Part shown: positions 1 through 64,000 of the stretch, piece after piece | Position numbering within the stretch: position 1 is the first letter of the stretch | Layout of the letters: each line of letters starts with the position of its first letter | Assembly (NCBI GenBank): GCA_030295235.1 | Contig: AP026132.1 | Span: forward strand, 1,115,501 to 1,179,500 | Source of the DNA: Fistulifera solaris | Lineage: Eukaryota; Bacillariophyta; Bacillariophyceae; Naviculales; Stauroneidaceae | Direction of reading: 5' to 3' | DNA length: 64,000 nt | Notes under the pieces: model-generated | The model's input: only the letters and a program-made list of their open reading frames with translations | Databases searched by the model: none | What the model was told of the DNA's origin: nothing | Program-made: the position numbers and the translations under genes

Positions 1-2
1 TT

Positions 3-101
3 CTTTACCGGGATGAAGATGGTGCGGTTGGGGTGGACATTGATCTCATCAATGACGTTCGGGAGCAGAATGGAGGTGGTGGCGAGCCTCTATTGGAGTA
101 A
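3..101 (+). CDS. 3' end of an upstream gene (partial)
   Basis: An open frame enters from the left edge and reads 32 codons (LYRDEDGAVGVDIDLIND... ending GGGGEPLLE) to TAA at 99-101. The composition, acidic then Gly-rich and closing PLLE, looks like a real C-terminus, and the frame is compatible with a plus-strand gene whose body lies outside the window. No family can be named from so short a piece. It would be convergent with the membrane protein gene that ends at 480. Confidence 0.4.
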   Translation, partial: LYRDEDGAVGVDIDLINDVREQNGGGGEPLLE

Positions 102-479
102 GGCATCGTTCCAATCCTTTGAATGGATGGCCTCAACGTCAGAAATTGCTTAAGGAACGAGCGAAAAACGAATTGAAGAGATCTCGGAACCCATTATCAT
201 ACTTTCAACTTTGGCGGATCGACTCGACATAGCGAAACAGGAATGCTGTTGAAGTAGGCAAAACTGTGTTAGGAAGCTTGATAAATTGGTTGCTGTTTGC
301 AAAATGTATCAGCTTTCGCGAATCATACTTATGTACTAGTGCTAACATTAGATTGAAGAGTTTGCAGGCTACACGAACGTTCCGCTGGAAGAAGCGAATG
401 TTTACTTGCTCATGAAACGTAGCTAAAACAAAGCACTGAGCTAGTATTCCGAATATCGTGGTTATATTAGTAGTGGCGA
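102..479. other. Convergent intergenic spacer
   Basis: Between the 3' end of the edge gene and the 3' end of the minus-strand membrane protein gene. A 92-codon minus-strand frame exists here (205-483) but has no recognisable domain. I see no repeat or RNA gene. Confidence 0.4.
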
Positions 480-1655
480 TCACTCGGAGACCAGTCGCAC
501 AGTTGATGCCCCGCCGTGCTGGAAAGGCCGAGGATGAGCATCAAAGTTAGGGGCATCCGGAAAATAAATTTGCCGAAGTTGAAGTAAATCAGGAACCAAG
601 TCGCGAATAAGCAGTTGCTCTATGTATATTCCATCCAAAACGCTCCCCGGCACAAAAGGGTCTTCCAACTGATAGATTGCTTCGAACAGGCTCGTTAATG
701 CTAAGGATGTGATCACCGCAAAGGCTATCCCTGTGCCCAGTGAATTGAGCTCATGCGCTACTTGAGCGTAAAAGGGTGCATAAAAAGGTGGTAAAAAGAT
801 GGAAAACAAGCGAGAAAAGCTCCGTAGTGCCTGCGGTGTTCGGTAGTTTTTGATCATGCGCAATCTCTCAAAGTATTGCAAGGATTCTCGCTCCCATTGA
901 CGAATACGCGAGGACTCATTCCCCGGCATACCTTCCCGTTTGAGTACTTCACAACATTGCGAAAGCTTGGCATATCGTGCATTCATTGATCGGAAACTAT
1001 TTGTTGCTTTCGATAGAATCAACTTGGCTTCATTTTGATATAGGGGAAATATCTTGTGCCGAGCACGCGAACACGTCGGCAATGTCAAATAGTGCGTCGT
1101 ATCGGAAGCAATACCGAACAACTGTTCAAGGACGGCATCCGAATGTTTCCTCCAATCGACATTTGACTGCGCTCGACCCGACGGCTTCGGTTTGGAATCC
1201 CAATCCCAACTAGCGTGTGCTATGTACATTTGCAACAAAGTAGCCCGCAAATTTCCCAAATCGCGTAAAGCGTTTTCTCGCCTCCTAAAAGCCATACTGA
1301 TGACGGCAGTAATAGGAGTGACGACAGCGAAGGAAAGAAGGACCCAATTCATGATGTTGCCATTAAATTCGTCCATCTCTTCTGTTGCTCGATGGACATA
1401 AAGGGTCAAAGCAACACTCAGGGCAATGCTAATAAGGGATTCAATGGAAATGAGATAGAGAAGAAAGATAGTCAGCGACGCGAGAGAGTTCACTACGACC
1501 AAGTAAGCTGCTCGGCCGAGAGACGATGACGATTCGCCCCTGCGGCTTTCCGTCGCAGCGTTTTCGTCGATCGCACCATGATACGATTGCGCAATGTGTT
1601 CGACGGTTTCGTACGGCTTGGAGCTGCGATCCACTTCTTTCGGTAATGATGTCAT
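480..1655 (-). CDS. Multi-pass membrane protein, bestrophin-like architecture
   Basis: A 391-residue protein with an unbroken frame and an ATG at 1655. Hydrophobic segments lie near residues 48-90 (two adjacent spans), 103-122, about 275-297 (RLFSIFLPPFYAPFY) and 303-325 (GTGIAFAVITSLALTSLFE). A long charged soluble stretch (about 123-270) lies between them. The second hydrophobic pair, followed by a Glu-Asp-Pro-Phe motif (LEDPFV) and a short cytosolic tail, recalls the layout of bestrophin or other RFP-TM anion channels and of an uncharacterised diatom membrane family, but I do not see a diagnostic bestrophin signature. The function is unassigned; an ion-transport role is inference only. The 5' side faces the 205-bp repeat array, so its promoter may lie within or next to that array. 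Confidence 0.7.
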   Translation of the reverse strand: MTSLPKEVDRSSKPYETVEHIAQSYHGAIDENAATESRRGESSSSLGRAAYLVVVNSLASLTIFLLYLISIESLISIALSVALTLYVHRATEEMDEFNGNIMNWVLLSFAVVTPITAVISMAFRRRENALRDLGNLRATLLQMYIAHASWDWDSKPKPSGRAQSNVDWRKHSDAVLEQLFGIASDTTHYLTLPTCSRARHKIFPLYQNEAKLILSKATNSFRSMNARYAKLSQCCEVLKREGMPGNESSRIRQWERESLQYFERLRMIKNYRTPQALRSFSRLFSIFLPPFYAPFYAQVAHELNSLGTGIAFAVITSLALTSLFEAIYQLEDPFVPGSVLDGIYIEQLLIRDLVPDLLQLRQIYFPDAPNFDAHPRPFQHGGASTVRLVSE

Positions 1656-1789
1656 GATAAAAGACGATTAGAAAGACACTAATACATCATTGCGAAAACA
1701 GGAGAACGGGTATCATGTCGCAATCACTTTCATCGAACGGCGCAGAAAAAACTGAAAATGGCCTTTTACTGCGGAAATAAAAATGAGAG

Positions 1790-3720
1790 GCCGCGAACAG
1801 GAAGGCAAGACAGAAATTCTGTGGTGGTCCAGAAAATCTGGACCAGCTTGTTGATCTTACCAAAACGCTGCGGACATTCCAGAAATATAGGTACAGGGTA
1901 CCAGGTATTTAGGATCTTGACGACGGCCAGTAGCAGTGAGCGTTCCAGAGCTTCTGAACACGTCGTTTTCGATCAGAACGAAAGAAAGTGCTTGTTCCAA
2001 ATATTCTGGAAAAGTTACTTCTGTCATACAGAATATCTGTAGTGGTCCAGAAATTCTGGACCATTTTATTGGATCCTACCGAAATGCTGTGCACGCTCCA
2101 ATAATTTCAAAGAGGGTATTTGGGGTCCTAACCAAAGCCGGTGAGCGTTCCAGAGCCTTTGAACACGGTGTTTTCGATCAGAGCGAAAGAAAGTACTAAT
2201 TCCAGATATTCTGGAAAAGTTTCTTTTGTCATACAGAATTTCTGTAGTTGTCCAGAAATTCTGGACCAGTTTTTGGATCCTACCGAAATGCTGTGCACGT
2301 TCCAAACAATTTCAGAGAAGGTGTTTGGTATCATAACGAAAGCTGGGGAGCGTTTTAAAGCTTCTGAACACGTTGTTCTTGATCAGAACGAAAGAAAGTG
2401 CTAATTCCAGATATTCTGGAAAAGTTTCTTTTGTCATACAGAATTTCTGTAGTGGTCCAGAAATTCTGGACCAGTTTTTGGATCCTACCGAAATGCTGTG
2501 CACGCTCCAATAATTTCAAAGAGGGTATTTGGGATCGTAACGAAAGCCGGTAAGCGTTTTAAAGCTTCTGAACACGTTGTTCTTGATCAGAACGAAAGAA
2601 AGTGCATGTTCCAGATATTCTGGTGTTTGGGATCGTAACGAAAGCCGGTGAGCGTTTTAAAGCTTCTGAACATGGTGTTTTCGATCAGAACGAAAGAAAG
2701 TGCATGTTCCAGATATTCTGGAAAAGTTTCTTTTGTCATACAGAATTTCTGTAGTTGTCCAGAAATTCTGGACCAGTTTTTGGATCCTACCGAAATGCTG
2801 TGCACGTTCCAAACAATTTCAGAGAAGGTGTTTGGTATCATAACGAAAGCTGGGGAGCGTTCCAGAGCTTCTGAACACGTTGTTCTTGATCAGAACGAAA
2901 GAAAGTGCTAATTCCAGATATTCTGGAAAAGTTTCTTTTGTCATACAGAATTTCTGTAGCTGTCCAGAAATTCTGGACCAGTTTTTGGATCCTACCGAAA
3001 TGCTGTGCACGTTCCAAACAATTTCAGAAAAGGTATTTGGGATCGTAACGAAAGCCGGTGAGCGTTTTAAAGCTTCTGAACATGGTGTTTTCGATCAGAA
3101 CGAAAGAAAGTGCTAATTCCAGATATTCTGGAAAAGTTACTTCTGTCATACAGAATATCTGTAGTGGTCCAGAAATTCTGGACCATTTTATTGGATCCTA
3201 CCGAAATGCTGTGCACGCTCCAATAATTTCAAAGAGGGTATTTGGGGTCCTAACCAAAGCCGGTGAGCGTTCCAGAGCCTTTGAACACGGTGTTTTCGAT
3301 CAGAGCGAAAGAAAGTACTAATTCCAGATATTCTGGAAAAGTTTCTTTTGTCATACAGAATTTCTGTAGTTGTCCAGAAATTCTGGACCAGTTTTTGGAT
3401 CCTACCGAAATGCTGTGCACGTTCCAAACAATTTCAGAGAAGGTGTTTGGTATCATAACGAAAGCTGGGGAGCGTTCCATAGCTTCTGAACACGTTGTTC
3501 TTGATCAGAACGAAAGAAAGTGCACGTTCCAGATATTCTGGAAATGTTACTTCTGTCATACAGAATTTCTGTAGTGGTCCAGAAATTCTGGACCAGTTTT
3601 TGGATCCTACCGAAGTGCTGTGCACGCTCAATAACAATTCAGAGAGAAGGTGTTTGGGATCGTAACGAAAGCCAGTGAGCGTTCCGGAGCACTCTTGAAT
3701 AGCTGCTTTGGGTCAGACAG
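1790..3720. repeat. Array A: 205-bp tandem repeat with nested palindromes
   Basis: The landmark GTCCAGAAATTCTGGAC recurs at 2045, 2250, 2455, 2757, 2962, 3167, 3372 and 3577. Steps are exactly 205 bases, except one step of 302 (205+97, a partial extra copy). A degenerate first copy (GTCCAGAAAATCTGGAC) lies at 1827. Each unit carries several short palindromes in order: GTTCCAGAGCTTCTGAAC, TTCCAGATATTCTGGAA, ACAGAATTTCTGT and GTCCAGAAATTCTGGAC, followed by GGATCCTACCGAAATGC. Segments near 2016-2340 and 3138-3460 are nearly identical at an offset of 1122 (5x205+97), so a block of units was itself duplicated. The many 60-100 codon frames on both strands here are by-products of the repeat. From 3721 to 4070 the spacer is A/T-rich and I see nothing definite. 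Confidence 0.93.
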
Positions 3721-4070
3721 AAATTTAATTGACGTTCCAGTAAATCTGGAACCATCTATTATAGAACGACATTTAAAAGTTGTTCGGGGTTAGGCTTTAG
3801 CACAGAGCAACCAAAATCAGTCGGATGTCAAATTTGCATTACGAGGGGACTTGTTTATCAGCAATAACTACGGTAGTATAGATAAGTCGGGAGACGAGCG
3901 TTAAAAAAGAAAAAAAAACAATTCTGTTTCAGAGTAATTAGTGACGAGAGCAATTCAGATCGTCCTCGATTTAACCCTTCTTTACATTGTTTACAAAGTC
4001 CTCATCGCTCATCGAATAAAGACATTTCAGTTGATGTCATACAATGGACTCCGGGGTACAACTAGCTCAA

Positions 4071-4718
4071 CTAGCTGCTACCATTGTTTCGCTGCAAATG
4101 TTTCTTGTGCATCGTAATTTGCAGTCGTTTCGCTTCGTCGGGACGTATCTTGGCACCATTGTATCGACTGCGAGCTCCGGATGATTTGCGGTGATAAAAC
4201 TCCATCGCATCCGTTTCTCCTATTATATCATCGTCGTCTTCGTCTATTTTTCCCAATGACAGTAAATCACCGGTACTTTTGGCGCACCGTTGAATGGGTT
4301 CGACGACAAATTTCGGCTTAAAACGGAACGGCCGCAGCGTTGGCTGCAATTTCTCTTGTTGTGTCGTTGGTTGACTTTTCGTATCACTCGTCTTTTGCAA
4401 AATGGCATCGCGAAACGAAAGCGTCGACGACGCGACGGACCAGACCGACCGCGGCCCCGCCACCAGATCATAACTCGAGTCGTCATGACATTTCAGACAA
4501 GATTCTTCCTCGGGCACCGATTCCAAAATATCGTAGCGACTCAAATCAGGTGTTGAAAACGAGGAACTCAAAGATCGCGGTCGTCTCGGCACTTCAATCA
4601 TCACTGGCGGTTCTGACGATGATTCGGGCTCATCGGAGGCAATCAATTCCCAGTCGTCTGTGGATGCGTTGGTGTTCAGTGTCGGCCACTCTTCTTCTGT
4701 AGCAGTCATTTCTCCCAT
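4071..4718 (-). CDS. Orphan Ser/Asp-rich protein, probably diatom-specific
   Basis: An open frame of 215 residues starts at ATG 4718 (MGEMTATEEEWPTL); the frame stays open a little upstream but without an ATG. The N-terminal half is acidic and Ser/Pro-rich. A central motif SVASSTLSFRDAIL is flanked by low-complexity sequence, then comes a basic segment RPFRFKPKFVVEPIQRCAKS and an acidic run DEDDDDIIGETDAMEFYHRKSSG. The tail is strongly basic (RLQITMHKKHLQRN). No membrane span or signal peptide is visible. Codon structure and biased composition support coding. The SFRDA-type motif occurs in uncharacterised diatom proteins as far as I recall, but no function can be given. It is divergent from the C2-domain gene at 5140. 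Confidence 0.65.
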   Translation of the reverse strand: MGEMTATEEEWPTLNTNASTDDWELIASDEPESSSEPPVMIEVPRRPRSLSSSFSTPDLSRYDILESVPEEESCLKCHDDSSYDLVAGPRSVWSVASSTLSFRDAILQKTSDTKSQPTTQQEKLQPTLRPFRFKPKFVVEPIQRCAKSTGDLLSLGKIDEDDDDIIGETDAMEFYHRKSSGARSRYNGAKIRPDEAKRLQITMHKKHLQRNNGSS

Positions 4719-5139
4719 CTTGACGCGATCATGGACTTGTTGCAATACGTAAAGTTAGAATAGAATGATGAGTTTACTTGCGCTTATTATTTGAACGATG
4801 GGTAACAAAAAGTTTCATTCGCGAACCTCTCTTTGTTTTCGCTGGCGTCGAACAAAGACACGTTCTCGGAGAATGTAGTACGGAGTATCCAATAGAATGT
4901 AGTATCACCTCAAAGGTGGTCCGGCGTGACGCGACAAAACTTATTTAGGCCGGGAATGACGTAGCGACACGGACTACATAGCGTGAAACACTGTCACGTT
5001 TTCGTTTCGTCGCTTTTTCTTCGTTCGAAAAACTCACCATGGCCGTCGTTGCGTTGCTGTTTGATAGGACGGCATAATCTTCTCTTCCTCAACCATAAGT
5101 TAAAAGTTATTTCGTCTTTGTAACGCAAATTCGATAAGA
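4719..5139. promoter_or_regulatory. Divergent promoter region
   Basis: A spacer of 421 bases between two divergently transcribed genes (orphan protein, minus; C2 protein, plus). It contains a short direct repeat AGAATGTAGTA near 4870 and 4895. No other structure was recognised. Confidence 0.4.
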
Positions 5140-6479
5140 ATGCAAGAACCATCATCAACTTACGAAGCAACACAAGCACGACAACGAACACAGGCGCAAC
5201 CCGACAAGGTGCACTGGGACGGAGAAGTATCGTTTCGAGATCATCCGTATCGACAATTGCATCATCAAAGAGGGATTATTGGAGCATTTCGTATTCGGTT
5301 ATTGGAAGCATCAAATCTCAAACGATCGTACTGGTCTCCTTTGGCCCTTGGCCCGGTTAAATTGTTGGGTTTGAGCAAGGCACACGGCAATGTGTCCTCC
5401 TTTTGTTCGTTTTCCTTAGATACAACGTCCGCGTACGGCAATGACAGTCTAACGCCGTCCACCTCGCATCGCAAACCAGCACCGACGTCCAAACCTCCAC
5501 CGAAACGCCCCAGCGTGGTGTCACCCGTCATTCCGGAAAACAACAATCCGGTCTGGGATAATTTTCAATTTGATTTTCCGCTTAGAAAAGGATTCATGAC
5601 ACAGGATGGGATGCGGTTGCTATTGACCGTTCGAGTCAATGAAGATTCGACTCCAGTCGAAACCCTCATGCCCGGTGGATCCTCGGATGGTGACGCGCGA
5701 TTGCTTGGAATGGGCAGTCTCGACATTACCGATCTTTGTTTGGGGTGTACTAGCGATGGCGATCCGGTACCGGGGGTGATCGATGCGTGGATTCCCATTT
5801 CTTTGCCGAACAAAGATCGTATGCCGGTGACAAATGAAAACGAGGACTCGAATGTAACAGCATCCTCCGAGTCATCGACGGGGATGGTTCGCGTCTTGGT
5901 ATCGTACGGACCGTCCGGATTGGAACCACACGAAAAAGACATTGTAGCCTTGGAAGCCTTTGCCCGTCGCAATCCATCCGCATCGTCCTGTCGACCCTTC
6001 TCTCGCCTCTCCGGCCACTGACGGTCGTCGAACGGCGAGGCGCTTTTCTGCTCTGTGAATACAGTCTTTCCGATCATGGACGGAAAAAGGGGTTCGTTCG
6101 CTTGCATCGGAACTCGGTCTTTGTCATTGAACGACAAAATCTGGCGGATGCGGCACACAATTTAGCACTCTTACCATTCGATGTCATGATGTCAACGCCC
6201 ATTGGACGAGCGAGTGCGCAAGCGTTGGGTCCCGTGGGGGCCGCCGGCAAAGAACTATTGATGCCGGCACTGCTTTCTTTGAAATTGCTGTGGGTGGCGG
6301 CACGTACGACGACGTTGGCGGGTCTCTCCGGAGCACAAGCCTTGGGCTCGACGTTGTGGCAAGAAGGATCAACGAGTTTGACGGCGAGTCATCACAGCGA
6401 TAGTAATTTGTCGCTGCGAGGTCATGATCATTATCGAAACCATCGCGATGGCGCTCTTTCCCAATTCGCTCAACTTTAA
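5140..6479 (+). CDS. C2-domain protein (frame break near 5997)
   Basis: Starts at ATG 5140 (MQEPSSTYEA). Residues about 45-240 look like a C2-type lipid or calcium binding domain: a first strand GAFRIRLLEASNL, a long insertion with Ser/Pro-rich sequence, then NNPVWDNFQFDFPL (the classic NPxWNE-like C2 segment), MRLLLTVRVNED and LGMGSLDITDL. A C-terminal domain follows in another frame: LTVVERRGAFLLCEYSL, GRKKGFVRLHRNSVFVIERQN, then an Ala/Leu-rich tail ending at 6479. The frames join if one C is added to CCC at 5995-5997, giving 446 residues. The sequence on both sides is well formed, so I read this as one gene with a one-base deletion, not two genes. Likely role: membrane-associated adaptor; the substrate is unknown. 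Confidence 0.8.
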
Positions 6480-6956
6480 TAGGTGCTGATAGTTCTGTTG
6501 AGACCAGTGAATATTTTAATAGGAATTGCTTTATGTAATAAGCAGTTATACACATACTTCAAATCGGCTTTTGCCAGTGAATAAAACGCATTGCGCTTGC
6601 TACGGTATTATCTGATTACCAGCCAAAAGTTTGTTACAAGTTGATAGCTCGTATCGCCATTTATAAATAATAATGCAAGTGTTGTTTCTGAAAGTAACAA
6701 GTGCATTTGACCATGTTCTCGTCCTCGCCAGCATAGCATGCCTTTTGAAAGAGGGAGTCGTCTACAGAAAATTGTTACCCTGTTTCTGGACGATAGCGTC
6801 TGCAAATTCTCTGTCAATTTCAAATCGTCTTACACTAAGAAAAAAATACGCATTTCATCAATTTCACTAGACATCTCTATTAACGTGACCAAGCTATATC
6901 ATTATCATTCACTGCAGCGCAGAAAAAAACACAACTCGTCGGACGTCTCGAAATGT
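6480..6956. other. Convergent intergenic spacer
   Basis: A/T-rich spacer between the 3' ends of the C2 gene and the cyclophilin gene. No repeat, RNA gene or credible protein recognised. Confidence 0.4.
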
Positions 6957-7933
6957 TTAAAGCTGACCACAGTTATCAATGACGACCTTGGCCTTGGTGG
7001 TACCACTGCTGGATCCAACCCCTTCGATGGCGCGGACGACATCCATGCCTTCGACCACAGAGCCAAAGACGACGTGCTTGCCGTCCAACCACGAGGTCTG
7101 GGCCGTGCAGATGAACTGAGAAAGGAAGAGGAGTGTATGAGGCCAAAGCAACAATAATGACAGCGAATCTCCACGCATCTCATTTACTTACAAACTGCGA
7201 TCCGTTGGTGCCAGGACCGGCGTTGGCCATGCTGAGAATACCCGGGCCAGTGTGCGTCAATTTGAAGTTCTCATCGGGGAATTTTCTACATGATTCGAGT
7301 GAGAAAGAGTCAACTGTGAGAAAGACAAAGCCATCACAGCAAGCCACGAAGCATGTAATGAATTAATCTCAGCACTTACCCTCCGTAGATCGACTTTCCA
7401 CCAGTACCGTTGTGGTTGGTGAAATCTCCTCCCTAGAAAAGTTTTAGAGAAGAACGAAAATGAGAACTCTGAGAAAGTCGCCTTGATTTGATATCGATTA
7501 CAACTTGATACTGTACTTACCTGGCACATGAAACCGGGGATCACTGCATTCATTGCAGATGGAAAGTGGATCGAAGATGAGAAGAAGGAGTAAACGAAAG
7601 ATTCATATTCATAGGCTCATCGAGAACGTACCGCGGTGAAAGCTAGAACCCTTGTATCCGAATCCTGGTTCTCCAGTGCAAAGCTGACGGAAGTTTTCCG
7701 CCGTCTTGGGAACAATATCGGCGCGAAGTTCCATAACAATGCGACCGACGGGCTTGCCGCCTACCGACATATCAAAGAAGACTTTGGGGTTGGACCTAAG
7801 AAGAGAGACATTAAGCGCAACGTGAGTGAGACGACGATACGCAAGCGTATTCGAAACGACACGGAGGAAGTAAAACAAAGTACCGTGCAGCGCAAAGCAC
7901 TGCCACAACAAGCTGCCCTGTCGTAACTTACAT
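6957..7933 (-). CDS. Cyclophilin A-type peptidyl-prolyl isomerase, six exons, start codon split by an intron
   Basis: Exons on the minus strand: 7932-7933, 7632-7795, 7521-7543, 7380-7432, 7192-7285 and 6957-7115. All junctions are GT..AG and together give 164 residues, the usual length of cytosolic cyclophilin. The product begins [20 protein letters not shown] and contains [31 protein letters not shown] and [10 protein letters not shown]. The catalytic Arg ([10 protein letters not shown]), the Phe/Met/Gln of the active site, and the Trp and His that line the cyclosporin pocket are present. No targeting peptide is seen, so it is probably cytosolic and acts on prolyl bonds of client proteins. 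The first intron (7796-7931, 136 bases) falls inside the initiation codon: AT ends exon 1 and G begins exon 2. One exon is only 23 bases. Confidence 0.95.
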
Positions 7934-8465
7934 GATGCTTGATAACAAAGTCAAGTTAACAACAGGATATTGTGTAATGAGAAAAGATCCGATACAATGA
8001 ATCGACCAGCTGTTTTGTTGCGCGCGTCCCTTTTGTTGTGTCGCTTGGAATGACCGTTGGTCGACTCCGCCGAAATCTTCGGTGACCTGACAGACTACAC
8101 TAGTTGGCCTATAGTCAAAGGCTTCCGCTACACCTCCTCTCACAGTCAACGGATCTGACGTAACAGAGCCAACAAGATCTTTCGATTTCCACGAAGATCC
8201 GAGGAGACGTGTGAAGGACAGAAAAAGTAATCTACATTATTTTGTACAGTGGAAAGGTATGCGGTTTTCACACGTATGTAATGTATATTGATGCGACATT
8301 ACTTTAAACTCCACGAGGCTAATTTAGTACTGGTATGGCTCGTCGCCGCATTCGTCGTCGTCGCCACAAAAAGACAAAACAGAATACAGATTCTGGTTGC
8401 GATTAGACCTATTACAAATTACAAAACCTTCCACAATCAATTAATTACAGCCACTAGTTCTTGAG
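7934..8465. promoter_or_regulatory. Divergent promoter of cyclophilin and acireductone dioxygenase genes
   Basis: A spacer of 532 bases containing the 5' flanks and leaders of two divergent housekeeping genes. I see no repeat or distinctive element. Confidence 0.4.
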
Positions 8466-9298
8466 ATGCCTACAACGACAGAACCAGAAAGCAAAAAGCT
8501 GAAAATGGACGACTATCCCATGTCCCCCGATACGGAATGGCCCGATGCGTGGCTCATGCCCGATCAAGTCGAAGATCAATGTGCACCCAATCGACTCGAG
8601 CCCAACGTGCCCGTTTCCGCCGAGCAAATGCGTGATTTGGGAATCTGTTACTGGAAAATGGAAGATGTCGACAATTACGATTATCCCATAAAGGCGATTC
8701 CGTGGGATCCGAAGGACGCCAAAGATCCGAAGTTGCAAGCATTGCGCGACGCTCGAGGATACTCGTATGCCGATATTATTACCGTACATCCAGATCATCT
8801 TCCCGATTTTGACCTGAAAATCAAGGCTTTTTTTGAAGAGCACATTCATGATGCGGTAAGTAGTTCCTGGAGAAGAACTATGGAAAAATTTTCTTGTTTT
8901 TCTACCGCTCACATTATCGATTACAGGAAGAAATTCGTTACATTGTCGGCGGTTCCGGATACTTTGATGTTCGCAACAAGGAAGACAAGTGGGTGCGCGT
9001 GCATGTCAAGAAGGGTGATCTAATGACGCTCCCCGAGGGAATTTACCATCGTACGTTTGCTGCATTTTGTTATTTGCTATTGTTAAACTCCGTTAATCTC
9101 AATATTCTTTTGCTTGACCCACACTCGACAGGATTTACATGCGACGAAGATCACATGATCCACGCCATGCGATTGTTCATCGGACAGCCTGTTTGGACGC
9201 CTTTCAATCGTCCACAAGAAGATCACCCCTCGCGCAAAAAGTACGCCGAATTGTTTTTGGCGAATGAAGAAAAGAAGGAAGACGGCGACACTAATTAG
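8466..9298 (+). CDS. ADI1: Acireductone dioxygenase
   Basis: Three exons (8466-8855, 8927-9050, 9132-9298) encode 226 residues. The enzyme oxidises the acireductone intermediate of the methionine salvage pathway, giving the 2-keto acid precursor of methionine plus formate (Fe form). The cupin metal site is visible: EEHIHDAEEIRYIVGGSGYFDVR supplies two His and a Glu, and EGIYHRFTCDE supplies the third His. WVRVHVKKGDLMTLP is the conserved cupin strand between them. Introns of 71 and 81 bases have GTAAGT and GTACGT donors. The N-terminal 20 residues are a short charged extension (SKKLKMDD) without an obvious targeting signal; a cytosolic location is inferred. The frame is intact. Confidence 0.96.
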
Positions 9299-9613
9299 AC
9301 TTATTTGTGAACAAGTCTTTTCATTTAGGCACAAATGGTACAATGTCAAGACGTCAATACACGTGTCAAGACATTAAATTAAGAATAACCACCGATAGGT
9401 TTACCGCGCTACACTTTATTTTTGATCGTAATCTAACGAACCTGGTACTGTATCGATGAATTATGTGACTTGCTTTAAAGTCACTTGAATTGAGAGATAA
9501 AACGATTTCGGGTTGCGTTGCAGCATTACATTCCGAAGAAATCGATTGTGGTCAATCTATTCTCTATCAACAACGCAATGAAGCCATGTTACCCTGCCTC
9601 CTCCAAGAAAAGT
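9299..9613. other. Convergent intergenic spacer
   Basis: Spacer of 315 bases between the 3' ends of ADI1 and the minus-strand plastid protein. Nothing recognised. Confidence 0.4.
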
Positions 9614-10202
9614 CTAATCTGAAACAACCTCCACTTCATGGGTGTCAAAGTGCATCAGAAAGGCTGCCGGCGCATCATAACCCTCTCCGGTGTGCGATCC
9701 CGGCGTGAATTTGACTTGAATGGGAAAGTTCGCACTCACTTCATCGACATTGTATAATTTGCTGACGACACCCCGCAGTCCCACAGGCAACAACAAGCAC
9801 CGCCGTCCGATAGGTAGACTCTCACTTGTATCGGGAACAAATTCTTTTTGCTCATTGAAGGCTCCCTTCGCTTTGGGGGGAAATCTGGTAGGCTTCCAAT
9901 CCCTCGACCGCGATTCGCACTATCGCACCGACAGTGATGACTTGTCCTTTCGCGTCTAGAACGGGTGCTATTTCGGTCGTCGGTTCTTGTTTTTGTGTTC
10001 CGTCGACAAAGAAAGAACCTGCCATGGCAGTGGATCGGTGCACGAGGCTATTTGCCCTGTATTTGCCGTTGTGAGTCACCGGCGAGAAAGCAGTCACTGA
10101 ATTCGAACAGGAGTCAAACGCCCATAGCAGTAAAGTCAATTGTGAAAAGAGGCATATCCATCTCCTTGTTTGATGCCATTTTGTTGTTGTACTTAACGAC
10201 AT
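9614..10202 (-). CDS. Plastid-targeted conserved protein (frame break near 9884)
   Basis: ATG at 10202 opens a bipartite presequence: hydrophobic RWICLFSQLTLLLWAF followed by the Phe motif SVTAFSPV, the ASAF-like cleavage site of diatom plastid precursors. The mature part has VITVGAIVRIAVEGLEAYQ, then in a shifted frame FPPKAKGAFNEQKEFVP, GRRCLLLPVGLRGVVSKLY and NVDEVSANFPIQVKFTPG, ending FLMHFDTHEVEVVSD. The frames join by removing one base (or adding two) at the T/C run near 9875-9884, giving about 195 residues. The beta-rich body with LPVGLRGVV looks like a small SH3-type barrel conserved in plastids and cyanobacteria. I cannot name the family or its function. The divergent neighbour is also a plastid protein. 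Confidence 0.75.
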
Positions 10203-10785
10203 TTTCGTCAAGAAGAAAGAGGCTGATTTCCTATTCGTCAAAAAATAGAGACAATCCACTGCACGATGTATAATCTGAACGGTGATTGTCAAGTGATCTT
10301 ATCCTCGGTACAACTGTTCCTTTGTAAGCTACAAGGAAATACAATGGTGCAAGTTTTAGAGATGTAATAGGCAAACGTTCTTCTTAGTCGGACCGACCCA
10401 TTTGTATTGCAACAGTTGTTGCCGAAATGTTGTGACACGGCACCACCGCGACACGCATCCATCAACCTGACGAGAGACGAAACCGCGGCGGAGCTTCGGT
10501 TCCGGATCTCTCGTTTTTGTACTATAAAGTAGACACTCATTTTTCATTCCGTACAAAATTGCGTGCAACGTCATTCCCTACCATCGACTGTATAATGAAG
10601 TGTACTAAAACGTATGCCGAGTCGAGTCTTGTTTCACTTTCATTCCCGAAAACGACATGCGCTATTTTTCCACCTTCAACATGACCGTCGCAAGTTTTGT
10701 ATTGTTGTTGATGATTCATTCATAGGCACATCAATCAAAGTTACGAAAGATAGTAAGATACCAGCTAGCAATTACATTACAAATC
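10203..10785. promoter_or_regulatory. Shared divergent promoter of two plastid-protein genes
   Basis: A 583-base spacer between two divergent nuclear genes whose products both carry plastid presequences. Co-regulation, for example by light, is plausible from position alone. No repeated motif was identified. Confidence 0.35.
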
Positions 10786-11570
10786 ATGAAGATCCTGACT
10801 GCTGTTCTTGGAATGGGAGCTCTGAGCTCCACTTTTGCTTTCTCAACAAATCCGAAACCACCACACTCAAAGCCATTGACGTGTTTACACGCACAAAATC
10901 ATCAAACCACCGCCCTTGTAGCAGCTGTATCGTTTTGTCTCATCAGTCCCTTTCACGCGTTTGCGGATGAATATGGAAGAGAGGTTGAAGCACCGACTTT
11001 CTCGACGGGAGAAACAATTGAAGTAAGTAAATTCGTTGGCTAGTTCAAACGTTATTTTCGTGAGTGATGCAATAACTCACTTTATCCCTCCGACGCAACT
11101 GTAAATAAAGATTTGCATCAAACGTGGTCCTCTCGGAGCTTGCACTCAAACAGAACGTCGAACTGTGGAAAACGACAACGACAAGGCACAGAAATACTTT
11201 AAGGGAGGCAAAACACAACAAAAGTCAACTATTGGCGAATCAACGACAAGAAGAAAGTGCCAATGAGCTCATTGAGAAGTTAAGACAACAGTCAATTGAT
11301 AATAAGGAAAAGAATGAGATGATTGTTGCACAAAAGACATTTGAAAATGATCAGTCCGCCACGTTTGGTCCCTTTGACAAACAAGTTTTGATTATGAATA
11401 CGGATGGTCAAACATTTACGCTATTGAACAATCCTCAGGCGATGCGACTGAAAGATGCGGGTTTCATTCAGGGGCGAAAGTTTGTGAAACAGCCGACTGC
11501 GGACGAGATCGAAGCAGCCGCCAAAGCAGAAGTTCCGGCCTTTCTGAAAGCTATTTTAGGTGATAATTAG
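10786..11570 (+). CDS. Predicted thylakoid-lumen protein (frame break near 11203)
   Basis: Exons 10786-11022 and 11111-11570. The N-terminus is tripartite: signal peptide MKILTAVLGMGALSS, an ASAF-like site TFAFST, a hydrophilic transit segment, then a second hydrophobic stretch ALVAAVSFCLISPFHAFA ending in a lumenal-type cleavage motif (AFA|DEYG). The mature protein begins EYGREVEAPT. Exon 2 opens ICIKRGPLGACTQTERR and ENDNDKAQKYFK. It then needs a one-base shift (extra G in AAGGGAGG at 11201-11208) to reach ESANELIEKLRQQ, FENDQSATFGPFD and IMNTDGQTFTLLNNPQAMRLK. About 231 residues after repair. The second half is charged, probably helical or coiled. The family is a stramenopile plastid protein of unknown role; lumen or thylakoid location is inferred from the presequence. 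Confidence 0.78.
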
Positions 11571-12285
11571 ATTGCCTCATTGAGTCCTTCGAGCTGTTTG
11601 GCTATCATGTATAAGACTAGGATTTATTGAAGAACTAGCGTCTAAATTGATTGACACTAAAGATAATAACTAGTTGAAGTATTTGATTTGAAGAGGAAAT
11701 AACCAGTTTGGTTGCTACGAAATACTACGCAAAAACACCCTTGTACCAATTGAGTAAGAGCTCACCCTATCCTGTTACGTGACAACTACAATCCTAGCCC
11801 TGCTCTGCTCATCTCAAACGAAACAAGATCCCGGTTCCTCTTCGTCGATAATGTTCCTACGGGGTCTAGATATTTACGTGTAGACAGTTTGAGGCGTTGC
11901 AACAAGCCTTATCCAAGCTTTGAACTCCAGTCGAAGTCGATACTTTTCAATGATACGAAACAGATACGTTTCTCTATTTTATAATGGACGATTGTGCTCA
12001 GTAGGCTCGATCATTGACGATAAAAGGTAAAAATTATGAACATCCGGCCTCTCGAAAGGCCATGCAGAGCATGGTTCGTGGTTCGTCGTACTATCTAAAA
12101 TTTTGTAGTCACCGTTTCATATCAGTGTCCGTTGAAGCGACGTTGACTATTGACACTGCTATCAATTGTTGTCTTATTTGTGACAATATTTCCGTTGCGA
12201 AAGATGCAAGCATGCCGACCCTCTACATCGACACTTTGTAAAGAAGAGCGAAAACAGTTTGTATAATCACAAACGAAAAGAATGA
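11571..12285. other. Intergenic spacer
   Basis: A 715-base spacer between the lumen-protein gene and the sulfotransferase gene. Small frames here (for example 12014-12241) lack any recognisable domain. No repeat or RNA gene recognised. Confidence 0.35.
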
Positions 12286-13674
12286 ATGCCCAGGAAAACA
12301 TTCGTTCGCAAGCAACATAATCAAACAAATCGAGAAACTGAAGAAAGAATGCCAAGAATCTATAGGACAGGTCGATTGCTTGTCGATCGGCGATCTCGAC
12401 AGCACGGACTTGACAGGCAACCATTCACAGACACCCTCATGTGGACAACCAGAACATTTCTGATCTTCATTTTCATTGTGTTGGCTTTCGCTTCCCTTCG
12501 CATGCAGCTTGAGTATGGGTCTCGTAATACTGCTGTTAAAGATGTGGTTGATCAGTACACGTACGTGTCAACGGATGCTGCAGCACTGAGACTCCGCGGA
12601 ACGATTAATCATGATGAGTTCTTTCATACAAATCCTTCTACTTTTGGCTTACCCGAACAACTGAGGTTTCATCCTGCAGACTGGGAGACTGAAAAGAGTC
12701 GCTTAAAACTTCAGCCCATGTGGAGTTGCGACGATGACCCCAGCACACGACGGAACAAAGTATTTTATCTTCACATGTCGCGATCTGCTGGTTCGACAAT
12801 GCGTTCCTTGTTTCGTGCATACAGCAAAGTTTGTCAACGGAGCATAGCATCTGTAAACATTTGCGTTGATTTGGGGATCGAGAGTACTTTTGGGAATGAT
12901 CAATGGCAAAATGGGGAGCTAAGTCCGTATGCGGCAACGGAATGTTTGCTCAGTGGTCCAACAACACGAGAAGGCGATACGATAGAGTCTCAATTGAATG
13001 GCCGCGTGAGTTCACAATTTCTTGCAGACAACGATTTTGACATCTTAACAGGAAACATTCCACTTGGGTCGAATATGTGGACGGAACAGGCAGTATTGTA
13101 TGTGGCAATGATCCGACAGCCACTTGCTCGGTTTGTAAGTGAAATGATATTTCGATATGGATCGGAACGCATGAGCATTCCAGAGCTTGCGGCTCTCGTT
13201 CAAAGAACAACAACAACTAGGCTACAAAGAAAAAACTATCGTGACTCATACACAAGTTACTTCATTACACCGGAGCAAAAGAAATGGGCTGATGTCGAAA
13301 ACATTGAACTGACAACGGAAACGAGGACGAACTTGGCTCTTAACAATCTTGTGAGCAACAATATCCTCGTCGGCTTGGCGGAGAAACTTCCAGAAAGCTT
13401 ACAAATGCTTCAGTATGCCATTGATTCGAAAAATGAGGTGGATAACCTGTTTTCCTTCTTTGCCTCGCCCACAGAAACGGTAAGTGTAATGCAAGGCAAC
13501 AATCGAACCAAGGAAGTCATCAGGGCGATTGAAGAGGACGAGACTCTTCACTCCAATCTCCGCGAACTTTTAAAGTATGAAACAAAATTCTACGAATACG
13601 CGCAACAGCTTCATGAACATCAATACAAATGGATGCTCGAAGACTCAGGCAATAATAATACGCATGAAGGTTAA
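12286..13674 (+). CDS. Golgi-type carbohydrate sulfotransferase 1
   Basis: A single-exon frame of 462 residues; ATG 12286 is the first in frame. It is a type II membrane protein: basic cytosolic tail (about 1-50), one membrane span TFLIFIFIVLAFASL (about 54-70), then a lumenal catalytic part. The 5'-phosphosulfate-binding loop is YLHMSRSAGSTMRSLF, with Ser/Arg in place of the usual Lys-Thr-Gly. The 3'-phosphate-binding segment is VAMIRQPLARFVSEMIFRYG. Both fit the sulfotransferase family that uses PAPS to sulfate sugars on glycans or glycolipids in the Golgi. Acceptor specificity cannot be read. A second, unrelated member lies at 38981-40096. Neighbouring genes show no linkage. Confidence 0.85.
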   Translation: MPRKTFVRKQHNQTNRETEERMPRIYRTGRLLVDRRSRQHGLDRQPFTDTLMWTTRTFLIFIFIVLAFASLRMQLEYGSRNTAVKDVVDQYTYVSTDAAALRLRGTINHDEFFHTNPSTFGLPEQLRFHPADWETEKSRLKLQPMWSCDDDPSTRRNKVFYLHMSRSAGSTMRSLFRAYSKVCQRSIASVNICVDLGIESTFGNDQWQNGELSPYAATECLLSGPTTREGDTIESQLNGRVSSQFLADNDFDILTGNIPLGSNMWTEQAVLYVAMIRQPLARFVSEMIFRYGSERMSIPELAALVQRTTTTRLQRKNYRDSYTSYFITPEQKKWADVENIELTTETRTNLALNNLVSNNILVGLAEKLPESLQMLQYAIDSKNEVDNLFSFFASPTETVSVMQGNNRTKEVIRAIEEDETLHSNLRELLKYETKFYEYAQQLHEHQYKWMLEDSGNNNTHEG

Positions 13675-13734
13675 AAAATTGGAATAATTGAATAAAAGTT
13701 ATCATTACTTCTCTCCGTCAACTTTCTTTTAGCA

Positions 13735-15742
13735 TTATTGTTTAGCAGTTGCGGCTTGGTGAGTGAAACGCCTTTTCATATCAAGGCGCAAGACGCGGTC
13801 ATTTTCGGCTCGAAGGGATTTGTACAACGCTTCCGCCCTATCCAAGTTGGCATCTCCATCGTAAAAGGCTGATCGCAGTTGTAGCTTCGACATGCGCATA
13901 GCTGAGCGACCATCCATATTAGCGGGGATGACGCCACGAAGTAAACGCTTTCGTGCCATCCACTCCATGAGCTCTGTCCGACTCCATTGTTTTGGTCCTT
14001 TGGCGACAACTTCGTCGTCAGCAGAGACATTCATCGGACTTTTCACCACCTTCTTGTCTTCGACTGATTTCTTGGGTTCCCCTTCTGTGATGTTGCCGGC
14101 AATTAGCGTCGAGACGGTCTTCAACGTCTCCAAGGTATGCTCGGTGTCAGTGGCATTCGGTGCAACCGTGGCAATAATGGCCAAAGAATTCGAATCACTG
14201 ACCAGACTCTCACGTAACACTCGAGTTAGCAGATTGGAGCGGAAAGGTATATGGGCATTGTTTTTCTGTGAAGCCCGAATGCATTCCTTGAGCGCATAAA
14301 TACTAGCGTTGATCTCCGCACTTTCGGCTTGGCGGTGTTTATCATGGTAGATTCTGTCATTTTTTCGCTCCGTCCCCGCGCAATCCACCAGTGTCAACAG
14401 TCCTCCGTTGGCCAGACGAATCTGGTAGATCGCATGCGATCGACTCGAGACATCATTTTGTAATGTCGACTGCGTTGCCCGCCGTGATATGGCGGTCTCA
14501 AGAACGAACGCCAAATCTTCGGCACAACCAACATCTACGGCAAGAGCATTGACGTAGTGCACGGATCCGTCGAGTTGTTCCTGAATTTGAACAGACACTT
14601 TCTCGTCATCGGATAAAAGATCGCGACACGCTTTTCCAGCAAGCTCAAGCGACTGAACGAGAGCTGTGTTGACATGTGAAAACAATTGCTCCCCTAAAAG
14701 GCGTTGACAGGCCGACATGGTGTAGGTCTTTCCACTGCCAGTTTGTCCAAACATCATCAACGTCGCGGAACGCGATTGTTGAGACAGTACGCGTTCGACC
14801 AATGGAAAGAAAACTTGTTGGTACACCTGCTCGGAAGAAACGTCCGAGTCAAACACTTTCGTCCAATTATTGAAGACCACCGGCTGAACAATTTTCGTAT
14901 TCATATCGGCCGCCATTTGCGTACGATACACAATTACATCCGAGTTGTCGCCCATCGATACCACGTTAAAGTCACCACGCTGTTCCTCGTGTGAAAACAT
15001 GGGTCTTTTCCGTACGAACGCATGAATGGATTTGGAAGATGGCGAGCTTAATTCGGGCGTGTCGGGTACGTTGCAGTCGACAATCAAGGAAGTGAACTCG
15101 CGTGAGTATCGCAAGCGTGCCGAGCGCTTATCCAGATTGCGCCGGGTGGCGATACCATCACTTTCGGAAGCCGAATTTGCGACACAGTTCAGAGGAGTTC
15201 GACCATGCGCGGAATTGATGGGTGAAATTTTGACACTCTCCGAATTGTATTCATCGTGGGGGTAATACTCAAGCGCTTGTCGTTTTTCTTGTTTGTCGAA
15301 GCTGAGTATTCTGACATTGTAGCGACTTTTCGGTTCGACTTTTTTCTTGGATCGACGCCGGGTTGCGTGATTGTCAGTGGCGTAAGCTTGGTTGTGGTTG
15401 TGCTAGAATTCATAGGCGAAGGAGTGAACGTAGTATCTTCCGTTTGATTGACTTCGGTGGGAGTGAGGATACTAAGCTTGAGAGGAGAACGCGGAGATTT
15501 CGATCCGAGGCGATGAATATTCCGTTCCATTCGTTGCCTGCTGCTCGAGTATGAAGCGTCAGTCACTTTTGGAGACACAGTTTTGGCATTCTTTGGCACA
15601 TTATCGGTGTTCAAAATTTGCTGACGGATTTGTAGAGCCACAGGCGATGGAGTCGTTTTCACCTTTCGAGCGGTTGCTTTCTTTTGACTCCTTCCGAGCC
15701 CCGGAAATCGAGATCTTCAAATGAAGTGACAATTTTCGGCAT
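13735..15742 (-). CDS. Kinesin-13-like motor with C-terminal SAM-like domain (two frame breaks)
   Basis: ATG at 15742 (MPKIVTSFEDLDFRG). The frame must be joined near 15682-15685 (A run, one base short) and near 15360 (CCC, one base short), giving 669 residues. A basic, Ser/Thr-rich neck region of about 250 residues precedes the motor. Motor signatures: IHAFVRKRPMF, P-loop GQTGSGKTYTM, switch I NDVSSRSHAIY, switch II LVDCAGTERKND, and IPFRSNLLTRVLRESL. The placement of the motor in the middle with a preceding basic neck, and the ALKECIRA helix, fit the kinesin-13 (MCAK/KIF2/KIF24) group, which depolymerises microtubule ends. After the motor, WSRTELMEWMARKRLLRGVIP through AMRMSKLQLRSAFY resembles a SAM domain. 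The stop is 60 bases from the convergent sulfotransferase gene. Confidence 0.88.
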
Positions 15743-16241
15743 GATCGATAGATGACAATTCTTCGACACACTGATTAGTCGCGTAAGTAGCGAATAAGGA
15801 GCAGAGCTTAACGGCGAGAAACGATTATCTCACTTCCTTAGATGGAATTCTAACTTAAATACGATGCAATTCAATTTAATAAACGCAACAAAAATGCGAG
15901 TGTTATGTGTTGTCGTTTTTGTTGCGCTCTTTTCGAAACGCGCCAGCAGGCCCATCTGCGTAAATTTTGTTTATGATGGAAACGACCTATGGGACTTACT
16001 TAGCGACGAGTGGTTTTCGTTTTCTTATAGGTTTTCGGATTCGAGAGTATAGCCGGCGTGTGTAGGCTCTAGTTTCGCTGTGACGCAAAGCTCGTCACAC
16101 TAAAACTCACAAATCACAAAACGCCTTCGCTTCTTTGTACAGTACTCAGTAAGGCTTATTGTTTTCCATAAAGCATATCGCATGCTGCAACAAGAGGAAC
16201 AACAAATGCACTTGTAAGCTTACTTGTAATGACTTGAAACG
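15743..16241. promoter_or_regulatory. Divergent promoter region, kinesin and hydratase genes
   Basis: A 499-base spacer between two divergent genes. A 62-codon frame at 15864 is not convincing. No repeat recognised. Confidence 0.35.
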
Positions 16242-17234
16242 ATGGATAACAGTCAGCAATGTGAGCTCGAAACCCTCAAAGCCAAGGTGTTCACAGTCAC
16301 GTACTCTGCAAAAGATGTGATCTTATTCGCTTTAGCGGTGGGCTTTGGTGCGGACGAAGAATGTTATGATCGCCACCTTCGTTATCTGCACGAAGAGCAT
16401 GAAGAGTTTGAAGTAGTGCCTCTTTGGGGTCTCGCTTTACCTTTCTGGGCTCATCAGAACGGAGCACGACCGCTGCTTCCTCCATTTCCTCCTCCCTTAA
16501 TGTCTCACATGGGGCTAATTCCGCAATCGCATCTACGCGAGCAAGAAGTAGATTTACAAGATTATCCCGTCCTTCACACGTTTCAGTCCATCGAATGGCA
16601 TTCACCATTTCCTCCTGCTTCCAAAGACTCGTCTATAACATTAAACCTACATCCTTCATTCAAATCGATTCAACCTAAATCGATCGGTACCTTCGTTACA
16701 ACGGAAAGTATCGTCGTTCATCAAACGACTCCAATTTGTTCGATCCAGTCAACGGCTCTGATTCTGGGACTACCGCCCGATTATGTCATTTCACATTCAG
16801 CACCCCAAAGGTTCTCGAACAGTTGGAAATCGATGACTCGCACTTCAGAAAAAGGCGCGGTGTGGATGGAAAAGACGCAGAAAATTAATTCCAACGTGGC
16901 ACTGCTTTATCGAATCGCCAGTGGCGATACCAATCATATCCACGTATTACCCGGTGTCACCGAAAAGCCCCTGTTGCACGGATTGTGTACTTTGGCGATG
17001 GCCGCCACGTTCATTCTGCAACAAATACCGGACGGCACTCCGAAAACGCTGGAAGGCCACTTTACCAAACCAGTCTTGGTCAATGATACCATTCACATTA
17101 AAGTATGGAAACAACGAGAGACTTTGGAATTTGATTTCGTTGTTTACAATCAAACAAAGGGAGAAGTTTGCCTCGATCACGGCTACTTTGCATTGAAGCG
17201 AAGAGAAGAGTGTGGGAAACGATCTCGGCTATGA
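16242..17234 (+). CDS. Peroxisomal 2-enoyl-CoA hydratase 2 (MaoC/hot-dog), stand-alone
   Basis: A single exon of 330 residues. The first half carries the degenerate hot-dog repeat typical of hydratase 2: YSAKDVILFALAVGFG and FEVVPLWGLALPFWA. The second half has the catalytic motif ALLYRIASGDTNHIHV, matching the R-hydratase signature with the catalytic Asp and His, followed by PLLHGLCTLAMAA. The enzyme hydrates trans-2-enoyl-CoA to (3R)-hydroxyacyl-CoA in peroxisomal beta-oxidation. The C-terminus is SRL, a canonical PTS1 tripeptide, so a peroxisomal location is well supported. In fungi and animals this domain is fused to dehydrogenase domains (MFE-2); here it stands alone, as in plants (ECH2). 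The first half has a proline-rich insert (PPFPPPL). The frame is intact. Confidence 0.92.
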   Translation: MDNSQQCELETLKAKVFTVTYSAKDVILFALAVGFGADEECYDRHLRYLHEEHEEFEVVPLWGLALPFWAHQNGARPLLPPFPPPLMSHMGLIPQSHLREQEVDLQDYPVLHTFQSIEWHSPFPPASKDSSITLNLHPSFKSIQPKSIGTFVTTESIVVHQTTPICSIQSTALILGLPPDYVISHSAPQRFSNSWKSMTRTSEKGAVWMEKTQKINSNVALLYRIASGDTNHIHVLPGVTEKPLLHGLCTLAMAATFILQQIPDGTPKTLEGHFTKPVLVNDTIHIKVWKQRETLEFDFVVYNQTKGEVCLDHGYFALKRREECGKRSRL

Positions 17235-17629
17235 GGGTGAAACGGCTATGAAGGTGAAACGAGCTTAATTGGTAAGTGCGTTTTGGGAGAATCATGCTGT
17301 TCCGCGCTTGTCGTTCACGTCTTGCGACGTGGAGGGCGAAAAATATGATTTAAACGGAAAGATATTTAACAGACATAGCCGGTACCATGTTTAAAGATAC
17401 ATCACAAGCGATCTTTACTTGGCAATATCCGCGTAACTTAATGAAATCAGCTGAATTCAAAAGGCTACCGTCAAAAAGCACTACATTTGGATATGAATGA
17501 GACATTGTTTCTAAAACATTACGTCGTTAACTAGTACCGAGATCATTCTATGCCCGACACGTTGTGAATTTCATTTTTGTAATAGTAAACAGGAAATTCA
17601 ATGTAGTGGATTAATTGATACGAAACCCA

Positions 17630-18935
17630 AACACCGATTCAGGATTTCTGGAACGTGCACAAAATCATTGTGCGACGCAAAGCACCCTCACCAGAATATC
17701 TGGAAGACGCACAGAATGTCTGCGCGACCCAAACCACATATTCCAAAATTTCTGGAATGCACAAAATCATTGTTTGACGGATCATTGTTTGACGGAGAGC
17801 CCCGATCCCGAAATGTCTGAATCGTGCGCAGAATCACTGTTCCAGCCCCATTTACCTAATTAAATATTCATGGAAGCCTCGCAGAATTTCGGCTCGACAC
17901 AATACACCGAGTCCAGATTTTCTGGACCTATCGCAGAATTTCTGTGTGACCGAAATACTGATTCCAGAATTTCTGGAATGAGGGAAAATGTTATCTGAAA
18001 CCCAAACACCGATCCCAGAGTTTCTGGAACATGCACAATATCATTGTGCGACGCAGAGCATCTTATCCAAAGTATCTGGAAGTCTCACAGAATAGCTGCA
18101 CGACCCAAAAGACCAATTCCAGAATTTCTGGAAACTGTGCCAGCCCCATTAACCCAATCCAAAATACTTGGAATCCACGCAGAATTTCGGTTAGACACAA
18201 TACACCGAGTCCAGATTTTCTGGACCTATCGCAGAATTTCTGTGTGACCGAAATACTGATTCCAGAATTTCTGGAATGAGGGAAAATGTTATCTGAAACC
18301 CAAACACCGATCCCAGAGTTTCTGGAACGTGCACAATATCATTGTGCGACGCAGAGCATCTTATCCAAAGTATCTGGAAGTCTCACAGAATTGCTGCAAG
18401 ACCCAAAAGACCGATTCCAGAATTTCTGGAAATTGCACAAAATCATTGTTTGACGGAGAGCCCCGATCCCGAAATGTCTGAATCGTGCACAGAATCACTG
18501 TTCCAGCCCCATTTACCTAATTTTAAATATTCATGGAAGCCTCGCAGAATTTCGGCTCGACACAATACACCGAGTCCAGATTTTCTGGACCTATCGCAGA
18601 ATTTCTGTGTGACCGAAACACTGATTCCAGAATTTCTGGAATGATGGAAAATGTTATCTAAAACCCAAACACCGATCCCAGAGTTTCTGGAACGTGCACA
18701 ATATCATTGTGCGACGCAGAGCATCTTATCCAAAATATCTGGAAGTCTCACAGAATTGCTGCAAGACCCAAAAGACCGATTCCAGAATTTCTGGAAATTG
18801 CACAAAATCATTGTTTGACGGAGAGCCCCGATCCCGAAATGTCTGAATCGTGCACAGAATCACTGTTCCAGCCCCATTTACCTAATTTTAAATATTCATG
18901 GAAGCCTCGCAGAATTTCGGTTCGACACAATACAA
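17630..18935. repeat. Array B: 298/365-bp tandem repeat built from CCAGAATTTCTGG-type palindromes
   Basis: The landmark GTCCAGATTTTCTGGAC lies at 17911, 18209 and 18574 (steps of 298 and 365). The landmark GATCCCAGAGTTTCTGGAA lies at 18011, 18309 and 18674 (same steps). A further partial unit ends near 18935. Inside each unit, palindromes recur roughly every 30-50 bases: TTCCAGAATTTCTGGAA, CAGAATTTCTG, CCAAAGTATCTGG, and AATCATTGTTTGACGG linkers. The 67-base difference between units is insertion of an extra sub-block carrying the Cys-Leu-Thr-Glu-Ser coding-like segment; the long plus-strand frames (18031-19117) are side effects. The palindrome core is shared with array A, 15 kb away, but the linkers are not. 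Flanking spacers 17235-17629 and 18936-19284 hold no gene. Confidence 0.9.
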
Positions 18936-19142
18936 AAATAAATGTTCGGCTTCACAGTCTCATAAATAATAATCAAGATCTCAAGCTAAGCCGTCTTCGT
19001 CCCGCAGATAACAGTGCGACAGAGTATGTACAGTTTAGGTTACAGTATTACGAATTTGAATTTTTATTATTCAACGTCGCCACTTTCTTTACACAAGAGT
19101 GGACCGTTGAACGTTGAAGGCTCACAATTTCGAAAACGAAGA

Positions 19143-19163
19143 AGAACAACAACAACAACAACA
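19143..19163 (+). repeat. (AAC)n microsatellite
   Basis: About seven AAC triplets in the 5' flank of the PH-domain gene. Confidence 0.8.
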
Positions 19164-19284
19164 AACCTCTTTGCAACTAATTCGTCGCTCACTTGTGCAC
19201 CGGAACTTTTGTGACACGATTGATATTAAATGAATAGTCAAGAAGTATAAAAAGTTTTCGTTTTGCTGAAATTTATGTGGCATC

Positions 19285-20460
19285 ATGGACCTATCTTCCG
19301 ATAAAAGCACACTTGAATATAGCTTTGCACGGAAGCCTCGGCCGCACTCGGTGTGGTCAGGTTCTGATGAGTCATTCGTCAATAACTTATCGAATTTAAA
19401 ACAGGAGAACCGAGACGAGGAAGATCCGTCGATAGAAGGTAAACATGAAAGAAATTGCGGATTTCTCTCATTCTATACGACGCTCGGATGTTGCGCATTA
19501 GGGCCCACACAGGAGACTATCACGATGACGGAAAAACCGAAGTGCCCATGCTGCCAGCAATCTCTTGACAATAGAATTCTAACATTGAGTGAGCCACGCT
19601 TACCACTTCATCGGACACCGTCGCTTTTTATGTCGTCGGATGAGGATAACTCGGATGTCGAGAACGTGGATGGTGATTTGCTTCCCGGAACAATGGCTGC
19701 TGGCATAAATTATTACCCAACAAGTGTGGTTGTCCAAGGCTGGCTACATAAGAAAGGTACGGGCAACGACTGGTTGGGTAACACATCCTGGAAAGCTCGA
19801 TGGGCTCGCATGATCATGGCCAAAGTAGACGGATATAGTTGTGAGGTTCCACTGTTGCAATTATACTGGCATTCATCAGCGCCTATCCCCTCCACTGTGA
19901 TATTACTGGAATCTACTGTAGTGCTAGCCATGGATCTTTCTGATAAAAATCAATGGGACAGCTATCAGCTTGAGATCCGTCATGCTGCAACGAAAGAGAA
20001 TCCCACGATTTCAGCCACTCGCATATTTACTGCACCGAAACACTCGCGCGATATATGGGTATACATGATAAGTGAAGCATTGTTTTCTTTTGAAAAGAAT
20101 CTGGCCGCCCACAAGAGAAGCATGATGTCAACGACAAGGGTATTTTTCAGATCAGCCGCGTTGCCAACGGATAACAGCATCACAACAAACAATAATCCTA
20201 CGAAAGAAAGTCCAGTCGATCGTGCCATGTCTCCGATAGTGGGACTTTCGAGTCGTCCGAGTCATCTTCCACGAGCGCAACGGACGAATCGTCGCAGTAG
20301 CAAGCACACCGACTCTTCTCGCGTCCCCAGAGTTCGTAGGCAAGCGAAAGAGGACGACGAAGCTCTTGTAAAGTCCGACGCAAGCACGGTTACTAATGAG
20401 TGGCATGTTTATCCCTCTGCCCTTGCTCCGTCGAGGTCAGAGAGTCAAGCTCAGCCATAA
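19285..20460 (+). CDS. PH-domain protein
   Basis: A single exon, 391 residues, ATG 19285. The N-terminal 150 residues are acidic and Ser-rich with two Cys clusters (TTLGCCALG and CPCCQQSLDNR), the latter resembling a lone zinc knuckle half. A pleckstrin-homology domain spans about 150-275: the first strand VQGWLHKKGTGNDWLG, then SWKARWARM, LLQLYWHSS, YQLEIRHA and a final amphipathic helix SRDIWVYMISEALFSFEKN containing the near-invariant Trp. The C-terminal 110 residues are basic and low-complexity. PH domains bind phosphoinositides or partner proteins, so a peripheral membrane role in signalling or trafficking is inferred. It converges with the phosphatase gene, only 15 bases apart. Confidence 0.82.
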   Translation: MDLSSDKSTLEYSFARKPRPHSVWSGSDESFVNNLSNLKQENRDEEDPSIEGKHERNCGFLSFYTTLGCCALGPTQETITMTEKPKCPCCQQSLDNRILTLSEPRLPLHRTPSLFMSSDEDNSDVENVDGDLLPGTMAAGINYYPTSVVVQGWLHKKGTGNDWLGNTSWKARWARMIMAKVDGYSCEVPLLQLYWHSSAPIPSTVILLESTVVLAMDLSDKNQWDSYQLEIRHAATKENPTISATRIFTAPKHSRDIWVYMISEALFSFEKNLAAHKRSMMSTTRVFFRSAALPTDNSITTNNNPTKESPVDRAMSPIVGLSSRPSHLPRAQRTNRRSSKHTDSSRVPRVRRQAKEDDEALVKSDASTVTNEWHVYPSALAPSRSESQAQP

Positions 20461-20475
20461 AACATATGTAAAAAC

Positions 20476-21171
20476 TCATCCAGTTCTCTTATGAATTCTT
20501 TCGTCTCTGATCAATAATGGGCAGTCTACTTCTCCTGACCAATATTTGTGCCCAGGTTTGCGTCTCCGTAAAGCTTTTCCAAACAAACGTCCGTATAGCA
20601 CTTTATTTTCAGCAGGTCTGAGTATCTTGGCAGTCCAATTATCCCGAGCATTATCTCTTCCTTTGCAAAGGGGAAGCGTGTGCACAGTCAACATACCGTG
20701 AATGTTACCAAACACAATATCGGTAAGCAAGCGATCCCCTACCATGCAAAGTTTAGCCGGATCTGTCATTGCAAAATGTTGCAAAACCTCTTCCAATCCG
20801 CCTGGCTTCTTTTCTTTGTGTCGTATTACAGAAATTCCCAATGCCTCTTCTATTTGAAGGGCGTCACGAAAATCAGGATCATCTTGCACAGTGCCCGCGG
20901 AATTGCTCAAAATAGCGACACGCTCTTTCCCAAAGACATCCAAAACACGTTGCAGTCCGTCCGATGCATCAGGATGTACGCACGAGCCGTAGGGCGCCGT
21001 CAACGTGTTGTCCTTGTCGAAAATAACTGCCTCAATACCGGCGCATCTCTTTAGTGCATCGTAATTAATCTGGGAGACGGTCGGCACGGAAAGATGAGGG
21101 ACCAGCAGAGCTGGACGACGAGCCACGGACGCTAATGTCAGAATGGCTTTGGAATTCACCGACTGCACCAT
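20476..21171 (-). CDS. HAD-family phosphatidylglycerophosphate phosphatase-like protein (GEP4/YqeG type)
   Basis: 231 residues from ATG 21171 (MVQSVNSKAIL); the frame is open further upstream without an ATG. HAD motif I is AVIFDKDNTLTAPY (nucleophile and acid/base Asp), motif II is VAILSNSAGT, the Lys is in HKEKKPGG, and motif IV is MVGDRLLTDIVFGN. This order and the DKDNTL wording are the signature of the GEP4/YqeG group. Its fungal member dephosphorylates phosphatidylglycerophosphate in the mitochondrial cardiolipin pathway; a plant member makes phosphatidylglycerol. The N-terminus is rich in Ala/Arg/Ser and could be a mitochondrial presequence. The basic C-terminal tail is an extension. 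Function by homology is likely; location uncertain. Confidence 0.9.
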   Translation of the reverse strand: MVQSVNSKAILTLASVARRPALLVPHLSVPTVSQINYDALKRCAGIEAVIFDKDNTLTAPYGSCVHPDASDGLQRVLDVFGKERVAILSNSAGTVQDDPDFRDALQIEEALGISVIRHKEKKPGGLEEVLQHFAMTDPAKLCMVGDRLLTDIVFGNIHGMLTVHTLPLCKGRDNARDNWTAKILRPAENKVLYGRLFGKALRRRKPGHKYWSGEVDCPLLIRDERIHKRTG

Positions 21172-21539
21172 GATTGTAAACAGCGAAGAGCAAAACAATC
21201 GATAATTCAATTCTATCAATATGTTCTATGAAAGCAAAGCGGGCAGCGGTGATAGCGAAAGCTTAATAAAATGAATAAACCGAATGATGCGTATGAAGTG
21301 ATATCTATTGCAATACTTTGACACACAGCAAACTCATCTTCAAATAATAATCTATTTATAATGGGCCGAGGCTTGTGAGTGTTTGTGTGTGTTTTCCGGT
21401 TTTGCTTGGTCGAGATTTCCTCTTGTTCCGCTTCATAGTCTAAACACCACTCAGTCTAATTTTCTGGATATGTGAAGTGAAATTCCGGACGACGACTGAC
21501 TCCTCCAAGATGATTGTTTTTACTGTCGTCAAAAGTGTA

Positions 21540-22000
21540 AAACAATCATCTTATCCACGACTGCACTTCAGTCATGAATCCATATTCATTCTTGCAACAT
21601 TGCAGCCTACAGTTCGTTCGTTCAGCAAAATATGTTGTAATAGAAAAGTTTTAGCATCATTTGCATTACACATCATTAATTTTCATGTCTAAGAGCCTTG
21701 CGAAACGGTGTCTTCAGTATTTACTATGGTCCAAAGTGTTTTGTCCGTATTTCGCCACGACTGCATTTCAGTCATGAATCAATAAAAAATTCCAGCGACA
21801 ATGCTGCCCACAAATCGTTCTTTAGCAAAGTATCTTGATCTTCATTTGTTAGTTCAATGAAATAGTCTCATAGCAGCGTTTGCATTACACGTCATTATAT
21901 CTTACGTCGAATAGCCTTGCGAAACGTTGACTTCCGTATTTACTATGGACCCAAAGTGATAGTTTACGGAGACCACGACTGTAATTCAGTCATGAGTCGT
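21540..22000. repeat. Family C tandem repeat with GACTGCATTTCAGTC palindrome, locus 1
   Basis: The palindrome GACTGCATTTCAGTC followed by ATGAATC occurs at 21559 (one mismatch), 21759 and 21977 (diverged centre), about 200-218 bases apart. Interiors share GCATTACACGTCATTAT, CCTTGCGAAACG and ATTTACTATGG..CCAAAGTG blocks. The same unit recurs at 47.2-47.7 kb and begins again at 63958. The rest of the 21172-22456 spacer holds no gene. Confidence 0.85.
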
Positions 22001-22029
22001 CATGAATCCATACGTATACGTGCGATTAC

Positions 22030-22095
22030 AGCACACTTCCAGATTTTCTGGGTATGACAAAACACCACACTGCCAGAGTTTCTGGGTAATTGTGT
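22030..22095. repeat. Isolated CCAG-type palindrome pair
   Basis: Two CCAGATTTTCTGGG / CCAGAGTTTCTGGG motifs about 38 bases apart. They match the core palindrome of arrays A and B, and lie upstream of the lipase gene. Confidence 0.65.
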
Positions 22096-22456
22096 GGTAA
22101 TGCTGCTCAGATTTTGTTCATGCATGGCAAAATATACGGACGTGCAATGCAAACCAATGCAAGCGACACGGATGATCATTTCATTGTGATAGCGAGACTT
22201 GTAGCTTACCAAGCTAGCAAACGGAAGGATGTACGGTACCGGTACCAACAAATAATGAAATCGTGACTTTGTGACACCACTTGTGTACGACGTACAGACG
22301 AGGGTGGAGGTTTTGTTGATGTTGAACAAGTTTTGAAGAAAATGTTTGTTCGAAAAGACATCATCATTTGCATCGAAGGACTTTCAAGGAAACACATCTT
22401 AAGTCGTTCAATTTGTAAATTGCGTACAAGACAGCCTTTTTACTGCTATACGTATC

Positions 22457-24737
22457 ATGAAATCCTACTATCTCTACGATGCGAGTCAACTTATGCAGCA
22501 AAGTCTGAACGAACTTCAAGAAATTATCGAGGCGAGTGAAGCCACTCGCCGCTCTCACCATACTTTATATGATCTGCGAGAAGCACTCTTGGTCACGGAA
22601 CGGCAGCTTCATCAACACGTTCATTCGATGCTCGACAGTGATTCGAGAGTCTTTCGAAATGTTGCGGAACAGTCTCTCTTGTCGTTAGTGGAGTCACTGC
22701 GTTTACAAGAAGAAAAAAGGAAACGAACCAGCCAGAGCAGCGGCACACATTATACCACAGATGTTCCTTTCGTCTACTATCCGACCAGAAATGCTACAGA
22801 TTCGTTAATGTTTCGTTTGATTGTCATTTTGCAGCTTTGTGTCGTGCGAATCGGTGATGCCAGAATTACATTAACGAATATTCGAAAGAAAGAGGATTCT
22901 GCTTTTCTGCAAGGAAGAGACTCATTCGTTTTAGCACCCTTGGCTCTTGGGACCAGTTGGGTATTGTCAAAGGTACCCGCGCGCAAGCTGATCGCATATT
23001 CGAACAACAGGCTTCACTTTTCGCGACCACGAGTATTCGACGATGCGGACTGGACGGCCATCGCTTCGACACTCGTACAAGCAGGATTTGCGGTAGCCAG
23101 TGCCTTTTGGCTCAAACAAAAATGGGGTATGCTTTGGCTGACGACCAAACTAGCCAAGACAACGGCGGATTTCGAAGCATGGAATCGTCAATGGTTCATG
23201 GTACAGAGCACTCCTGGAGTGACTAGGACGAATAGTAATGATGAGGAAGATGCGAGTGCACAAGACTCAACAAAGTCTAAGCGCTTGATTGAATACGCCT
23301 TGAAAGCTACGCCAAAGGTATGCACCGTTGACTTTAAATTTGTTGTTGGTAGTCGTCTCTTACACATTGACGACGTTTCGTTATGATAGGTTTCTTTGTG
23401 GCATTCGCAAGGGGAGTTACGCTTTTTGATGTTAAAGCGAGCAATGGATGTTTTCTATGCTTCGGTTGATACAGCCATGCAAGTGACCAAGGGAACTGCC
23501 GAGGCTGACACTGCCAGTTGGCAAATTACCTTGACAACAGCTGCGGTGGCTTCTTTCTATAACCTTATTGGGGCGAGAAGAAGGGCTGAAGAGGCTACGT
23601 CTTCTTCGGAAAGAGCCCGATATTTGATCCAGCATGCGTGGGGAATGGTTTCTTTACCAGCTTTGAAAACTATCTCACTTCAAGCGTCCAAGTTTTTAAA
23701 AGGGGCTTCTGTTGCTGACCGAATTGAAGTCGCCGGCGTACCTTGTTTTGTGTTGTCTCGGGATCCGGCGCCTGAACTGGCGGCTGCCATACGACGTTAT
23801 CACTGTAAGTCCGGCCAGAAAGGCACAATGAACAAACTTTCCACTATTGATGAACAAGAAGAAACAACACCAGCACCCTATACTGCCAACAAGAAACCCT
23901 TCGCACGATCCAATACTCGGTATCGACAGCGTGACATTATTTTACATCTGACGGGGGCGGCTTTTTCGCACATATTATAGCGTCAGATCTACCGTTTCTT
24001 CTCGATTGGAGCGCTTCGACTGGGGCATGTGTAATTTGTCCAGAATACTCCTTATTGCCCGAGCACACATTCCCTGACGCGCTACTCGAAGTCGAAGCGG
24101 TCTACCGCGCGCTCCAGTCCCATGAAGGTGTGCACGCGTTAGGATTTGAACCCAATCGAATTATTCTAACGGGAGAGTCGGCAGGAGGTAACTTGGCAGC
24201 TGCACTCTGTGTAAAGCTGTGTATGGATGCCACGGGCATTCCAATATGTCTATCAACTCCCACACCCGGAGCCGGAACCTCCAGTAACAATCCCAATTAT
24301 GAGTCCTGTCTGCCCTGCGCCTTGGTGCTGTCTTGCCCTGTGTTAAACTTGACCATGGAAACGAGCTATTCGCGCGTTGTAGGAAGCAACGATCCTGTCC
24401 TTCCACATGGACTGATCTCCGCCATCTGCAACGCGTACGGCGCGGGTATCAACAAGACCGACCCACTGGTATCACCTTACTTTGCCGCCGATTCTGTTCT
24501 CGAACGGTTTCCACCAACTCTCTTTTTGCCAGCTCGAACGATCCTCTCTTGGATGATGCCGTGGCTCTGAATCAACGTCTGCGCAGTTTGGGCGTCGAAT
24601 CCTATCTCCGCGCGGCACAGAATCTCCCGCATGCCTATTTAGGATTGGGTACCGCAGGATTCCCCGAAGCACAAGAAGTGCAGCGGCAATTGATTGATTG
24701 GTTGAACTTTCAATTGCACCGTGACGATGCGGAGTAA
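22457..24737 (+). CDS. Hormone-sensitive-lipase-type hydrolase (two frame breaks)
   Basis: Exons 22457-23317 and 23390-24737 (72-base intron). One base must be added to GGGGG at 23953-23957 and one to TTTTT at 24533-24537, after which the frame gives 736 residues. The N-terminal 280 residues form an HSL-N-like helical region; one segment (FRLIVILQLCVV) is hydrophobic. The alpha/beta-hydrolase core has the oxyanion-hole motif HLTGGGF, then VICPEYSLLPEHTFPDAL, nucleophile elbow GESAGGNLA, the acid in SNDPLLDDAVAL and the His in LPHAYLGLG. This is the HSL/GDSAG esterase arrangement. It probably hydrolyses diacylglycerol or other acyl esters on lipid droplets or membranes. Both breaks fall in homopolymers between conserved motifs, so this is one gene. 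Confidence 0.9.
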
Positions 24738-24807
24738 CACGTCGCCGGGAGCGTACTTTCTTTTCTATTTTGTATTTTCAATAGAAACTGTAATTTGCCG
24801 TTTTGTT

Positions 24808-25347
24808 TTATCGGGTCCTCGCTTGCACTTGCCGACGCGGCATATATTCCAATTTGGGCTGTAATTGTCGATACAACGGATCCCACGGAGCCGGTTGTTC
24901 CCATTGTCCCGTTTGCGGATTCTTCCACGCTTGCACACGCGTATCGCTCCTCGTCAATGTATTCTTGTTCGTCCCCACTAGATACTGAATCGCTGCGACC
25001 GTCCCAAAGAAAACCAATGGTCCCAAAATATAATTGCTGGGGCGATGAATGCGATAAAACCAACTTTGCGATGAGGCATAGGATGAATGTGCTTTCGGTC
25101 GATGCGGATACGGTCGACGAAAACCTTCAAACGGTTGTTGTAATTTCGTACGATTATCATACTGCTGTCTCGTTTTGGGATTCAACAAAACACTCGCCGC
25201 ATTCGCAATCTCCTTGAAGCGCGCTCCATTGTCGTTACTCTTGGAAACATCCGGATGGCATTCCAGTGACAGCTTGCGAAAGGCGGCTTTAATTTCCTTG
25301 ACGCTGGCGGTCTTTTCGATGCCGAGTGATTCATAGTGTGTCTTCAT
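24808..25347 (-). CDS. J-domain (DnaJ) membrane protein
   Basis: 179 residues. An N-terminal J domain (about 3-65) starts THYESLGIEKTAS and contains the HPD motif (CHPDVSKS) needed to stimulate Hsp70 ATPase, ending with TRQQYD. After a proline/aromatic-rich linker, one membrane span NYILGPLVFFGTVAAIQYLVG lies near 104-124. The tail is short and rich in Trp, Pro and basic residues. The arrangement matches small organellar DNAJC-type co-chaperones. The membrane is uncertain: no signal peptide is seen, so mitochondrial or ER insertion by the internal span are both possible. It is convergent with the lipase gene, 70 bases away. Confidence 0.9.
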   Translation of the reverse strand: MKTHYESLGIEKTASVKEIKAAFRKLSLECHPDVSKSNDNGARFKEIANAASVLLNPKTRQQYDNRTKLQQPFEGFRRPYPHRPKAHSSYASSQSWFYRIHRPSNYILGPLVFFGTVAAIQYLVGTNKNTLTRSDTRVQAWKNPQTGQWEQPAPWDPLYRQLQPKLEYMPRRQVQARTR

Positions 25348-25722
25348 TCTTTAACTAAATAGTATATATGTAGATACGAATGCAAAATTGCAAACAAAAT
25401 GCTACAAAGCAATATTATTGCATTATTGAAAGAAAGAAACGAAAATGACGCAAACATTCGATGTCAAAAGGCGTCGCATAAAAGGAAAAAAGTAATGTTC
25501 TCTTTGCACGATACAAAGTTATAGTATACTACTTCAAAGTACATAGCCTGTCATCAACCGTCGCAAATTGATTCACGCATTTCAATCACGAGACCCGAGC
25601 CTCCATCCAATCAAACTCAAACCGCGATCGCGAGAGCCAACGATCCATTTTTTTTCCATCATAACAACAACGATCGGAACAGTCGTGCACCTCTTTCCGT
25701 AGGATCCTCTTCTTTGTTGTGA
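25348..25722. promoter_or_regulatory. Divergent promoter of J-domain and FGAM synthase genes
   Basis: A 375-base A/T-rich spacer. No repeat recognised. A minus-strand frame here is antisense to the first FGAM synthase exon. Confidence 0.35.
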
Positions 25723-28700
25723 ATGTATTGCAAGGAAGAAAACATGGAGAAGATTACGCATTACTATCGCAAGACCGAAGCGTCTCATTCGCTGTTGCCC
25801 AGTGTCAAAGAAGAGTTGAAAGATTTGGGTTTGGAGGATGATTTGGCCAAGATTATCAACATTGAAACCGAAAGTTGCTTCAACGTACAGGCATCGGCGG
25901 ATTTGTCGTCTTTGCAAAAGAACGTCTTGAATGGCTTCTCGCGGAAACATTCGAAAAGGATAATCTTCGTCTCGAAACCAGTTACTTTGATCTCGTTCCC
26001 CAATCCGGAGCGTGGGTCGTCGAATTCGGTCCACGCATGACTTTTACTTCGGCATTTTCGTCCAACGCCACCAGTATCTGTAACAAATGCGATCTTCCCA
26101 TTGATCGTCTTGAACTGTCGCGTCGTTATCGCTTTGTGTTGACGCAACCATTGACTGTCCAGGCACTCACTGTCATGAAATCGCTCCTCCACGACCGCAT
26201 GACGGAACAAGAATACCCCACGCCCTTGCAAACGTTCGATAGTGGCGCCACGGCGGCTCCGGTACGAACCATACCCATTATGAAAGAAGGAAGAGCGGCT
26301 TTGGAACGCATCAATCAAGAAATGGGTCTCGGCTTTGATGACTTTGATTTGGATTATTACACGAATCTTTTCAAGGTAAGTTATAGAGAGTGTCTTGGGA
26401 GTTCGTGATGAATGTGTGAAATCGCATCTTACTATTTTATCCAAAACCAATCCGTAGGAAAAACTGGGCAGAGATCCCACCGATGTGGAATGCTTTGACA
26501 TGGGGCAGTCCAATTCGGAACATTCGCGTCACTGGTTCTTTGGTGGCAAGATGATTATTGATGGAGAAGAGAAAACGGAGACCCTGTTTGAAATGGTCAA
26601 GGCTACTTTGCCTAAAGGCGTTCCCAACAATTCGATCATTGCCTTTCATGATAATTCGTCGGCCATTCGAGGATATGAGTGCGACTCACTGCGTCCTTCG
26701 TCGGTAGAAAAGGCTGGACCCGTCCACGTGGGAAAGCAACTCTTACACCCGATTCTCACGGCCGAAACTCACAACTTTCCTTCCGGGGTGGCCCCATTTC
26801 CAGGAGCGGAAACGGGAACGGGCGGTCGATTGCGAGATGTGATGGCCACGGGACGCGGGGCCTACACGGTGGCCGGAATCTCTTCCTATTGCGTTGGAAA
26901 TCTCAACATTCCCGGCTACGAACTACCTTGGGAAGACAAGAGTTTCATCTACCCGAACAATTTGGCGTCTCCCCTGAATATCATGATTCACGCGAGTAAT
27001 GGTGCTTCCGATTATGGAAACAAGTACGGAGAGCCGGTGATTCACGGGTTTGCTCGCTCGTTCGGTCAGCGCTTGCCGAATGGGGAAAGATTCGAATGGG
27101 TGAAACCAATTATGTTTTCGGCCGGTGCCGGTCAGATGGATGGTGGTCATGCTGTCAAAGGCGAACCCGAACCGGGAATGCTTGTCGTCAAAGTTGGTGG
27201 ACCTGCTTACAGAATTGGTATTGGTGGCGGTGCTGCATCGTCTCGCGTGCAAAGTAGCGAGAATGCGGAACTTGATTTTGACGCCGTCCAGCGTGGCGAT
27301 GCTGAAATGGCCAATCGTCTTAATCGTTTGATGCGTGCTTGCTGCGATCTTGGAGATCGAAACCCAATTGTCTCTGTACATGATCAGGGCGCGGGTGGTA
27401 ACGGCAACGTGTTGAAGGAAATCGTTGAGCCGGCAGGAGCCAAGTACGATATTCGTAAGGTAAGCTTGATTTCGGTGTGTTTCGGATGAACCAAGTATCG
27501 ACGTTATTCTTATTAAGTAACAGGTGTACCTCGGAGACAATACATTGTCTGTCTTGGAAATCTGGGGCGCTGAGTATCAGGAGAACAATGCTTTGCTCAT
27601 TCGGCCAGCCGACAGGGAGTTGTTTGAAAAGATTGCGGAGCGCGAAAATTGTCCCATTCGAATTTTGGGAACGGTTACTGGTGACGGAAAGGTTGTTGTA
27701 GAGGATTCCAAGGATGGGTCGCTAGCCGTAGACTTGCCTCTGGAACTCGTTCTTGGCAAGATGCCCCAGAAAACTTTCGTTGATGACCATGTAGATACGA
27801 CGCTTCAGCCATTGGTACTTCCTGAAGATTTGACAGTCGCTAATGCGTTGGATCGCGTGTTGCGCCTACTTTCTGTTGGCTCCAAGCGCTTTCTCGTTCA
27901 TAAAGTTGATCGATCCGTAACAGGTCTATGTGCCCAGCAGCAATGCGTCGGACCGCTCCAGCTTCCTCTTTCGAACGTGGGTGTAACGGCACATTCGCAT
28001 TTCGGTATCACAGGTACTGCAGTTGCATGTGGCGAGCAGCCAATCAAGGGCCTAGTTGATTCGAAGGCGATGGCAAGAATGGTTGTAGCCGAGGCAATGA
28101 CGAACATCATGTGGGCCAAAATGTCAAACATCGAAGACATCAAAGCAAGTGGCAATTGGATGTATGCAGCCAAGCTCCCCGGTGAAGGGGCGAAAATGTA
28201 CGATGCTTGCGGAGCTCTCAAGGAGTCGTTGTTGGCTCTTGGAGTAGGAATTGATGGTGGCAAAGACTCGCTCTCGATGGCGGCCAAATGTGGGGAGGAG
28301 GTCGTCAAAGCACCTGGTGAACTCACACTCACTTGTTATGTCACTTGCCCGGATATTACTAAGACCATCACACCTGACTTGAAGTGCCCCGCCGAAGGAT
28401 CCCGTCTGTTGTTCATTGACCTAGGGAATGGGAAGGCAAGACTTGGGGGCTCATCGCTGGCCCACGTTTACGGTCAGATCGGCAACGAGTCTCCCGACGT
28501 TGAGGATTTTGCCTTGTTGAAGAGGGCAATTATCGTGTCGCAAGACTTGATTGATAAGCGCCTTATACTGGCTGGCCATGACCGTTCCGACGGAGGTATC
28601 ATCGTGACTCTGGTCGAGATGGCGTTTGCAGGAAATTGCGCCATTGACGTGAAGTTATCTAAATGCGGCAAAAATGACTTCGAAATCCTATTTAACGAGG

Positions 28701-29845
28701 AGGCAGGAATTGTCATTGAAGTTGCGGAAAACAACGTGAAGTCTGTTATAGAGGCATACACGTCCGCAAGCGTTCCTATCGCTGATGTTGGAGCTGTTTC
28801 AGCTGGAGATTCCATCAAGATAGCGGTAGACTCGACAACTCTTATTGACGATAAGATGACGGCGCTGCGCGATGTTTGGGAAGCCACAAGCTTCCATCTG
28901 GAGAAACGACAGAGAAACCCCGCTTGCGTTTTACAAGAAGAAGAGGGATTAAAATTGAGACAAGCGCCGCACTGGAAGCTCACCTACCAGCCCGTTAAAA
29001 CCGATGATGCAATCATGAAAAGTGCGGCCAAGCACAAAGTTGCGATTATTCGTCAAGAAGGAAGTAATGGCGACAGAGAAATGCTGTCTGCGTTCTTGGC
29101 TGCAGGTTTTGAAGCGTGGGATGTGACGGTGAGTGACCTTATTGCTGGTAACATTACGCTTGATATCTTCCGTGGAATCGTGTTTGTCGGAGGATTCTCG
29201 TTCGCCGATGTTCTCGACAGTGGCAAAGGATGGGCTGGAGTTATTAAGTTCAACGACAATGTTCTCAGCCAGTTCGAGGAGTTCCGAAAGCGCAAGGGAA
29301 CGTTTAGCCTTGGCGTTTGCAACGGATGTCAGCTTATGGCTGTGCTCGGTTGGATTCCCTCGACTGCTGGATTGCCGCAGGAGAAGCAACCCCGTCTCCT
29401 TCACAATGATAGCGGGAAGTTCGAGAGTCGATTTAGCTCTGTGCAAATTCAAGAGAGTCCTGCCATCATGTTTAAAGGCATGGAAGGATCTTCCTTGGGA
29501 ATATGGGTTGCACATGGAGAAGGACGATTTCACTTTCCTGACCCGTCGGTGAAGGACATGGTGACGGAGAACAAGCTCATTCCTTTGCGTTATGTGAACG
29601 ATACAAACGAAGTAACTGAGGCATATCCTTTCAACCCAAATGGCAGCCCGGACGGAATCGCTGCGCTGTGTTCTGAGGACGGTCGTCACTTAGCTTTGAT
29701 GCCTCACCCAGAGAGAGTTTTCACGCCGTGGCAGTGGCCATGGATGCCATCCGAGTGGAAGGATTATGAAGCTGGTCCCTGGCTGCAGATGTTTCAGAAC
29801 GCTCGCATCTTTTGCGACGAAAGCAAAAGGAAAATGGAGGAGTAG
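25723..29845 (+). CDS. PFAS: Phosphoribosylformylglycinamidine (FGAM) synthase
   Basis: Exons 25723-26375, 26458-27459 and 27524-29845 (introns 82 and 64 bases). The A run at 25916-25919 is one base short; restored, the product is 1325 residues, the usual size of the single-chain enzyme. It converts FGAR plus glutamine and ATP to FGAM in purine synthesis. Domains: N-terminal PurS-like part (HYYRKTEASHSLL to FGPRMTFTSAFSSNA); first AIR-synthase-like half (GQSNSEHSRHWFF, TETHNFPSGVAPFPGAETGTGGRLRD); second half (VGPLQLPLSNVGVTAHS, GGKDSLSMAA); C-terminal class I glutaminase with nucleophile Cys in LGVCNGCQL and His/Glu in MPHPERVF. A second Met at 25744 is an alternative start. Cytosolic by homology. 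Confidence 0.97.
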
Positions 29846-30827
29846 TTCGAGTCGTTACATCGATTAATGAGTATGATGAACATGAAACAAAGTTAAAAAC
29901 GCTAACAAAAACTATGATGATTGTCAGTTACTTTGCTAAACTACAGGATATACATAGTTGCTAAGCATCATGCGTGCTAGGTTGCAGCAGACACTGAACG
30001 CATCACTCTAGAGAGGAAACCATTGACAGCATCCGCCGATGCCGATGATTCCTACCTGCTAATAAACTAACTAAGCTTCTCTGATTGGTTATCTGCTAAG
30101 ACGGAGACTTTAACACAGAGTTAAACCGTCAAAGACTTGGCCCTAAAGACAAGACATTTTATTTGAGGCTTTTTTCTTTTTGTTTCCCAGCAAGTTATTT
30201 TGGGGGACTTCAATTGGGATACGGGACATACCATTGACGTTCAAGTTTGGTCTTGCGTGACTTCGTTGCTCCATCGTCCAGGTCAGACTGATTCGGCGCG
30301 CAAAGACAAAGGAGGTGTACTTTTAGGCGGATAGCAAGAACGATTTTCTGCCTCTAGGAAACTAAATCCAGTACCGAACGTGGCGAGTCTTGTTGAAATG
30401 GTTTTCGAGTCTTTTTCGATTTAGTGCCAAGCTCCAGACATTAGACGAGCGCTGTCTAAATGACCAAAATTTTTTGTCTCGGCAGGGTCACAACTGAAAG
30501 TCTACTTAGGGTAAGTATCGGTCAACACATCCTAGTATACAGATACTTAGGAAGCCCTTATAATTCTAAATAGTACACAAACGCAAGGCGCACCACCTAC
30601 TTACTACTAAATTGAATCACTGAATCCCTCCTTTTGAACTTTGCCTTCGGCAGGTCGGCAGGCCTTCGAACAGGTGAGGCAAATTTTTGGGGACTCTCCC
30701 TCCAACCAAGAATACTAAATTGTTTCACAACTTGGGCCTGCGGTGCATGTTGTCACGTTACCGAAGAGCCTCAGTCTACCTTGTTACAATAAAAAGCGGA
30801 GCATCCGCAAGATTTTCACAGTGAAAG
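29846..30827. other. Intergenic spacer
   Basis: About 980 bases upstream of the cyclin gene. An ATG-less frame (30743-30925, KKRSIRKIFTVKDAEN...) precedes the cyclin frame and could be its true N-terminus if a further indel exists. A short run of GC-rich self-complementary sequence (TGCCTTCGGCAGGTCGGCAGGC) lies near 30642-30665. No repeat family seen. Confidence 0.35.
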
Positions 30828-31930
30828 ATGCTGAAAATCACCATGAACCCCAGAAAAAAGTCAAAGCGACATCGGATCATTCCTCAGGGGCTTCGCCTTC
30901 CAACCTCCAATGCGATGGACATTGATGAGGCTGATGCCAGCAGAACCCACGCTGAGACTTTCGAAGATAATTTGCGCGTAATGATACGGCAAGAAATGTC
31001 AGGGAAATACAGTTGCATTGACTATCTCAAAGTGAACTCTTGGGATAAGAGCATCTACCCAAAAAGTCTTTCTCGAAGTGCGCATAATCGAAATACGCGG
31101 ATCGACGAATATTGCCGAGAACAAATTGTTGAATGGTCATTTCGTGTCGTCGATTACTTTCGAATCGATCGAGAAGTTGTCGCACTTTCACTATCCTATT
31201 TGGATCGATTTCTCGCCATTTGTCTATGCGATCGAAGAACTTTCAAACTGGCAGCCACGACTACTCTGCATCTTGCGGTGAAGCTTTTGTATCCATGCAA
31301 GCTTGCCGAGCTAGGGATTCTCAGTGATCTGAGCCGTGGGGAGTTCGACATGCACGACGTGTCCCGGATGGAGGCGCACATACTTCACACTTTAAAGTGG
31401 AACCTCCACCCTCCGACATCGATTGCCTTTGCAACTATCTTCCTCGACTACATCTTTTCGTCCTTTCCGGTGGCTCTTACCAGCGCCGATATGGATGATA
31501 TGTACGATGTGTCCTCTTTCTTTGCGAGCTCGCTGTTTGTGATTACTTTTTTGTGACAGTCCCTGCCAGCTCTATTGCCTTGGCGGCAGTATTGAACTCG
31601 CTCGAAGGGATGTTTGGACCAGACGACAAAACGGCATCTGACATCCTTAATGCCGCAATGAAAGTCCACTTTGGGTTTCAGCACGATCTAGCGCAAGTTC
31701 GCAACCGACTATGGACCCTTTACGAACGCAGTGAAGAATGTGCGTTGTCAAATGATACAGTCTACGAAGACGAGAATCACAACAATCATTTGTCCGGCCT
31801 TTGGCACGGAGGCGTCTACATCAAGAAGACATCTTCGGCTTCGTCACCGGTGTCAGTTTCAAAGCACGCTACAACCGATTATACTTACCGCCACTCCTCG
31901 AGTTCTCTTCGAAGCGACACCAGCTGGTAA
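30828..31930 (+). CDS. Cyclin of the diatom-expanded type (frame break near 31522)
   Basis: ATG 30828; a second in-frame Met at 30915 (MDIDEADAS) is an equally plausible start. The cyclin box begins about residue 60: RIDEYCREQIVEWSFRVVDYF, then VALSLSYLDRFLA, FKLAATTTLHLAVKLLYPC, and the helix MEAHILHTLKWNLHPPT. The Arg-Glu-Ile-Val-Trp/Lys-Leu pattern that contacts the CDK is recognisable. The frame breaks in TTTCTTT (31518-31523); one added T joins CELAVCDYFFVTVPASSIALAAVLN, the second cyclin fold, giving 367 residues. The C-terminal 70 residues are Ser-rich. The wording RGEFDMHDV and LHPPT is typical of the large diatom-specific cyclin family, thought to link cell division to light and nutrients. 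Which CDK it binds is unknown. Confidence 0.85.
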
Positions 31931-32919
31931 TGATCGAGCCTTGTCAAGCTCCGCTCTATCCACTGGTCTTCGGCGCTACAAGGATCAACCTCTAGGAAGT
32001 ACTACGAAAACTTTTTCTATCATTCCAGAATAACGATCCTGAGATTAGCTACTCCGCTATGACTACAAAGTATTTTCTTTAGTTTGCCGTTTATTAGTTT
32101 CCATTTCATAGTAAAAAGATCGGTTTACGGCGGAGTTTTCTGTAGTCAAGTTGTGCTGCTAAATTCTCTGTATCCGTTCGATTTTTTTTTATAGTCTCTT
32201 GGTTGGGTCAAACGCATTTGCAGTACGGATAATTGCCTCTTGCAGTGTACGTGGGTAAATATATTGACAACAGTGGGTTAACTTAATCATATATTCTTAT
32301 CTTTCATCTAACAGTGCGTGGGGCTATTTGCCATTTCCTTGGCTATAACTGATCGCCACATAGATGCGGTCGACATAATCCGGGACTGCCAATCCGTCGA
32401 GTCGGGAGTAGTCGTCACCAGTCACCACTATACTCTTCGAAGATAGCAACAATAAAAGTAATTCATCAAAGCAATGTGATTGGCGTATAGAATCGGATTT
32501 AAAGCATCACTAATCAAATATGTCGATTGAACCATCATGTCTAGTGTTAACGCGTCGTCTGCAAGTCTCAACAATATTATTTGGTGGCTCAGTAATTCAT
32601 CGCAAGAGTTCCGTCCAATCTCTTCGGGGCTGAAAATTAGTTGAGTCGGAATAAATAAAACCAACTGTTTACAAGATAGTGATTTCCAGGTACACGTGGA
32701 ACCATTCAACGGATCGAAGCTCGCATCTCGCATCGCATCGGCGCGATCGGCGGCGTACGGGGTCACTCGAGACCTCGAGACATGACGATGACTTTGAGCG
32801 AAAAAAGGAGCGGTTGCAGTTTGTTGTTTATGCAATGAAACGCCGTGATAATCAATAATACCATTCTACTTTCACAACCTTTCCTTTACTTAATTTTACT
32901 TTGAATTAAATATACAAAA
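31931..32919. other. Intergenic spacer
   Basis: A 990-base spacer between cyclin and RAMP4 genes. The only long frame (32428-32835, minus, 135 codons) has no recognisable domain. I see no repeat or RNA gene. Confidence 0.35.
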
Positions 32920-33328
32920 ATGGTGAGTGATTTCGAGTTCTTCAACTCAAGCAATGCCGAATACTCCGTACTTCGCAGTCGAAGCACTTCCTTGTTTTCG
33001 TATAGGCTTGTTCGTCATTCTTTCCTCTTCGACTATCTTTGAGTCATGCACAATATTCTTCTCTCTTTCTTTTCTGAAAATAATAAACTGTCTCCTCACT
33101 CCTTCACTTTTCACAATGACACAGCCGCTTCCCCGAAAAATCGCCAACAAAAACAGCAAGTTCGACAAGAACATCAACAAACGAGGCAATGTTCCCATCG
33201 GAAAGGCAGCGGAACGAACGGAGGAATATCCCGTCAGTAAGGGGTTGATTGCGTTTGTTTTGATACTGGTAGTAGGATCCAGTCTTGTGCAAGTCTTTAA
33301 TTTGTTTGGGACGGCATCGGGGCCTTAA
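32920..33328 (+). CDS. Stress-associated ER protein (RAMP4/SERP1 family)
   Basis: A small tail-anchored protein of about 69-71 residues. The body is KIANKNSKFDKNINKRGNV (the RAMP4 signature of a basic Asn/Lys segment and RGNV), then a hydrophobic anchor GLIAFVLILVVGSSLVQVF and a short lumenal end. RAMP4 sits at the Sec61 translocon and stabilises nascent membrane proteins under stress. Two starts are possible. ATG at 33116 gives MTQPLPRK. Alternatively exon 1 is just ATG at 32920-32922 followed by a consensus donor GTGAGT and a 202-base intron ending ACACAG at 33124, giving MPLPRK. The second is supported by the perfect donor immediately after ATG. I give the wider span. Confidence 0.88.
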
Positions 33329-33523
33329 AAAGGGATAGCAGGAGAGTACTACTCTTTTGTTGATGACGACCCAGTTGTTGATGTAAGAAGCTCAACCATA
33401 TCTTAAAATAATACGCAAGCATGACTTGAGCTATGCACTTGAAAACGAAACAGCTCTTTTCTCTTTGAATTTTGTTCAAATGTTATGAAGTCAATAGGAG
33501 AGATGGCTGTGAGCTTATTTACA

Positions 33524-35372
33524 TTACTCCCCCTTTGTATCGTTCTTCCCTGGCTTCCAAAGTCCAGCGGTAGTCGAATTGACAAATTCGGTCAATCGGA
33601 ACGTAGAACTCTCTTCATCCACCGACTCCTTGTCGAGTAGGTGTGTTCGCCAGGCATCGTCCGGTAAATCCGCTATTCGTCGTACTTGACCTCCCATAAC
33701 AAATATCCAGATACAGCCCAAGACACTGAACAACAGTTGCAAGGTGAAATAAGGATCGCGACCTGCGGTACACACAGGAGGACCTTCCGACTCGGGAGAG
33801 CAAACCGGAGCCTTGGTAAGGTGTCCCACCAACCACATGACAAAGGAAGCCGGCCAAGTACCACCTAGATTCGCGGCCGTATTTAGTAATGTCATGTACG
33901 ATCCGCCAATGGCTGGATCCACACGATGCGCGAAAAAGGTCATTTGTGCGTTGAACTGGAGACTACTGACAATTGCTTGAACTGCGGTGGAGAGTACCAG
34001 AATCGACCAAAAGATGATACTTTCGTTCCGGGTCGTTGGTTTTCCTTTCTGCAATGTCGTCAGCAACAAGACATCCAACAAGGGCGCCAATGTCACTCTC
34101 AGTTTGTAGCCTGTCATGAATTGACCGCACAATGGTTGCCCGTGCCATATCTTGGAGGCGACGACCGGGACGAGTATTCCGAGTGGCAAAATTACCGTAG
34201 GCGACAGCAATGCTGTCGTAGATCGCGAAAGACCGTATTCAACTGCCTTGAGAAATTTGACATTATCCCCTAATGCCGTGGGAAGACGGTAGGTGAGTAA
34301 AATTAGAAACAACCACCGGACTGCTGGTAACTGACAAACGGCCCATAATCGATGATAGGTTTCCCTCAGACCAATTTCGGAGGCATCTAATTCCTTGTCG
34401 TCATTATCGTCATCGTTTTGTTTCGGAAGCAAAGACCACATTGTGTTCGATTCTTGTCGATCCAACTTGACCGGCACGGTCGGAGCTTCTTGTTTGAACA
34501 AGGCTACAGCTGTTGTCGTTACAATCATGAGATAACCCATGATACGAAGAAAGCCACCCAAAGACACCAATCCGACTGAAGGATTACTCGGCAATCCCAG
34601 CAAAGGCCGCCAAACTCGTTCACTACTTTCCGGATCATTCAATGCCAGAAATCCGACAAAACTCAAAAAATAACCCAAATTTTGTCCAATCGAATTACAT
34701 ACAGGTCCCCGTCCTCGATTTTTCTTGGCGAGCATCGTCAAGGCCCACCCATCGACGGCAATGTCTTGCGTGGCCATGAGAAAATACAGGGCAAAGAAGA
34801 AAGCTGTCACTCCCTTAACATTAATGGCGGAATTCAGTGAAGGCCCCAATCCGAGTTGATGCTCCACAAAAGAAGATCCCATGACCATGAGAATGCCGGC
34901 TAAACTTTGGACCGGAACGAGCCAACTTTTCCGACGACCGAATTTTCGAATGAAAACAGCATCGACAATGGGGGCCCAGAGAAGTTTGAGGGAGAACGGC
35001 CAGGAACAGAGAGCAAAGATCGCATTGGCATTGTACGATGCGGCCGCCGAATCGGTCACTGTGACAGCTGACGAAACGCCGGTTGTGGCGGCGGCGGCGG
35101 AAGCGGCGAGTGTCTTGATTTTTGTTGAATCAAAAGGGTATGGATGCCGAAAGACCCATGGGGATTCCTTGTAATGTATATAAGACAATCAGTAAAGCAT
35201 AATTGAAAAAATCATTGTGATGTTCGTTCGGGTCGGAGCTATCGAAGGATGTGAAAGATGATGCACCGCTGTCATTTCTTCCAGGAAAGAAACGTTGCAA
35301 AGGAGAACGAGGAACGGGAGGCAAAGTGTCGCGTGCTTCTAATGTCATTTTTGAATTCATTCTTCTCCTCAT
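33524..35372 (-). CDS. SLC33A1: Acetyl-CoA transporter (SLC33A1/AT-1 family), frame break near 35125
   Basis: ATG 35372 (MRRRMNSKMTLEARD); about 616 residues. Polytopic, with about 11-12 spans. Family signatures: LYTLQGIPMGLSASIPF, ALCSWPFSLKLLWAPIVDAVF, FGRRKSWLVPVQ, FLMATQDIAVDGWALTML, NLGGTWPASFVMWLV. This major-facilitator family imports acetyl-CoA into the ER or Golgi lumen, where it supports acetylation of proteins and sugars. The frame changes between IPF and KIKTLAAS at 35118-35135. Adding one T to TTTT and one A to AAAAA would read IPFLIQQKIKTLAAS, which fits the family; deleting one base also rejoins it. The Ala/Thr-rich loop after this is an insertion. It converges with RAMP4. Confidence 0.92.
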
Positions 35373-35689
35373 GGTTAGTAAAGATGCGAAGGTTGATAAA
35401 TCGAATGAATAGACGAAAAGTGATCTTCTGCTCCGCAAAAGTGATGCAACATGCAGAGGACGTTTTGTGTGAAAATAAAAAATGCTGGGAATGGACGAAA
35501 AGACGTCATCAATTTGGACGTGGTGTATGGCAGACGCACTACCAGTAAGCTTATGTTTAGCTTAGCACGGGCAGTAAATCGCCGAGAGGTGAAAAGCGTT
35601 GTATCTCTCCTCTTTTCCCTGTTTCAATGTTAATCAAAATCAAGGATTCTGTCCTTCTACACCTTTAACAATGTTGGGGACAATACTAT

Positions 35690-36030
35690 AAACACTTTGA
35701 TGGCTGGAGACCCAATAAATGATTGAGATCGAACTACGGATTATCCGGGTTCCCCTGCAGAGATAAATTTCCTACGAGAGCTACGTGACAAACGCGTAGA
35801 CTTTGGAAGCGTTGCATCATTCGTGTAATCTACGTTTCGCTGTCACATCGATGGCGTTTATTGTCAAACGATACGTAACAACAACGTTGGAAACAGTAAT
35901 GTTGACTTTCGAGCGTTCTGGACCCAATAAATTGACGGGTTGGAAATTTGCAAACTCCGGGTTCCCCTGCAGAGATAAATTTCCTACAAGAGCTACGTGA
36001 CAAAACGCGTAGACTTTGGAAGCGTTGTGG
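35690..36030 (-). repeat. Family D repeat, two tandem copies (reverse orientation)
   Basis: CCGGGTTCCCCTGCAGAG, AAATTTCCTAC.AGAGCTACGTGACAAA and CGCGTAGACTTTGGAAGCG occur twice, with CTACGTGACA at 35781 and CTACGTGAC at 35993 (212 apart). The reverse complement matches the repeats at 55583 and 57541-58050, including the CCCAATAAATTGACGGGTT block. Confidence 0.85.
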
Positions 36031-36159
36031 TTTGAGTATTTTTCAAGTATTGCTGTCAATCCGACAAGTCGATTATCGTTTAATGACACCAAACAAAAGA
36101 TACCCATGTCGGAGAAAACGAAAATTTGGCATTGCGTGCCGAAGAGATGAGCCGAGCAC

Positions 36160-36191
36160 CATGAATCTAAACGGTACCGTTTAGATTCATG
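36160..36191. repeat. Perfect 32-bp palindrome
   Basis: The half-site CATGAATCTAAACGGT is followed immediately by its exact reverse complement, centred between 36175 and 36176. It is flanked on both sides by GAGCAC (36154 and 36193). It is followed by AAGGAC...GTCCTT (36199-36221), a 6-bp stem with a 9-base loop, and another GAGCAC at 36225. It lies about 300 bases upstream of the CNOT10-like gene. Confidence 0.95.
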
Positions 36192-36496
36192 CGAGCACTA
36201 AGGACTTTTTATACGTCCTTACCGAGCACGTGTCGAGTGTCGACGAGTGCCGCATATTTTCCATTCGTTCCCTATGCGACAGCAATTTTTTTGTTGCTCC
36301 TAACGTCCAGCGCATCTCCCAAGACAACGCGAACGTTTCCGCAATCGACCATGGTGAAAAAGTGGCACACCGTTTCGCGTTTGCATTGTGACAAGAAGGG
36401 TCTTTTAACAATTTACGTCTTCTAGATGATAAGTTATTGACACTGGGGGTCGTTTTGTTGAAAGAAACAATTCACACAGACGAAATTAGAAACAAA

Positions 36497-38684
36497 ATGA
36501 CGACACGACGGATGAGACGTACGCGAGAGGTCACGACGTCAGGCGAAGAAGAAGACTCCTCGTCGTCGTCCGGTTATGATCTGTATCGCATTCAAGGAAA
36601 TACAAATGCCGCGTGGAATGCGTTTCGAAAGAATACAAAAGAGGAACAAGAAGAAGATGAAAGAAACAAGACGATTCTGGCGTACAATCTGCTCTTGTTG
36701 GGATACTTGAACGATTCACAACACAAAAGTGACACCTTACTGAAACGATTAGACGAAATGGAGAGAAGCGTTCTACAGAATGAATCTATTTCGGAAGCGA
36801 TCAAGAAGCAATATCATTACTTTGGGGTATACAATCGAGCACTGGTGCATTTTGCTAGTGGGGATACAGAACAAACCATACGCATTGCAAATGATGCTGT
36901 CAAGGCAATTATTCAAAGCAAAGTCCAGCCAGAAGACAACAATATTCCCATCCTCACACAGATTGCCTTCCTTTTGCTAGAAGCTCTTCTGGCTACTGCG
37001 ATGGGACGTCATTATGGGTTTCAACATGAGATGTACGATTGTCCTCATCCTGACAAGATTCTTGAATGGTTGGACACACTTGATATCGACGAACAAGACG
37101 CACCAATCAAATTCATGCTTACATTATACAAGGGGAGAGTGGATTTGGCTCATCTGGACGAAAGTGGAAAACACATGGACAATAAAGTACGATCCGCAAG
37201 GAAAGAACTTAAAACAGCCATGGAAGTGTATCAACACAAACTAAGACAATGTTTTGGCGCTGACACTGCGTCGGTGGTGTCTTCGGCGAACTCGGAAGGG
37301 AATTCTTCCACTCATTTCCATCTTTCCTCTTCTTCGGGTCATGATTATCAGCAACACCAGCGGCCGAGTTCCACAGTTTTGCAGAAATATGGTCAGTCGG
37401 CTCTCAACTTGAAAGCCCACTTGGAACAGCTCAAAGGGAATACGAAGAAGTCGTTGATTCTTTGCAGTGAAGCACAAGCTTCGACCAAAGAGGATGGATC
37501 TTATGACGCTATTCACGAAAACAATCATGCTGTAGTGTACGGAACCAGTGGAAAATGTCATTTAGCTCTTCATGCCATGTCCAAGGCTTTGCGAGCTACG
37601 AAAGATCCGAAAGACATCGCGGCATCATCCATGTTCCACAACGATGGGACAGTACGTCGAGACAACACACCCGAGATACTCCACAATACTGCCATTTGTG
37701 CTTTGCAGGCCAAAAATTATCTTTCGGCCTATGAGTGTATGGTGGCGTGCATCACTCGATCGTCACATTTCCGGAGTCGCCCTCGTTGCTGGTTACGAAT
37801 GGCTGAGGCGTGTATTGGAATCTTTTCTGAATTGAATGAGCAGCACCAACGAAATGACCTTTCTTTTACTTCCGTCGTTGAGCAGGGGTAAGTGTTTGCG
37901 ATCTGATGAAAACTATTTTGTGTATCGGGAAAAGCTCTCATTGTTGATAACCAGGGAGCCGACGGGGATAATCATGGAGAAATCTATGTTGCACAACACC
38001 ATGGAAGTGAAATCAGAAGAGTTGGTCGCTAGTATTGGAAGTGCTGCGGATGTTGAGCAAGTCAAACGGAATCCGTTGCTTCGTGCGCGATCTATTCTGG
38101 AGATCACCATCGTTTGGAGCCAAAGGAAATCAACTACTGACCGTGACGTATTGATAGCTGCACAGCTTTCTCTTGTATATGTGTTGTTGGCGTTCAAAGA
38201 CTACAGTGAGGCGCTTGAGTTGACAAGTAAAGTTCTCGCGGAGGAAAATCGCGAACCCGGTCCTGTCAGTCTTTACAGGAAACGCCAATTTGCCACTGCG
38301 CGGATGTACGCCGGTGAGGCGTTACTCAACTTATCCAGAGCGAAGGATTCTGTAAACTTACTAGCTGGAGACGCAAAGGATGAATCGTTTGGCCCGCTGG
38401 CTGTTGACCTTGCTGGCGTCACAGCAGACCAGGCAGCAACGAATGAGAAAGCGAAGGCACAACTTGCAAAAGTGGAGGCTATGGTGCGATCGTCGTGTAG
38501 TGCGGCCTACGCCGCCTCTGGAGATATGGAAACGGCCAAGCAACTTGCTAATTCAGCTGCTGCATTGGAAGACGCGCACGGAGTGAAACACAACCAATCG
38601 GATGCACGTAATGCGTTAATTTACGCTCTACTCCGAGAGGGGCAACAATTTGCCGCCCTTAACGTGTTGACAACTTTTCGTTAA
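36497..38684 (+). CDS. CNOT10: CCR4-NOT complex subunit 10-like TPR protein
   Basis: Exons 36497-37887 and 37955-38684 (67-base intron, phase 2), 706 residues. ATG 36497 (MTTRRMRRTREV) is the first ATG of the open frame. The protein is helical throughout. TPR-like pairs appear at YNRALVHFASGDTEQTIRIANDAVKA, ILHNTAICALQAKNYLSAYECM with SHFRSRPRCWLRMAEACIGI, and near the C-terminus AAYAASGDMETAKQLANSAAAL with RNALIYALLREGQQFAALNVL. The HNTAICALQ...RCWLRMAEACI passage is the most diagnostic CNOT10 segment. CNOT10 with CNOT11 forms a module at the N-terminus of the NOT1 scaffold in mRNA deadenylation. A low-complexity Ser/His/Gln linker interrupts the repeats. The catalytic subunit CAF1 of the same complex lies at 53253-54285. 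Confidence 0.85.
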
Positions 38685-38980
38685 AGAAAAATCTAATACC
38701 AGTATTTAAATTGTTTTGTTTGTTAACTTGTATTTCCGTTTTTTACACTTGTAACGGTTCAGAGCAAATCCGGCTCTCTTTCTGGTTATTTCATTCTTCG
38801 ACCTCGGCGACTTGCAAAGCAGACCTTTCGACATTGCGTAGCTCCTGAAGGGTAAAAGGGTATACCGGCTCAAGATTTGCCGTGTCTTCCTCTACGGGTG
38901 GTAAAATTTATTCGCGAGCTTTTGATTCGCAGCAAACGCGCATCATCGGAGGCATCGTGCTTATTGTTGCAACACGAAAC
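38685..38980. other. Convergent intergenic spacer
   Basis: About 296 bases. A 36-codon stop-free stretch on the minus strand (38791-38903, ending EVEE) reads protein-like but has no start or convincing splice site. Confidence 0.3.
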
Positions 38981-40096
38981 TCAATCGTCTTTCGCCAACG
39001 AGTAACCCAAAAACGACAAATCCTTTTCGTACGTTCTTTGAATGGTCGACAGCGTCTCGCTGTTAAGATCCTTCACATTGAGATGTGTCTCCTTATCTCG
39101 TTCTTGGGCCCCAATGGCATTGAACTTTTCTAACTTGATATCCGTCGACGAGAACGCTGCCATTAACTTTTCAAAGGATTCCCCGAAACCATCGTCCATT
39201 CGTAAAACATAATCCAACATTCTTACTTGATGCGGACCGAAAATAAAGTCATATTGCGGTGTAAAGTGTCCATTGTCATTGAGGAATCCTTCCGCCGATG
39301 GTTCCGTGTGTTGTTGATTATCCAGTTTATTCTGCAACCATTCGTTCATGTATGCGGGTTCGAGTAACCGTGTTCGATTGCATTGATCCGGTCTCCAGTC
39401 TTTGACTTTTAAGGAGCAAATGTAGTAAAATTCGGAAACCATCCGGTCGAATGGATCACGAATGACACCAAACAATTCGGCGTCTTGATACGGATTGAGA
39501 TTGAAAATGGGAAAGAATTGACTGGGAATATGCCACCAACCAATGTAGGACGGCCAATATCCTCCTGCAGGATACGAACAAGTATGACGCTGTGTCAACG
39601 ACGCAAGTGTGAGTGTTATTGGAAAAGGCTGACAATAAGGGTGACAATCGACAACTTACAATCGGTTTGTGTTTAAAAAGACAGCTTCCCCATGCGACTT
39701 TTTGTCCAGCAGCTTGTTCGATTGCTAGTATGGTGAAGAGAAGAAGCTCAAAATATGTGAGAATAACGAGTGTAGAGCATGTTTGATCAAGCCTACGAAA
39801 CAGCAGATGCAATAGAATGAGCCTCATTATAGTTTCAACTCACCCGTCCCAGCCGTTTTCGGTATATGAAAGAACTTTAATGTCCGTTTCAGACTCTTGA
39901 AAGAGTTGACATATTCAAGAGCCGACGCTAGCTCCGTTTTCGTGACAGAGGCTCGTATCTGAGGCGCGGTTGTCGACTGAAAGGACTGAATCGACCAGAC
40001 CCACACGACAACGGCACCCAACACCACCAAGTAATAAACGTAACGAACTGGGAAGCGACGATTTCTTCGGTTTGCGGAAGAAGTAATGACTACCAT
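38981..40096 (-). CDS. Golgi-type carbohydrate sulfotransferase 2
   Basis: Exons on the minus strand: 39844-40096, 39660-39724 and 38981-39589, 308 residues, all GT..AG. Type II topology: basic tail RRNRRFPVR, span YVYYLVVLGAVVVWVW, then the lumenal domain. The PAPS 5'-phosphosulfate loop FFHIPKTAGTAIEQAAG is split by the first intron. The 3'-phosphate motif is FGVIRDPFDRMVSEFYY. These are the standard signatures of the HS2ST/CHST-type sulfotransferase superfamily. Compared with the enzyme at 12286, the loop is canonical (Lys-Thr) and the protein is shorter. It ends naturally with SFLGYSLAKDD. Function: transfer of sulfate from PAPS to a glycan in the Golgi; acceptor unknown. Confidence 0.9.
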
Positions 40097-40236
40097 TGTG
40101 ATGAGGACTTTCCGCAGTATCTAATTTGTAGAGGAACGGATGCAATGCGGAAAGAACGACGACGCGAGGTGGCCATGGTCGACCAACAATAATGCGGAGG
40201 AGATCGAAAATCGACTCCGACATTATAAATGTTATT

Positions 40237-40503
40237 GACTATGAAACAACAAGTAGTAGCTTTGTCGTTCCAGGTTTGAAACTTGTTTTGACCAAAGAGT
40301 AGTAACCAGTACTTGCGCCGTAAACTTACACAATGACCTATAGTAGAATCCAACGGAAACAAATCATTATTATTTTGTCACTATAGAACCACAAGTAGTT
40401 ACTTTGTCGCTCCATGTTTGAAACTAGTTTTGACTCATGAGTTACAACCCATATTTGCGCCTTAAACCAACATAAATAGCTATAGTAATTTCCCAACGGA
40501 AAA
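40237..40503. repeat. Family F: two tandem copies of a 142-bp unit
   Basis: The blocks ACAAGTAGT, CTTTGTCG, GTTTGAAACTnGTTTTGAC, TTGCGCC and CTATAGTA...CCAACGG recur at an offset of 142-143 bases (for example CTTTGTCG at 40261 and 40403). They fill the divergent promoter between sulfotransferase 2 and Vps8. Each copy contains an imperfect palindrome around TTGAAACTAGTTTTGA. Confidence 0.8.
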
Positions 40504-40659
40504 CTGTACGTAACCTTATCTCTCGTCGTGTTCGACTTTGTTCGACGCCGCTTTTATTACGGAGTATTTTTTTCACCTCGCATTCACATGCACGCTTGTT
40601 GCATTCATTCCGCTTTTACAATCCACAATCATCCTTCGAATCACTTTACATCAATAGAA

Positions 40660-43600
40660 ATGGATCTTCATTCTATACTGAATGCTTCAGACTCATCCGA
40701 TGACGATTCTCCGGATGATACCGATCACAATGGAGTCGTAGATTTAGAACAAATTCTTTGTGAAAGCGACGACGAAGGCTCCGACGAGGACTCGTACGAT
40801 TTAGGGCGTTCGCGCATTACGGCCGATCAGATTTTAGATACGGATGCTGTCGAGTTGAATCGACTGAAAGGAGAGTCATCGGCCACGCATTCCACGAGCG
40901 ATTGGGCTATTTTGCAATCCATTCTCATGAGTGACGATGAAGAAGGAGACAATGATGATGCCGAAGAAGAGGAAGAAGAAGAAGAATGGCTCAAATCATC
41001 CACAACAATAAAAAACAACAACTTACCTTTTACCAAGTATGAAAGCCCCGTGGTGAAGAAGTCTCTTCTGGAGGATGATTCCGAAAGTGATAATCTGCCT
41101 GCCAACCTTCCGAATACTTTGTTGCCCCCACTTGCCGTAGCCACAATACAAGACGATGGAAAGAAAACTGATCGATCGCCGCTTCGACAAAACGTGACAT
41201 CTTCGTCGTCGCTATTTTCAGGAGACAATGCGATCAATCCAACAACGAAACGAGAAAAGGCCCAACAACGTTCTGAGGATAGCAAATCAGAAGAGATATC
41301 CATCAAAGCACAAGCCTATTCTACTTCCTACGAACAAAAGTTACTAAAATCAGGTCAACGGGAAATGGTATCACCACTCCGTGTCAAACGGCGACTCAAA
41401 CAGAAAATTGAACTCACTCCGCGCGGCAAAGAACCAAAGAAAGCGACGCGGATCGCGGCACTCTCGGTCACGCGGTTTGGTTCCTCCGGTTTGGTCGAGA
41501 ACAAAACCTTGACGGGAGTGAGTACATCATTGGAAAAACATTCCAAGGAGGGTGCGAAAGTGCTGTGTGGGCTACCGACGTGTCTCGCATTCAATAGTAA
41601 ATTCATTGCGGTCGGAACACAACGTGGTATCGTTCTGGTGTATGATTTGTTTGAAGTGCTGCGCCAGCGTTTGGGGGCTACCTACGATGACAACGCGGGC
41701 GCGATGAGAGCGGGTCCGGTGACATCGATTGATCTGAGTTTTCAAGGAGAGACGGTCCTTTCGGGGCATGCCAGCGGAATTGTGGTCGTATGGGATATTA
41801 TACGAGGGATCGTGCTGCGCGCCGTCCACGATACGCACATATCCCCCATATCCTCGGCACGGTTTATGAGTGATTGGAAGGTAGTGACCGTGGATGTCGG
41901 AGGGATCGTCAATAAAATCTCGTTTACTAAAAATATGATATGGAGCAACTACTCCGTGGACACGGAGTGTTTATTGGATGGTACAGCGGGACAAATTCTT
42001 GCCATGAACGTCTTACCTCCCTATGCTACTATCAAAACCCAACAAGTACGACCCGATCCCCTCACCGATATCTTGAAGAAACTGACACTCATAGCTTTGA
42101 GTTCGGAGCGCAGCTCCTTCGCTGTGGCGGTCGAGCCACAAATAAATGTTTTGCACCGATGGGCGAGACCTCCCGCTGATAAAACGGATGATGTGTCTAT
42201 CAACACTGGCAATAATCCAGTTCCATCAGAATTTCTACCTTGTTTGTCTTGGGGTTGGGGACTGATAGCAGGTGGTGGAAACACGGTCATGCCGATCCTC
42301 GCCAGAGCTTGGGGATGCTGCTTGCAGCTGTTATGTGCTAGTTTTCCGTCCATTGATGACGGGTCACTGGTCGAATCAAATTCGATTCATTGGCCTGCGT
42401 TCGGGGTGCACAGAGAAGTTGATACGGGAAAACCTGTGGTTGCCGTCGAGTGGCTCAACGACCGTTCGTTGATGTATTTGACACTGACCAACGAATTCAC
42501 GTTGGTCGATACAGTCATGATGACGCTACTGGAAAAGCTTGATTTTTCCGGTTTGAAGCTAGTATACGCTGAGTTCGCCCTCAGTCGATCTTCGAGAACT
42601 CCTGGAACCGACGACGAAAACGGACAAGTGTCCGCAACCACATTTCAAAACAGCATTCGATACAGCGATGACCGCCTGCTCGTTCTTTGCAAAAATGAAC
42701 TGAAATGTATATCTGTGGTTGGTGCCCGTAAACGAATATCTTCGTTGGAACACGATGGCGAATGGCTTGAAGCTCTGGCATTGGCTCTGGATTATTACGA
42801 TAGCGCAGTCGTGAGTCTTGAGGATCGTAGACGAGATCCTAGTAGAAAACGAGATTTGTCTCGCCATCCTGATCTTTTTAGAGCAAGAGGTGAGGACGAT
42901 GAAGAGGAGTGGCTATCAAAGCTTCTTGTTCGCTATCTGAACTTGGCAGTGGAGAATGCACCGGACGTCGCTCACATCTCTACTTGCGGTCGGGTAAACA
43001 ACAACGGCGGGAATGATTTGTCACGGAGTCATTACCAAATGCTAGCTGGAGTTTGTGTTGAATTCTGTTCTGTCACGAGAAAACCAGAACTGTTATTTGG
43101 TCCGGTTTTTCAGAGATTTCAGTCAGCAGGGTTTTCAGCTATCTTCTTCGATGTGCTAGAACCGTACGTCCTGAATGATAAAATTCCCTACATCAGTGCC
43201 GAAGCAATGTCTTACTTTGTCGAGCATTGTAAGATGACGAAAGGCATATCAACCGTGGAACGCTGTTTGCTTCATATGGATTGCTCGATCATGGACTTTG
43301 ATACCATTCTATCCCTTCTTCGACGCAATGCAATGTACACTGCGCTGTTTTGTATCTACAACAACGGCCTCGACGATTTCGTTTCGCCGCTAGAAATTGT
43401 TCTTGATAAAGTTTTTGATGAAGCGGACGCTGGTAGCGCGTTGTTAAAACGAAGGGAAGACGGTGTGCCTCAAACAGATTTTGAAAAACTCGGTTACAAA
43501 GCGCTTCTATATCTCAAATGCTGCTTCATGGGCAAAACGTTTCCCCGAGAGGATGAATTACTAACTGATGAAAAGTGCAGAAAGGTTCGTCAAGATCTTT

Positions 43601-45708
43601 TGACTTTCTTGACTAGCAAGAAATATCTGTCGTCCTCTGTAAGAAAGGGCGAGCAGGAATATGCTGGTCATCGAGCTTTTCACTATCCGTACATGCGCTT
43701 GCTCCTGTTGGTAGATGCACGGTCAACTCTTGAAGCCGTTACTCTTGCTTTGAATGCAGAAGATAGTCAAGTTTTGGCATTTGCGAGTATTGACGAGGGA
43801 TGGGAAAGTGGTGCGCAGAACGCGAAGAGTCTCCCCGGAAGCCAAGAGATAGTCCAAATACTAGCTTCGATAATTCAACCTGGTTCCCAGCCGCCTGGTA
43901 TGACACCGACAACATACCGAATAGCGACAAACGCATTCCTTGATTTCACTTCGGAATACATTTTGAAGCGCGCCGTTAGAGTTGATTCAGAAATCACATA
44001 CATGATACTTACACGGGTATGCGATTCGTTTGAAGACGCCACTGATTCTGGAATGCGACGGAGCACTCAAAAACAGGTCATGGATCTTGTTACTTCTCTA
44101 CCAAGAGATGGCTATGACCCAGATACCGTCCTTGCTATCATCAATAAATCAGGCATGCATCGCGCTGGTCTACTGCTACATCAACAAGTCGCTTCTACAT
44201 GGATTGACTCGTCTCGACCAGATATTATGGAGTTGAGATGTCGCCACTTCGAAAGTGCGATCGAATGTTACGTTGGAGATGATGATCCCGAATTTAGGGT
44301 CGAAGTCTACAGCTATATCAAAAAGGAGTGTTCGGGGGTAACTTCTGATAAGGATTCCGAAAGCCAACGTGGACTTCACAAGTCTGTTTTTTCGAAACTA
44401 CCTGAACTTTGTAAGCTCAGTCCTCAGAAAACGGCTAGTTTGGTCGCGGATCTTTTCGTCGATGACATTGATCAAATTGTGATGTCCTTGGAAGGGAACG
44501 ACGAAGTGCAATTCAGTTTTCTACACGTAGTTGCATCTGGTGAATTGGCGCAACTAGACCCAGCGGCGGCCTCTATTTTGATACTAAGCTTGGAGCACTA
44601 CCATACTTACTTGGCGCTCATGGCAAAACTCCACCCAGAAATGGTGTACGACTATCTTGTCGCGAGTGACAATTACCGTGCGACAGAGTGCCTGGAGCTA
44701 TGTGAAAAATATGACATCCCTGATGCGTCCGTTTATCTTTTGGAGCGAAGCGACAAAGTTAATGAAGCCATCAGACTTGGTCTACAGACACTTGAGAGTA
44801 AAATGATGGAAATGAAACGAACTGTTCGTGGGATGGAGATAGATTCATTTCGTACAGAATACAAATCGCAACGACGATCAAGCCGACGCGACAAGCAGGA
44901 TGCCTTTCCCAATCGCCACGACAGAACACAGGAGAGTTTGAAAAGGATGCTAACGGTTATCTTGGATGTCTGCGAAAGAAAATCAAGTGAACATGGATCT
45001 AAACTATGGTTTACGGTTCTCGATCGCCTCATCACCGCCAAAGGATTTCTGCGGCTTGCGAAAGAACAGCCGCAACATGCTAAAATCATGGCAAACGTTC
45101 TTAGTGATTTATTACGACAAACTATGCAGAGAATGGTATCTAGCGTACCCTTGTTGGATCTTGTTCAAAAAGTAACAACCGGCCATTCGGGCAGCGACCT
45201 TGGCGAGCTGAGAGAGATGTTAGAAAGCCTTCTCACTGCTTATAATTTCGAACTCAGAGTTTTCGAGGACGTAACAACTGTATTCAAGCAAGATGTCCAC
45301 GAGGCGAAAAACCAGAACCGCGGGCTTTGTGTCTGCGGATCGCGAGTTGATAGCATTCTCAATATTGACCTTAAGGCAGAATCGGCCCATGAAGTATCTC
45401 AGATTCTGAAGTCAAACAGAGATTCCATACTGCAAGTCGGGGCAACCAGTAATGCGTGCTTTGTGGTCGGCGACCGTGACTTTTACAACCGAAAGATAGA
45501 GAACGGCTTTTCGAAGGCGCTTACTAAACTCCGCTCTAGAAGGGCTGGTCCCCTTCGCGACTGCGGAGGACGACATTCTCGTTTGAATTTCATGACGAAT
45601 GAAGAGCAGAGCGTTCGACTAGGGGAGCCGGATCCGATCGTGATGGGTCCAAGACCCGTCAAGGCACTAGGAGCGGCCCAACACCATGGACGGCTGATAA
45701 CGTTTTGA
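40660..45708 (+). CDS. VPS8: Vps8, CORVET tethering complex subunit
   Basis: An intronless frame of 1682 residues from ATG 40660 (MDLHSILNASDSS); the frame is open another 44 codons upstream, but the later Met begins the conserved acidic start. An acidic Ser/Asp/Glu region (about 1-130, with a run of Glu) precedes a WD40 propeller: LPTCLAFNSKFIAVGTQRG, LSGHASGIVVVWDIIRG, VHDTHISPISSARFMSD, and later strands to about 750. The rest is alpha-solenoid (SDNYRATECLELCEKYDIPDASVYLLERS is a clathrin-repeat-like stretch). Vps8 binds Rab5-type GTPases and tethers early endosomes. The C-terminal RING finger of other Vps8 proteins is not obvious: only CVCG and scattered Cys are seen near 1590-1640. Confidence 0.93.
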   Translation: MDLHSILNASDSSDDDSPDDTDHNGVVDLEQILCESDDEGSDEDSYDLGRSRITADQILDTDAVELNRLKGESSATHSTSDWAILQSILMSDDEEGDNDDAEEEEEEEEWLKSSTTIKNNNLPFTKYESPVVKKSLLEDDSESDNLPANLPNTLLPPLAVATIQDDGKKTDRSPLRQNVTSSSSLFSGDNAINPTTKREKAQQRSEDSKSEEISIKAQAYSTSYEQKLLKSGQREMVSPLRVKRRLKQKIELTPRGKEPKKATRIAALSVTRFGSSGLVENKTLTGVSTSLEKHSKEGAKVLCGLPTCLAFNSKFIAVGTQRGIVLVYDLFEVLRQRLGATYDDNAGAMRAGPVTSIDLSFQGETVLSGHASGIVVVWDIIRGIVLRAVHDTHISPISSARFMSDWKVVTVDVGGIVNKISFTKNMIWSNYSVDTECLLDGTAGQILAMNVLPPYATIKTQQVRPDPLTDILKKLTLIALSSERSSFAVAVEPQINVLHRWARPPADKTDDVSINTGNNPVPSEFLPCLSWGWGLIAGGGNTVMPILARAWGCCLQLLCASFPSIDDGSLVESNSIHWPAFGVHREVDTGKPVVAVEWLNDRSLMYLTLTNEFTLVDTVMMTLLEKLDFSGLKLVYAEFALSRSSRTPGTDDENGQVSATTFQNSIRYSDDRLLVLCKNELKCISVVGARKRISSLEHDGEWLEALALALDYYDSAVVSLEDRRRDPSRKRDLSRHPDLFRARGEDDEEEWLSKLLVRYLNLAVENAPDVAHISTCGRVNNNGGNDLSRSHYQMLAGVCVEFCSVTRKPELLFGPVFQRFQSAGFSAIFFDVLEPYVLNDKIPYISAEAMSYFVEHCKMTKGISTVERCLLHMDCSIMDFDTILSLLRRNAMYTALFCIYNNGLDDFVSPLEIVLDKVFDEADAGSALLKRREDGVPQTDFEKLGYKALLYLKCCFMGKTFPREDELLTDEKCRKVRQDLLTFLTSKKYLSSSVRKGEQEYAGHRAFHYPYMRLLLLVDARSTLEAVTLALNAEDSQVLAFASIDEGWESGAQNAKSLPGSQEIVQILASIIQPGSQPPGMTPTTYRIATNAFLDFTSEYILKRAVRVDSEITYMILTRVCDSFEDATDSGMRRSTQKQVMDLVTSLPRDGYDPDTVLAIINKSGMHRAGLLLHQQVASTWIDSSRPDIMELRCRHFESAIECYVGDDDPEFRVEVYSYIKKECSGVTSDKDSESQRGLHKSVFSKLPELCKLSPQKTASLVADLFVDDIDQIVMSLEGNDEVQFSFLHVVASGELAQLDPAAASILILSLEHYHTYLALMAKLHPEMVYDYLVASDNYRATECLELCEKYDIPDASVYLLERSDKVNEAIRLGLQTLESKMMEMKRTVRGMEIDSFRTEYKSQRRSSRRDKQDAFPNRHDRTQESLKRMLTVILDVCERKSSEHGSKLWFTVLDRLITAKGFLRLAKEQPQHAKIMANVLSDLLRQTMQRMVSSVPLLDLVQKVTTGHSGSDLGELREMLESLLTAYNFELRVFEDVTTVFKQDVHEAKNQNRGLCVCGSRVDSILNIDLKAESAHEVSQILKSNRDSILQVGATSNACFVVGDRDFYNRKIENGFSKALTKLRSRRAGPLRDCGGRHSRLNFMTNEEQSVRLGEPDPIVMGPRPVKALGAAQHHGRLITF

Positions 45709-45710
45709 AA

Positions 45711-45835
45711 GTACTCACGCTCACCGTATAATGTCTAGAATAGACACCAATTACCGCTAGAGTTAAAGTGCTCACGCTCACTGTATAATGTCTCGAATAG
45801 ACACCGAAGTTCCGCTAGAGTTAAAGTGTATCATT
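45711..45835 (+). repeat. Family E: tandem 57-bp duplication with TGTCTnGAATAGACA palindrome
   Basis: CTCACGCTCAC.GTATAATGTCT.GAATAGACACC followed by CCGCTAGAGTTAAAGTG is present twice; the palindrome starts at 45732 and 45789. It directly follows the VPS8 stop, so it is probably within the 3' UTR. Confidence 0.9.
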
Positions 45836-45878
45836 AATTGTTTTACAGATGAGAAAAGCATCATAGTCTAATCATTCA

Positions 45879-47052
45879 TCACTGCGTATCTTCTAAAGCG
45901 CGTTTCTGCCCAGAGGCTTGGGAGTTGGACGCAATGGAATGTTCGACTCCCCGAATACCCACGGACGTGACCTGGTAGCTCGCGGACGCTGCCGGAAGTC
46001 TCGGGGACTTGGCCAGCGTACAGGTTCGCTCGTTATTTCCTCGATGATGAGACAATATCAACCGAGTGGTGACCGCGTGCGCCCATGACTCTCCCAAAGC
46101 CGGTATCAACTCCCCACCATCATCCTTCAATTTAGTCGTCATTTGATTGATCGCCACGGCAGCAAGATCGTGTTGTGCCGCCAGCTGCGCCAACTGATTC
46201 GCATAGTTTGTGAGCTGTCGAGACCGGGCGACGAAAAACTCCACATCATCACCCGTGACACTCATGGGCGTCGCACGAACCGGAAAGGCGATGCTATCCA
46301 CCACCACTAGTTTGATGGGAAAGTCCGTTTGTGCTCGTTCTTGCAAAAGTCGCGGCAAACTTCCTTCCAAGGTCGCCTGTAAGGCCGCATTGTCATGAAC
46401 GCGAATGATATGAATTCCTTGCAAAATGTCTTCCGGCGTGATATCCCAACGTTCGGGAAGATTCGGATGACGTTGTCGTCTTCGCCCTAATCCCGATTGT
46501 ACATGATGTATCAAAGCTGTTGCCATATCATAACATCGTTCCGGAGAGAAACTCCCTTCTGTATCAATGTAACAGGTTTCCCCTTGCACGCCTCCGGTCC
46601 AGCTGGTCAATCGGGCATTGACCGCCAATTGCATGCCCCATTGTGTTTTCCCGGCACCAGGACTTCCCGCAAGTTCGGTCAATTCGCCTAACGGAATGCC
46701 TCCGCGGAGCATTTGATCAATTTGTCGACAAAATGTAATAATGTTGGAAGCTCCTTCGGAGCGTTGGGCGAGCTTAATTCTTGTGCCGATACCGGTCGAC
46801 GGTTCGGCAATGAACTTTGATTTTCTTTTGTGCATCATGATCGAGCGACTGTAATTCCTGCCAGATGCGACCGGCTTCGGACAAAGCAATGCCGAGTTCG
46901 GCCGCTAAATTGGAGAGTCCTCCCGAGCGAAAGGATTCTTGCACTTCTTGTTGCGTATGAAAGCCTCGTGTCGCGAATAATTGTTGCGTTGAGGGACGTA
47001 GCGGAAGATGAGAAAGTGGCGTGTGTAGTTGTTTATTGTTGTTTGCTTTCAT
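45879..47052 (-). CDS. RAD51C: RAD51C-like recombinase paralog (frame break near 46822)
   Basis: ATG 47052. The N-terminal helix-hairpin-helix-like domain reads LFATRGFHTQQEVQESF and LSNLAAELGIALSEAGRIWQEL. The frame then shifts at the A-rich stretch near 46820-46830 (KKIK/FIAEPST) and continues GGIPLGELTELAGSPGAGKTQWGMQLAV with Walker A GSPGAGKT, CYIDTEGSFSPERC, Walker B KLVVVDSIAF, and AAVAINQMTTK. Removal of one base gives 390 residues. The GGVQGE and DTEGSF wording fits RAD51C better than RAD51 or XRCC3. The C-terminus ends KRALEDTQ, a possible nuclear signal as in RAD51C. Role: homologous recombination repair in the nucleus. Confidence 0.9.
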
Positions 47053-47199
47053 TTGTCATTCGTATTAATTACTCTCTCTCATGCAAGTGGTGTTTATGTT
47101 CCATCGCATTGCTCATCGCTTGTCAATGTGGCATTTATTTTTCCGTTTTTATAGAGGGCAAGAGTCACAATACTTCAGAATTTCCGTCTGCTTCAAAAT

Positions 47200-47700
47200 A
47201 AGATAAAACTTATGTACTATGGACCAAAGTGTTATCCGTATTCTCCACGACTGCATTTCAGTCATGATTGCTTTGGCTTTTGAGCGACAGTGCTGCCTAC
47301 AATTCGTTCAATCATCACATAACTTGAGTTCAAGTTGTCATTGTTGCAATGAAATAGCCGTTAGCAGCGTTTGTATTACACGTGATTATATTCTACGTCG
47401 AAGAACCTTGCGAAACATTGCCTTCCTAATTTTTTTACTATCGACTATATAGTCCTGTCCGTATTTCGCCACGACTGCATTTCAGTCATAAATCAATACT
47501 CTTTTGAGCTTTGAGCGACAATGCTGCCTACAATTCGTCCGTTCAGCAATAAATTTTGAGCTCCTTGTCGGTGTTGCAATGCAATAGTCCTTAGCAGCGT
47601 TTTCATTTCCGGTCATTATGTTTTAAGTCGACGAGCTTTGCGAAACGTTGTCTTCCGAATATTTACTATAGACCCAAAGTGATGGTTCTATGAGACCGCG
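47200..47700. repeat. Family C repeat, locus 2
   Basis: GACTGCATTTCAGTC at 47249 and 47473 (224 apart), with the same interior blocks as at 21.5-22.0 kb (GACAnTGCTGCCTACAATTCGT, TAGCAGCGTTTnCATT, CGTTGTCTTCCGnATATTTACTATnGACCCAAAGTG). It fills most of the divergent promoter between RAD51C and the NOG1-like gene, and ends near the start of the latter's leader. Confidence 0.87.
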
Positions 47701-47929
47701 ACTGAACGAGTCCCGAGGCCTGTGTCATTACCTCGCCTGTCCGTCGCACAAAGCAAAGCAACCAACCGCAAAAAAAGCCGCAAAGAAAAACGCAAAGAAA
47801 ACGAACGTCCCTTTACCAACAAAAGGTAGCAACATTGTTTCCTTTGACGTGTCCTATTCGGATATTATTTCTCTGAATAAAAAGAAAAAGAAAGAAACGT
47901 GCTGTTCGCTTGCGCGTAAACGAACGAAT

Positions 47930-49372
47930 ATGCTGCTTTCATCGAACTGCACGATTTCTTTCTTCCTCATCATGACAGCGATCATCTCTCGAGTACATTC
48001 TTTCACAACTAGCGCAGTACGACGACATGATGTTCTCGTTCATAGGACTATCAAAACTCGATTTTTCTCTCAAGCCAGTGCAGCAGCATCGTCGTCGTCA
48101 TCGTCGTCATTACCGTCCCAGAAAATGAAGCGTTCCGAATTGACCCGCCCCAAAACAGTGCGCAACGATACGGGAGGATTACGGCGTTTACCGGTCGTCA
48201 AGGCGCCTTCCGAACTCATGTCTCGCGCTCAAAAAACGGCACGAATGATACGGGCCGACCCCAATGTCAAAAATGTGCGCAATCGCGCCCGAAAACACGG
48301 TGCGGAAACCATCAACGCCCTCGTGCAAGCTCTGTGTTTACCATTGCGCGACTGTGTGGATGGCTACAAAGCGGAATGGCGGCGGTTGCATCCCTTTGAA
48401 CGAGTCGTGGCGGATCTAACCGCCAGAGCCCGGCAAAAGAAAGATGGTGTGACGTTGACACAAGTATTAGATGATATTCACGAAGCGCGGAAAATTGTTT
48501 TGGAAGCCGGAAAAGACTGGATTGCCAAAATTAAAAGCGCCGAAACAGCCAAAGAAGCCGGCGACAGTCTTCAAGAAGCAACCGATAGTTTGTTGAAGCT
48601 GTATCAAGAATTCGCTACGAAGCCCGTGACGGAGATCATGGAATTGCAACGTTCTTTGCGCAGTGCCCCCATTGTGCAGTTGGATACACCTGCCGTCGTG
48701 CTCGTGGGGGCCCCGAATGTCGGCAAGTCCAGTATTGTACGAGCAATCTCGTCAGCGACACCGGAAGTCAACAATTATCCCTTTACCACTCGTGGGATGA
48801 CATTGGGTCATGTCGAAGTCTTCTGGTCGGACAATTCGGTCATTGGGAAAGCGGTTGTACCGGAAGGAAAACAGCGCAGGTCCCGAGACGTGGCGCCTGA
48901 AGTGGCCAGTGGACAATACGCTTTCTCGCAACTCTGTCAAGTCATGGATTCTCCGGGTCTATTGGTTCGTGAAGACCATGAACGCAACGAAATGGAGGCA
49001 TTAACCTTAGCTGCCATGCAACACCTACCCACCGCTGTTATGTATGTGATGGATTTGTCCGGTGGAGCGGGGGACAAGTGCTCCAGCGTCGCCGATCAAT
49101 TGCAGTTACGTCGTGATATGCGAGCGCGTTTCCCGCGAAGACCGTGGTTGGACGTGGTTTCCAAATATGATTTGGGTGTCGTCGATGGCGCATTGGAAGA
49201 ATTGGAAGATATTATCGGGGGCGATCAGTACATCAGACTATCCATCCATGAAGGACTGGGTGTGAATGAACTCCGTACCGAAGTCCTTCGAATGTTGGGG
49301 GAAGTTCGTGTCGTTTTGGATGCAATGGCTTCTGTTTCGGCGAAAGAGAAACAGCAAGACGTTGCCAGATGA
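47930..49372 (+). CDS. Plastid-targeted NOG1-like GTPase
   Basis: 480 residues from ATG 47930. An N-terminal signal peptide CTISFFLIMTAIISRVHSF and a Phe-containing cleavage site (HSFTTSAV) suggest a plastid bipartite presequence; a Ser/Ala-rich transit region follows. A NOG1-type helical domain spans about 100-255 (ARKHGAETINALVQAL, VLDDIHEARKIVLEAGKDW). The G domain follows: G1 GAPNVGKSS, G2 NYPFTTRGMTLGH, G3 MDSPGLLVRED, a G4 of SKYD instead of NKxD, and the wording MYVMDLSGG. NOG1 proteins act in large ribosomal subunit assembly, so a role in plastid ribosome maturation is inferred. The open frame extends upstream with low-complexity Lys-rich sequence that I take as leader. Confidence 0.87.
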   Translation: MLLSSNCTISFFLIMTAIISRVHSFTTSAVRRHDVLVHRTIKTRFFSQASAAASSSSSSSLPSQKMKRSELTRPKTVRNDTGGLRRLPVVKAPSELMSRAQKTARMIRADPNVKNVRNRARKHGAETINALVQALCLPLRDCVDGYKAEWRRLHPFERVVADLTARARQKKDGVTLTQVLDDIHEARKIVLEAGKDWIAKIKSAETAKEAGDSLQEATDSLLKLYQEFATKPVTEIMELQRSLRSAPIVQLDTPAVVLVGAPNVGKSSIVRAISSATPEVNNYPFTTRGMTLGHVEVFWSDNSVIGKAVVPEGKQRRSRDVAPEVASGQYAFSQLCQVMDSPGLLVREDHERNEMEALTLAAMQHLPTAVMYVMDLSGGAGDKCSSVADQLQLRRDMRARFPRRPWLDVVSKYDLGVVDGALEELEDIIGGDQYIRLSIHEGLGVNELRTEVLRMLGEVRVVLDAMASVSAKEKQQDVAR

Positions 49373-49677
49373 ATGTTATCGTCAAACGGACTCGTTTGAA
49401 AATACTCATTCTCTTCGTTCGCTGCTTCAAGGGCCGAAAGGGAGCGATCAGATGTCGGGAGTCGGGAAAATGCAGCCATCGTCTTCCAGTACCTCAACTG
49501 ATTACCTTTCTCGATGACCATCTGAAAGACTATTGGCGGCTTCGCAATGAACAGCGGTTGTTTAACTAAGTATGATGATGAAACACCAAAGCGCCATACT
49601 CGTTTAGGATCATAGCCAACACATGTACATCATCCTTTCTTTTCCTAACCTAGTCTACTTAGCTAATTGCGTAAAAA
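49373..49677. other. Convergent intergenic spacer
   Basis: 305 bases between the 3' ends of the GTPase gene and the Erv-PDI gene. Nothing recognised. Confidence 0.4.
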
Positions 49678-51488
49678 TTACCTGTTTCGTTTCCGGGAGA
49701 CCACGGCCCTGATACTTGATTCCATCATCCCAATAACAGTGAATGTCCCTCCAACAATTGCCATGACAGATGTGATATAATCGTACCAACGTCGTGATTT
49801 CTTCCTGTATGAAACAGCAACTGGAGATAAGTCAAAGATAAACTTGGCTTCCGGTACTACGTTTTCATCATAGTATGCCAACTGACTGCTTTGAATGATC
49901 TGATAAGCAACCTGCTCTCTTTTTCCGAACTTGAGGCCATCAATGCTTGTAGGGATAACTTTAAGATAATGATGGTACGCTTCATGAAGGTTGTCGTTAA
50001 TGTAAACATTGCCACTCATAGGGTCTATCTTGTTCTTTACCTCATTCGGCACAAAAACTCTTCCGGTTTGAATCAGCCGATGCGCACCAGGATCACCCAT
50101 GGTAAGCAAGTGCACTTCATGCGATGCATTCGTCATATGCGGCACGATATCGTGGTGTGCCGAACGGGCTTGTATGTGGAAGTTGCCTGGTACACGGTCC
50201 AACATGAGATGACCCGACAACTGGCAACCAGGGTGATCTTCATCGACCCAGCTGTGATGCAGTCTCTTTTTTCGTCGTTTGACTCGATCGGCCCAAGCAC
50301 GCTCTTCATCGTCAAGGTCTTCTCCATCCTCAATACCCATACGTTTCTTCATTGCTAGAGCGGGAAACGCAGTGTAAGGTCGAAATTTCTACAGCTGCAC
50401 ATTGAAATAGTAGTCAATTTAGAACCTACCTTTTTCCGCCGACGCCAACTTCAATGGATCATCACTCTTCAACAATTCACCTTTGTGATAATCCTCAATT
50501 TCTCTCAAGTAATCCACCATTGAAACGACGGTTCGATCTTTCATGTAATCCCCAGCCTGCCATCGTTTTCCATCGACAAACAGGCGTAAAGTGGGGTACG
50601 CCCGAATGCCTTGTTGCATACAAAAGCGTTCGTGCAACACACAATCAATCTTGGCAATTACCACCGGCAGTTCGACCTTGGCAGCATGATCGTATTCTTC
50701 TTGAGTATATTTGTGTTGGTTCTCGTCGGCAATGTGTTCCGCCGCCATGGCCATGACTTCGGCCAGTGTTTCCCAGGTCGGAGCAAGATCCCGGCAATGT
50801 GAACACCTGCGATGTGATTGTGAGCAAGCCGACACAAAAGAACACTTAAACGAAAAAAGACACTTAGGTCTTGACTCACCAATTGGCGTAAAAATCGACA
50901 AAGACATATTCATTCTGTTCAATCGCCAACCGGAACGTTTCTTCATCCAAACTGATCGCATCAATCCCATTCTCGTGCAAATCTTCAATGGAATCTGTCA
51001 CGGACGAATCGTACAATTCAATATCATGCTGCGCCCGATTTCTCCCTTGAAAGCGTTGACGGACACCTTCCGCATCGACGTGCCACTTGTTGACGTGTGC
51101 CGTCACATTCTGTTCGGTTCCCAGTACACTGACCACATCAACGACCGCGTATTCGCATTTGAGATCCATCATCGTAATGTTGAAATTGACACGAATCTTG
51201 TCTTGATCCGATACATCCAAAGCGAGATCACTGACGATTCTGTAGACAGAGAGGGAATAAAAATTTACAATTAGCCAGCGCCGAAAAAAGCACTCGAATG
51301 AATACTGGCTCTCCGCGTCCTTACGTTTTCGAGAAATATGATTTCGTTTCGAGAAAAAACAGCATGAGCATGACAAATGCCGCAATGTAACTCAACGCTG
51401 ATCCTCGACGACTTCCTTCCATCAAATCCGTGGGGATCTTGCGATACATATCGAGCCGTCCGGCCCAGCGAAGTCGTGATATTGCCAT
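49678..51488 (-). CDS. Erv41/46-protein disulfide isomerase fusion (PDI-C type)
   Basis: Four minus-strand exons: 51325-51488, 50880-51239, 50430-50806 and 49678-50354, 525 residues. The N-terminal Erv domain starts MAISRLRWAGRLDMYRKIPTDLMEGSRRG, with a first membrane span SYIAAFVMLMLFFLE, then IRVNFNITMMDLKCEYAVVDV. A thioredoxin domain follows: [21 protein letters not shown] with active-site CSHC (interrupted by an intron) and AYPTLRLF. The Erv C-terminal lumenal domain (GCQLSGHLMLDRVPGNFHI) ends in a second span YITSVMAIVGGTFTVIGMMES and a basic tail. This is the plant/protist PDI-C arrangement (PDIL5-3/5-4), an ER-Golgi cycling protein expected to catalyse disulfide exchange. The frame is intact; all junctions are GT..AG. 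Confidence 0.95.
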
Positions 51489-51691
51489 TGCTGAGTTTGA
51501 TTTTGCCTAAAATTGCGGGCGGCGGTAGTAGCAAAATGTCGATAAGTAAATACACCGATTGCTGCGTATGTAATACTAATACTTTGACGTGCACTAGAGA
51601 CTCTCCAATGAAGCAAATAAAAATGCGAACGCGTCCGCGTGCGATGATGATCAAGGCGGCGAGAGGCGGTCATCACGCGCGGACGGGAAAG

Positions 51692-51815
51692 AACGTGGAA
51701 AAGCACACCCCCACATTTTCTGGATACGTGAAAAAACCACACATTTTCTGGAGATGAAAATACCACCCGCCCACATTTTCTATAGACGACCTCCTCGTGA
51801 AAAAGCACACGCCCC
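51692..51815 (+). repeat. Minisatellite of about 30 bp in a divergent promoter
   Basis: CACATTTTCT begins at 51712, 51740 and 51772. Each is preceded by a GTGnAAAAnCACAC-type block (51695, 51728, near 51754, and again near 51798), giving about 3.5 imperfect copies. The element sits between the Erv-PDI gene and the THOC6-like gene, about 140-260 bases upstream of the latter's ATG. The rest of the 51489-51951 spacer shows nothing. Confidence 0.75.
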
Positions 51816-51951
51816 CAAACCATACGTGACCGTAAAAACGATGATAGTGTTGTGCGTTATGCCCGTTGCGTGCCATTGATCGTTTATAAACACTATTGAT
51901 CTCCTATTACTAACATCAATACGAATACATTCAACGACAATAGCAAGAGCA

Positions 51952-53151
51952 ATGACGACTCTGAATTTGCCGCCGCCCTCATTCTATCAGAACAAACTCA
52001 ATTACGCGTCCGAGTGGTCCGAGTATCAGAATCAATTGCAAGCACAACAATTGACTTCCCTTACTATTTTTGATCTTGCCTTTGGCAGTAACGAGATTCT
52101 CATTGGTTGTACTTCCACTGGAGAACTTTGCTTTTTTCGGTTGGCGCATATTGCAGTCGATGACGAGGAAGACAGTTCCGATGACGCTACCTATCCCGAT
52201 AATTCATTAAAAGATACAAAGACTTGCTTTTATCGATTCCAGCTTACGAAGGGGTCGCTTTATTCGCTGAAAATGCAGAGAGATACAGAACACACATGGC
52301 TCATTGTAGGAGGCGATGGAGGTGTGTGGCTCTTGGACTGGAATGACGTACAAGATGCACTCAACAATTCATCGACACTACCACCCAAGCATCACCATTT
52401 TCCTCTCCATCCGTCGCCACACGAAACGGCAATTGAAGTCAACGACACGTGTTTTCAGAATGGCTGCCTGTTTGGAGCCGCGGGTGATGATTTTGGTTGT
52501 TACAAATGGGATGTGGCAATCGGTAAATTGATTACCACGTACCCCTCCAAGTTCCTCCAGACCTTGACGCTCGTGCCCAATACGAATCTATTGCTTACAG
52601 GTGGTGAAGAAGGCGTACTGAATTTGTGGGATACCCAACAAGATCATCGCGTGGATCAACTGGAAATACCCGTCCCGTCCTCCAACGCATCCACAAATCC
52701 AATCGAGAAACGAGGTGCCCTGCCAATCAACTTTCAAACGCGCCTAACCTGTTCGATCGCTCGGGATGAAAACTGGTGGATTATCGGAGGAGAACGAAGT
52801 CATGCGCGAAATTTGCGACAACAGTCCGTGTCGGACAAGAGTGGCTTTCTTGCCACGTTTCACGGACCCACTCGATCCATTGTATCGCAGCTCGAACTAC
52901 GGGAAACGCCCCAAAAATTAGCTTTCGGTGACAACAACAAGAATATTCTCATTTCAGTGGCCAATGAAAGCTACGTGAGCCATTTTCAGAACCCATTGGC
53001 TCTAGAGAATCCGGAACGCGTGTGGTGTCACGCACCGAGTGTATTTGCAGCTGCTGTTTCCGAGCAAGGTATTCTGGCCGTTGCAGGAGTCGGGTCTACT
53101 ATTGATTTGTATAGAAATCAAACGGAACTAATTCAAACACTCCGGCTGTAA
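51952..53151 (+). CDS. WD40 protein, THO complex subunit 6-like
   Basis: A single exon, 399 residues. Irregular WD repeats run along the whole protein: SLTIFDLAFGSNEILIGCTSTGELCFFRL, TWLIVGGDGGVWLLDW, GAAGDDFGCYKWDVAIG, LLLTGGEEGVLNLWDTQ, and ENWWIIGGERSHARN. The pattern GGDGG, then TGGEEGVLNLWD, then DENWWIIGG is that of THOC6, the beta-propeller of the THO/TREX mRNA export complex. THOC6 assignments rest on few residues; a generic WD40 scaffold cannot be excluded. Acidic insertions near 65-85 and Ser/Asn-rich ones near 235 are loops. It converges with CAF1. Confidence 0.8.
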   Translation: MTTLNLPPPSFYQNKLNYASEWSEYQNQLQAQQLTSLTIFDLAFGSNEILIGCTSTGELCFFRLAHIAVDDEEDSSDDATYPDNSLKDTKTCFYRFQLTKGSLYSLKMQRDTEHTWLIVGGDGGVWLLDWNDVQDALNNSSTLPPKHHHFPLHPSPHETAIEVNDTCFQNGCLFGAAGDDFGCYKWDVAIGKLITTYPSKFLQTLTLVPNTNLLLTGGEEGVLNLWDTQQDHRVDQLEIPVPSSNASTNPIEKRGALPINFQTRLTCSIARDENWWIIGGERSHARNLRQQSVSDKSGFLATFHGPTRSIVSQLELRETPQKLAFGDNNKNILISVANESYVSHFQNPLALENPERVWCHAPSVFAAAVSEQGILAVAGVGSTIDLYRNQTELIQTLRL

Positions 53152-53252
53152 ATGAAACGTTTCAAATATGAGTGTCAAAGTAATGGCGTCCTTCTACAAA
53201 TCGGAATAGCAACTCTCACGAATAAAGCTCAATCTTATCTTCATTCTAGTAA

Positions 53253-54285
53253 TTACTCACTACCAGAATTAGAAAACGCACTGCTTGCGCTCATGTCGCG
53301 GAGCGCAATGGCTGTTTTGCGGACGGTGTGGTTACCGCCATAACCAAACAATTCGTTCGCGAATCGGGAATCGTCCACGACACCTTCCGCGTTTCGAGAA
53401 TTTGACCTTGACCAAAGCCGCATAAGCGGACATGGTCAAGAGCGAGTCACTCCCGGCTTGATGTTCTGCTCCCAATCGCTGGCAACCCAGATCGTCAGCC
53501 AACTTTTGCAATCCTCCCATGAACTGATGACCATCTAGCAAACTGGTCATGTATTTGATGTCGTAAATTGTGGGAAAGTATGTTTTAAGAAGGCTGAAAA
53601 ATTCTTTCTCTTCCATCGGTAGTTCCATGGTGGTCAGAATCTTGAGCAAGTAGCCGTAGTCGTAAGCCGAATGAAACGAAACCCATTTCACTTTGTCGTT
53701 CAAGACCAAACCCGATACCATCAATAGTTCACCGAACAACAAAGGGTCGATTCCGCGTCTCGCGTGATCATCGAATGAAATTCCCGATTTAATCAACAAA
53801 TCAATCGAATCTTGCGCAAACATATCCTCATTTAGATTGAATTGAAAGTTGAACTGCCAACACGGACATCCCGGAGCAAAGTTTCCGTTTTCATCTGCGA
53901 AGCTCAGACCGAGTTGAATTATTTTCAGGAGATCGATATTGACTTTGAGTGACTTGTAATGATAATCCGGAGAAAACGTTTCAGTGACCGGCTTGGCAAC
54001 AACTCCAGGAAATTCCGTATCCATGGCAACGTAATTGTATTTCTCAATAATTTCTCGAATGACTGCCATTTCTTCTTCGACATTCTCCGCCCACACATTC
54101 CGAATTTCCAAAATTTCTCCCTTGTATTCAAAGGAATAACTGGAGATGGCATTCGAATTCTTGCCGCGTTCCGCAGGATACGGTGAACTGGATCGCGACG
54201 ACGGCGTTGGCTGTCGATGATACTGCGGATTGAATGGCGGCGACGCGGCCGCCAGTTTCGTGGCAAAGGGGCCGACCGTAGCCAT
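53253..54285 (-). CDS. CAF1: CAF1/POP2 deadenylase (CNOT7/8), frame break near 53367
   Basis: ATG 54285. After a Ser/Pro-rich lead of about 50 residues, the DEDD exonuclease core follows: VAMDTEFPGVVAKP (Asp and Glu of motif I), LKIIQLGLSFADENG, WVSFHSAYDYGYLLK (motif II Asp), YDIKYMTSLL, and AGSDSLLTMSAYA (motif III). The frame then breaks at CCC (53366-53368). Shifting by one base continues RFANELFGYGGN and a short tail to TAA at 53253-53255, about 343 residues, the expected family end. Without the repair the protein stops at 53332 with an unrelated tail. Role: removal of mRNA poly(A) tails in the CCR4-NOT complex, cytoplasm. Confidence 0.94.
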
Positions 54286-55044
54286 TCAGCTTTGTTGTAT
54301 TTCTTTTGAGTTAATACAGCAAAAAAGAATCAACGAGGGCCACTGTCGCTTTGCAATACTAAGTTCTGCCGCTTTCGCGTCATGCTAATGGCGCAGCAGC
54401 AAGCTTTTCGGGGAATTCACTGATCGCCTAATAGTTTTGACGCACGTCGAACAAAGTCCCAGAGGATTTTCGGAGTGACAGGTTTTCAGTCATGCGTCGA
54501 CGTGACTCGCTCTATGCACCGAGACCATTATTTTCAACTGTCAATAATCCCGGTCCATTTGCTGGAACAGTAAAACCTGGGAAAGTATTTAAATTCAAAC
54601 ACTTCCATAGTCACGACCTGTGATGAGGGATATAATTGCATATCAGGTAATCATGGTTCAAGCGAACGCTGAAGAATCATCGCAAAGATCGGACGTCGTG
54701 AGCATGAATAAAATTCCCCGTCGACCAGCCAGCATAAGAAAAGAAATGAATTAAAACGAAATAGCGAAATCGCGTGCAGACATAGACCCCTACATCAACT
54801 CTTTCAGTAGACGCAGCAACAAGTCTTTCTCAAATATCTAATTTCCGGTAACAGAATCCCTACCATCGTCTCAACAGGAACCAGTGTGCCACGAAGCGGT
54901 AAGTTTTCTGAGCTAAAACTTGCACTATCATAAACTGCCCTATACTTTTAATAAATTCAATAACAGACAAGCGGTTCGCGCATAACTCAGACAGCTCCCA
55001 CTCAAAACGTGGCAACCGCTCTAATGCCTAGACCATACACCCCC
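54286..55044. other. Intergenic spacer
   Basis: 759 bases. Near 54890-54975 there is GGTAAG...AACAG around a 60-base A/T-rich stretch, which could be a spliced leader or non-coding transcript; no protein frame accompanies it. No repeat family seen. Confidence 0.35.
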
Positions 55045-55413
55045 TCATTCTCCGCGTGCTTTGCGACTCAGCGTCTCGAACACTTCATCAATGGGAAACG
55101 CATCGTAGACAACACCATAGGTAAAACCTCCTGTAAGTAAACCGGCTGTGAGACCCATAAATCGACCTCGTCGCAATGTCATAATTCCAGCCGCAACAAC
55201 ACTAGATCCGCCCACAATATACGGAGCGTACATATGACGATGCTGATAAAGTCGTTCCAGGGAATGTGTCATATCGGATCCCTGATGAAGTGCTTTCGAT
55301 ATGGGCTGCGATATGGCGTTCATTTGTTTTTCTGTAGTGGCGAGCACACGATTGGTTTGTTCTACCACCAACCGGCTGAAACGTTTCAACGGAGGTGCTT
55401 CGTCGTCCGCCAT
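55045..55413 (-). CDS. Small two-span membrane protein, possible MICOS (MIC26/27-like) subunit
   Basis: 122 residues, ATG 55413 (MADDEAPPLKRFSR). An amphipathic helical N-terminus (about 10-60, LVVEQTNRVLATTEKQM) precedes two adjacent hydrophobic segments, APYIVGGSSVVAAGIMTL and FMGLTAGLLTGGFTYGVVYD, joined by a short basic turn RRGRF. Both spans contain Gly-rich packing motifs. Size, helical N-part and the Gly-rich hairpin recall apolipoprotein-O-like MICOS proteins of the mitochondrial inner membrane, but the match is weak. The C-terminus FETLSRKARGE is charged. Coding is likely; function is a guess. Confidence 0.7.
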   Translation of the reverse strand: MADDEAPPLKRFSRLVVEQTNRVLATTEKQMNAISQPISKALHQGSDMTHSLERLYQHRHMYAPYIVGGSSVVAAGIMTLRRGRFMGLTAGLLTGGFTYGVVYDAFPIDEVFETLSRKARGE

Positions 55414-55582
55414 GTTACGATTGACTGACAGCGATTAAAAACCGGGGGTCGTGCGTTTGTGTTACGGTTGCTTATAGCAGTCGCAACAAGGGCAAGCTGG
55501 CCAAATGAATGAAATGAAAGCAGCGTCGTTCGCATGCGATGATGCGAATGCTTGCGCGCAAAAGCGAATTTGTTATGCAGAT

Positions 55583-55690
55583 TTTGTCTACGTGCATTTC
55601 ACGTAGGCCCCAGTAGGGAAATTTATCGACAGAGGGGAACCCGGATTTTGTATAATTCGACACCATCCGCATTACGGTACCGGTATTTTT
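55583..55690 (+). repeat. Family D repeat, solo truncated copy
   Basis: CTACGTGCATTTCACGTAG at 55588, then TAGGGAAATTTATCGACAGAG and GGAACCCGGAT, as in the tandem copies at 57.5-58.0 kb. A shorter remnant (TTCACGTAGGCTCCGTAGG) lies at 56127. Confidence 0.85.
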
Positions 55691-55692
55691 AT

Positions 55693-55830
55693 TAAGCACT
55701 AGCCGCCTTCGGCGTCTAGCCCCTGCAGGGCTTTTTTTCGTTCTCGCCCTTCCCGCAAGCGGGGGGCTCGATCCCCGGGGATAGCGTCACACCCGTGATT
55801 CGGACACCCGGGACCAGCGCTACGTTACGT
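55693..55830 (+). other. GC-rich island with stacked hairpins
   Basis: In order: GCCGCCTTCGGC (55702-55713, 4-bp stem), AGCCCCTGCAGGGCT directly followed by a T7 tract (55718-55738), CCGCAAGCGG, and the 12-bp palindrome ATCCCCGGGGAT (55771-55782). The second looks exactly like a factor-independent terminator, unexpected in nuclear diatom DNA. Its composition differs from the A/T-rich surroundings. It could be a small structured RNA, a polymerase III unit or a foreign insert. Confidence 0.6.
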
Positions 55831-55876
55831 GACACACACACGGACACAGCGCGCTATTATAAATAGATTAGGAAAG

Positions 55877-55945
55877 GACGTTAAAATTCTGCCTCTCACT
55901 ACAAGTTTCTACGTAAAGCCTACGGAGAGGCAGAATTTTAACGTC
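55877..55945. repeat. 21-bp perfect inverted repeat (hairpin, 27-base loop)
   Basis: Left arm 55877-55897 (GACGTTAAAATTCTGCCTCTC) pairs perfectly with 55925-55945. The loop (55898-55924) contains TTTCTACGTAAAGCCTACG, resembling the family D palindrome. The rest of 55946-56280 has only a family D remnant near 56117-56160. Confidence 0.95.
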
Positions 55946-56280
55946 GTTTCTAGGGTCTAGTACAAATGGACAATGTTCCAAGTATGCTTGGCAATGTAAT
56001 TAAACCGTGAAGCAACATCAATCCGTAGCAGTCACTGTACTCAAGACGTGAACAATTAAGGAGTAATTCTAAGTCGAAACGGTAAAAAGAGTGAAGATAC
56101 AACGCTTTTGATGGTTACGTCGAATTCACGTAGGCTCCGTAGGAATTTTATCGATGTTGGTAGCATCCGCAAATCAACGAGTTCGACCTTTTACCCGGTA
56201 AATTGAATGGATTTCTAGACGCAGTCAAAATAGCTTGTTGTATAGTCCTTTTGTGAATTTCAAAACTGAATAGATACTTC

Positions 56281-57399
56281 CTATTGCGACGAAGTTGAAT
56301 TCGAGTCGTCGTCTCGATTTAATCCCGACTTTTTCAATTTCATTTGGATGTCTTTCTCTTTCTGCTTCAACAACTGTAAGCCAAGTTTGAGACGTTCAAA
56401 CAAGTTAGCCGAATCGAGTGCCTGTATTCGATACAGGGCATCTGCCTCCGCGTAGACTTCCGTACAAAAAGCGGCCCAGCTTATTGCTGTCAGTTCCTGT
56501 GGGGACCGATCTACTAGAGAAGATTGTTGAGCTATCACTTGGTACCCCTGTGTATCTGTATTCAAGGCTGTTGTGTACGCTTGATGAAATCGTTTCCGTC
56601 GATCAATGATCATTGCCGAGCTCTCATCGTCGTCATCTCGTTCGTCATCCTCATCATCTTCGTCCGCATAAAATGTATCCTCCTGATCGTTATTTTTAGT
56701 GTTAGCCAACAATACTCAGTGCGTGCAACTAAACTCCGATTTGTTGTCACCTACCAACTTTGCCAATTCGATTCTCCGTTGCATTTCTTTGTTCTCCTCA
56801 TCGTCGTCATCGACCGTCGCTTTGGCCTCCTTCAATTTGTGCTCCATGCTGCTGAGAAGCAAGACTAGGTTCTCAATTTGACTCGCAACTAAGTTCGGTA
56901 ATTCCAGATTTGGTGGCAATTGATCAATGACTTCCAGACAAGCCGCCTTCAAATACGGCTCTTGTTGTTGAAATCCCAAGACTTGTGCCCTTCCGACCAC
57001 ACGAATGGTGCAAAATATCCCAAATCCCTCCATACGGTTGTATGCTTCAATTTCACACAATGGAACAGTTTGAATCATTCCCGAGTCGGCCAACAATCCC
57101 ATCGCAACGAGTCCTCCGTGATTATCCATAACATCTTGAAATAATTTGAGAAAGCGCTCTTCATACAATCGCAATTGTTTCGTCTCTCCTTGTAACAAAA
57201 CTTCGGGAAACGCAAACGGCAAAATGCAAATTTGTTTTGGTGGTACAACCGAGTCCGAACGTTGTCCGGGGAGATCAAAATCAATATCACGCCATTCGTG
57301 AATGTCCGACAAGGCGGTGGTATGGCGGTGCTTCGGCAGCAGCACAAACGAATGGCATTGTTGCAGGATAAGCGCCAAAAATACAAGACACTGCCGCAT
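56281..57399 (-). CDS. Plastid-targeted LON N-terminal (substrate-binding) domain protein
   Basis: Exons 56755-57399 and 56281-56682 (72-base intron), 348 residues. ATG 57399 gives a signal peptide MRQCLVFLALILQQCHSF with a Phe cleavage motif, the diatom plastid pattern. The LON-N/PUA-like domain begins ICILPFAFPEVLLQGETKQLRLYEERF and includes MGLLADSGMIQTVPLCEIEAY and GFGIFCTIRVVGRAQV. It is followed by helices and a strongly acidic patch encoded around the intron (DEDDEDDERDDDDES). No AAA or Ser-Lys protease domain follows, so it is a LON-domain-only protein like plant plastid homologues of unknown role, perhaps substrate recognition. The frame is intact. Confidence 0.88.
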
Positions 57400-57540
57400 G
57401 TCGACTCCTCGTAATCTCTCCTTGCTCGCAGCTAAGGATGAAATATACATTGTCATTTTGATGATAAGATGGAAAACAACACTCAACAATGATGATGTGT
57501 CGTCGCGTTGAAACAGAACGAAAGCATTCGCATCGGGTTC

Positions 57541-58050
57541 GAAAGTCTACACGTGTTTCACGTAGCTCTCGTATGGAAATTTATCGACAGAGGGGACACC
57601 CGGATATTGTTCATTTTCAACCCGTCAATTTATTGGGTCAAAAACGCTCAAACGTCAACATTACCGGGTCCAACAGCGTGGTTACATATTGCAGAACAAT
57701 GAACGTGATCGGTTTGAAAGCAAAAAAGTAGAGGACAAGAGTAATGCAACGCTTCGAAAGTCTACAAGTGTTTCACGTAGCTCTCGTAGGGAAATGTATC
57801 GACAGAGGGGACACCCGGATATTGTTCATTTTCAACCCGTCAATTTATTGGGTCAAAAACGCTCAAACGTCAACATTACCTGGTCCAACAGCGTGGTTAC
57901 ATATCGCAGAATAATAAATGTGATCGGTTTGAAAGCAAAAAAGTAGAGGACAAGAGTAATGCAACGCTTCGAAAGTCTACACGTGTTTCACGTAGCTCTC
58001 GTGGGGAAATTTATCGACAGAGGGAATCCCGGATTTCAAGAGCAGAGAAG
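57541..58050 (+). repeat. Family D tandem array, 215-bp unit, three copies
   Basis: CTAC(A)..GTGTTTCACGTAG starts at 57547, 57762 and 57977 (215 apart each). Unit 3 is truncated at about 58035. Each full unit holds CCCGTCAATTTATTGGGTC, CGCTCAAACGTCAACATTACC, CAGCGTGGTTACATAT and GATCGGTTTGAAAGCAAAAAAG. It occupies the upstream region of the GT92 gene. Confidence 0.95.
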
Positions 58051-58222
58051 TCACAGCGACGGACAGACAATGACTGCGGTCATTCTTGTCATATTTGCGA
58101 CGAAAAAGTTTTTTTTTCCAACTCTTTCAATTGCAAAGCAACGTCCTCGCTTCTTCCATTTTCATATCATATACTTACTTTCTGCACATCTTTTTCTGCT
58201 TTTCTACTTGTTACTCGGTGGA

Positions 58223-60873
58223 ATGATAGAAGGCACCGCAAGAGCAAGGCGCACGCGCTCTTTGGGGCTCCCGTTGTCGATAATCGTTTTTGTCGGCGGT
58301 ATCTTGCTCGGCATGTACCTTTTGACAACAGTATCTCTCATTCAAGTCACTTCTAATAGCTTCACAGACACCATACCAATCAATCATTTCATTGAGGAAT
58401 CGAAAGGCGTTCGGAAAGTTACCGAAGAGCCTTTACGACGACCCGAAAGGGGCGCCAGTAGTCACAGACCGCCCACGACAACATCAATAATAGCGGATTC
58501 TGCAACAATGAAGCAAACCATACAGCCACCGATGAATACTTCGATTACAATACACTCCGAAAAATCAAATGTTAAAGACAGTTGCCCCATCATTGACGAG
58601 AAATACAAGCAAATTCCTCTGTCGCCATTATTCCCATTTGATAAATTAAAAGCTGAAGCCATTTTACAGCAACAGGGCGCCGCCGCACTATGGCGACCAA
58701 TAACAGCCTACATTGAACCTCCTCTCGGCGATACAGTCCCCGGTACGGGAAATCGTGGGGATTTAGAGCCGAAATCGAAAGATAAAGGGACACCGCCCGA
58801 TTTTGTCATTCCTCTGCCTCTTCGACGCCACACACCTGCCGATTTACAAATGTACACATACCCGGCGGTACGAACGTGTCACGACTTGCCGGGGAAATTC
58901 CCAGTCGATCGAGGTCTCGAATACGACGAAATGGGGAATCTTATTGTATGGAATGTGGGAAACGATCCCATGCCGGACGATTTCCCCCAACAGGAGGCAC
59001 CCTTTTGTCCTGTAGAAGCCGATCCGTTCTTGCCTTGGATTCACGACTACTTCCCCTCACAAGACGGGACAAGAATTGAGTTCATTGCGCAAAATAAGCG
59101 TCGGTGTCGGACCGGAAAGAACTTTGATGCTGAAGTCAATCGATTGGTACCACAAATAACATTGATGCAGCCCATCTCCGTGCAGCGACTGAGCGACCAG
59201 AAAGCGCAAGAAAAAGCACCTGAATTATGGAATCCAGGAGATGATAGTCAGAACACTCCGCGTTATCGTCTTGCTCCACACGAAGAGTCGGATCCCGATG
59301 GACAATATTCACGATTCATTTGTCGTTTCCATGCCACGGATTGGAACAATCCTTCACAAACAAAGATAATAGGGGAGACCCTCAGTGCGTACCCATTCAA
59401 CTATGAGTTTGCCGCGTACCGTAAAGGAAGCACCGATGTCATACTGCTTACACCCGGCGGGAAAGATACGACCCTCTTCTGGACGAGTAACTTCCGTTTT
59501 CACTGTCCTGTCCCTGTCGAATTGCAACCCGCGGTTGCCAAGGGTTTGACCGTGCTGAGTGATGGCTCGCCTTCCTTGTACGTGGATGTAGTTCCTATTC
59601 GTACAAGTGTTCGTTACAATGAGATTTATATGACCGAGAACTTGATCGGGCCGCGTGATCAATGGGAACTACCCGGCTTTGATCCCTACACACGATGGGG
59701 AGAAAAGAATGTTTTACCTCGAGTGGAAGCCAGTGGACGATGGGCCAATCTTCCCATCTGCTCTCCTCCTGTTTTGACCGACGAGTGTACCGAAAAAGAC
59801 AACAAGAATAAAAGATCCATGGAAGTTTTAGTGCCGCAAGTTGAAAAGATGCCTGAGAAGCCCCATGTCTTGTCGGCATGTCTTTGGGCCTCAGCCGAAT
59901 TCAAAACACGCGGGAAATCTAAAGGAGCGTCGACAGATACACAGGATCGACTGCAAGAATGGATCGAATTTCATTTGATGGTCGGGTTCGACCACATCTA
60001 TGTCTTTGATAACAGTGGAGCCCACACGAACGAAACAAGCCTTGCGCCAGTGCTTGAGCCGTATGGCAATAAGGTGTCACGCATTGACTGGCCAAGTATT
60101 GTTTGCAACAATAACGTGCCCGCCCATGATTCCTGCGGTGAAAGGTCAAGTCAATATGCTGCTGAAAATGCCTGTCGGACTCGCTACGCACCGTTCACCA
60201 AATGGATAGCATCCTTCGACACCGATGAGTATCTAGTGCCCATGGGAAACTATACCAGCTTGAAAGATGTTTTAAAAGACGCCGAAACCATGGGTACAAA
60301 TATTCTTTCGTTCAGATCATCTCGAGGTCGATTGCGAACGGACAAAAGTGAAGAGGTGAACAACGATGCACGTGAGAAGATGCCGAATGCTACATTTCTT
60401 GAAGCCTACAACTGTGACAGTGCTGGGTCACCGAAACCATCATGGGGCGATCGCGCAAGGAAACAAGTCTACAGATCCGACTACGTACCGTATCACTTTG
60501 TGCATTACTCGACGGTCACAAAGGGCTTTTAGAAACGTATGAGGACGTTCAGGAAAAAGGAATCAGCAACTGGAGACGCAAATACAGCGAGCGATCTCCA
60601 TCCGAAAGAGTCACAGATGAAATAGACGAGGCCGTCATGGTGCACACTAAAACATTAGGAGCGGATATGACAGGAGGTTACAAGCAACGGTGTCGCCACG
60701 ATCATCAGAAGAAATGGCAAGCTTGCTGGGTAGCTTATCCGTATCCAGATGACGCGAATGCAAAGGCCTATGATGAACAAGGGATGGAGTTCAACTGTCA
60801 AATCAACAAAAGAGTCGATCAGTTCTGGGTTCCGCGCTTGCGAGAGGCTATGGCAAAACGGAAGCAAGGTTAG
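58223..60873 (+). CDS. GT92-family glycosyltransferase (frame break near 60528)
   Basis: ATG 58223 (MIEGTARARRTRSLG); 883 residues once one T is added to TTTT at 60527-60530. A type II anchor LPLSIIVFVGGILLGMYLLTTV lies near 15-40, then a long stem and an N-terminal domain of unknown fold (about 120-520). The GT92 (DUF23) catalytic domain follows: HVLSACLWASAEFKTRGKS, EWIEFHLMVGFDHIYVFDNSG, ASFDTDEYLVPMGNYTSL with the metal-binding DxD (DTDEY), and YVPYHFVHYSTVTKG. GT92 enzymes add galactose or other sugars to glycans in the Golgi. The extension after the break (LLETYEDVQEKGISNWRRKY) is the natural continuation. The ORF runs upstream into the repeat array, but the Met before the anchor is the likely start. 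Confidence 0.9.
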
Positions 60874-61040
60874 GAGTTACGTTTTGGTGGCTATTCGTTT
60901 CGGTAGCTCCTTGACTTGACTGAACGATCCTTCGCGTCACCCTCACGCTCAGCGATAAGAAAACCTATTCAGACAAAGCGTTGTATCATAAGTTTGTACT
61001 ATAGCTAATCAAACATGTATTATACTCCGTAATTAACGCT

Positions 61041-62591
61041 CTATTCTTGTTTCTGGCGACTGATCCTTTGTAGACTTCGTCGCAAGTCGGTCTCAGTAAA
61101 ATATGCCATGGACAAGGTAATGACACCTGCGGTGACCCCCACTGCCACATGGTTAAAAGCCAATTGAATCCAGTCTCCACTCCCAACAGCGTGCGCCCCA
61201 GTAACAAATATTTCTCTAGATATTCGGGTCGAGATGAAGCACCCAAGGAAACAGAGCAGGACGGCTGGTTGTGGGAACATGCCACGTAGCAACTGTGCGG
61301 CGACACGCCAAGGTGCCGTTTCGGTGCCCCATCGATTGGCGAAAAAGTGAGTAGCGAAATGTAAGGAATAAAGGGACCGCAGCATCATCGAAAAGCAATT
61401 TGCAGCCACCAACCCGATGGTTCCATACATGGATACCGCCACGGGTACAATAAGCGCAAATACCCCAGCAACCACAGTATGAGCGACGCCCAATCGTCCC
61501 ATATCACTGGCATTCTCTGCAACGCCATAAACAAAAGCTTCTGTACTTCCATTCCATGCTAAAAATGCAGTGTAAACACAAAAGGCGCTCAAAACCGATG
61601 ATGCTTGTGGATTGTCACTCCATCGTGCTCCGCCTACCAGCTGTAACAGGAGAGCAGTATAGTGCACCGCTAATGTACTATAAATAAACCCCAAGTACAA
61701 AACGAGCTTTACCACGAAGCAGTAGGACTGTCGTAGTTCATCCTGTTGGGGCGATTGGCTCGGTACTACGTGTTGCCGACTCCAAAGCAATCTTGCATTT
61801 TCTTCAATGGGTTGTAAGAGCACTCGTGCAGCTAATCCACCGTAGGCACTGCCCATGGCATAAACACCTTGATCGTAGCTTTCAGCGAGAGCAACCAAAG
61901 TGATCCGATCTCCTTCCGTCAAAAGATGTTTGAAAAACCCCTGTATCGTGAAGACCATCGTCATGTATAACGTTTGGCGATCCAAAGCCTTCCACTGGGG
62001 CCGCGTAACAGCCGGTGCTAGTTTGTAACAGAGATAAAGTGTATACACAGCAGCGTAGACGATTTGGGCACAACCGAATGCCAGTACTTGTGGCTGTGAC
62101 TTGAAGCGCGTGAGAAGAATCACCAGAGTGATTGTTTTGGTTACCGTCGCCAACCCTTCAGCCGATGCCTTGACAGAGACGTGCAATTGGCGAAGCGCAT
62201 GAAGTACTAGTGGCTCAGCGAGACTTTCGATGAAGGAAGCACAACAATACATTAATCCAGCCCGACGAAAGGCATCGTTTTCCGGTGCAGCGTTGTAATG
62301 TACGTGTTGGATGCCAGCGAGTACAGCGAAACAAGCGGTCGTAGGTATAGTCAAGTAAGCAACATTCCAGTCACTGGTTGGTCGCATTAAACTCAATCGA
62401 AAACCTTCCCGACAAACAAAATTGATCATAGAATAAAGCAACTCCAGCTGAATTGAAGCTTGCCCTAAAATGGTCGGATCAACCCATCGCAACGAGATTT
62501 GCGTGCAACCAAACGAGATCAAGCGGAGCAGAAACGTAGCAACAGTGCCCGCTAAAGCGGTTCGTGTCGTATTTGATGTAAAGCTTGCCAT
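61041..62591 (-). CDS. RFT1: RFT1, lipid-linked oligosaccharide translocation protein
   Basis: A single intact frame of 516 residues, the family length. Polytopic with about 12-14 hydrophobic segments. RFT1 wording: RLISFGCTQISLRWVDPTILGQASIQLELL, FVCREGFRLSLMRP, TLYMTMVFTIQGFFKHLLTEGDRITLV, YDQGVYAMGSAYGGLAARVLLQPIEENARLLWSR, and AFLAWNGSTEAFVYGVAE. RFT1 is an ER membrane protein of the N-glycosylation pathway, genetically tied to flipping Man5GlcNAc2-PP-dolichol, though direct flippase activity is disputed. It is convergent with the GT92 gene, 167 bases apart. Confidence 0.97.
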   Translation of the reverse strand: MASFTSNTTRTALAGTVATFLLRLISFGCTQISLRWVDPTILGQASIQLELLYSMINFVCREGFRLSLMRPTSDWNVAYLTIPTTACFAVLAGIQHVHYNAAPENDAFRRAGLMYCCASFIESLAEPLVLHALRQLHVSVKASAEGLATVTKTITLVILLTRFKSQPQVLAFGCAQIVYAAVYTLYLCYKLAPAVTRPQWKALDRQTLYMTMVFTIQGFFKHLLTEGDRITLVALAESYDQGVYAMGSAYGGLAARVLLQPIEENARLLWSRQHVVPSQSPQQDELRQSYCFVVKLVLYLGFIYSTLAVHYTALLLQLVGGARWSDNPQASSVLSAFCVYTAFLAWNGSTEAFVYGVAENASDMGRLGVAHTVVAGVFALIVPVAVSMYGTIGLVAANCFSMMLRSLYSLHFATHFFANRWGTETAPWRVAAQLLRGMFPQPAVLLCFLGCFISTRISREIFVTGAHAVGSGDWIQLAFNHVAVGVTAGVITLSMAYFTETDLRRSLQRISRQKQE

Positions 62592-63183
62592 AGACAGGAT
62601 GTATTTGATGCATTTGTCTGTTATTCAATGTCTTTGGTTTCAATGCAAGGATCAAGCAAGGATGCCATGAAGTCGCGAGATCATCATCGAAAAAGTGCGG
62701 TCAGTCGTCAGTCAGCGTTGTCACGGTTAATACGTCAGTCAAAGAAGGCTGATGATCTGATGATGTGCCATTGGGCCATTGGCCCTTGGCACGATACAAA
62801 TAATAGAGATGACGTGGCGAGGATCAGTATCTAAGGTTTACAGTCATAACTTCAAGAATGCGGTAGAACATTTCGCAATGCATTTTCTATTTTAAGTTCA
62901 GTATTTAGCAATAAGTACTCCTGTTGGGAAAACTTCAACTTCAACCCCGGATTTTATGCCTGAGATTCTGAGATTTATCATTTAGAGAAGGTCCGCGAAT
63001 TTGTAACACGCAGCGAAGAACGCAAATGACAAAAACACCGGAAACTATACATCCAAAATGTAGAACAAGCCTTCCCTCTCGCCACCGCCATCAAACATCA
63101 AGCACAGCAGTTTTCTTCATTCATTCCATTTCGAGTTCGCATTGCTCAAAAGAGAAAAAGATTGTCGGCATTTACAAAAGACC
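62592..63183. promoter_or_regulatory. Divergent promoter region, RFT1 and orphan gene
   Basis: 592 bases. No repeat family, RNA gene or convincing frame recognised. Confidence 0.35.
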
Positions 63184-63666
63184 ATGTGCAGCATGCGACC
63201 ATGTCCTTCCAGAAAAGCACCCAAACTTCGTCCAACTGCACTCATGTTCTCACAGATCCGCGATGTAACGTCGCTGTCACCGCCCAGATTTCCAAAGCGT
63301 GTACCCAGCATGGAAACCAGCCTCTGTACACTTGCCAAAGACGAATCGCACGGAAAATCGAAATCTCAGCCATGTCTTGCCGGAAAGAATGCTTCATTTG
63401 CTTCGTTAAAAGAGAAAAGCTGCAAGTTAGCTGACTGTTACATCGGTTTTTCAGAGGACGAAAGCATCATGTCCGATCTATCTGACGACGACGACGATGA
63501 CAATGACCTCTCATATGTGAGCCATTCGGCCTATGCTCCAGTGACAGTAGAGCAGGTTCTTCTAGAAAGTCTTGGATCATCGCGATGGCTTCCAAGTGAC
63601 TGTTCAAGTGATAGTCGCAGTCGAGATGCGCCGAAGACACCGTGTCGAACGACAGAGAATGTTTGA
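63184..63666 (+). CDS. Small orphan protein with acidic patch
   Basis: 160 residues from ATG 63184 (MCSMRPCPSRKAPKLRPTALM). A basic N-terminal third and a Ser/Lys middle (KSKSQPCLAGKNASFASLKEKS) precede a run of Asp (DLSDDDDDDNDLSY). The end is APVTVEQVLLESLGSSRWLPSD followed by a Ser/Arg tail. The segment VEQVLLESLGSSRW could be a short helix. No domain, membrane span or targeting signal recognised. The biased composition and the absence of a competing frame make coding plausible, not certain. Confidence 0.45.
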   Translation: MCSMRPCPSRKAPKLRPTALMFSQIRDVTSLSPPRFPKRVPSMETSLCTLAKDESHGKSKSQPCLAGKNASFASLKEKSCKLADCYIGFSEDESIMSDLSDDDDDDNDLSYVSHSAYAPVTVEQVLLESLGSSRWLPSDCSSDSRSRDAPKTPCRTTENV

Positions 63667-64000
63667 AATAATCGAGATGCCTGGATGTACACACATCCCA
63701 TTCAGAGGTGAACCATTTCCGGTGTCGCAACCCTGCCCACTGGTGTTAAATATTACATGTAAATAAAATAGACAGGAAAAACAAACGTCTCGATGAATAC
63801 CTGGTATAAAATGATGATGATGTAACAACAATGGTGGACGAGGAAGAAAATTTTGCGTTTTTTTTGTGAAATGATTTTTGACAAATATCTTTAGCCCTAA
63901 CAATTTCCTTTCTGTTTACAAGGTACTATAACTCAAAGTGTAGATTACTTTTTTTACGACTGCATTCCAGTCATGAATCAACAGTTGCGACCTATTTTTG
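63667..64000. other. Spacer with start of family C repeat, locus 3
   Basis: GACTGCATTCCAGTC followed by ATGAATC starts at 63958, preceded by ACTCAAAGTG (63931), the same order as at the other family C loci. The element runs off the window edge. No gene seen. Confidence 0.7.

What the first reader, a model, noticed from the sequence alone, without database searches (positions are those of the whole stretch)
1790..63985. At least six unrelated intergenic repeat families share one architecture: a short odd-spaced palindrome with an A/T core per unit
The families are CCAGAATTTCTGG (A, B, 22.03 kb, 51.7 kb), GACTGCATTTCAGTC (C), CTACGTGCATTTCACGTAG (D), TGTCTnGAATAGACA (E) and TTGAAACTAGTTTTGA (F). 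Units of A, C and D are all 200-224 bases long. The arms differ completely, yet layout and length agree. This could be a class of non-coding elements whose arms co-evolve with different DNA-binding proteins, or a family of short non-autonomous elements with palindromic ends. I know of no described diatom element that fits, but cannot search.
Basis: partly seen in the sequence, partly recalled or inferred. Interest (0 to 1): 0.78.

Follow-up and report, generated by a model that had tools for sequence, protein, structure and literature searches.

The report
Regularly spaced palindromic elements in diatom
A hybrid-type diatom genome carries thousands of short palindromic DNA elements, mostly between its genes; three types share nearly the same central letters, and two of them, when repeated, sit about 200 to 245 letters apart even where the DNA between them is not recognisably related, which looks like docking sites for proteins placed roughly one per nucleosome, although no function was tested.

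Summary
The core observation is real, but six families become three. (1) CCAGA-N3-TCTGG (A, B and the 22.03 kb site are one class; 51.7 kb is a degenerate relative): 4309 exact copies genome-wide, reversed control 30. (2) GACTG-N5-CAGTC (C): 1743, control 27. (3) CTACGTG-N5-CACGTAG (D): 105, control 0. E and F are local duplications whose single homeologous copies are not palindromic.

New here: all three classes share a centre near G-N-ATTT-C. C and D palindromes sit in conserved cores of about 65-90 bp. Core-to-core distance is narrow: 30 of 30 neighbouring C pairs under 400 bp (of the 100 sites listed) are 201-246 bp apart; 21 of 21 D pairs (of 50 listed) are 200-224 bp. For C, spacers of three loci are not recognisably related while the distance persists. 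The genome is made of homeologous contig pairs; the window's A and D units match one partner set only (39 of 39 loci listed; 23 of 23). One D array persists at an orthologous promoter; one C array does not.

Best reading: sites for dimeric DNA-binding proteins, about one nucleosome plus linker apart, multiplied locally. Function is untested; a functionless satellite or mobile family is the main rival.

The parts
1810..3749 (-). Array A: 205-bp units with clusters of CCAGA-N3-TCTGG and ACAGAATTTCTGT palindromes, gaps of 141-142 bp between clusters
   Evidence: at least 210 related matches genome-wide
17639..18940 (+). Array B: same palindromic cluster as A in opposite orientation, 298/365-bp units
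21516..22010 (+). C array, three cores 200 and 218 bp apart, in a head-to-head intergenic region; absent at the homeologous site
22030..22090 (+). Two CCAGA-class palindromes 34 bp apart; related array kept in the homeolog on C16
35709..36010 (-). D array, two cores 212 bp apart, upstream of the TPR gene (36.4 kb +); a diverged D array lies at the homeologous promoter
47210..47716 (+). C array, two full cores 224 bp apart and a last core that keeps only the left arm
51693..51781 (+). Degenerate 28-34-bp relative of the CCAGA class
55585..55660 (+). Solitary D core with exact CTACGTGCATTTCACGTAG
56115..56150 (+). Degenerate D core
57538..58030 (+). D array: three cores and two spacers, 215-bp period, head-to-head intergenic region
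63922..63991 (+). Solitary C core
40276..40433 (+). Family F of the finding: two similar 16-mers, not a palindrome family
   Evidence: homeolog has one TTGAAACTTGTTTTGA
45708..45828 (+). Family E of the finding: local 57-bp tandem duplication between two convergent genes
   Evidence: homeolog has one TGTCTCGAATAGGCA

Best explanation
The arrays are elements, mostly between genes, built on binding sites for dimeric sequence-specific DNA-binding proteins. Each core holds a palindrome with one of three arm types around nearly one centre (G-N-ATTT-C). C and D cores are solitary or stand about 200-245 bp apart, roughly one nucleosome (147 bp) plus a bound core of 65-90 bp, so that bound proteins and nucleosomes could alternate. 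The window's C and D arrays begin and end with a core (n cores, n-1 spacers), as expected if unequal exchange between neighbouring cores multiplies the stretch between them. Units were homogenised separately in the two parental genomes of a hybrid-type diatom. Shown: enrichment, shared centre, narrow spacing, C spacers unrelated between loci, one orthologous D array, subgenome-specific units. Inferred: protein binding, nucleosome phasing, the route of multiplication, and any effect on transcription.
For: Counts against reversed controls. In 200 kb taken at a fixed coordinate, arms of at least 4 around G[ACG]ATTTC occur in 5 of 132 cases, 9.7 times chance, all five from the three classes. Searching with the C upstream block alone: at up to 2 substitutions 9 sites, GACTG intact at 15-19 bases in 9 of 9 and the whole palindrome within 2 mismatches in 7 of 9; random places 53 of 4000. 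Spacing: 30 of 30 C pairs under 400 bp in 201-246 bp, 16 clusters; 21 of 21 D pairs in 200-224 bp. C spacers of L023 (231-bp steps) and L021 (about 211) show no match to the window's spacers (z -0.6 to 2.8; a spacer-only model finds neither at E up to 10). D array at the homeologous TPR promoter with one exact palindrome in 60-64% similar surroundings.
Against: No binding, chromatin or expression data. C array absent at the one homeologous C site seen. CCAGA class breaks the spacing rule: 33-35, 50-60, 68, 104-110, 138-165 bp. Core/spacer G+C does not follow a nucleosome pattern. The upstream block was derived from copies chosen by their palindrome; at up to 3 and 4 substitutions only 10 of 15 and 13 of 26 sites have the palindrome within 2 mismatches. 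D spacers of L046 and the window may be distantly related: blastn runs through them at 59-64%. No clear preference for gene 5' ends.
Confidence: 0.42

Rival explanations
1. Short dispersed satellite or non-autonomous mobile families without host function: cores spread by an unknown route, expand into tandem arrays and are homogenised within each parental genome; the palindrome is a by-product or a site for the mobilising enzyme.
For: Hundreds to thousands of copies, presence/absence between homeologs, subgenome-specific units, identical centres within an array and different ones between arrays, two breaks of gene order lying at arrays.
Against: Arms kept while spacers turn over, same distance with unrelated C spacers, D array kept at an orthologous promoter, 52 of 68 C clusters on C1 hold a single exact palindrome.
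Confidence: 0.37
2. Chromatin-structure elements rather than gene regulators: boundaries, nucleosome-phasing arrays or replication origins, with the protein acting as a spacer or anchor.
For: Distance close to nucleosome plus core; C clusters on C1 about every 27 kb on average (68 over 1.85 Mb).
Against: No chromatin data; inter-cluster distances are irregular, coefficient of variation 0.82.
Confidence: 0.14
3. Recombination-site model: palindromes with fixed arms and variable 5-bp centre are recombinase sites, and arrays are joined units.
For: Variable centre between fixed arms; in 2 of 9 block-defined C sites homology stops after the left arm.
Against: Solitary cores are conserved on one long side only; centres are not random but near NATTT; no recombinase was looked for.
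Confidence: 0.05
4. Chance palindromes in ordinary local tandem duplications.
For: True of E and F.
Against: Counts against reversed controls for the three classes: 4309 v 30, 1743 v 27, 105 v 0.
Confidence: 0.02

Closest known systems
Conserved palindromic promoter motif ACACGTGC of low-iron genes in Thalassiosira oceanica and two other diatoms (PMC3491386, passages read)
   Same: Palindromic, in diatom promoters, authors suggest a dimeric factor; the window's D2 cores contain ACACGTG
   Different: 8 bp, single sites near -200, 45 gene models; here long cores, three arm classes, arrays with a narrow period, far more copies
Alpha satellite with CENP-B box (recalled)
   Same: A protein-binding motif once per nucleosome-scale repeat unit
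   Different: Centromeric megabase arrays with a non-palindromic box; here dispersed arrays of few units or solitary cores near genes
Heat shock element, nGAAnnTTCn (recalled)
   Same: GAA and TTC half-sites facing each other; HSF domains are many here (151 exon-level matches)
   Different: One base between half-sites in GAA-T-TTC instead of two, long specific arms, left half often GCA in class C
Repeated palindromes of viral latent origins such as the EBNA1 family of repeats (recalled)
   Same: Arrays of palindromes at about 30 bp, like the 33-35-bp CCAGA arrays
   Different: Here nuclear, dispersed, several periods, no such protein known
MITE-like elements (recalled)
   Same: Short, non-coding, dispersed, with inverted repeats
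   Different: Palindrome internal or at one edge, tandem arrays, no target-site duplication shown

Membership tests
Satellite / tandem repeat DNA | Head-to-tail non-coding units, more alike within than between arrays | tested here: met
   identical centres within arrays, different between arrays; but 52 of 68 C clusters on C1 hold one exact palindrome
Satellite / tandem repeat DNA | Long centromeric or subtelomeric arrays | tested here: not met
   short arrays dispersed among genes
MITE or other non-autonomous transposon | Terminal inverted repeats at both ends of the element | tested here: not met
   C and D cores have the palindrome inside or at one edge
MITE or other non-autonomous transposon | Target-site duplication at empty/occupied site pairs | tested here: inconclusive
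   one occupied/empty pair; flanks too diverged to judge by eye
Heat shock element | nGAAn units with 2-bp spacing between inverted half-sites (recalled) | tested here: not met
   GAA-N-TTC with one base, seen directly in the CCAGAATTTCTGG sites
Transcription-factor site arrays | Specific protein binding | not testable with these tools
   no binding data
Nucleosome-phasing elements | Positioned nucleosomes between sites in vivo | not testable with these tools
   no chromatin data; only distances
Structured RNA family | Match to an Rfam model | tested here: not met
   no match at gathering score in the window

The most novel reading that the evidence does not exclude
A phased palindromic site system: paralogous members of one expanded diatom DNA-binding family (HSF-type is a candidate) recognise one centre with different arms and bind sites set one nucleosome apart at thousands of places, mostly between genes; in this hybrid genome each parent brought its own homogenised set, so the two subgenomes could be read differently by the same proteins.
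Probability: 0.17. Interest if true: 0.82.

Novelty: new variant of a known kind. Interest (0 to 1): 0.55.

Why it matters
Thousands of precisely defined sites, three arm classes on one centre, and for class C a spacing that outlives the spacer sequence give direct, cheap tests: which protein binds, whether nucleosomes are phased, and whether parental sets of sites go with expression bias between homeologs. If the elements prove functionless, this is still a clear case of satellite-like families that stayed separate in two subgenomes of one nucleus.

Tried and rejected
Rejected: families E and F. A and B as separate families. A general excess of odd-spaced palindromes: in the 200-kb sample totals are near a first-order resampling of the same sequences (267 v 219 for 3-bp centres, 232 v 210 for 5-bp centres, arms of 5). 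Strict helical phasing: CCAGA spacings of 33-35, 50-60, 68 and 155-163 do not fit one period. Preference for gene 5' ends: of 13 non-coding stretches with C matches (up to 1 mismatch), 3 are head-to-head, 5 same-strand, 1 tail-to-tail (a weak match) and 4 at a sequence end. In that of 67 CCAGA, 1 of 19 C, 5 of 14 D5 and 6 of 11 D3 matches lie in called coding sequence; many are looser chance matches, and the L022 34-bp array was called coding by a gene finder trained on long ORFs that may include it. A/T-rich core against G+C-richer spacer: A 0.36 v 0.43, C 0.38 v 0.38, D 0.47 v 0.40, inconsistent. My first claim that D spacers of L046 are unrelated to the window's was withdrawn: local scores are low (z 1.0-2.8), but blastn runs through at 59-64% and a spacer-only model gives a weak hit next to them (E 0.015). 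An iterated C profile may be inflated by its own hits; one search repeats it without iteration. MAFFT of 460-bp C regions was uninformative. Nine paper searches listed no title about these elements; listings and starts of abstracts only, except passages of PMC5935921 and PMC3491386.
Full report
Setting. The window is C15:1115501-1179500 of a 51.7-Mb, 61-contig genome. Contigs come in pairs of similar length. The VPS8-like gene at 40.5-45.7 kb has a homeolog on C16 (three pieces, 80, 89 and 95% protein identity), and HSF-domain matches fall on paired contigs: C1/2, 3/4, 5/6, 9/10, 11/12, 13/14, 15/16, 19/20, 23/24, 25/26, then 30/31, 32/33, 34/35, 36/37, 38/39, 40/41, 42/43. I call the first of each pair the first partner; for C7/8, 17/18, 21/22 and 28/29 the pairing rests on order and, where seen, length. 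This fits an allodiploid such as Fistulifera solaris (42 homoeologous pairs, G+C about 45%; passages of PMC5935921); the species is an inference.

What is there. TRF and repeat search give A, B, C and D much as described. Pattern counts against shuffles confirm A/B, C and D and not E and F. In the homeolog E and F are single, non-palindromic copies, so both are local duplications in C15.

Genome scale. Exact counts, reversed pattern as control: CCAGANNNTCTGG 4309 v 30; GACTGNNNNNCAGTC 1743 v 27; CTACGTGNNNNNCACGTAG 105 v 0. Uniform-base expectations are 49, 49 and 0.2. The first 100 C sites, all on C1, form 68 clusters over 1.85 Mb: 52 single, 16 of two or more.

Common centre. Of the first 100 C centres 39 are NATTT or its complement, of the first 50 D centres 19, against about 1% for random 5-mers. 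For CCAGA, whose arms fix two of the five bases, it is 59 of 100, and the three free bases are 98% A/T. In 20 stretches of 10 kb taken at one fixed coordinate, arms of at least 4 around G[ACG]ATTTC occur in 5 of 132 cases (9.7 times chance), all in the three classes. Of nine other centres seven gave none; A[ACG]ATTTT gave 3 of 144, none of them of the three classes, and G[ACGT]AATTC gave 2 of 145, both class members.

Cores. The C core reads about TTTACTATAG-n-CCAAAGTGT, 15-19 bases, then CCACGACTG-N5-CAGTCATGAATC; the D core is about 80-90 bp with the palindrome inside (18 and 9 copies; profile). Copies were picked by their palindrome. To reduce that bias I searched with the C upstream block alone. 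At up to 2 substitutions: 9 sites, GACTG intact at 15-19 bases in 9, whole palindrome within 2 mismatches in 7. At up to 3 substitutions 10 of 15, at up to 4, 13 of 26. Random places: 53 of 4000. In the two worst of the 9 the left arm is intact and the right arm is gone.

Spacing. 30 of 30 neighbouring C pairs under 400 bp are 201-246 bp apart; two further gaps under 600 are 417 and 454. 21 of 21 D pairs under 1000 bp are 200-224. In A, clusters 63 bp wide are separated by 141-142 bp, with one shortened unit. The CCAGA class also has 33-35, 50-60, 68, 104-110 and 138-165 bp, so the rule is not general for it.

Spacers. The window's C spacers (21 and 47 kb) are related to each other. Those of L023 (231-bp steps) and L021 (about 211; its left core is degenerate and was placed by eye) show no relation to them or to each other: z -0.6 to 2.8, and a spacer-only model of the window finds neither at E up to 10, though it gives a partial weak match in L034. 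So for C at least three spacer lineages keep nearly the same distance, which inheritance of one unit does not explain. The number is small. For D, L046 spacers are too diverged for a local score but blastn runs through them at 59-64%, so relation cannot be excluded.

Subgenomes. The A search gave 210 matches; the 150 listed fall in 39 loci, all on first partners. The 86 D matches fall in 23 loci, all on first partners. C: 66 matches, 38 loci, 30 first and 8 second (loci recounted). A query from one subgenome favours that subgenome, so this shows unit specificity, not absence of palindromes elsewhere: an array on C16 hits both sets, and exact D palindromes are at 21 loci on C1+C3+C5 and 6 on C2+C4+C6 (p = 0.007). 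The broken-arm CCCAGAAAATATGGG (132 in all, control 0) has 91 of its first 100 places on even contigs, but by cluster 12 of 19 (counted by hand); the symmetric CCCAGAAAATCTGGG (216 in all, control 0) has 41 odd and 59 even of 100.

Orthologous sites. At the TPR promoter C16 carries a D array with one exact palindrome, one with two mismatches and one degraded copy seen by eye, in 60-64% similar surroundings. The gene on the other side differs there, so this is also a break in gene order. At the 21.2-22.4 kb head-to-head promoter C16 has a 34-38-bp CCAGA-type array related to pieces in C15, but no C array. Collinearity with C16 also stops just before the C array at 47.2 kb, and the next 2.5 kb of C16 has no match in the window. 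Two breaks at arrays is a lead only. Homeologous sites of A, B and D2 were not seen.

C and D meet. On C1 two of six exact D loci lie 40 and 81 bp from an exact C site, and in L029 a D core lies 168 bp from a C core.

Function. Protein binding is inferred from symmetry, arm conservation, centre and spacing. HSF domains are many (151 exon-level matches), and GAA-N-TTC resembles but does not meet the recalled heat shock element spacing; D arms contain ACGTG, which bZIP and bHLH proteins can bind (recalled). A palindromic promoter motif ACACGTGC of low-iron genes was reported in three diatoms (PMC3491386, passages). The nucleosome idea is arithmetic: 147 bp plus a 65-90-bp core gives 212-237 bp. 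A search for a diatom nucleosome repeat length gave only a listing.

Limits. About 298 kb of the genome could be read. Gene calls come from a simple hexamer model trained on long ORFs of the same sequences. On checking, the unrelated-spacer claim was narrowed to class C and the odds of the main readings were lowered slightly.

Noticed in passing
window 55871-55955; L034 5224-5386 (two tandem copies); L039 9738-9819: An 80-85-bp hairpin element with arms of about 20 bp around GTTAAAATTCTGCCTC, in both orientations, between two D cores in the window. Looks like a tiny fold-back element.
   Followed up: partly
window 35.7 kb and 47.1 kb against C16: Gene order between the homeologous contigs breaks at a D array and just before a C array; arrays might sit at or cause rearrangement breakpoints.
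   Followed up: partly
G000, whole genome: 151 exon-level matches to the HSF DNA-binding domain, many as pairs on homeologous contigs.
   Followed up: partly
L022 2521-3318 (C2); C4:1067367-1074858: 34-bp-period arrays carrying the broken-arm form CCCAGAAAATATGGG; on C4 three similar blocks about 3.3 kb apart suggest a larger repeat unit.
   Followed up: no
L027 8196-8899 (C7): A 78-bp tandem repeat, a multiple of three, perhaps a coding repeat.
   Followed up: no
L047 from about 2700 (C16): Sequence upstream of the acetyl-CoA transporter homeolog looks retrotransposon-like by eye; not searched.
   Followed up: no
window 21500-21555: A 14-bp perfect inverted repeat (AAGATGATTGTTTT / AAAACAATCATCTT) encloses the upstream block of the first C core only.
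   Followed up: no
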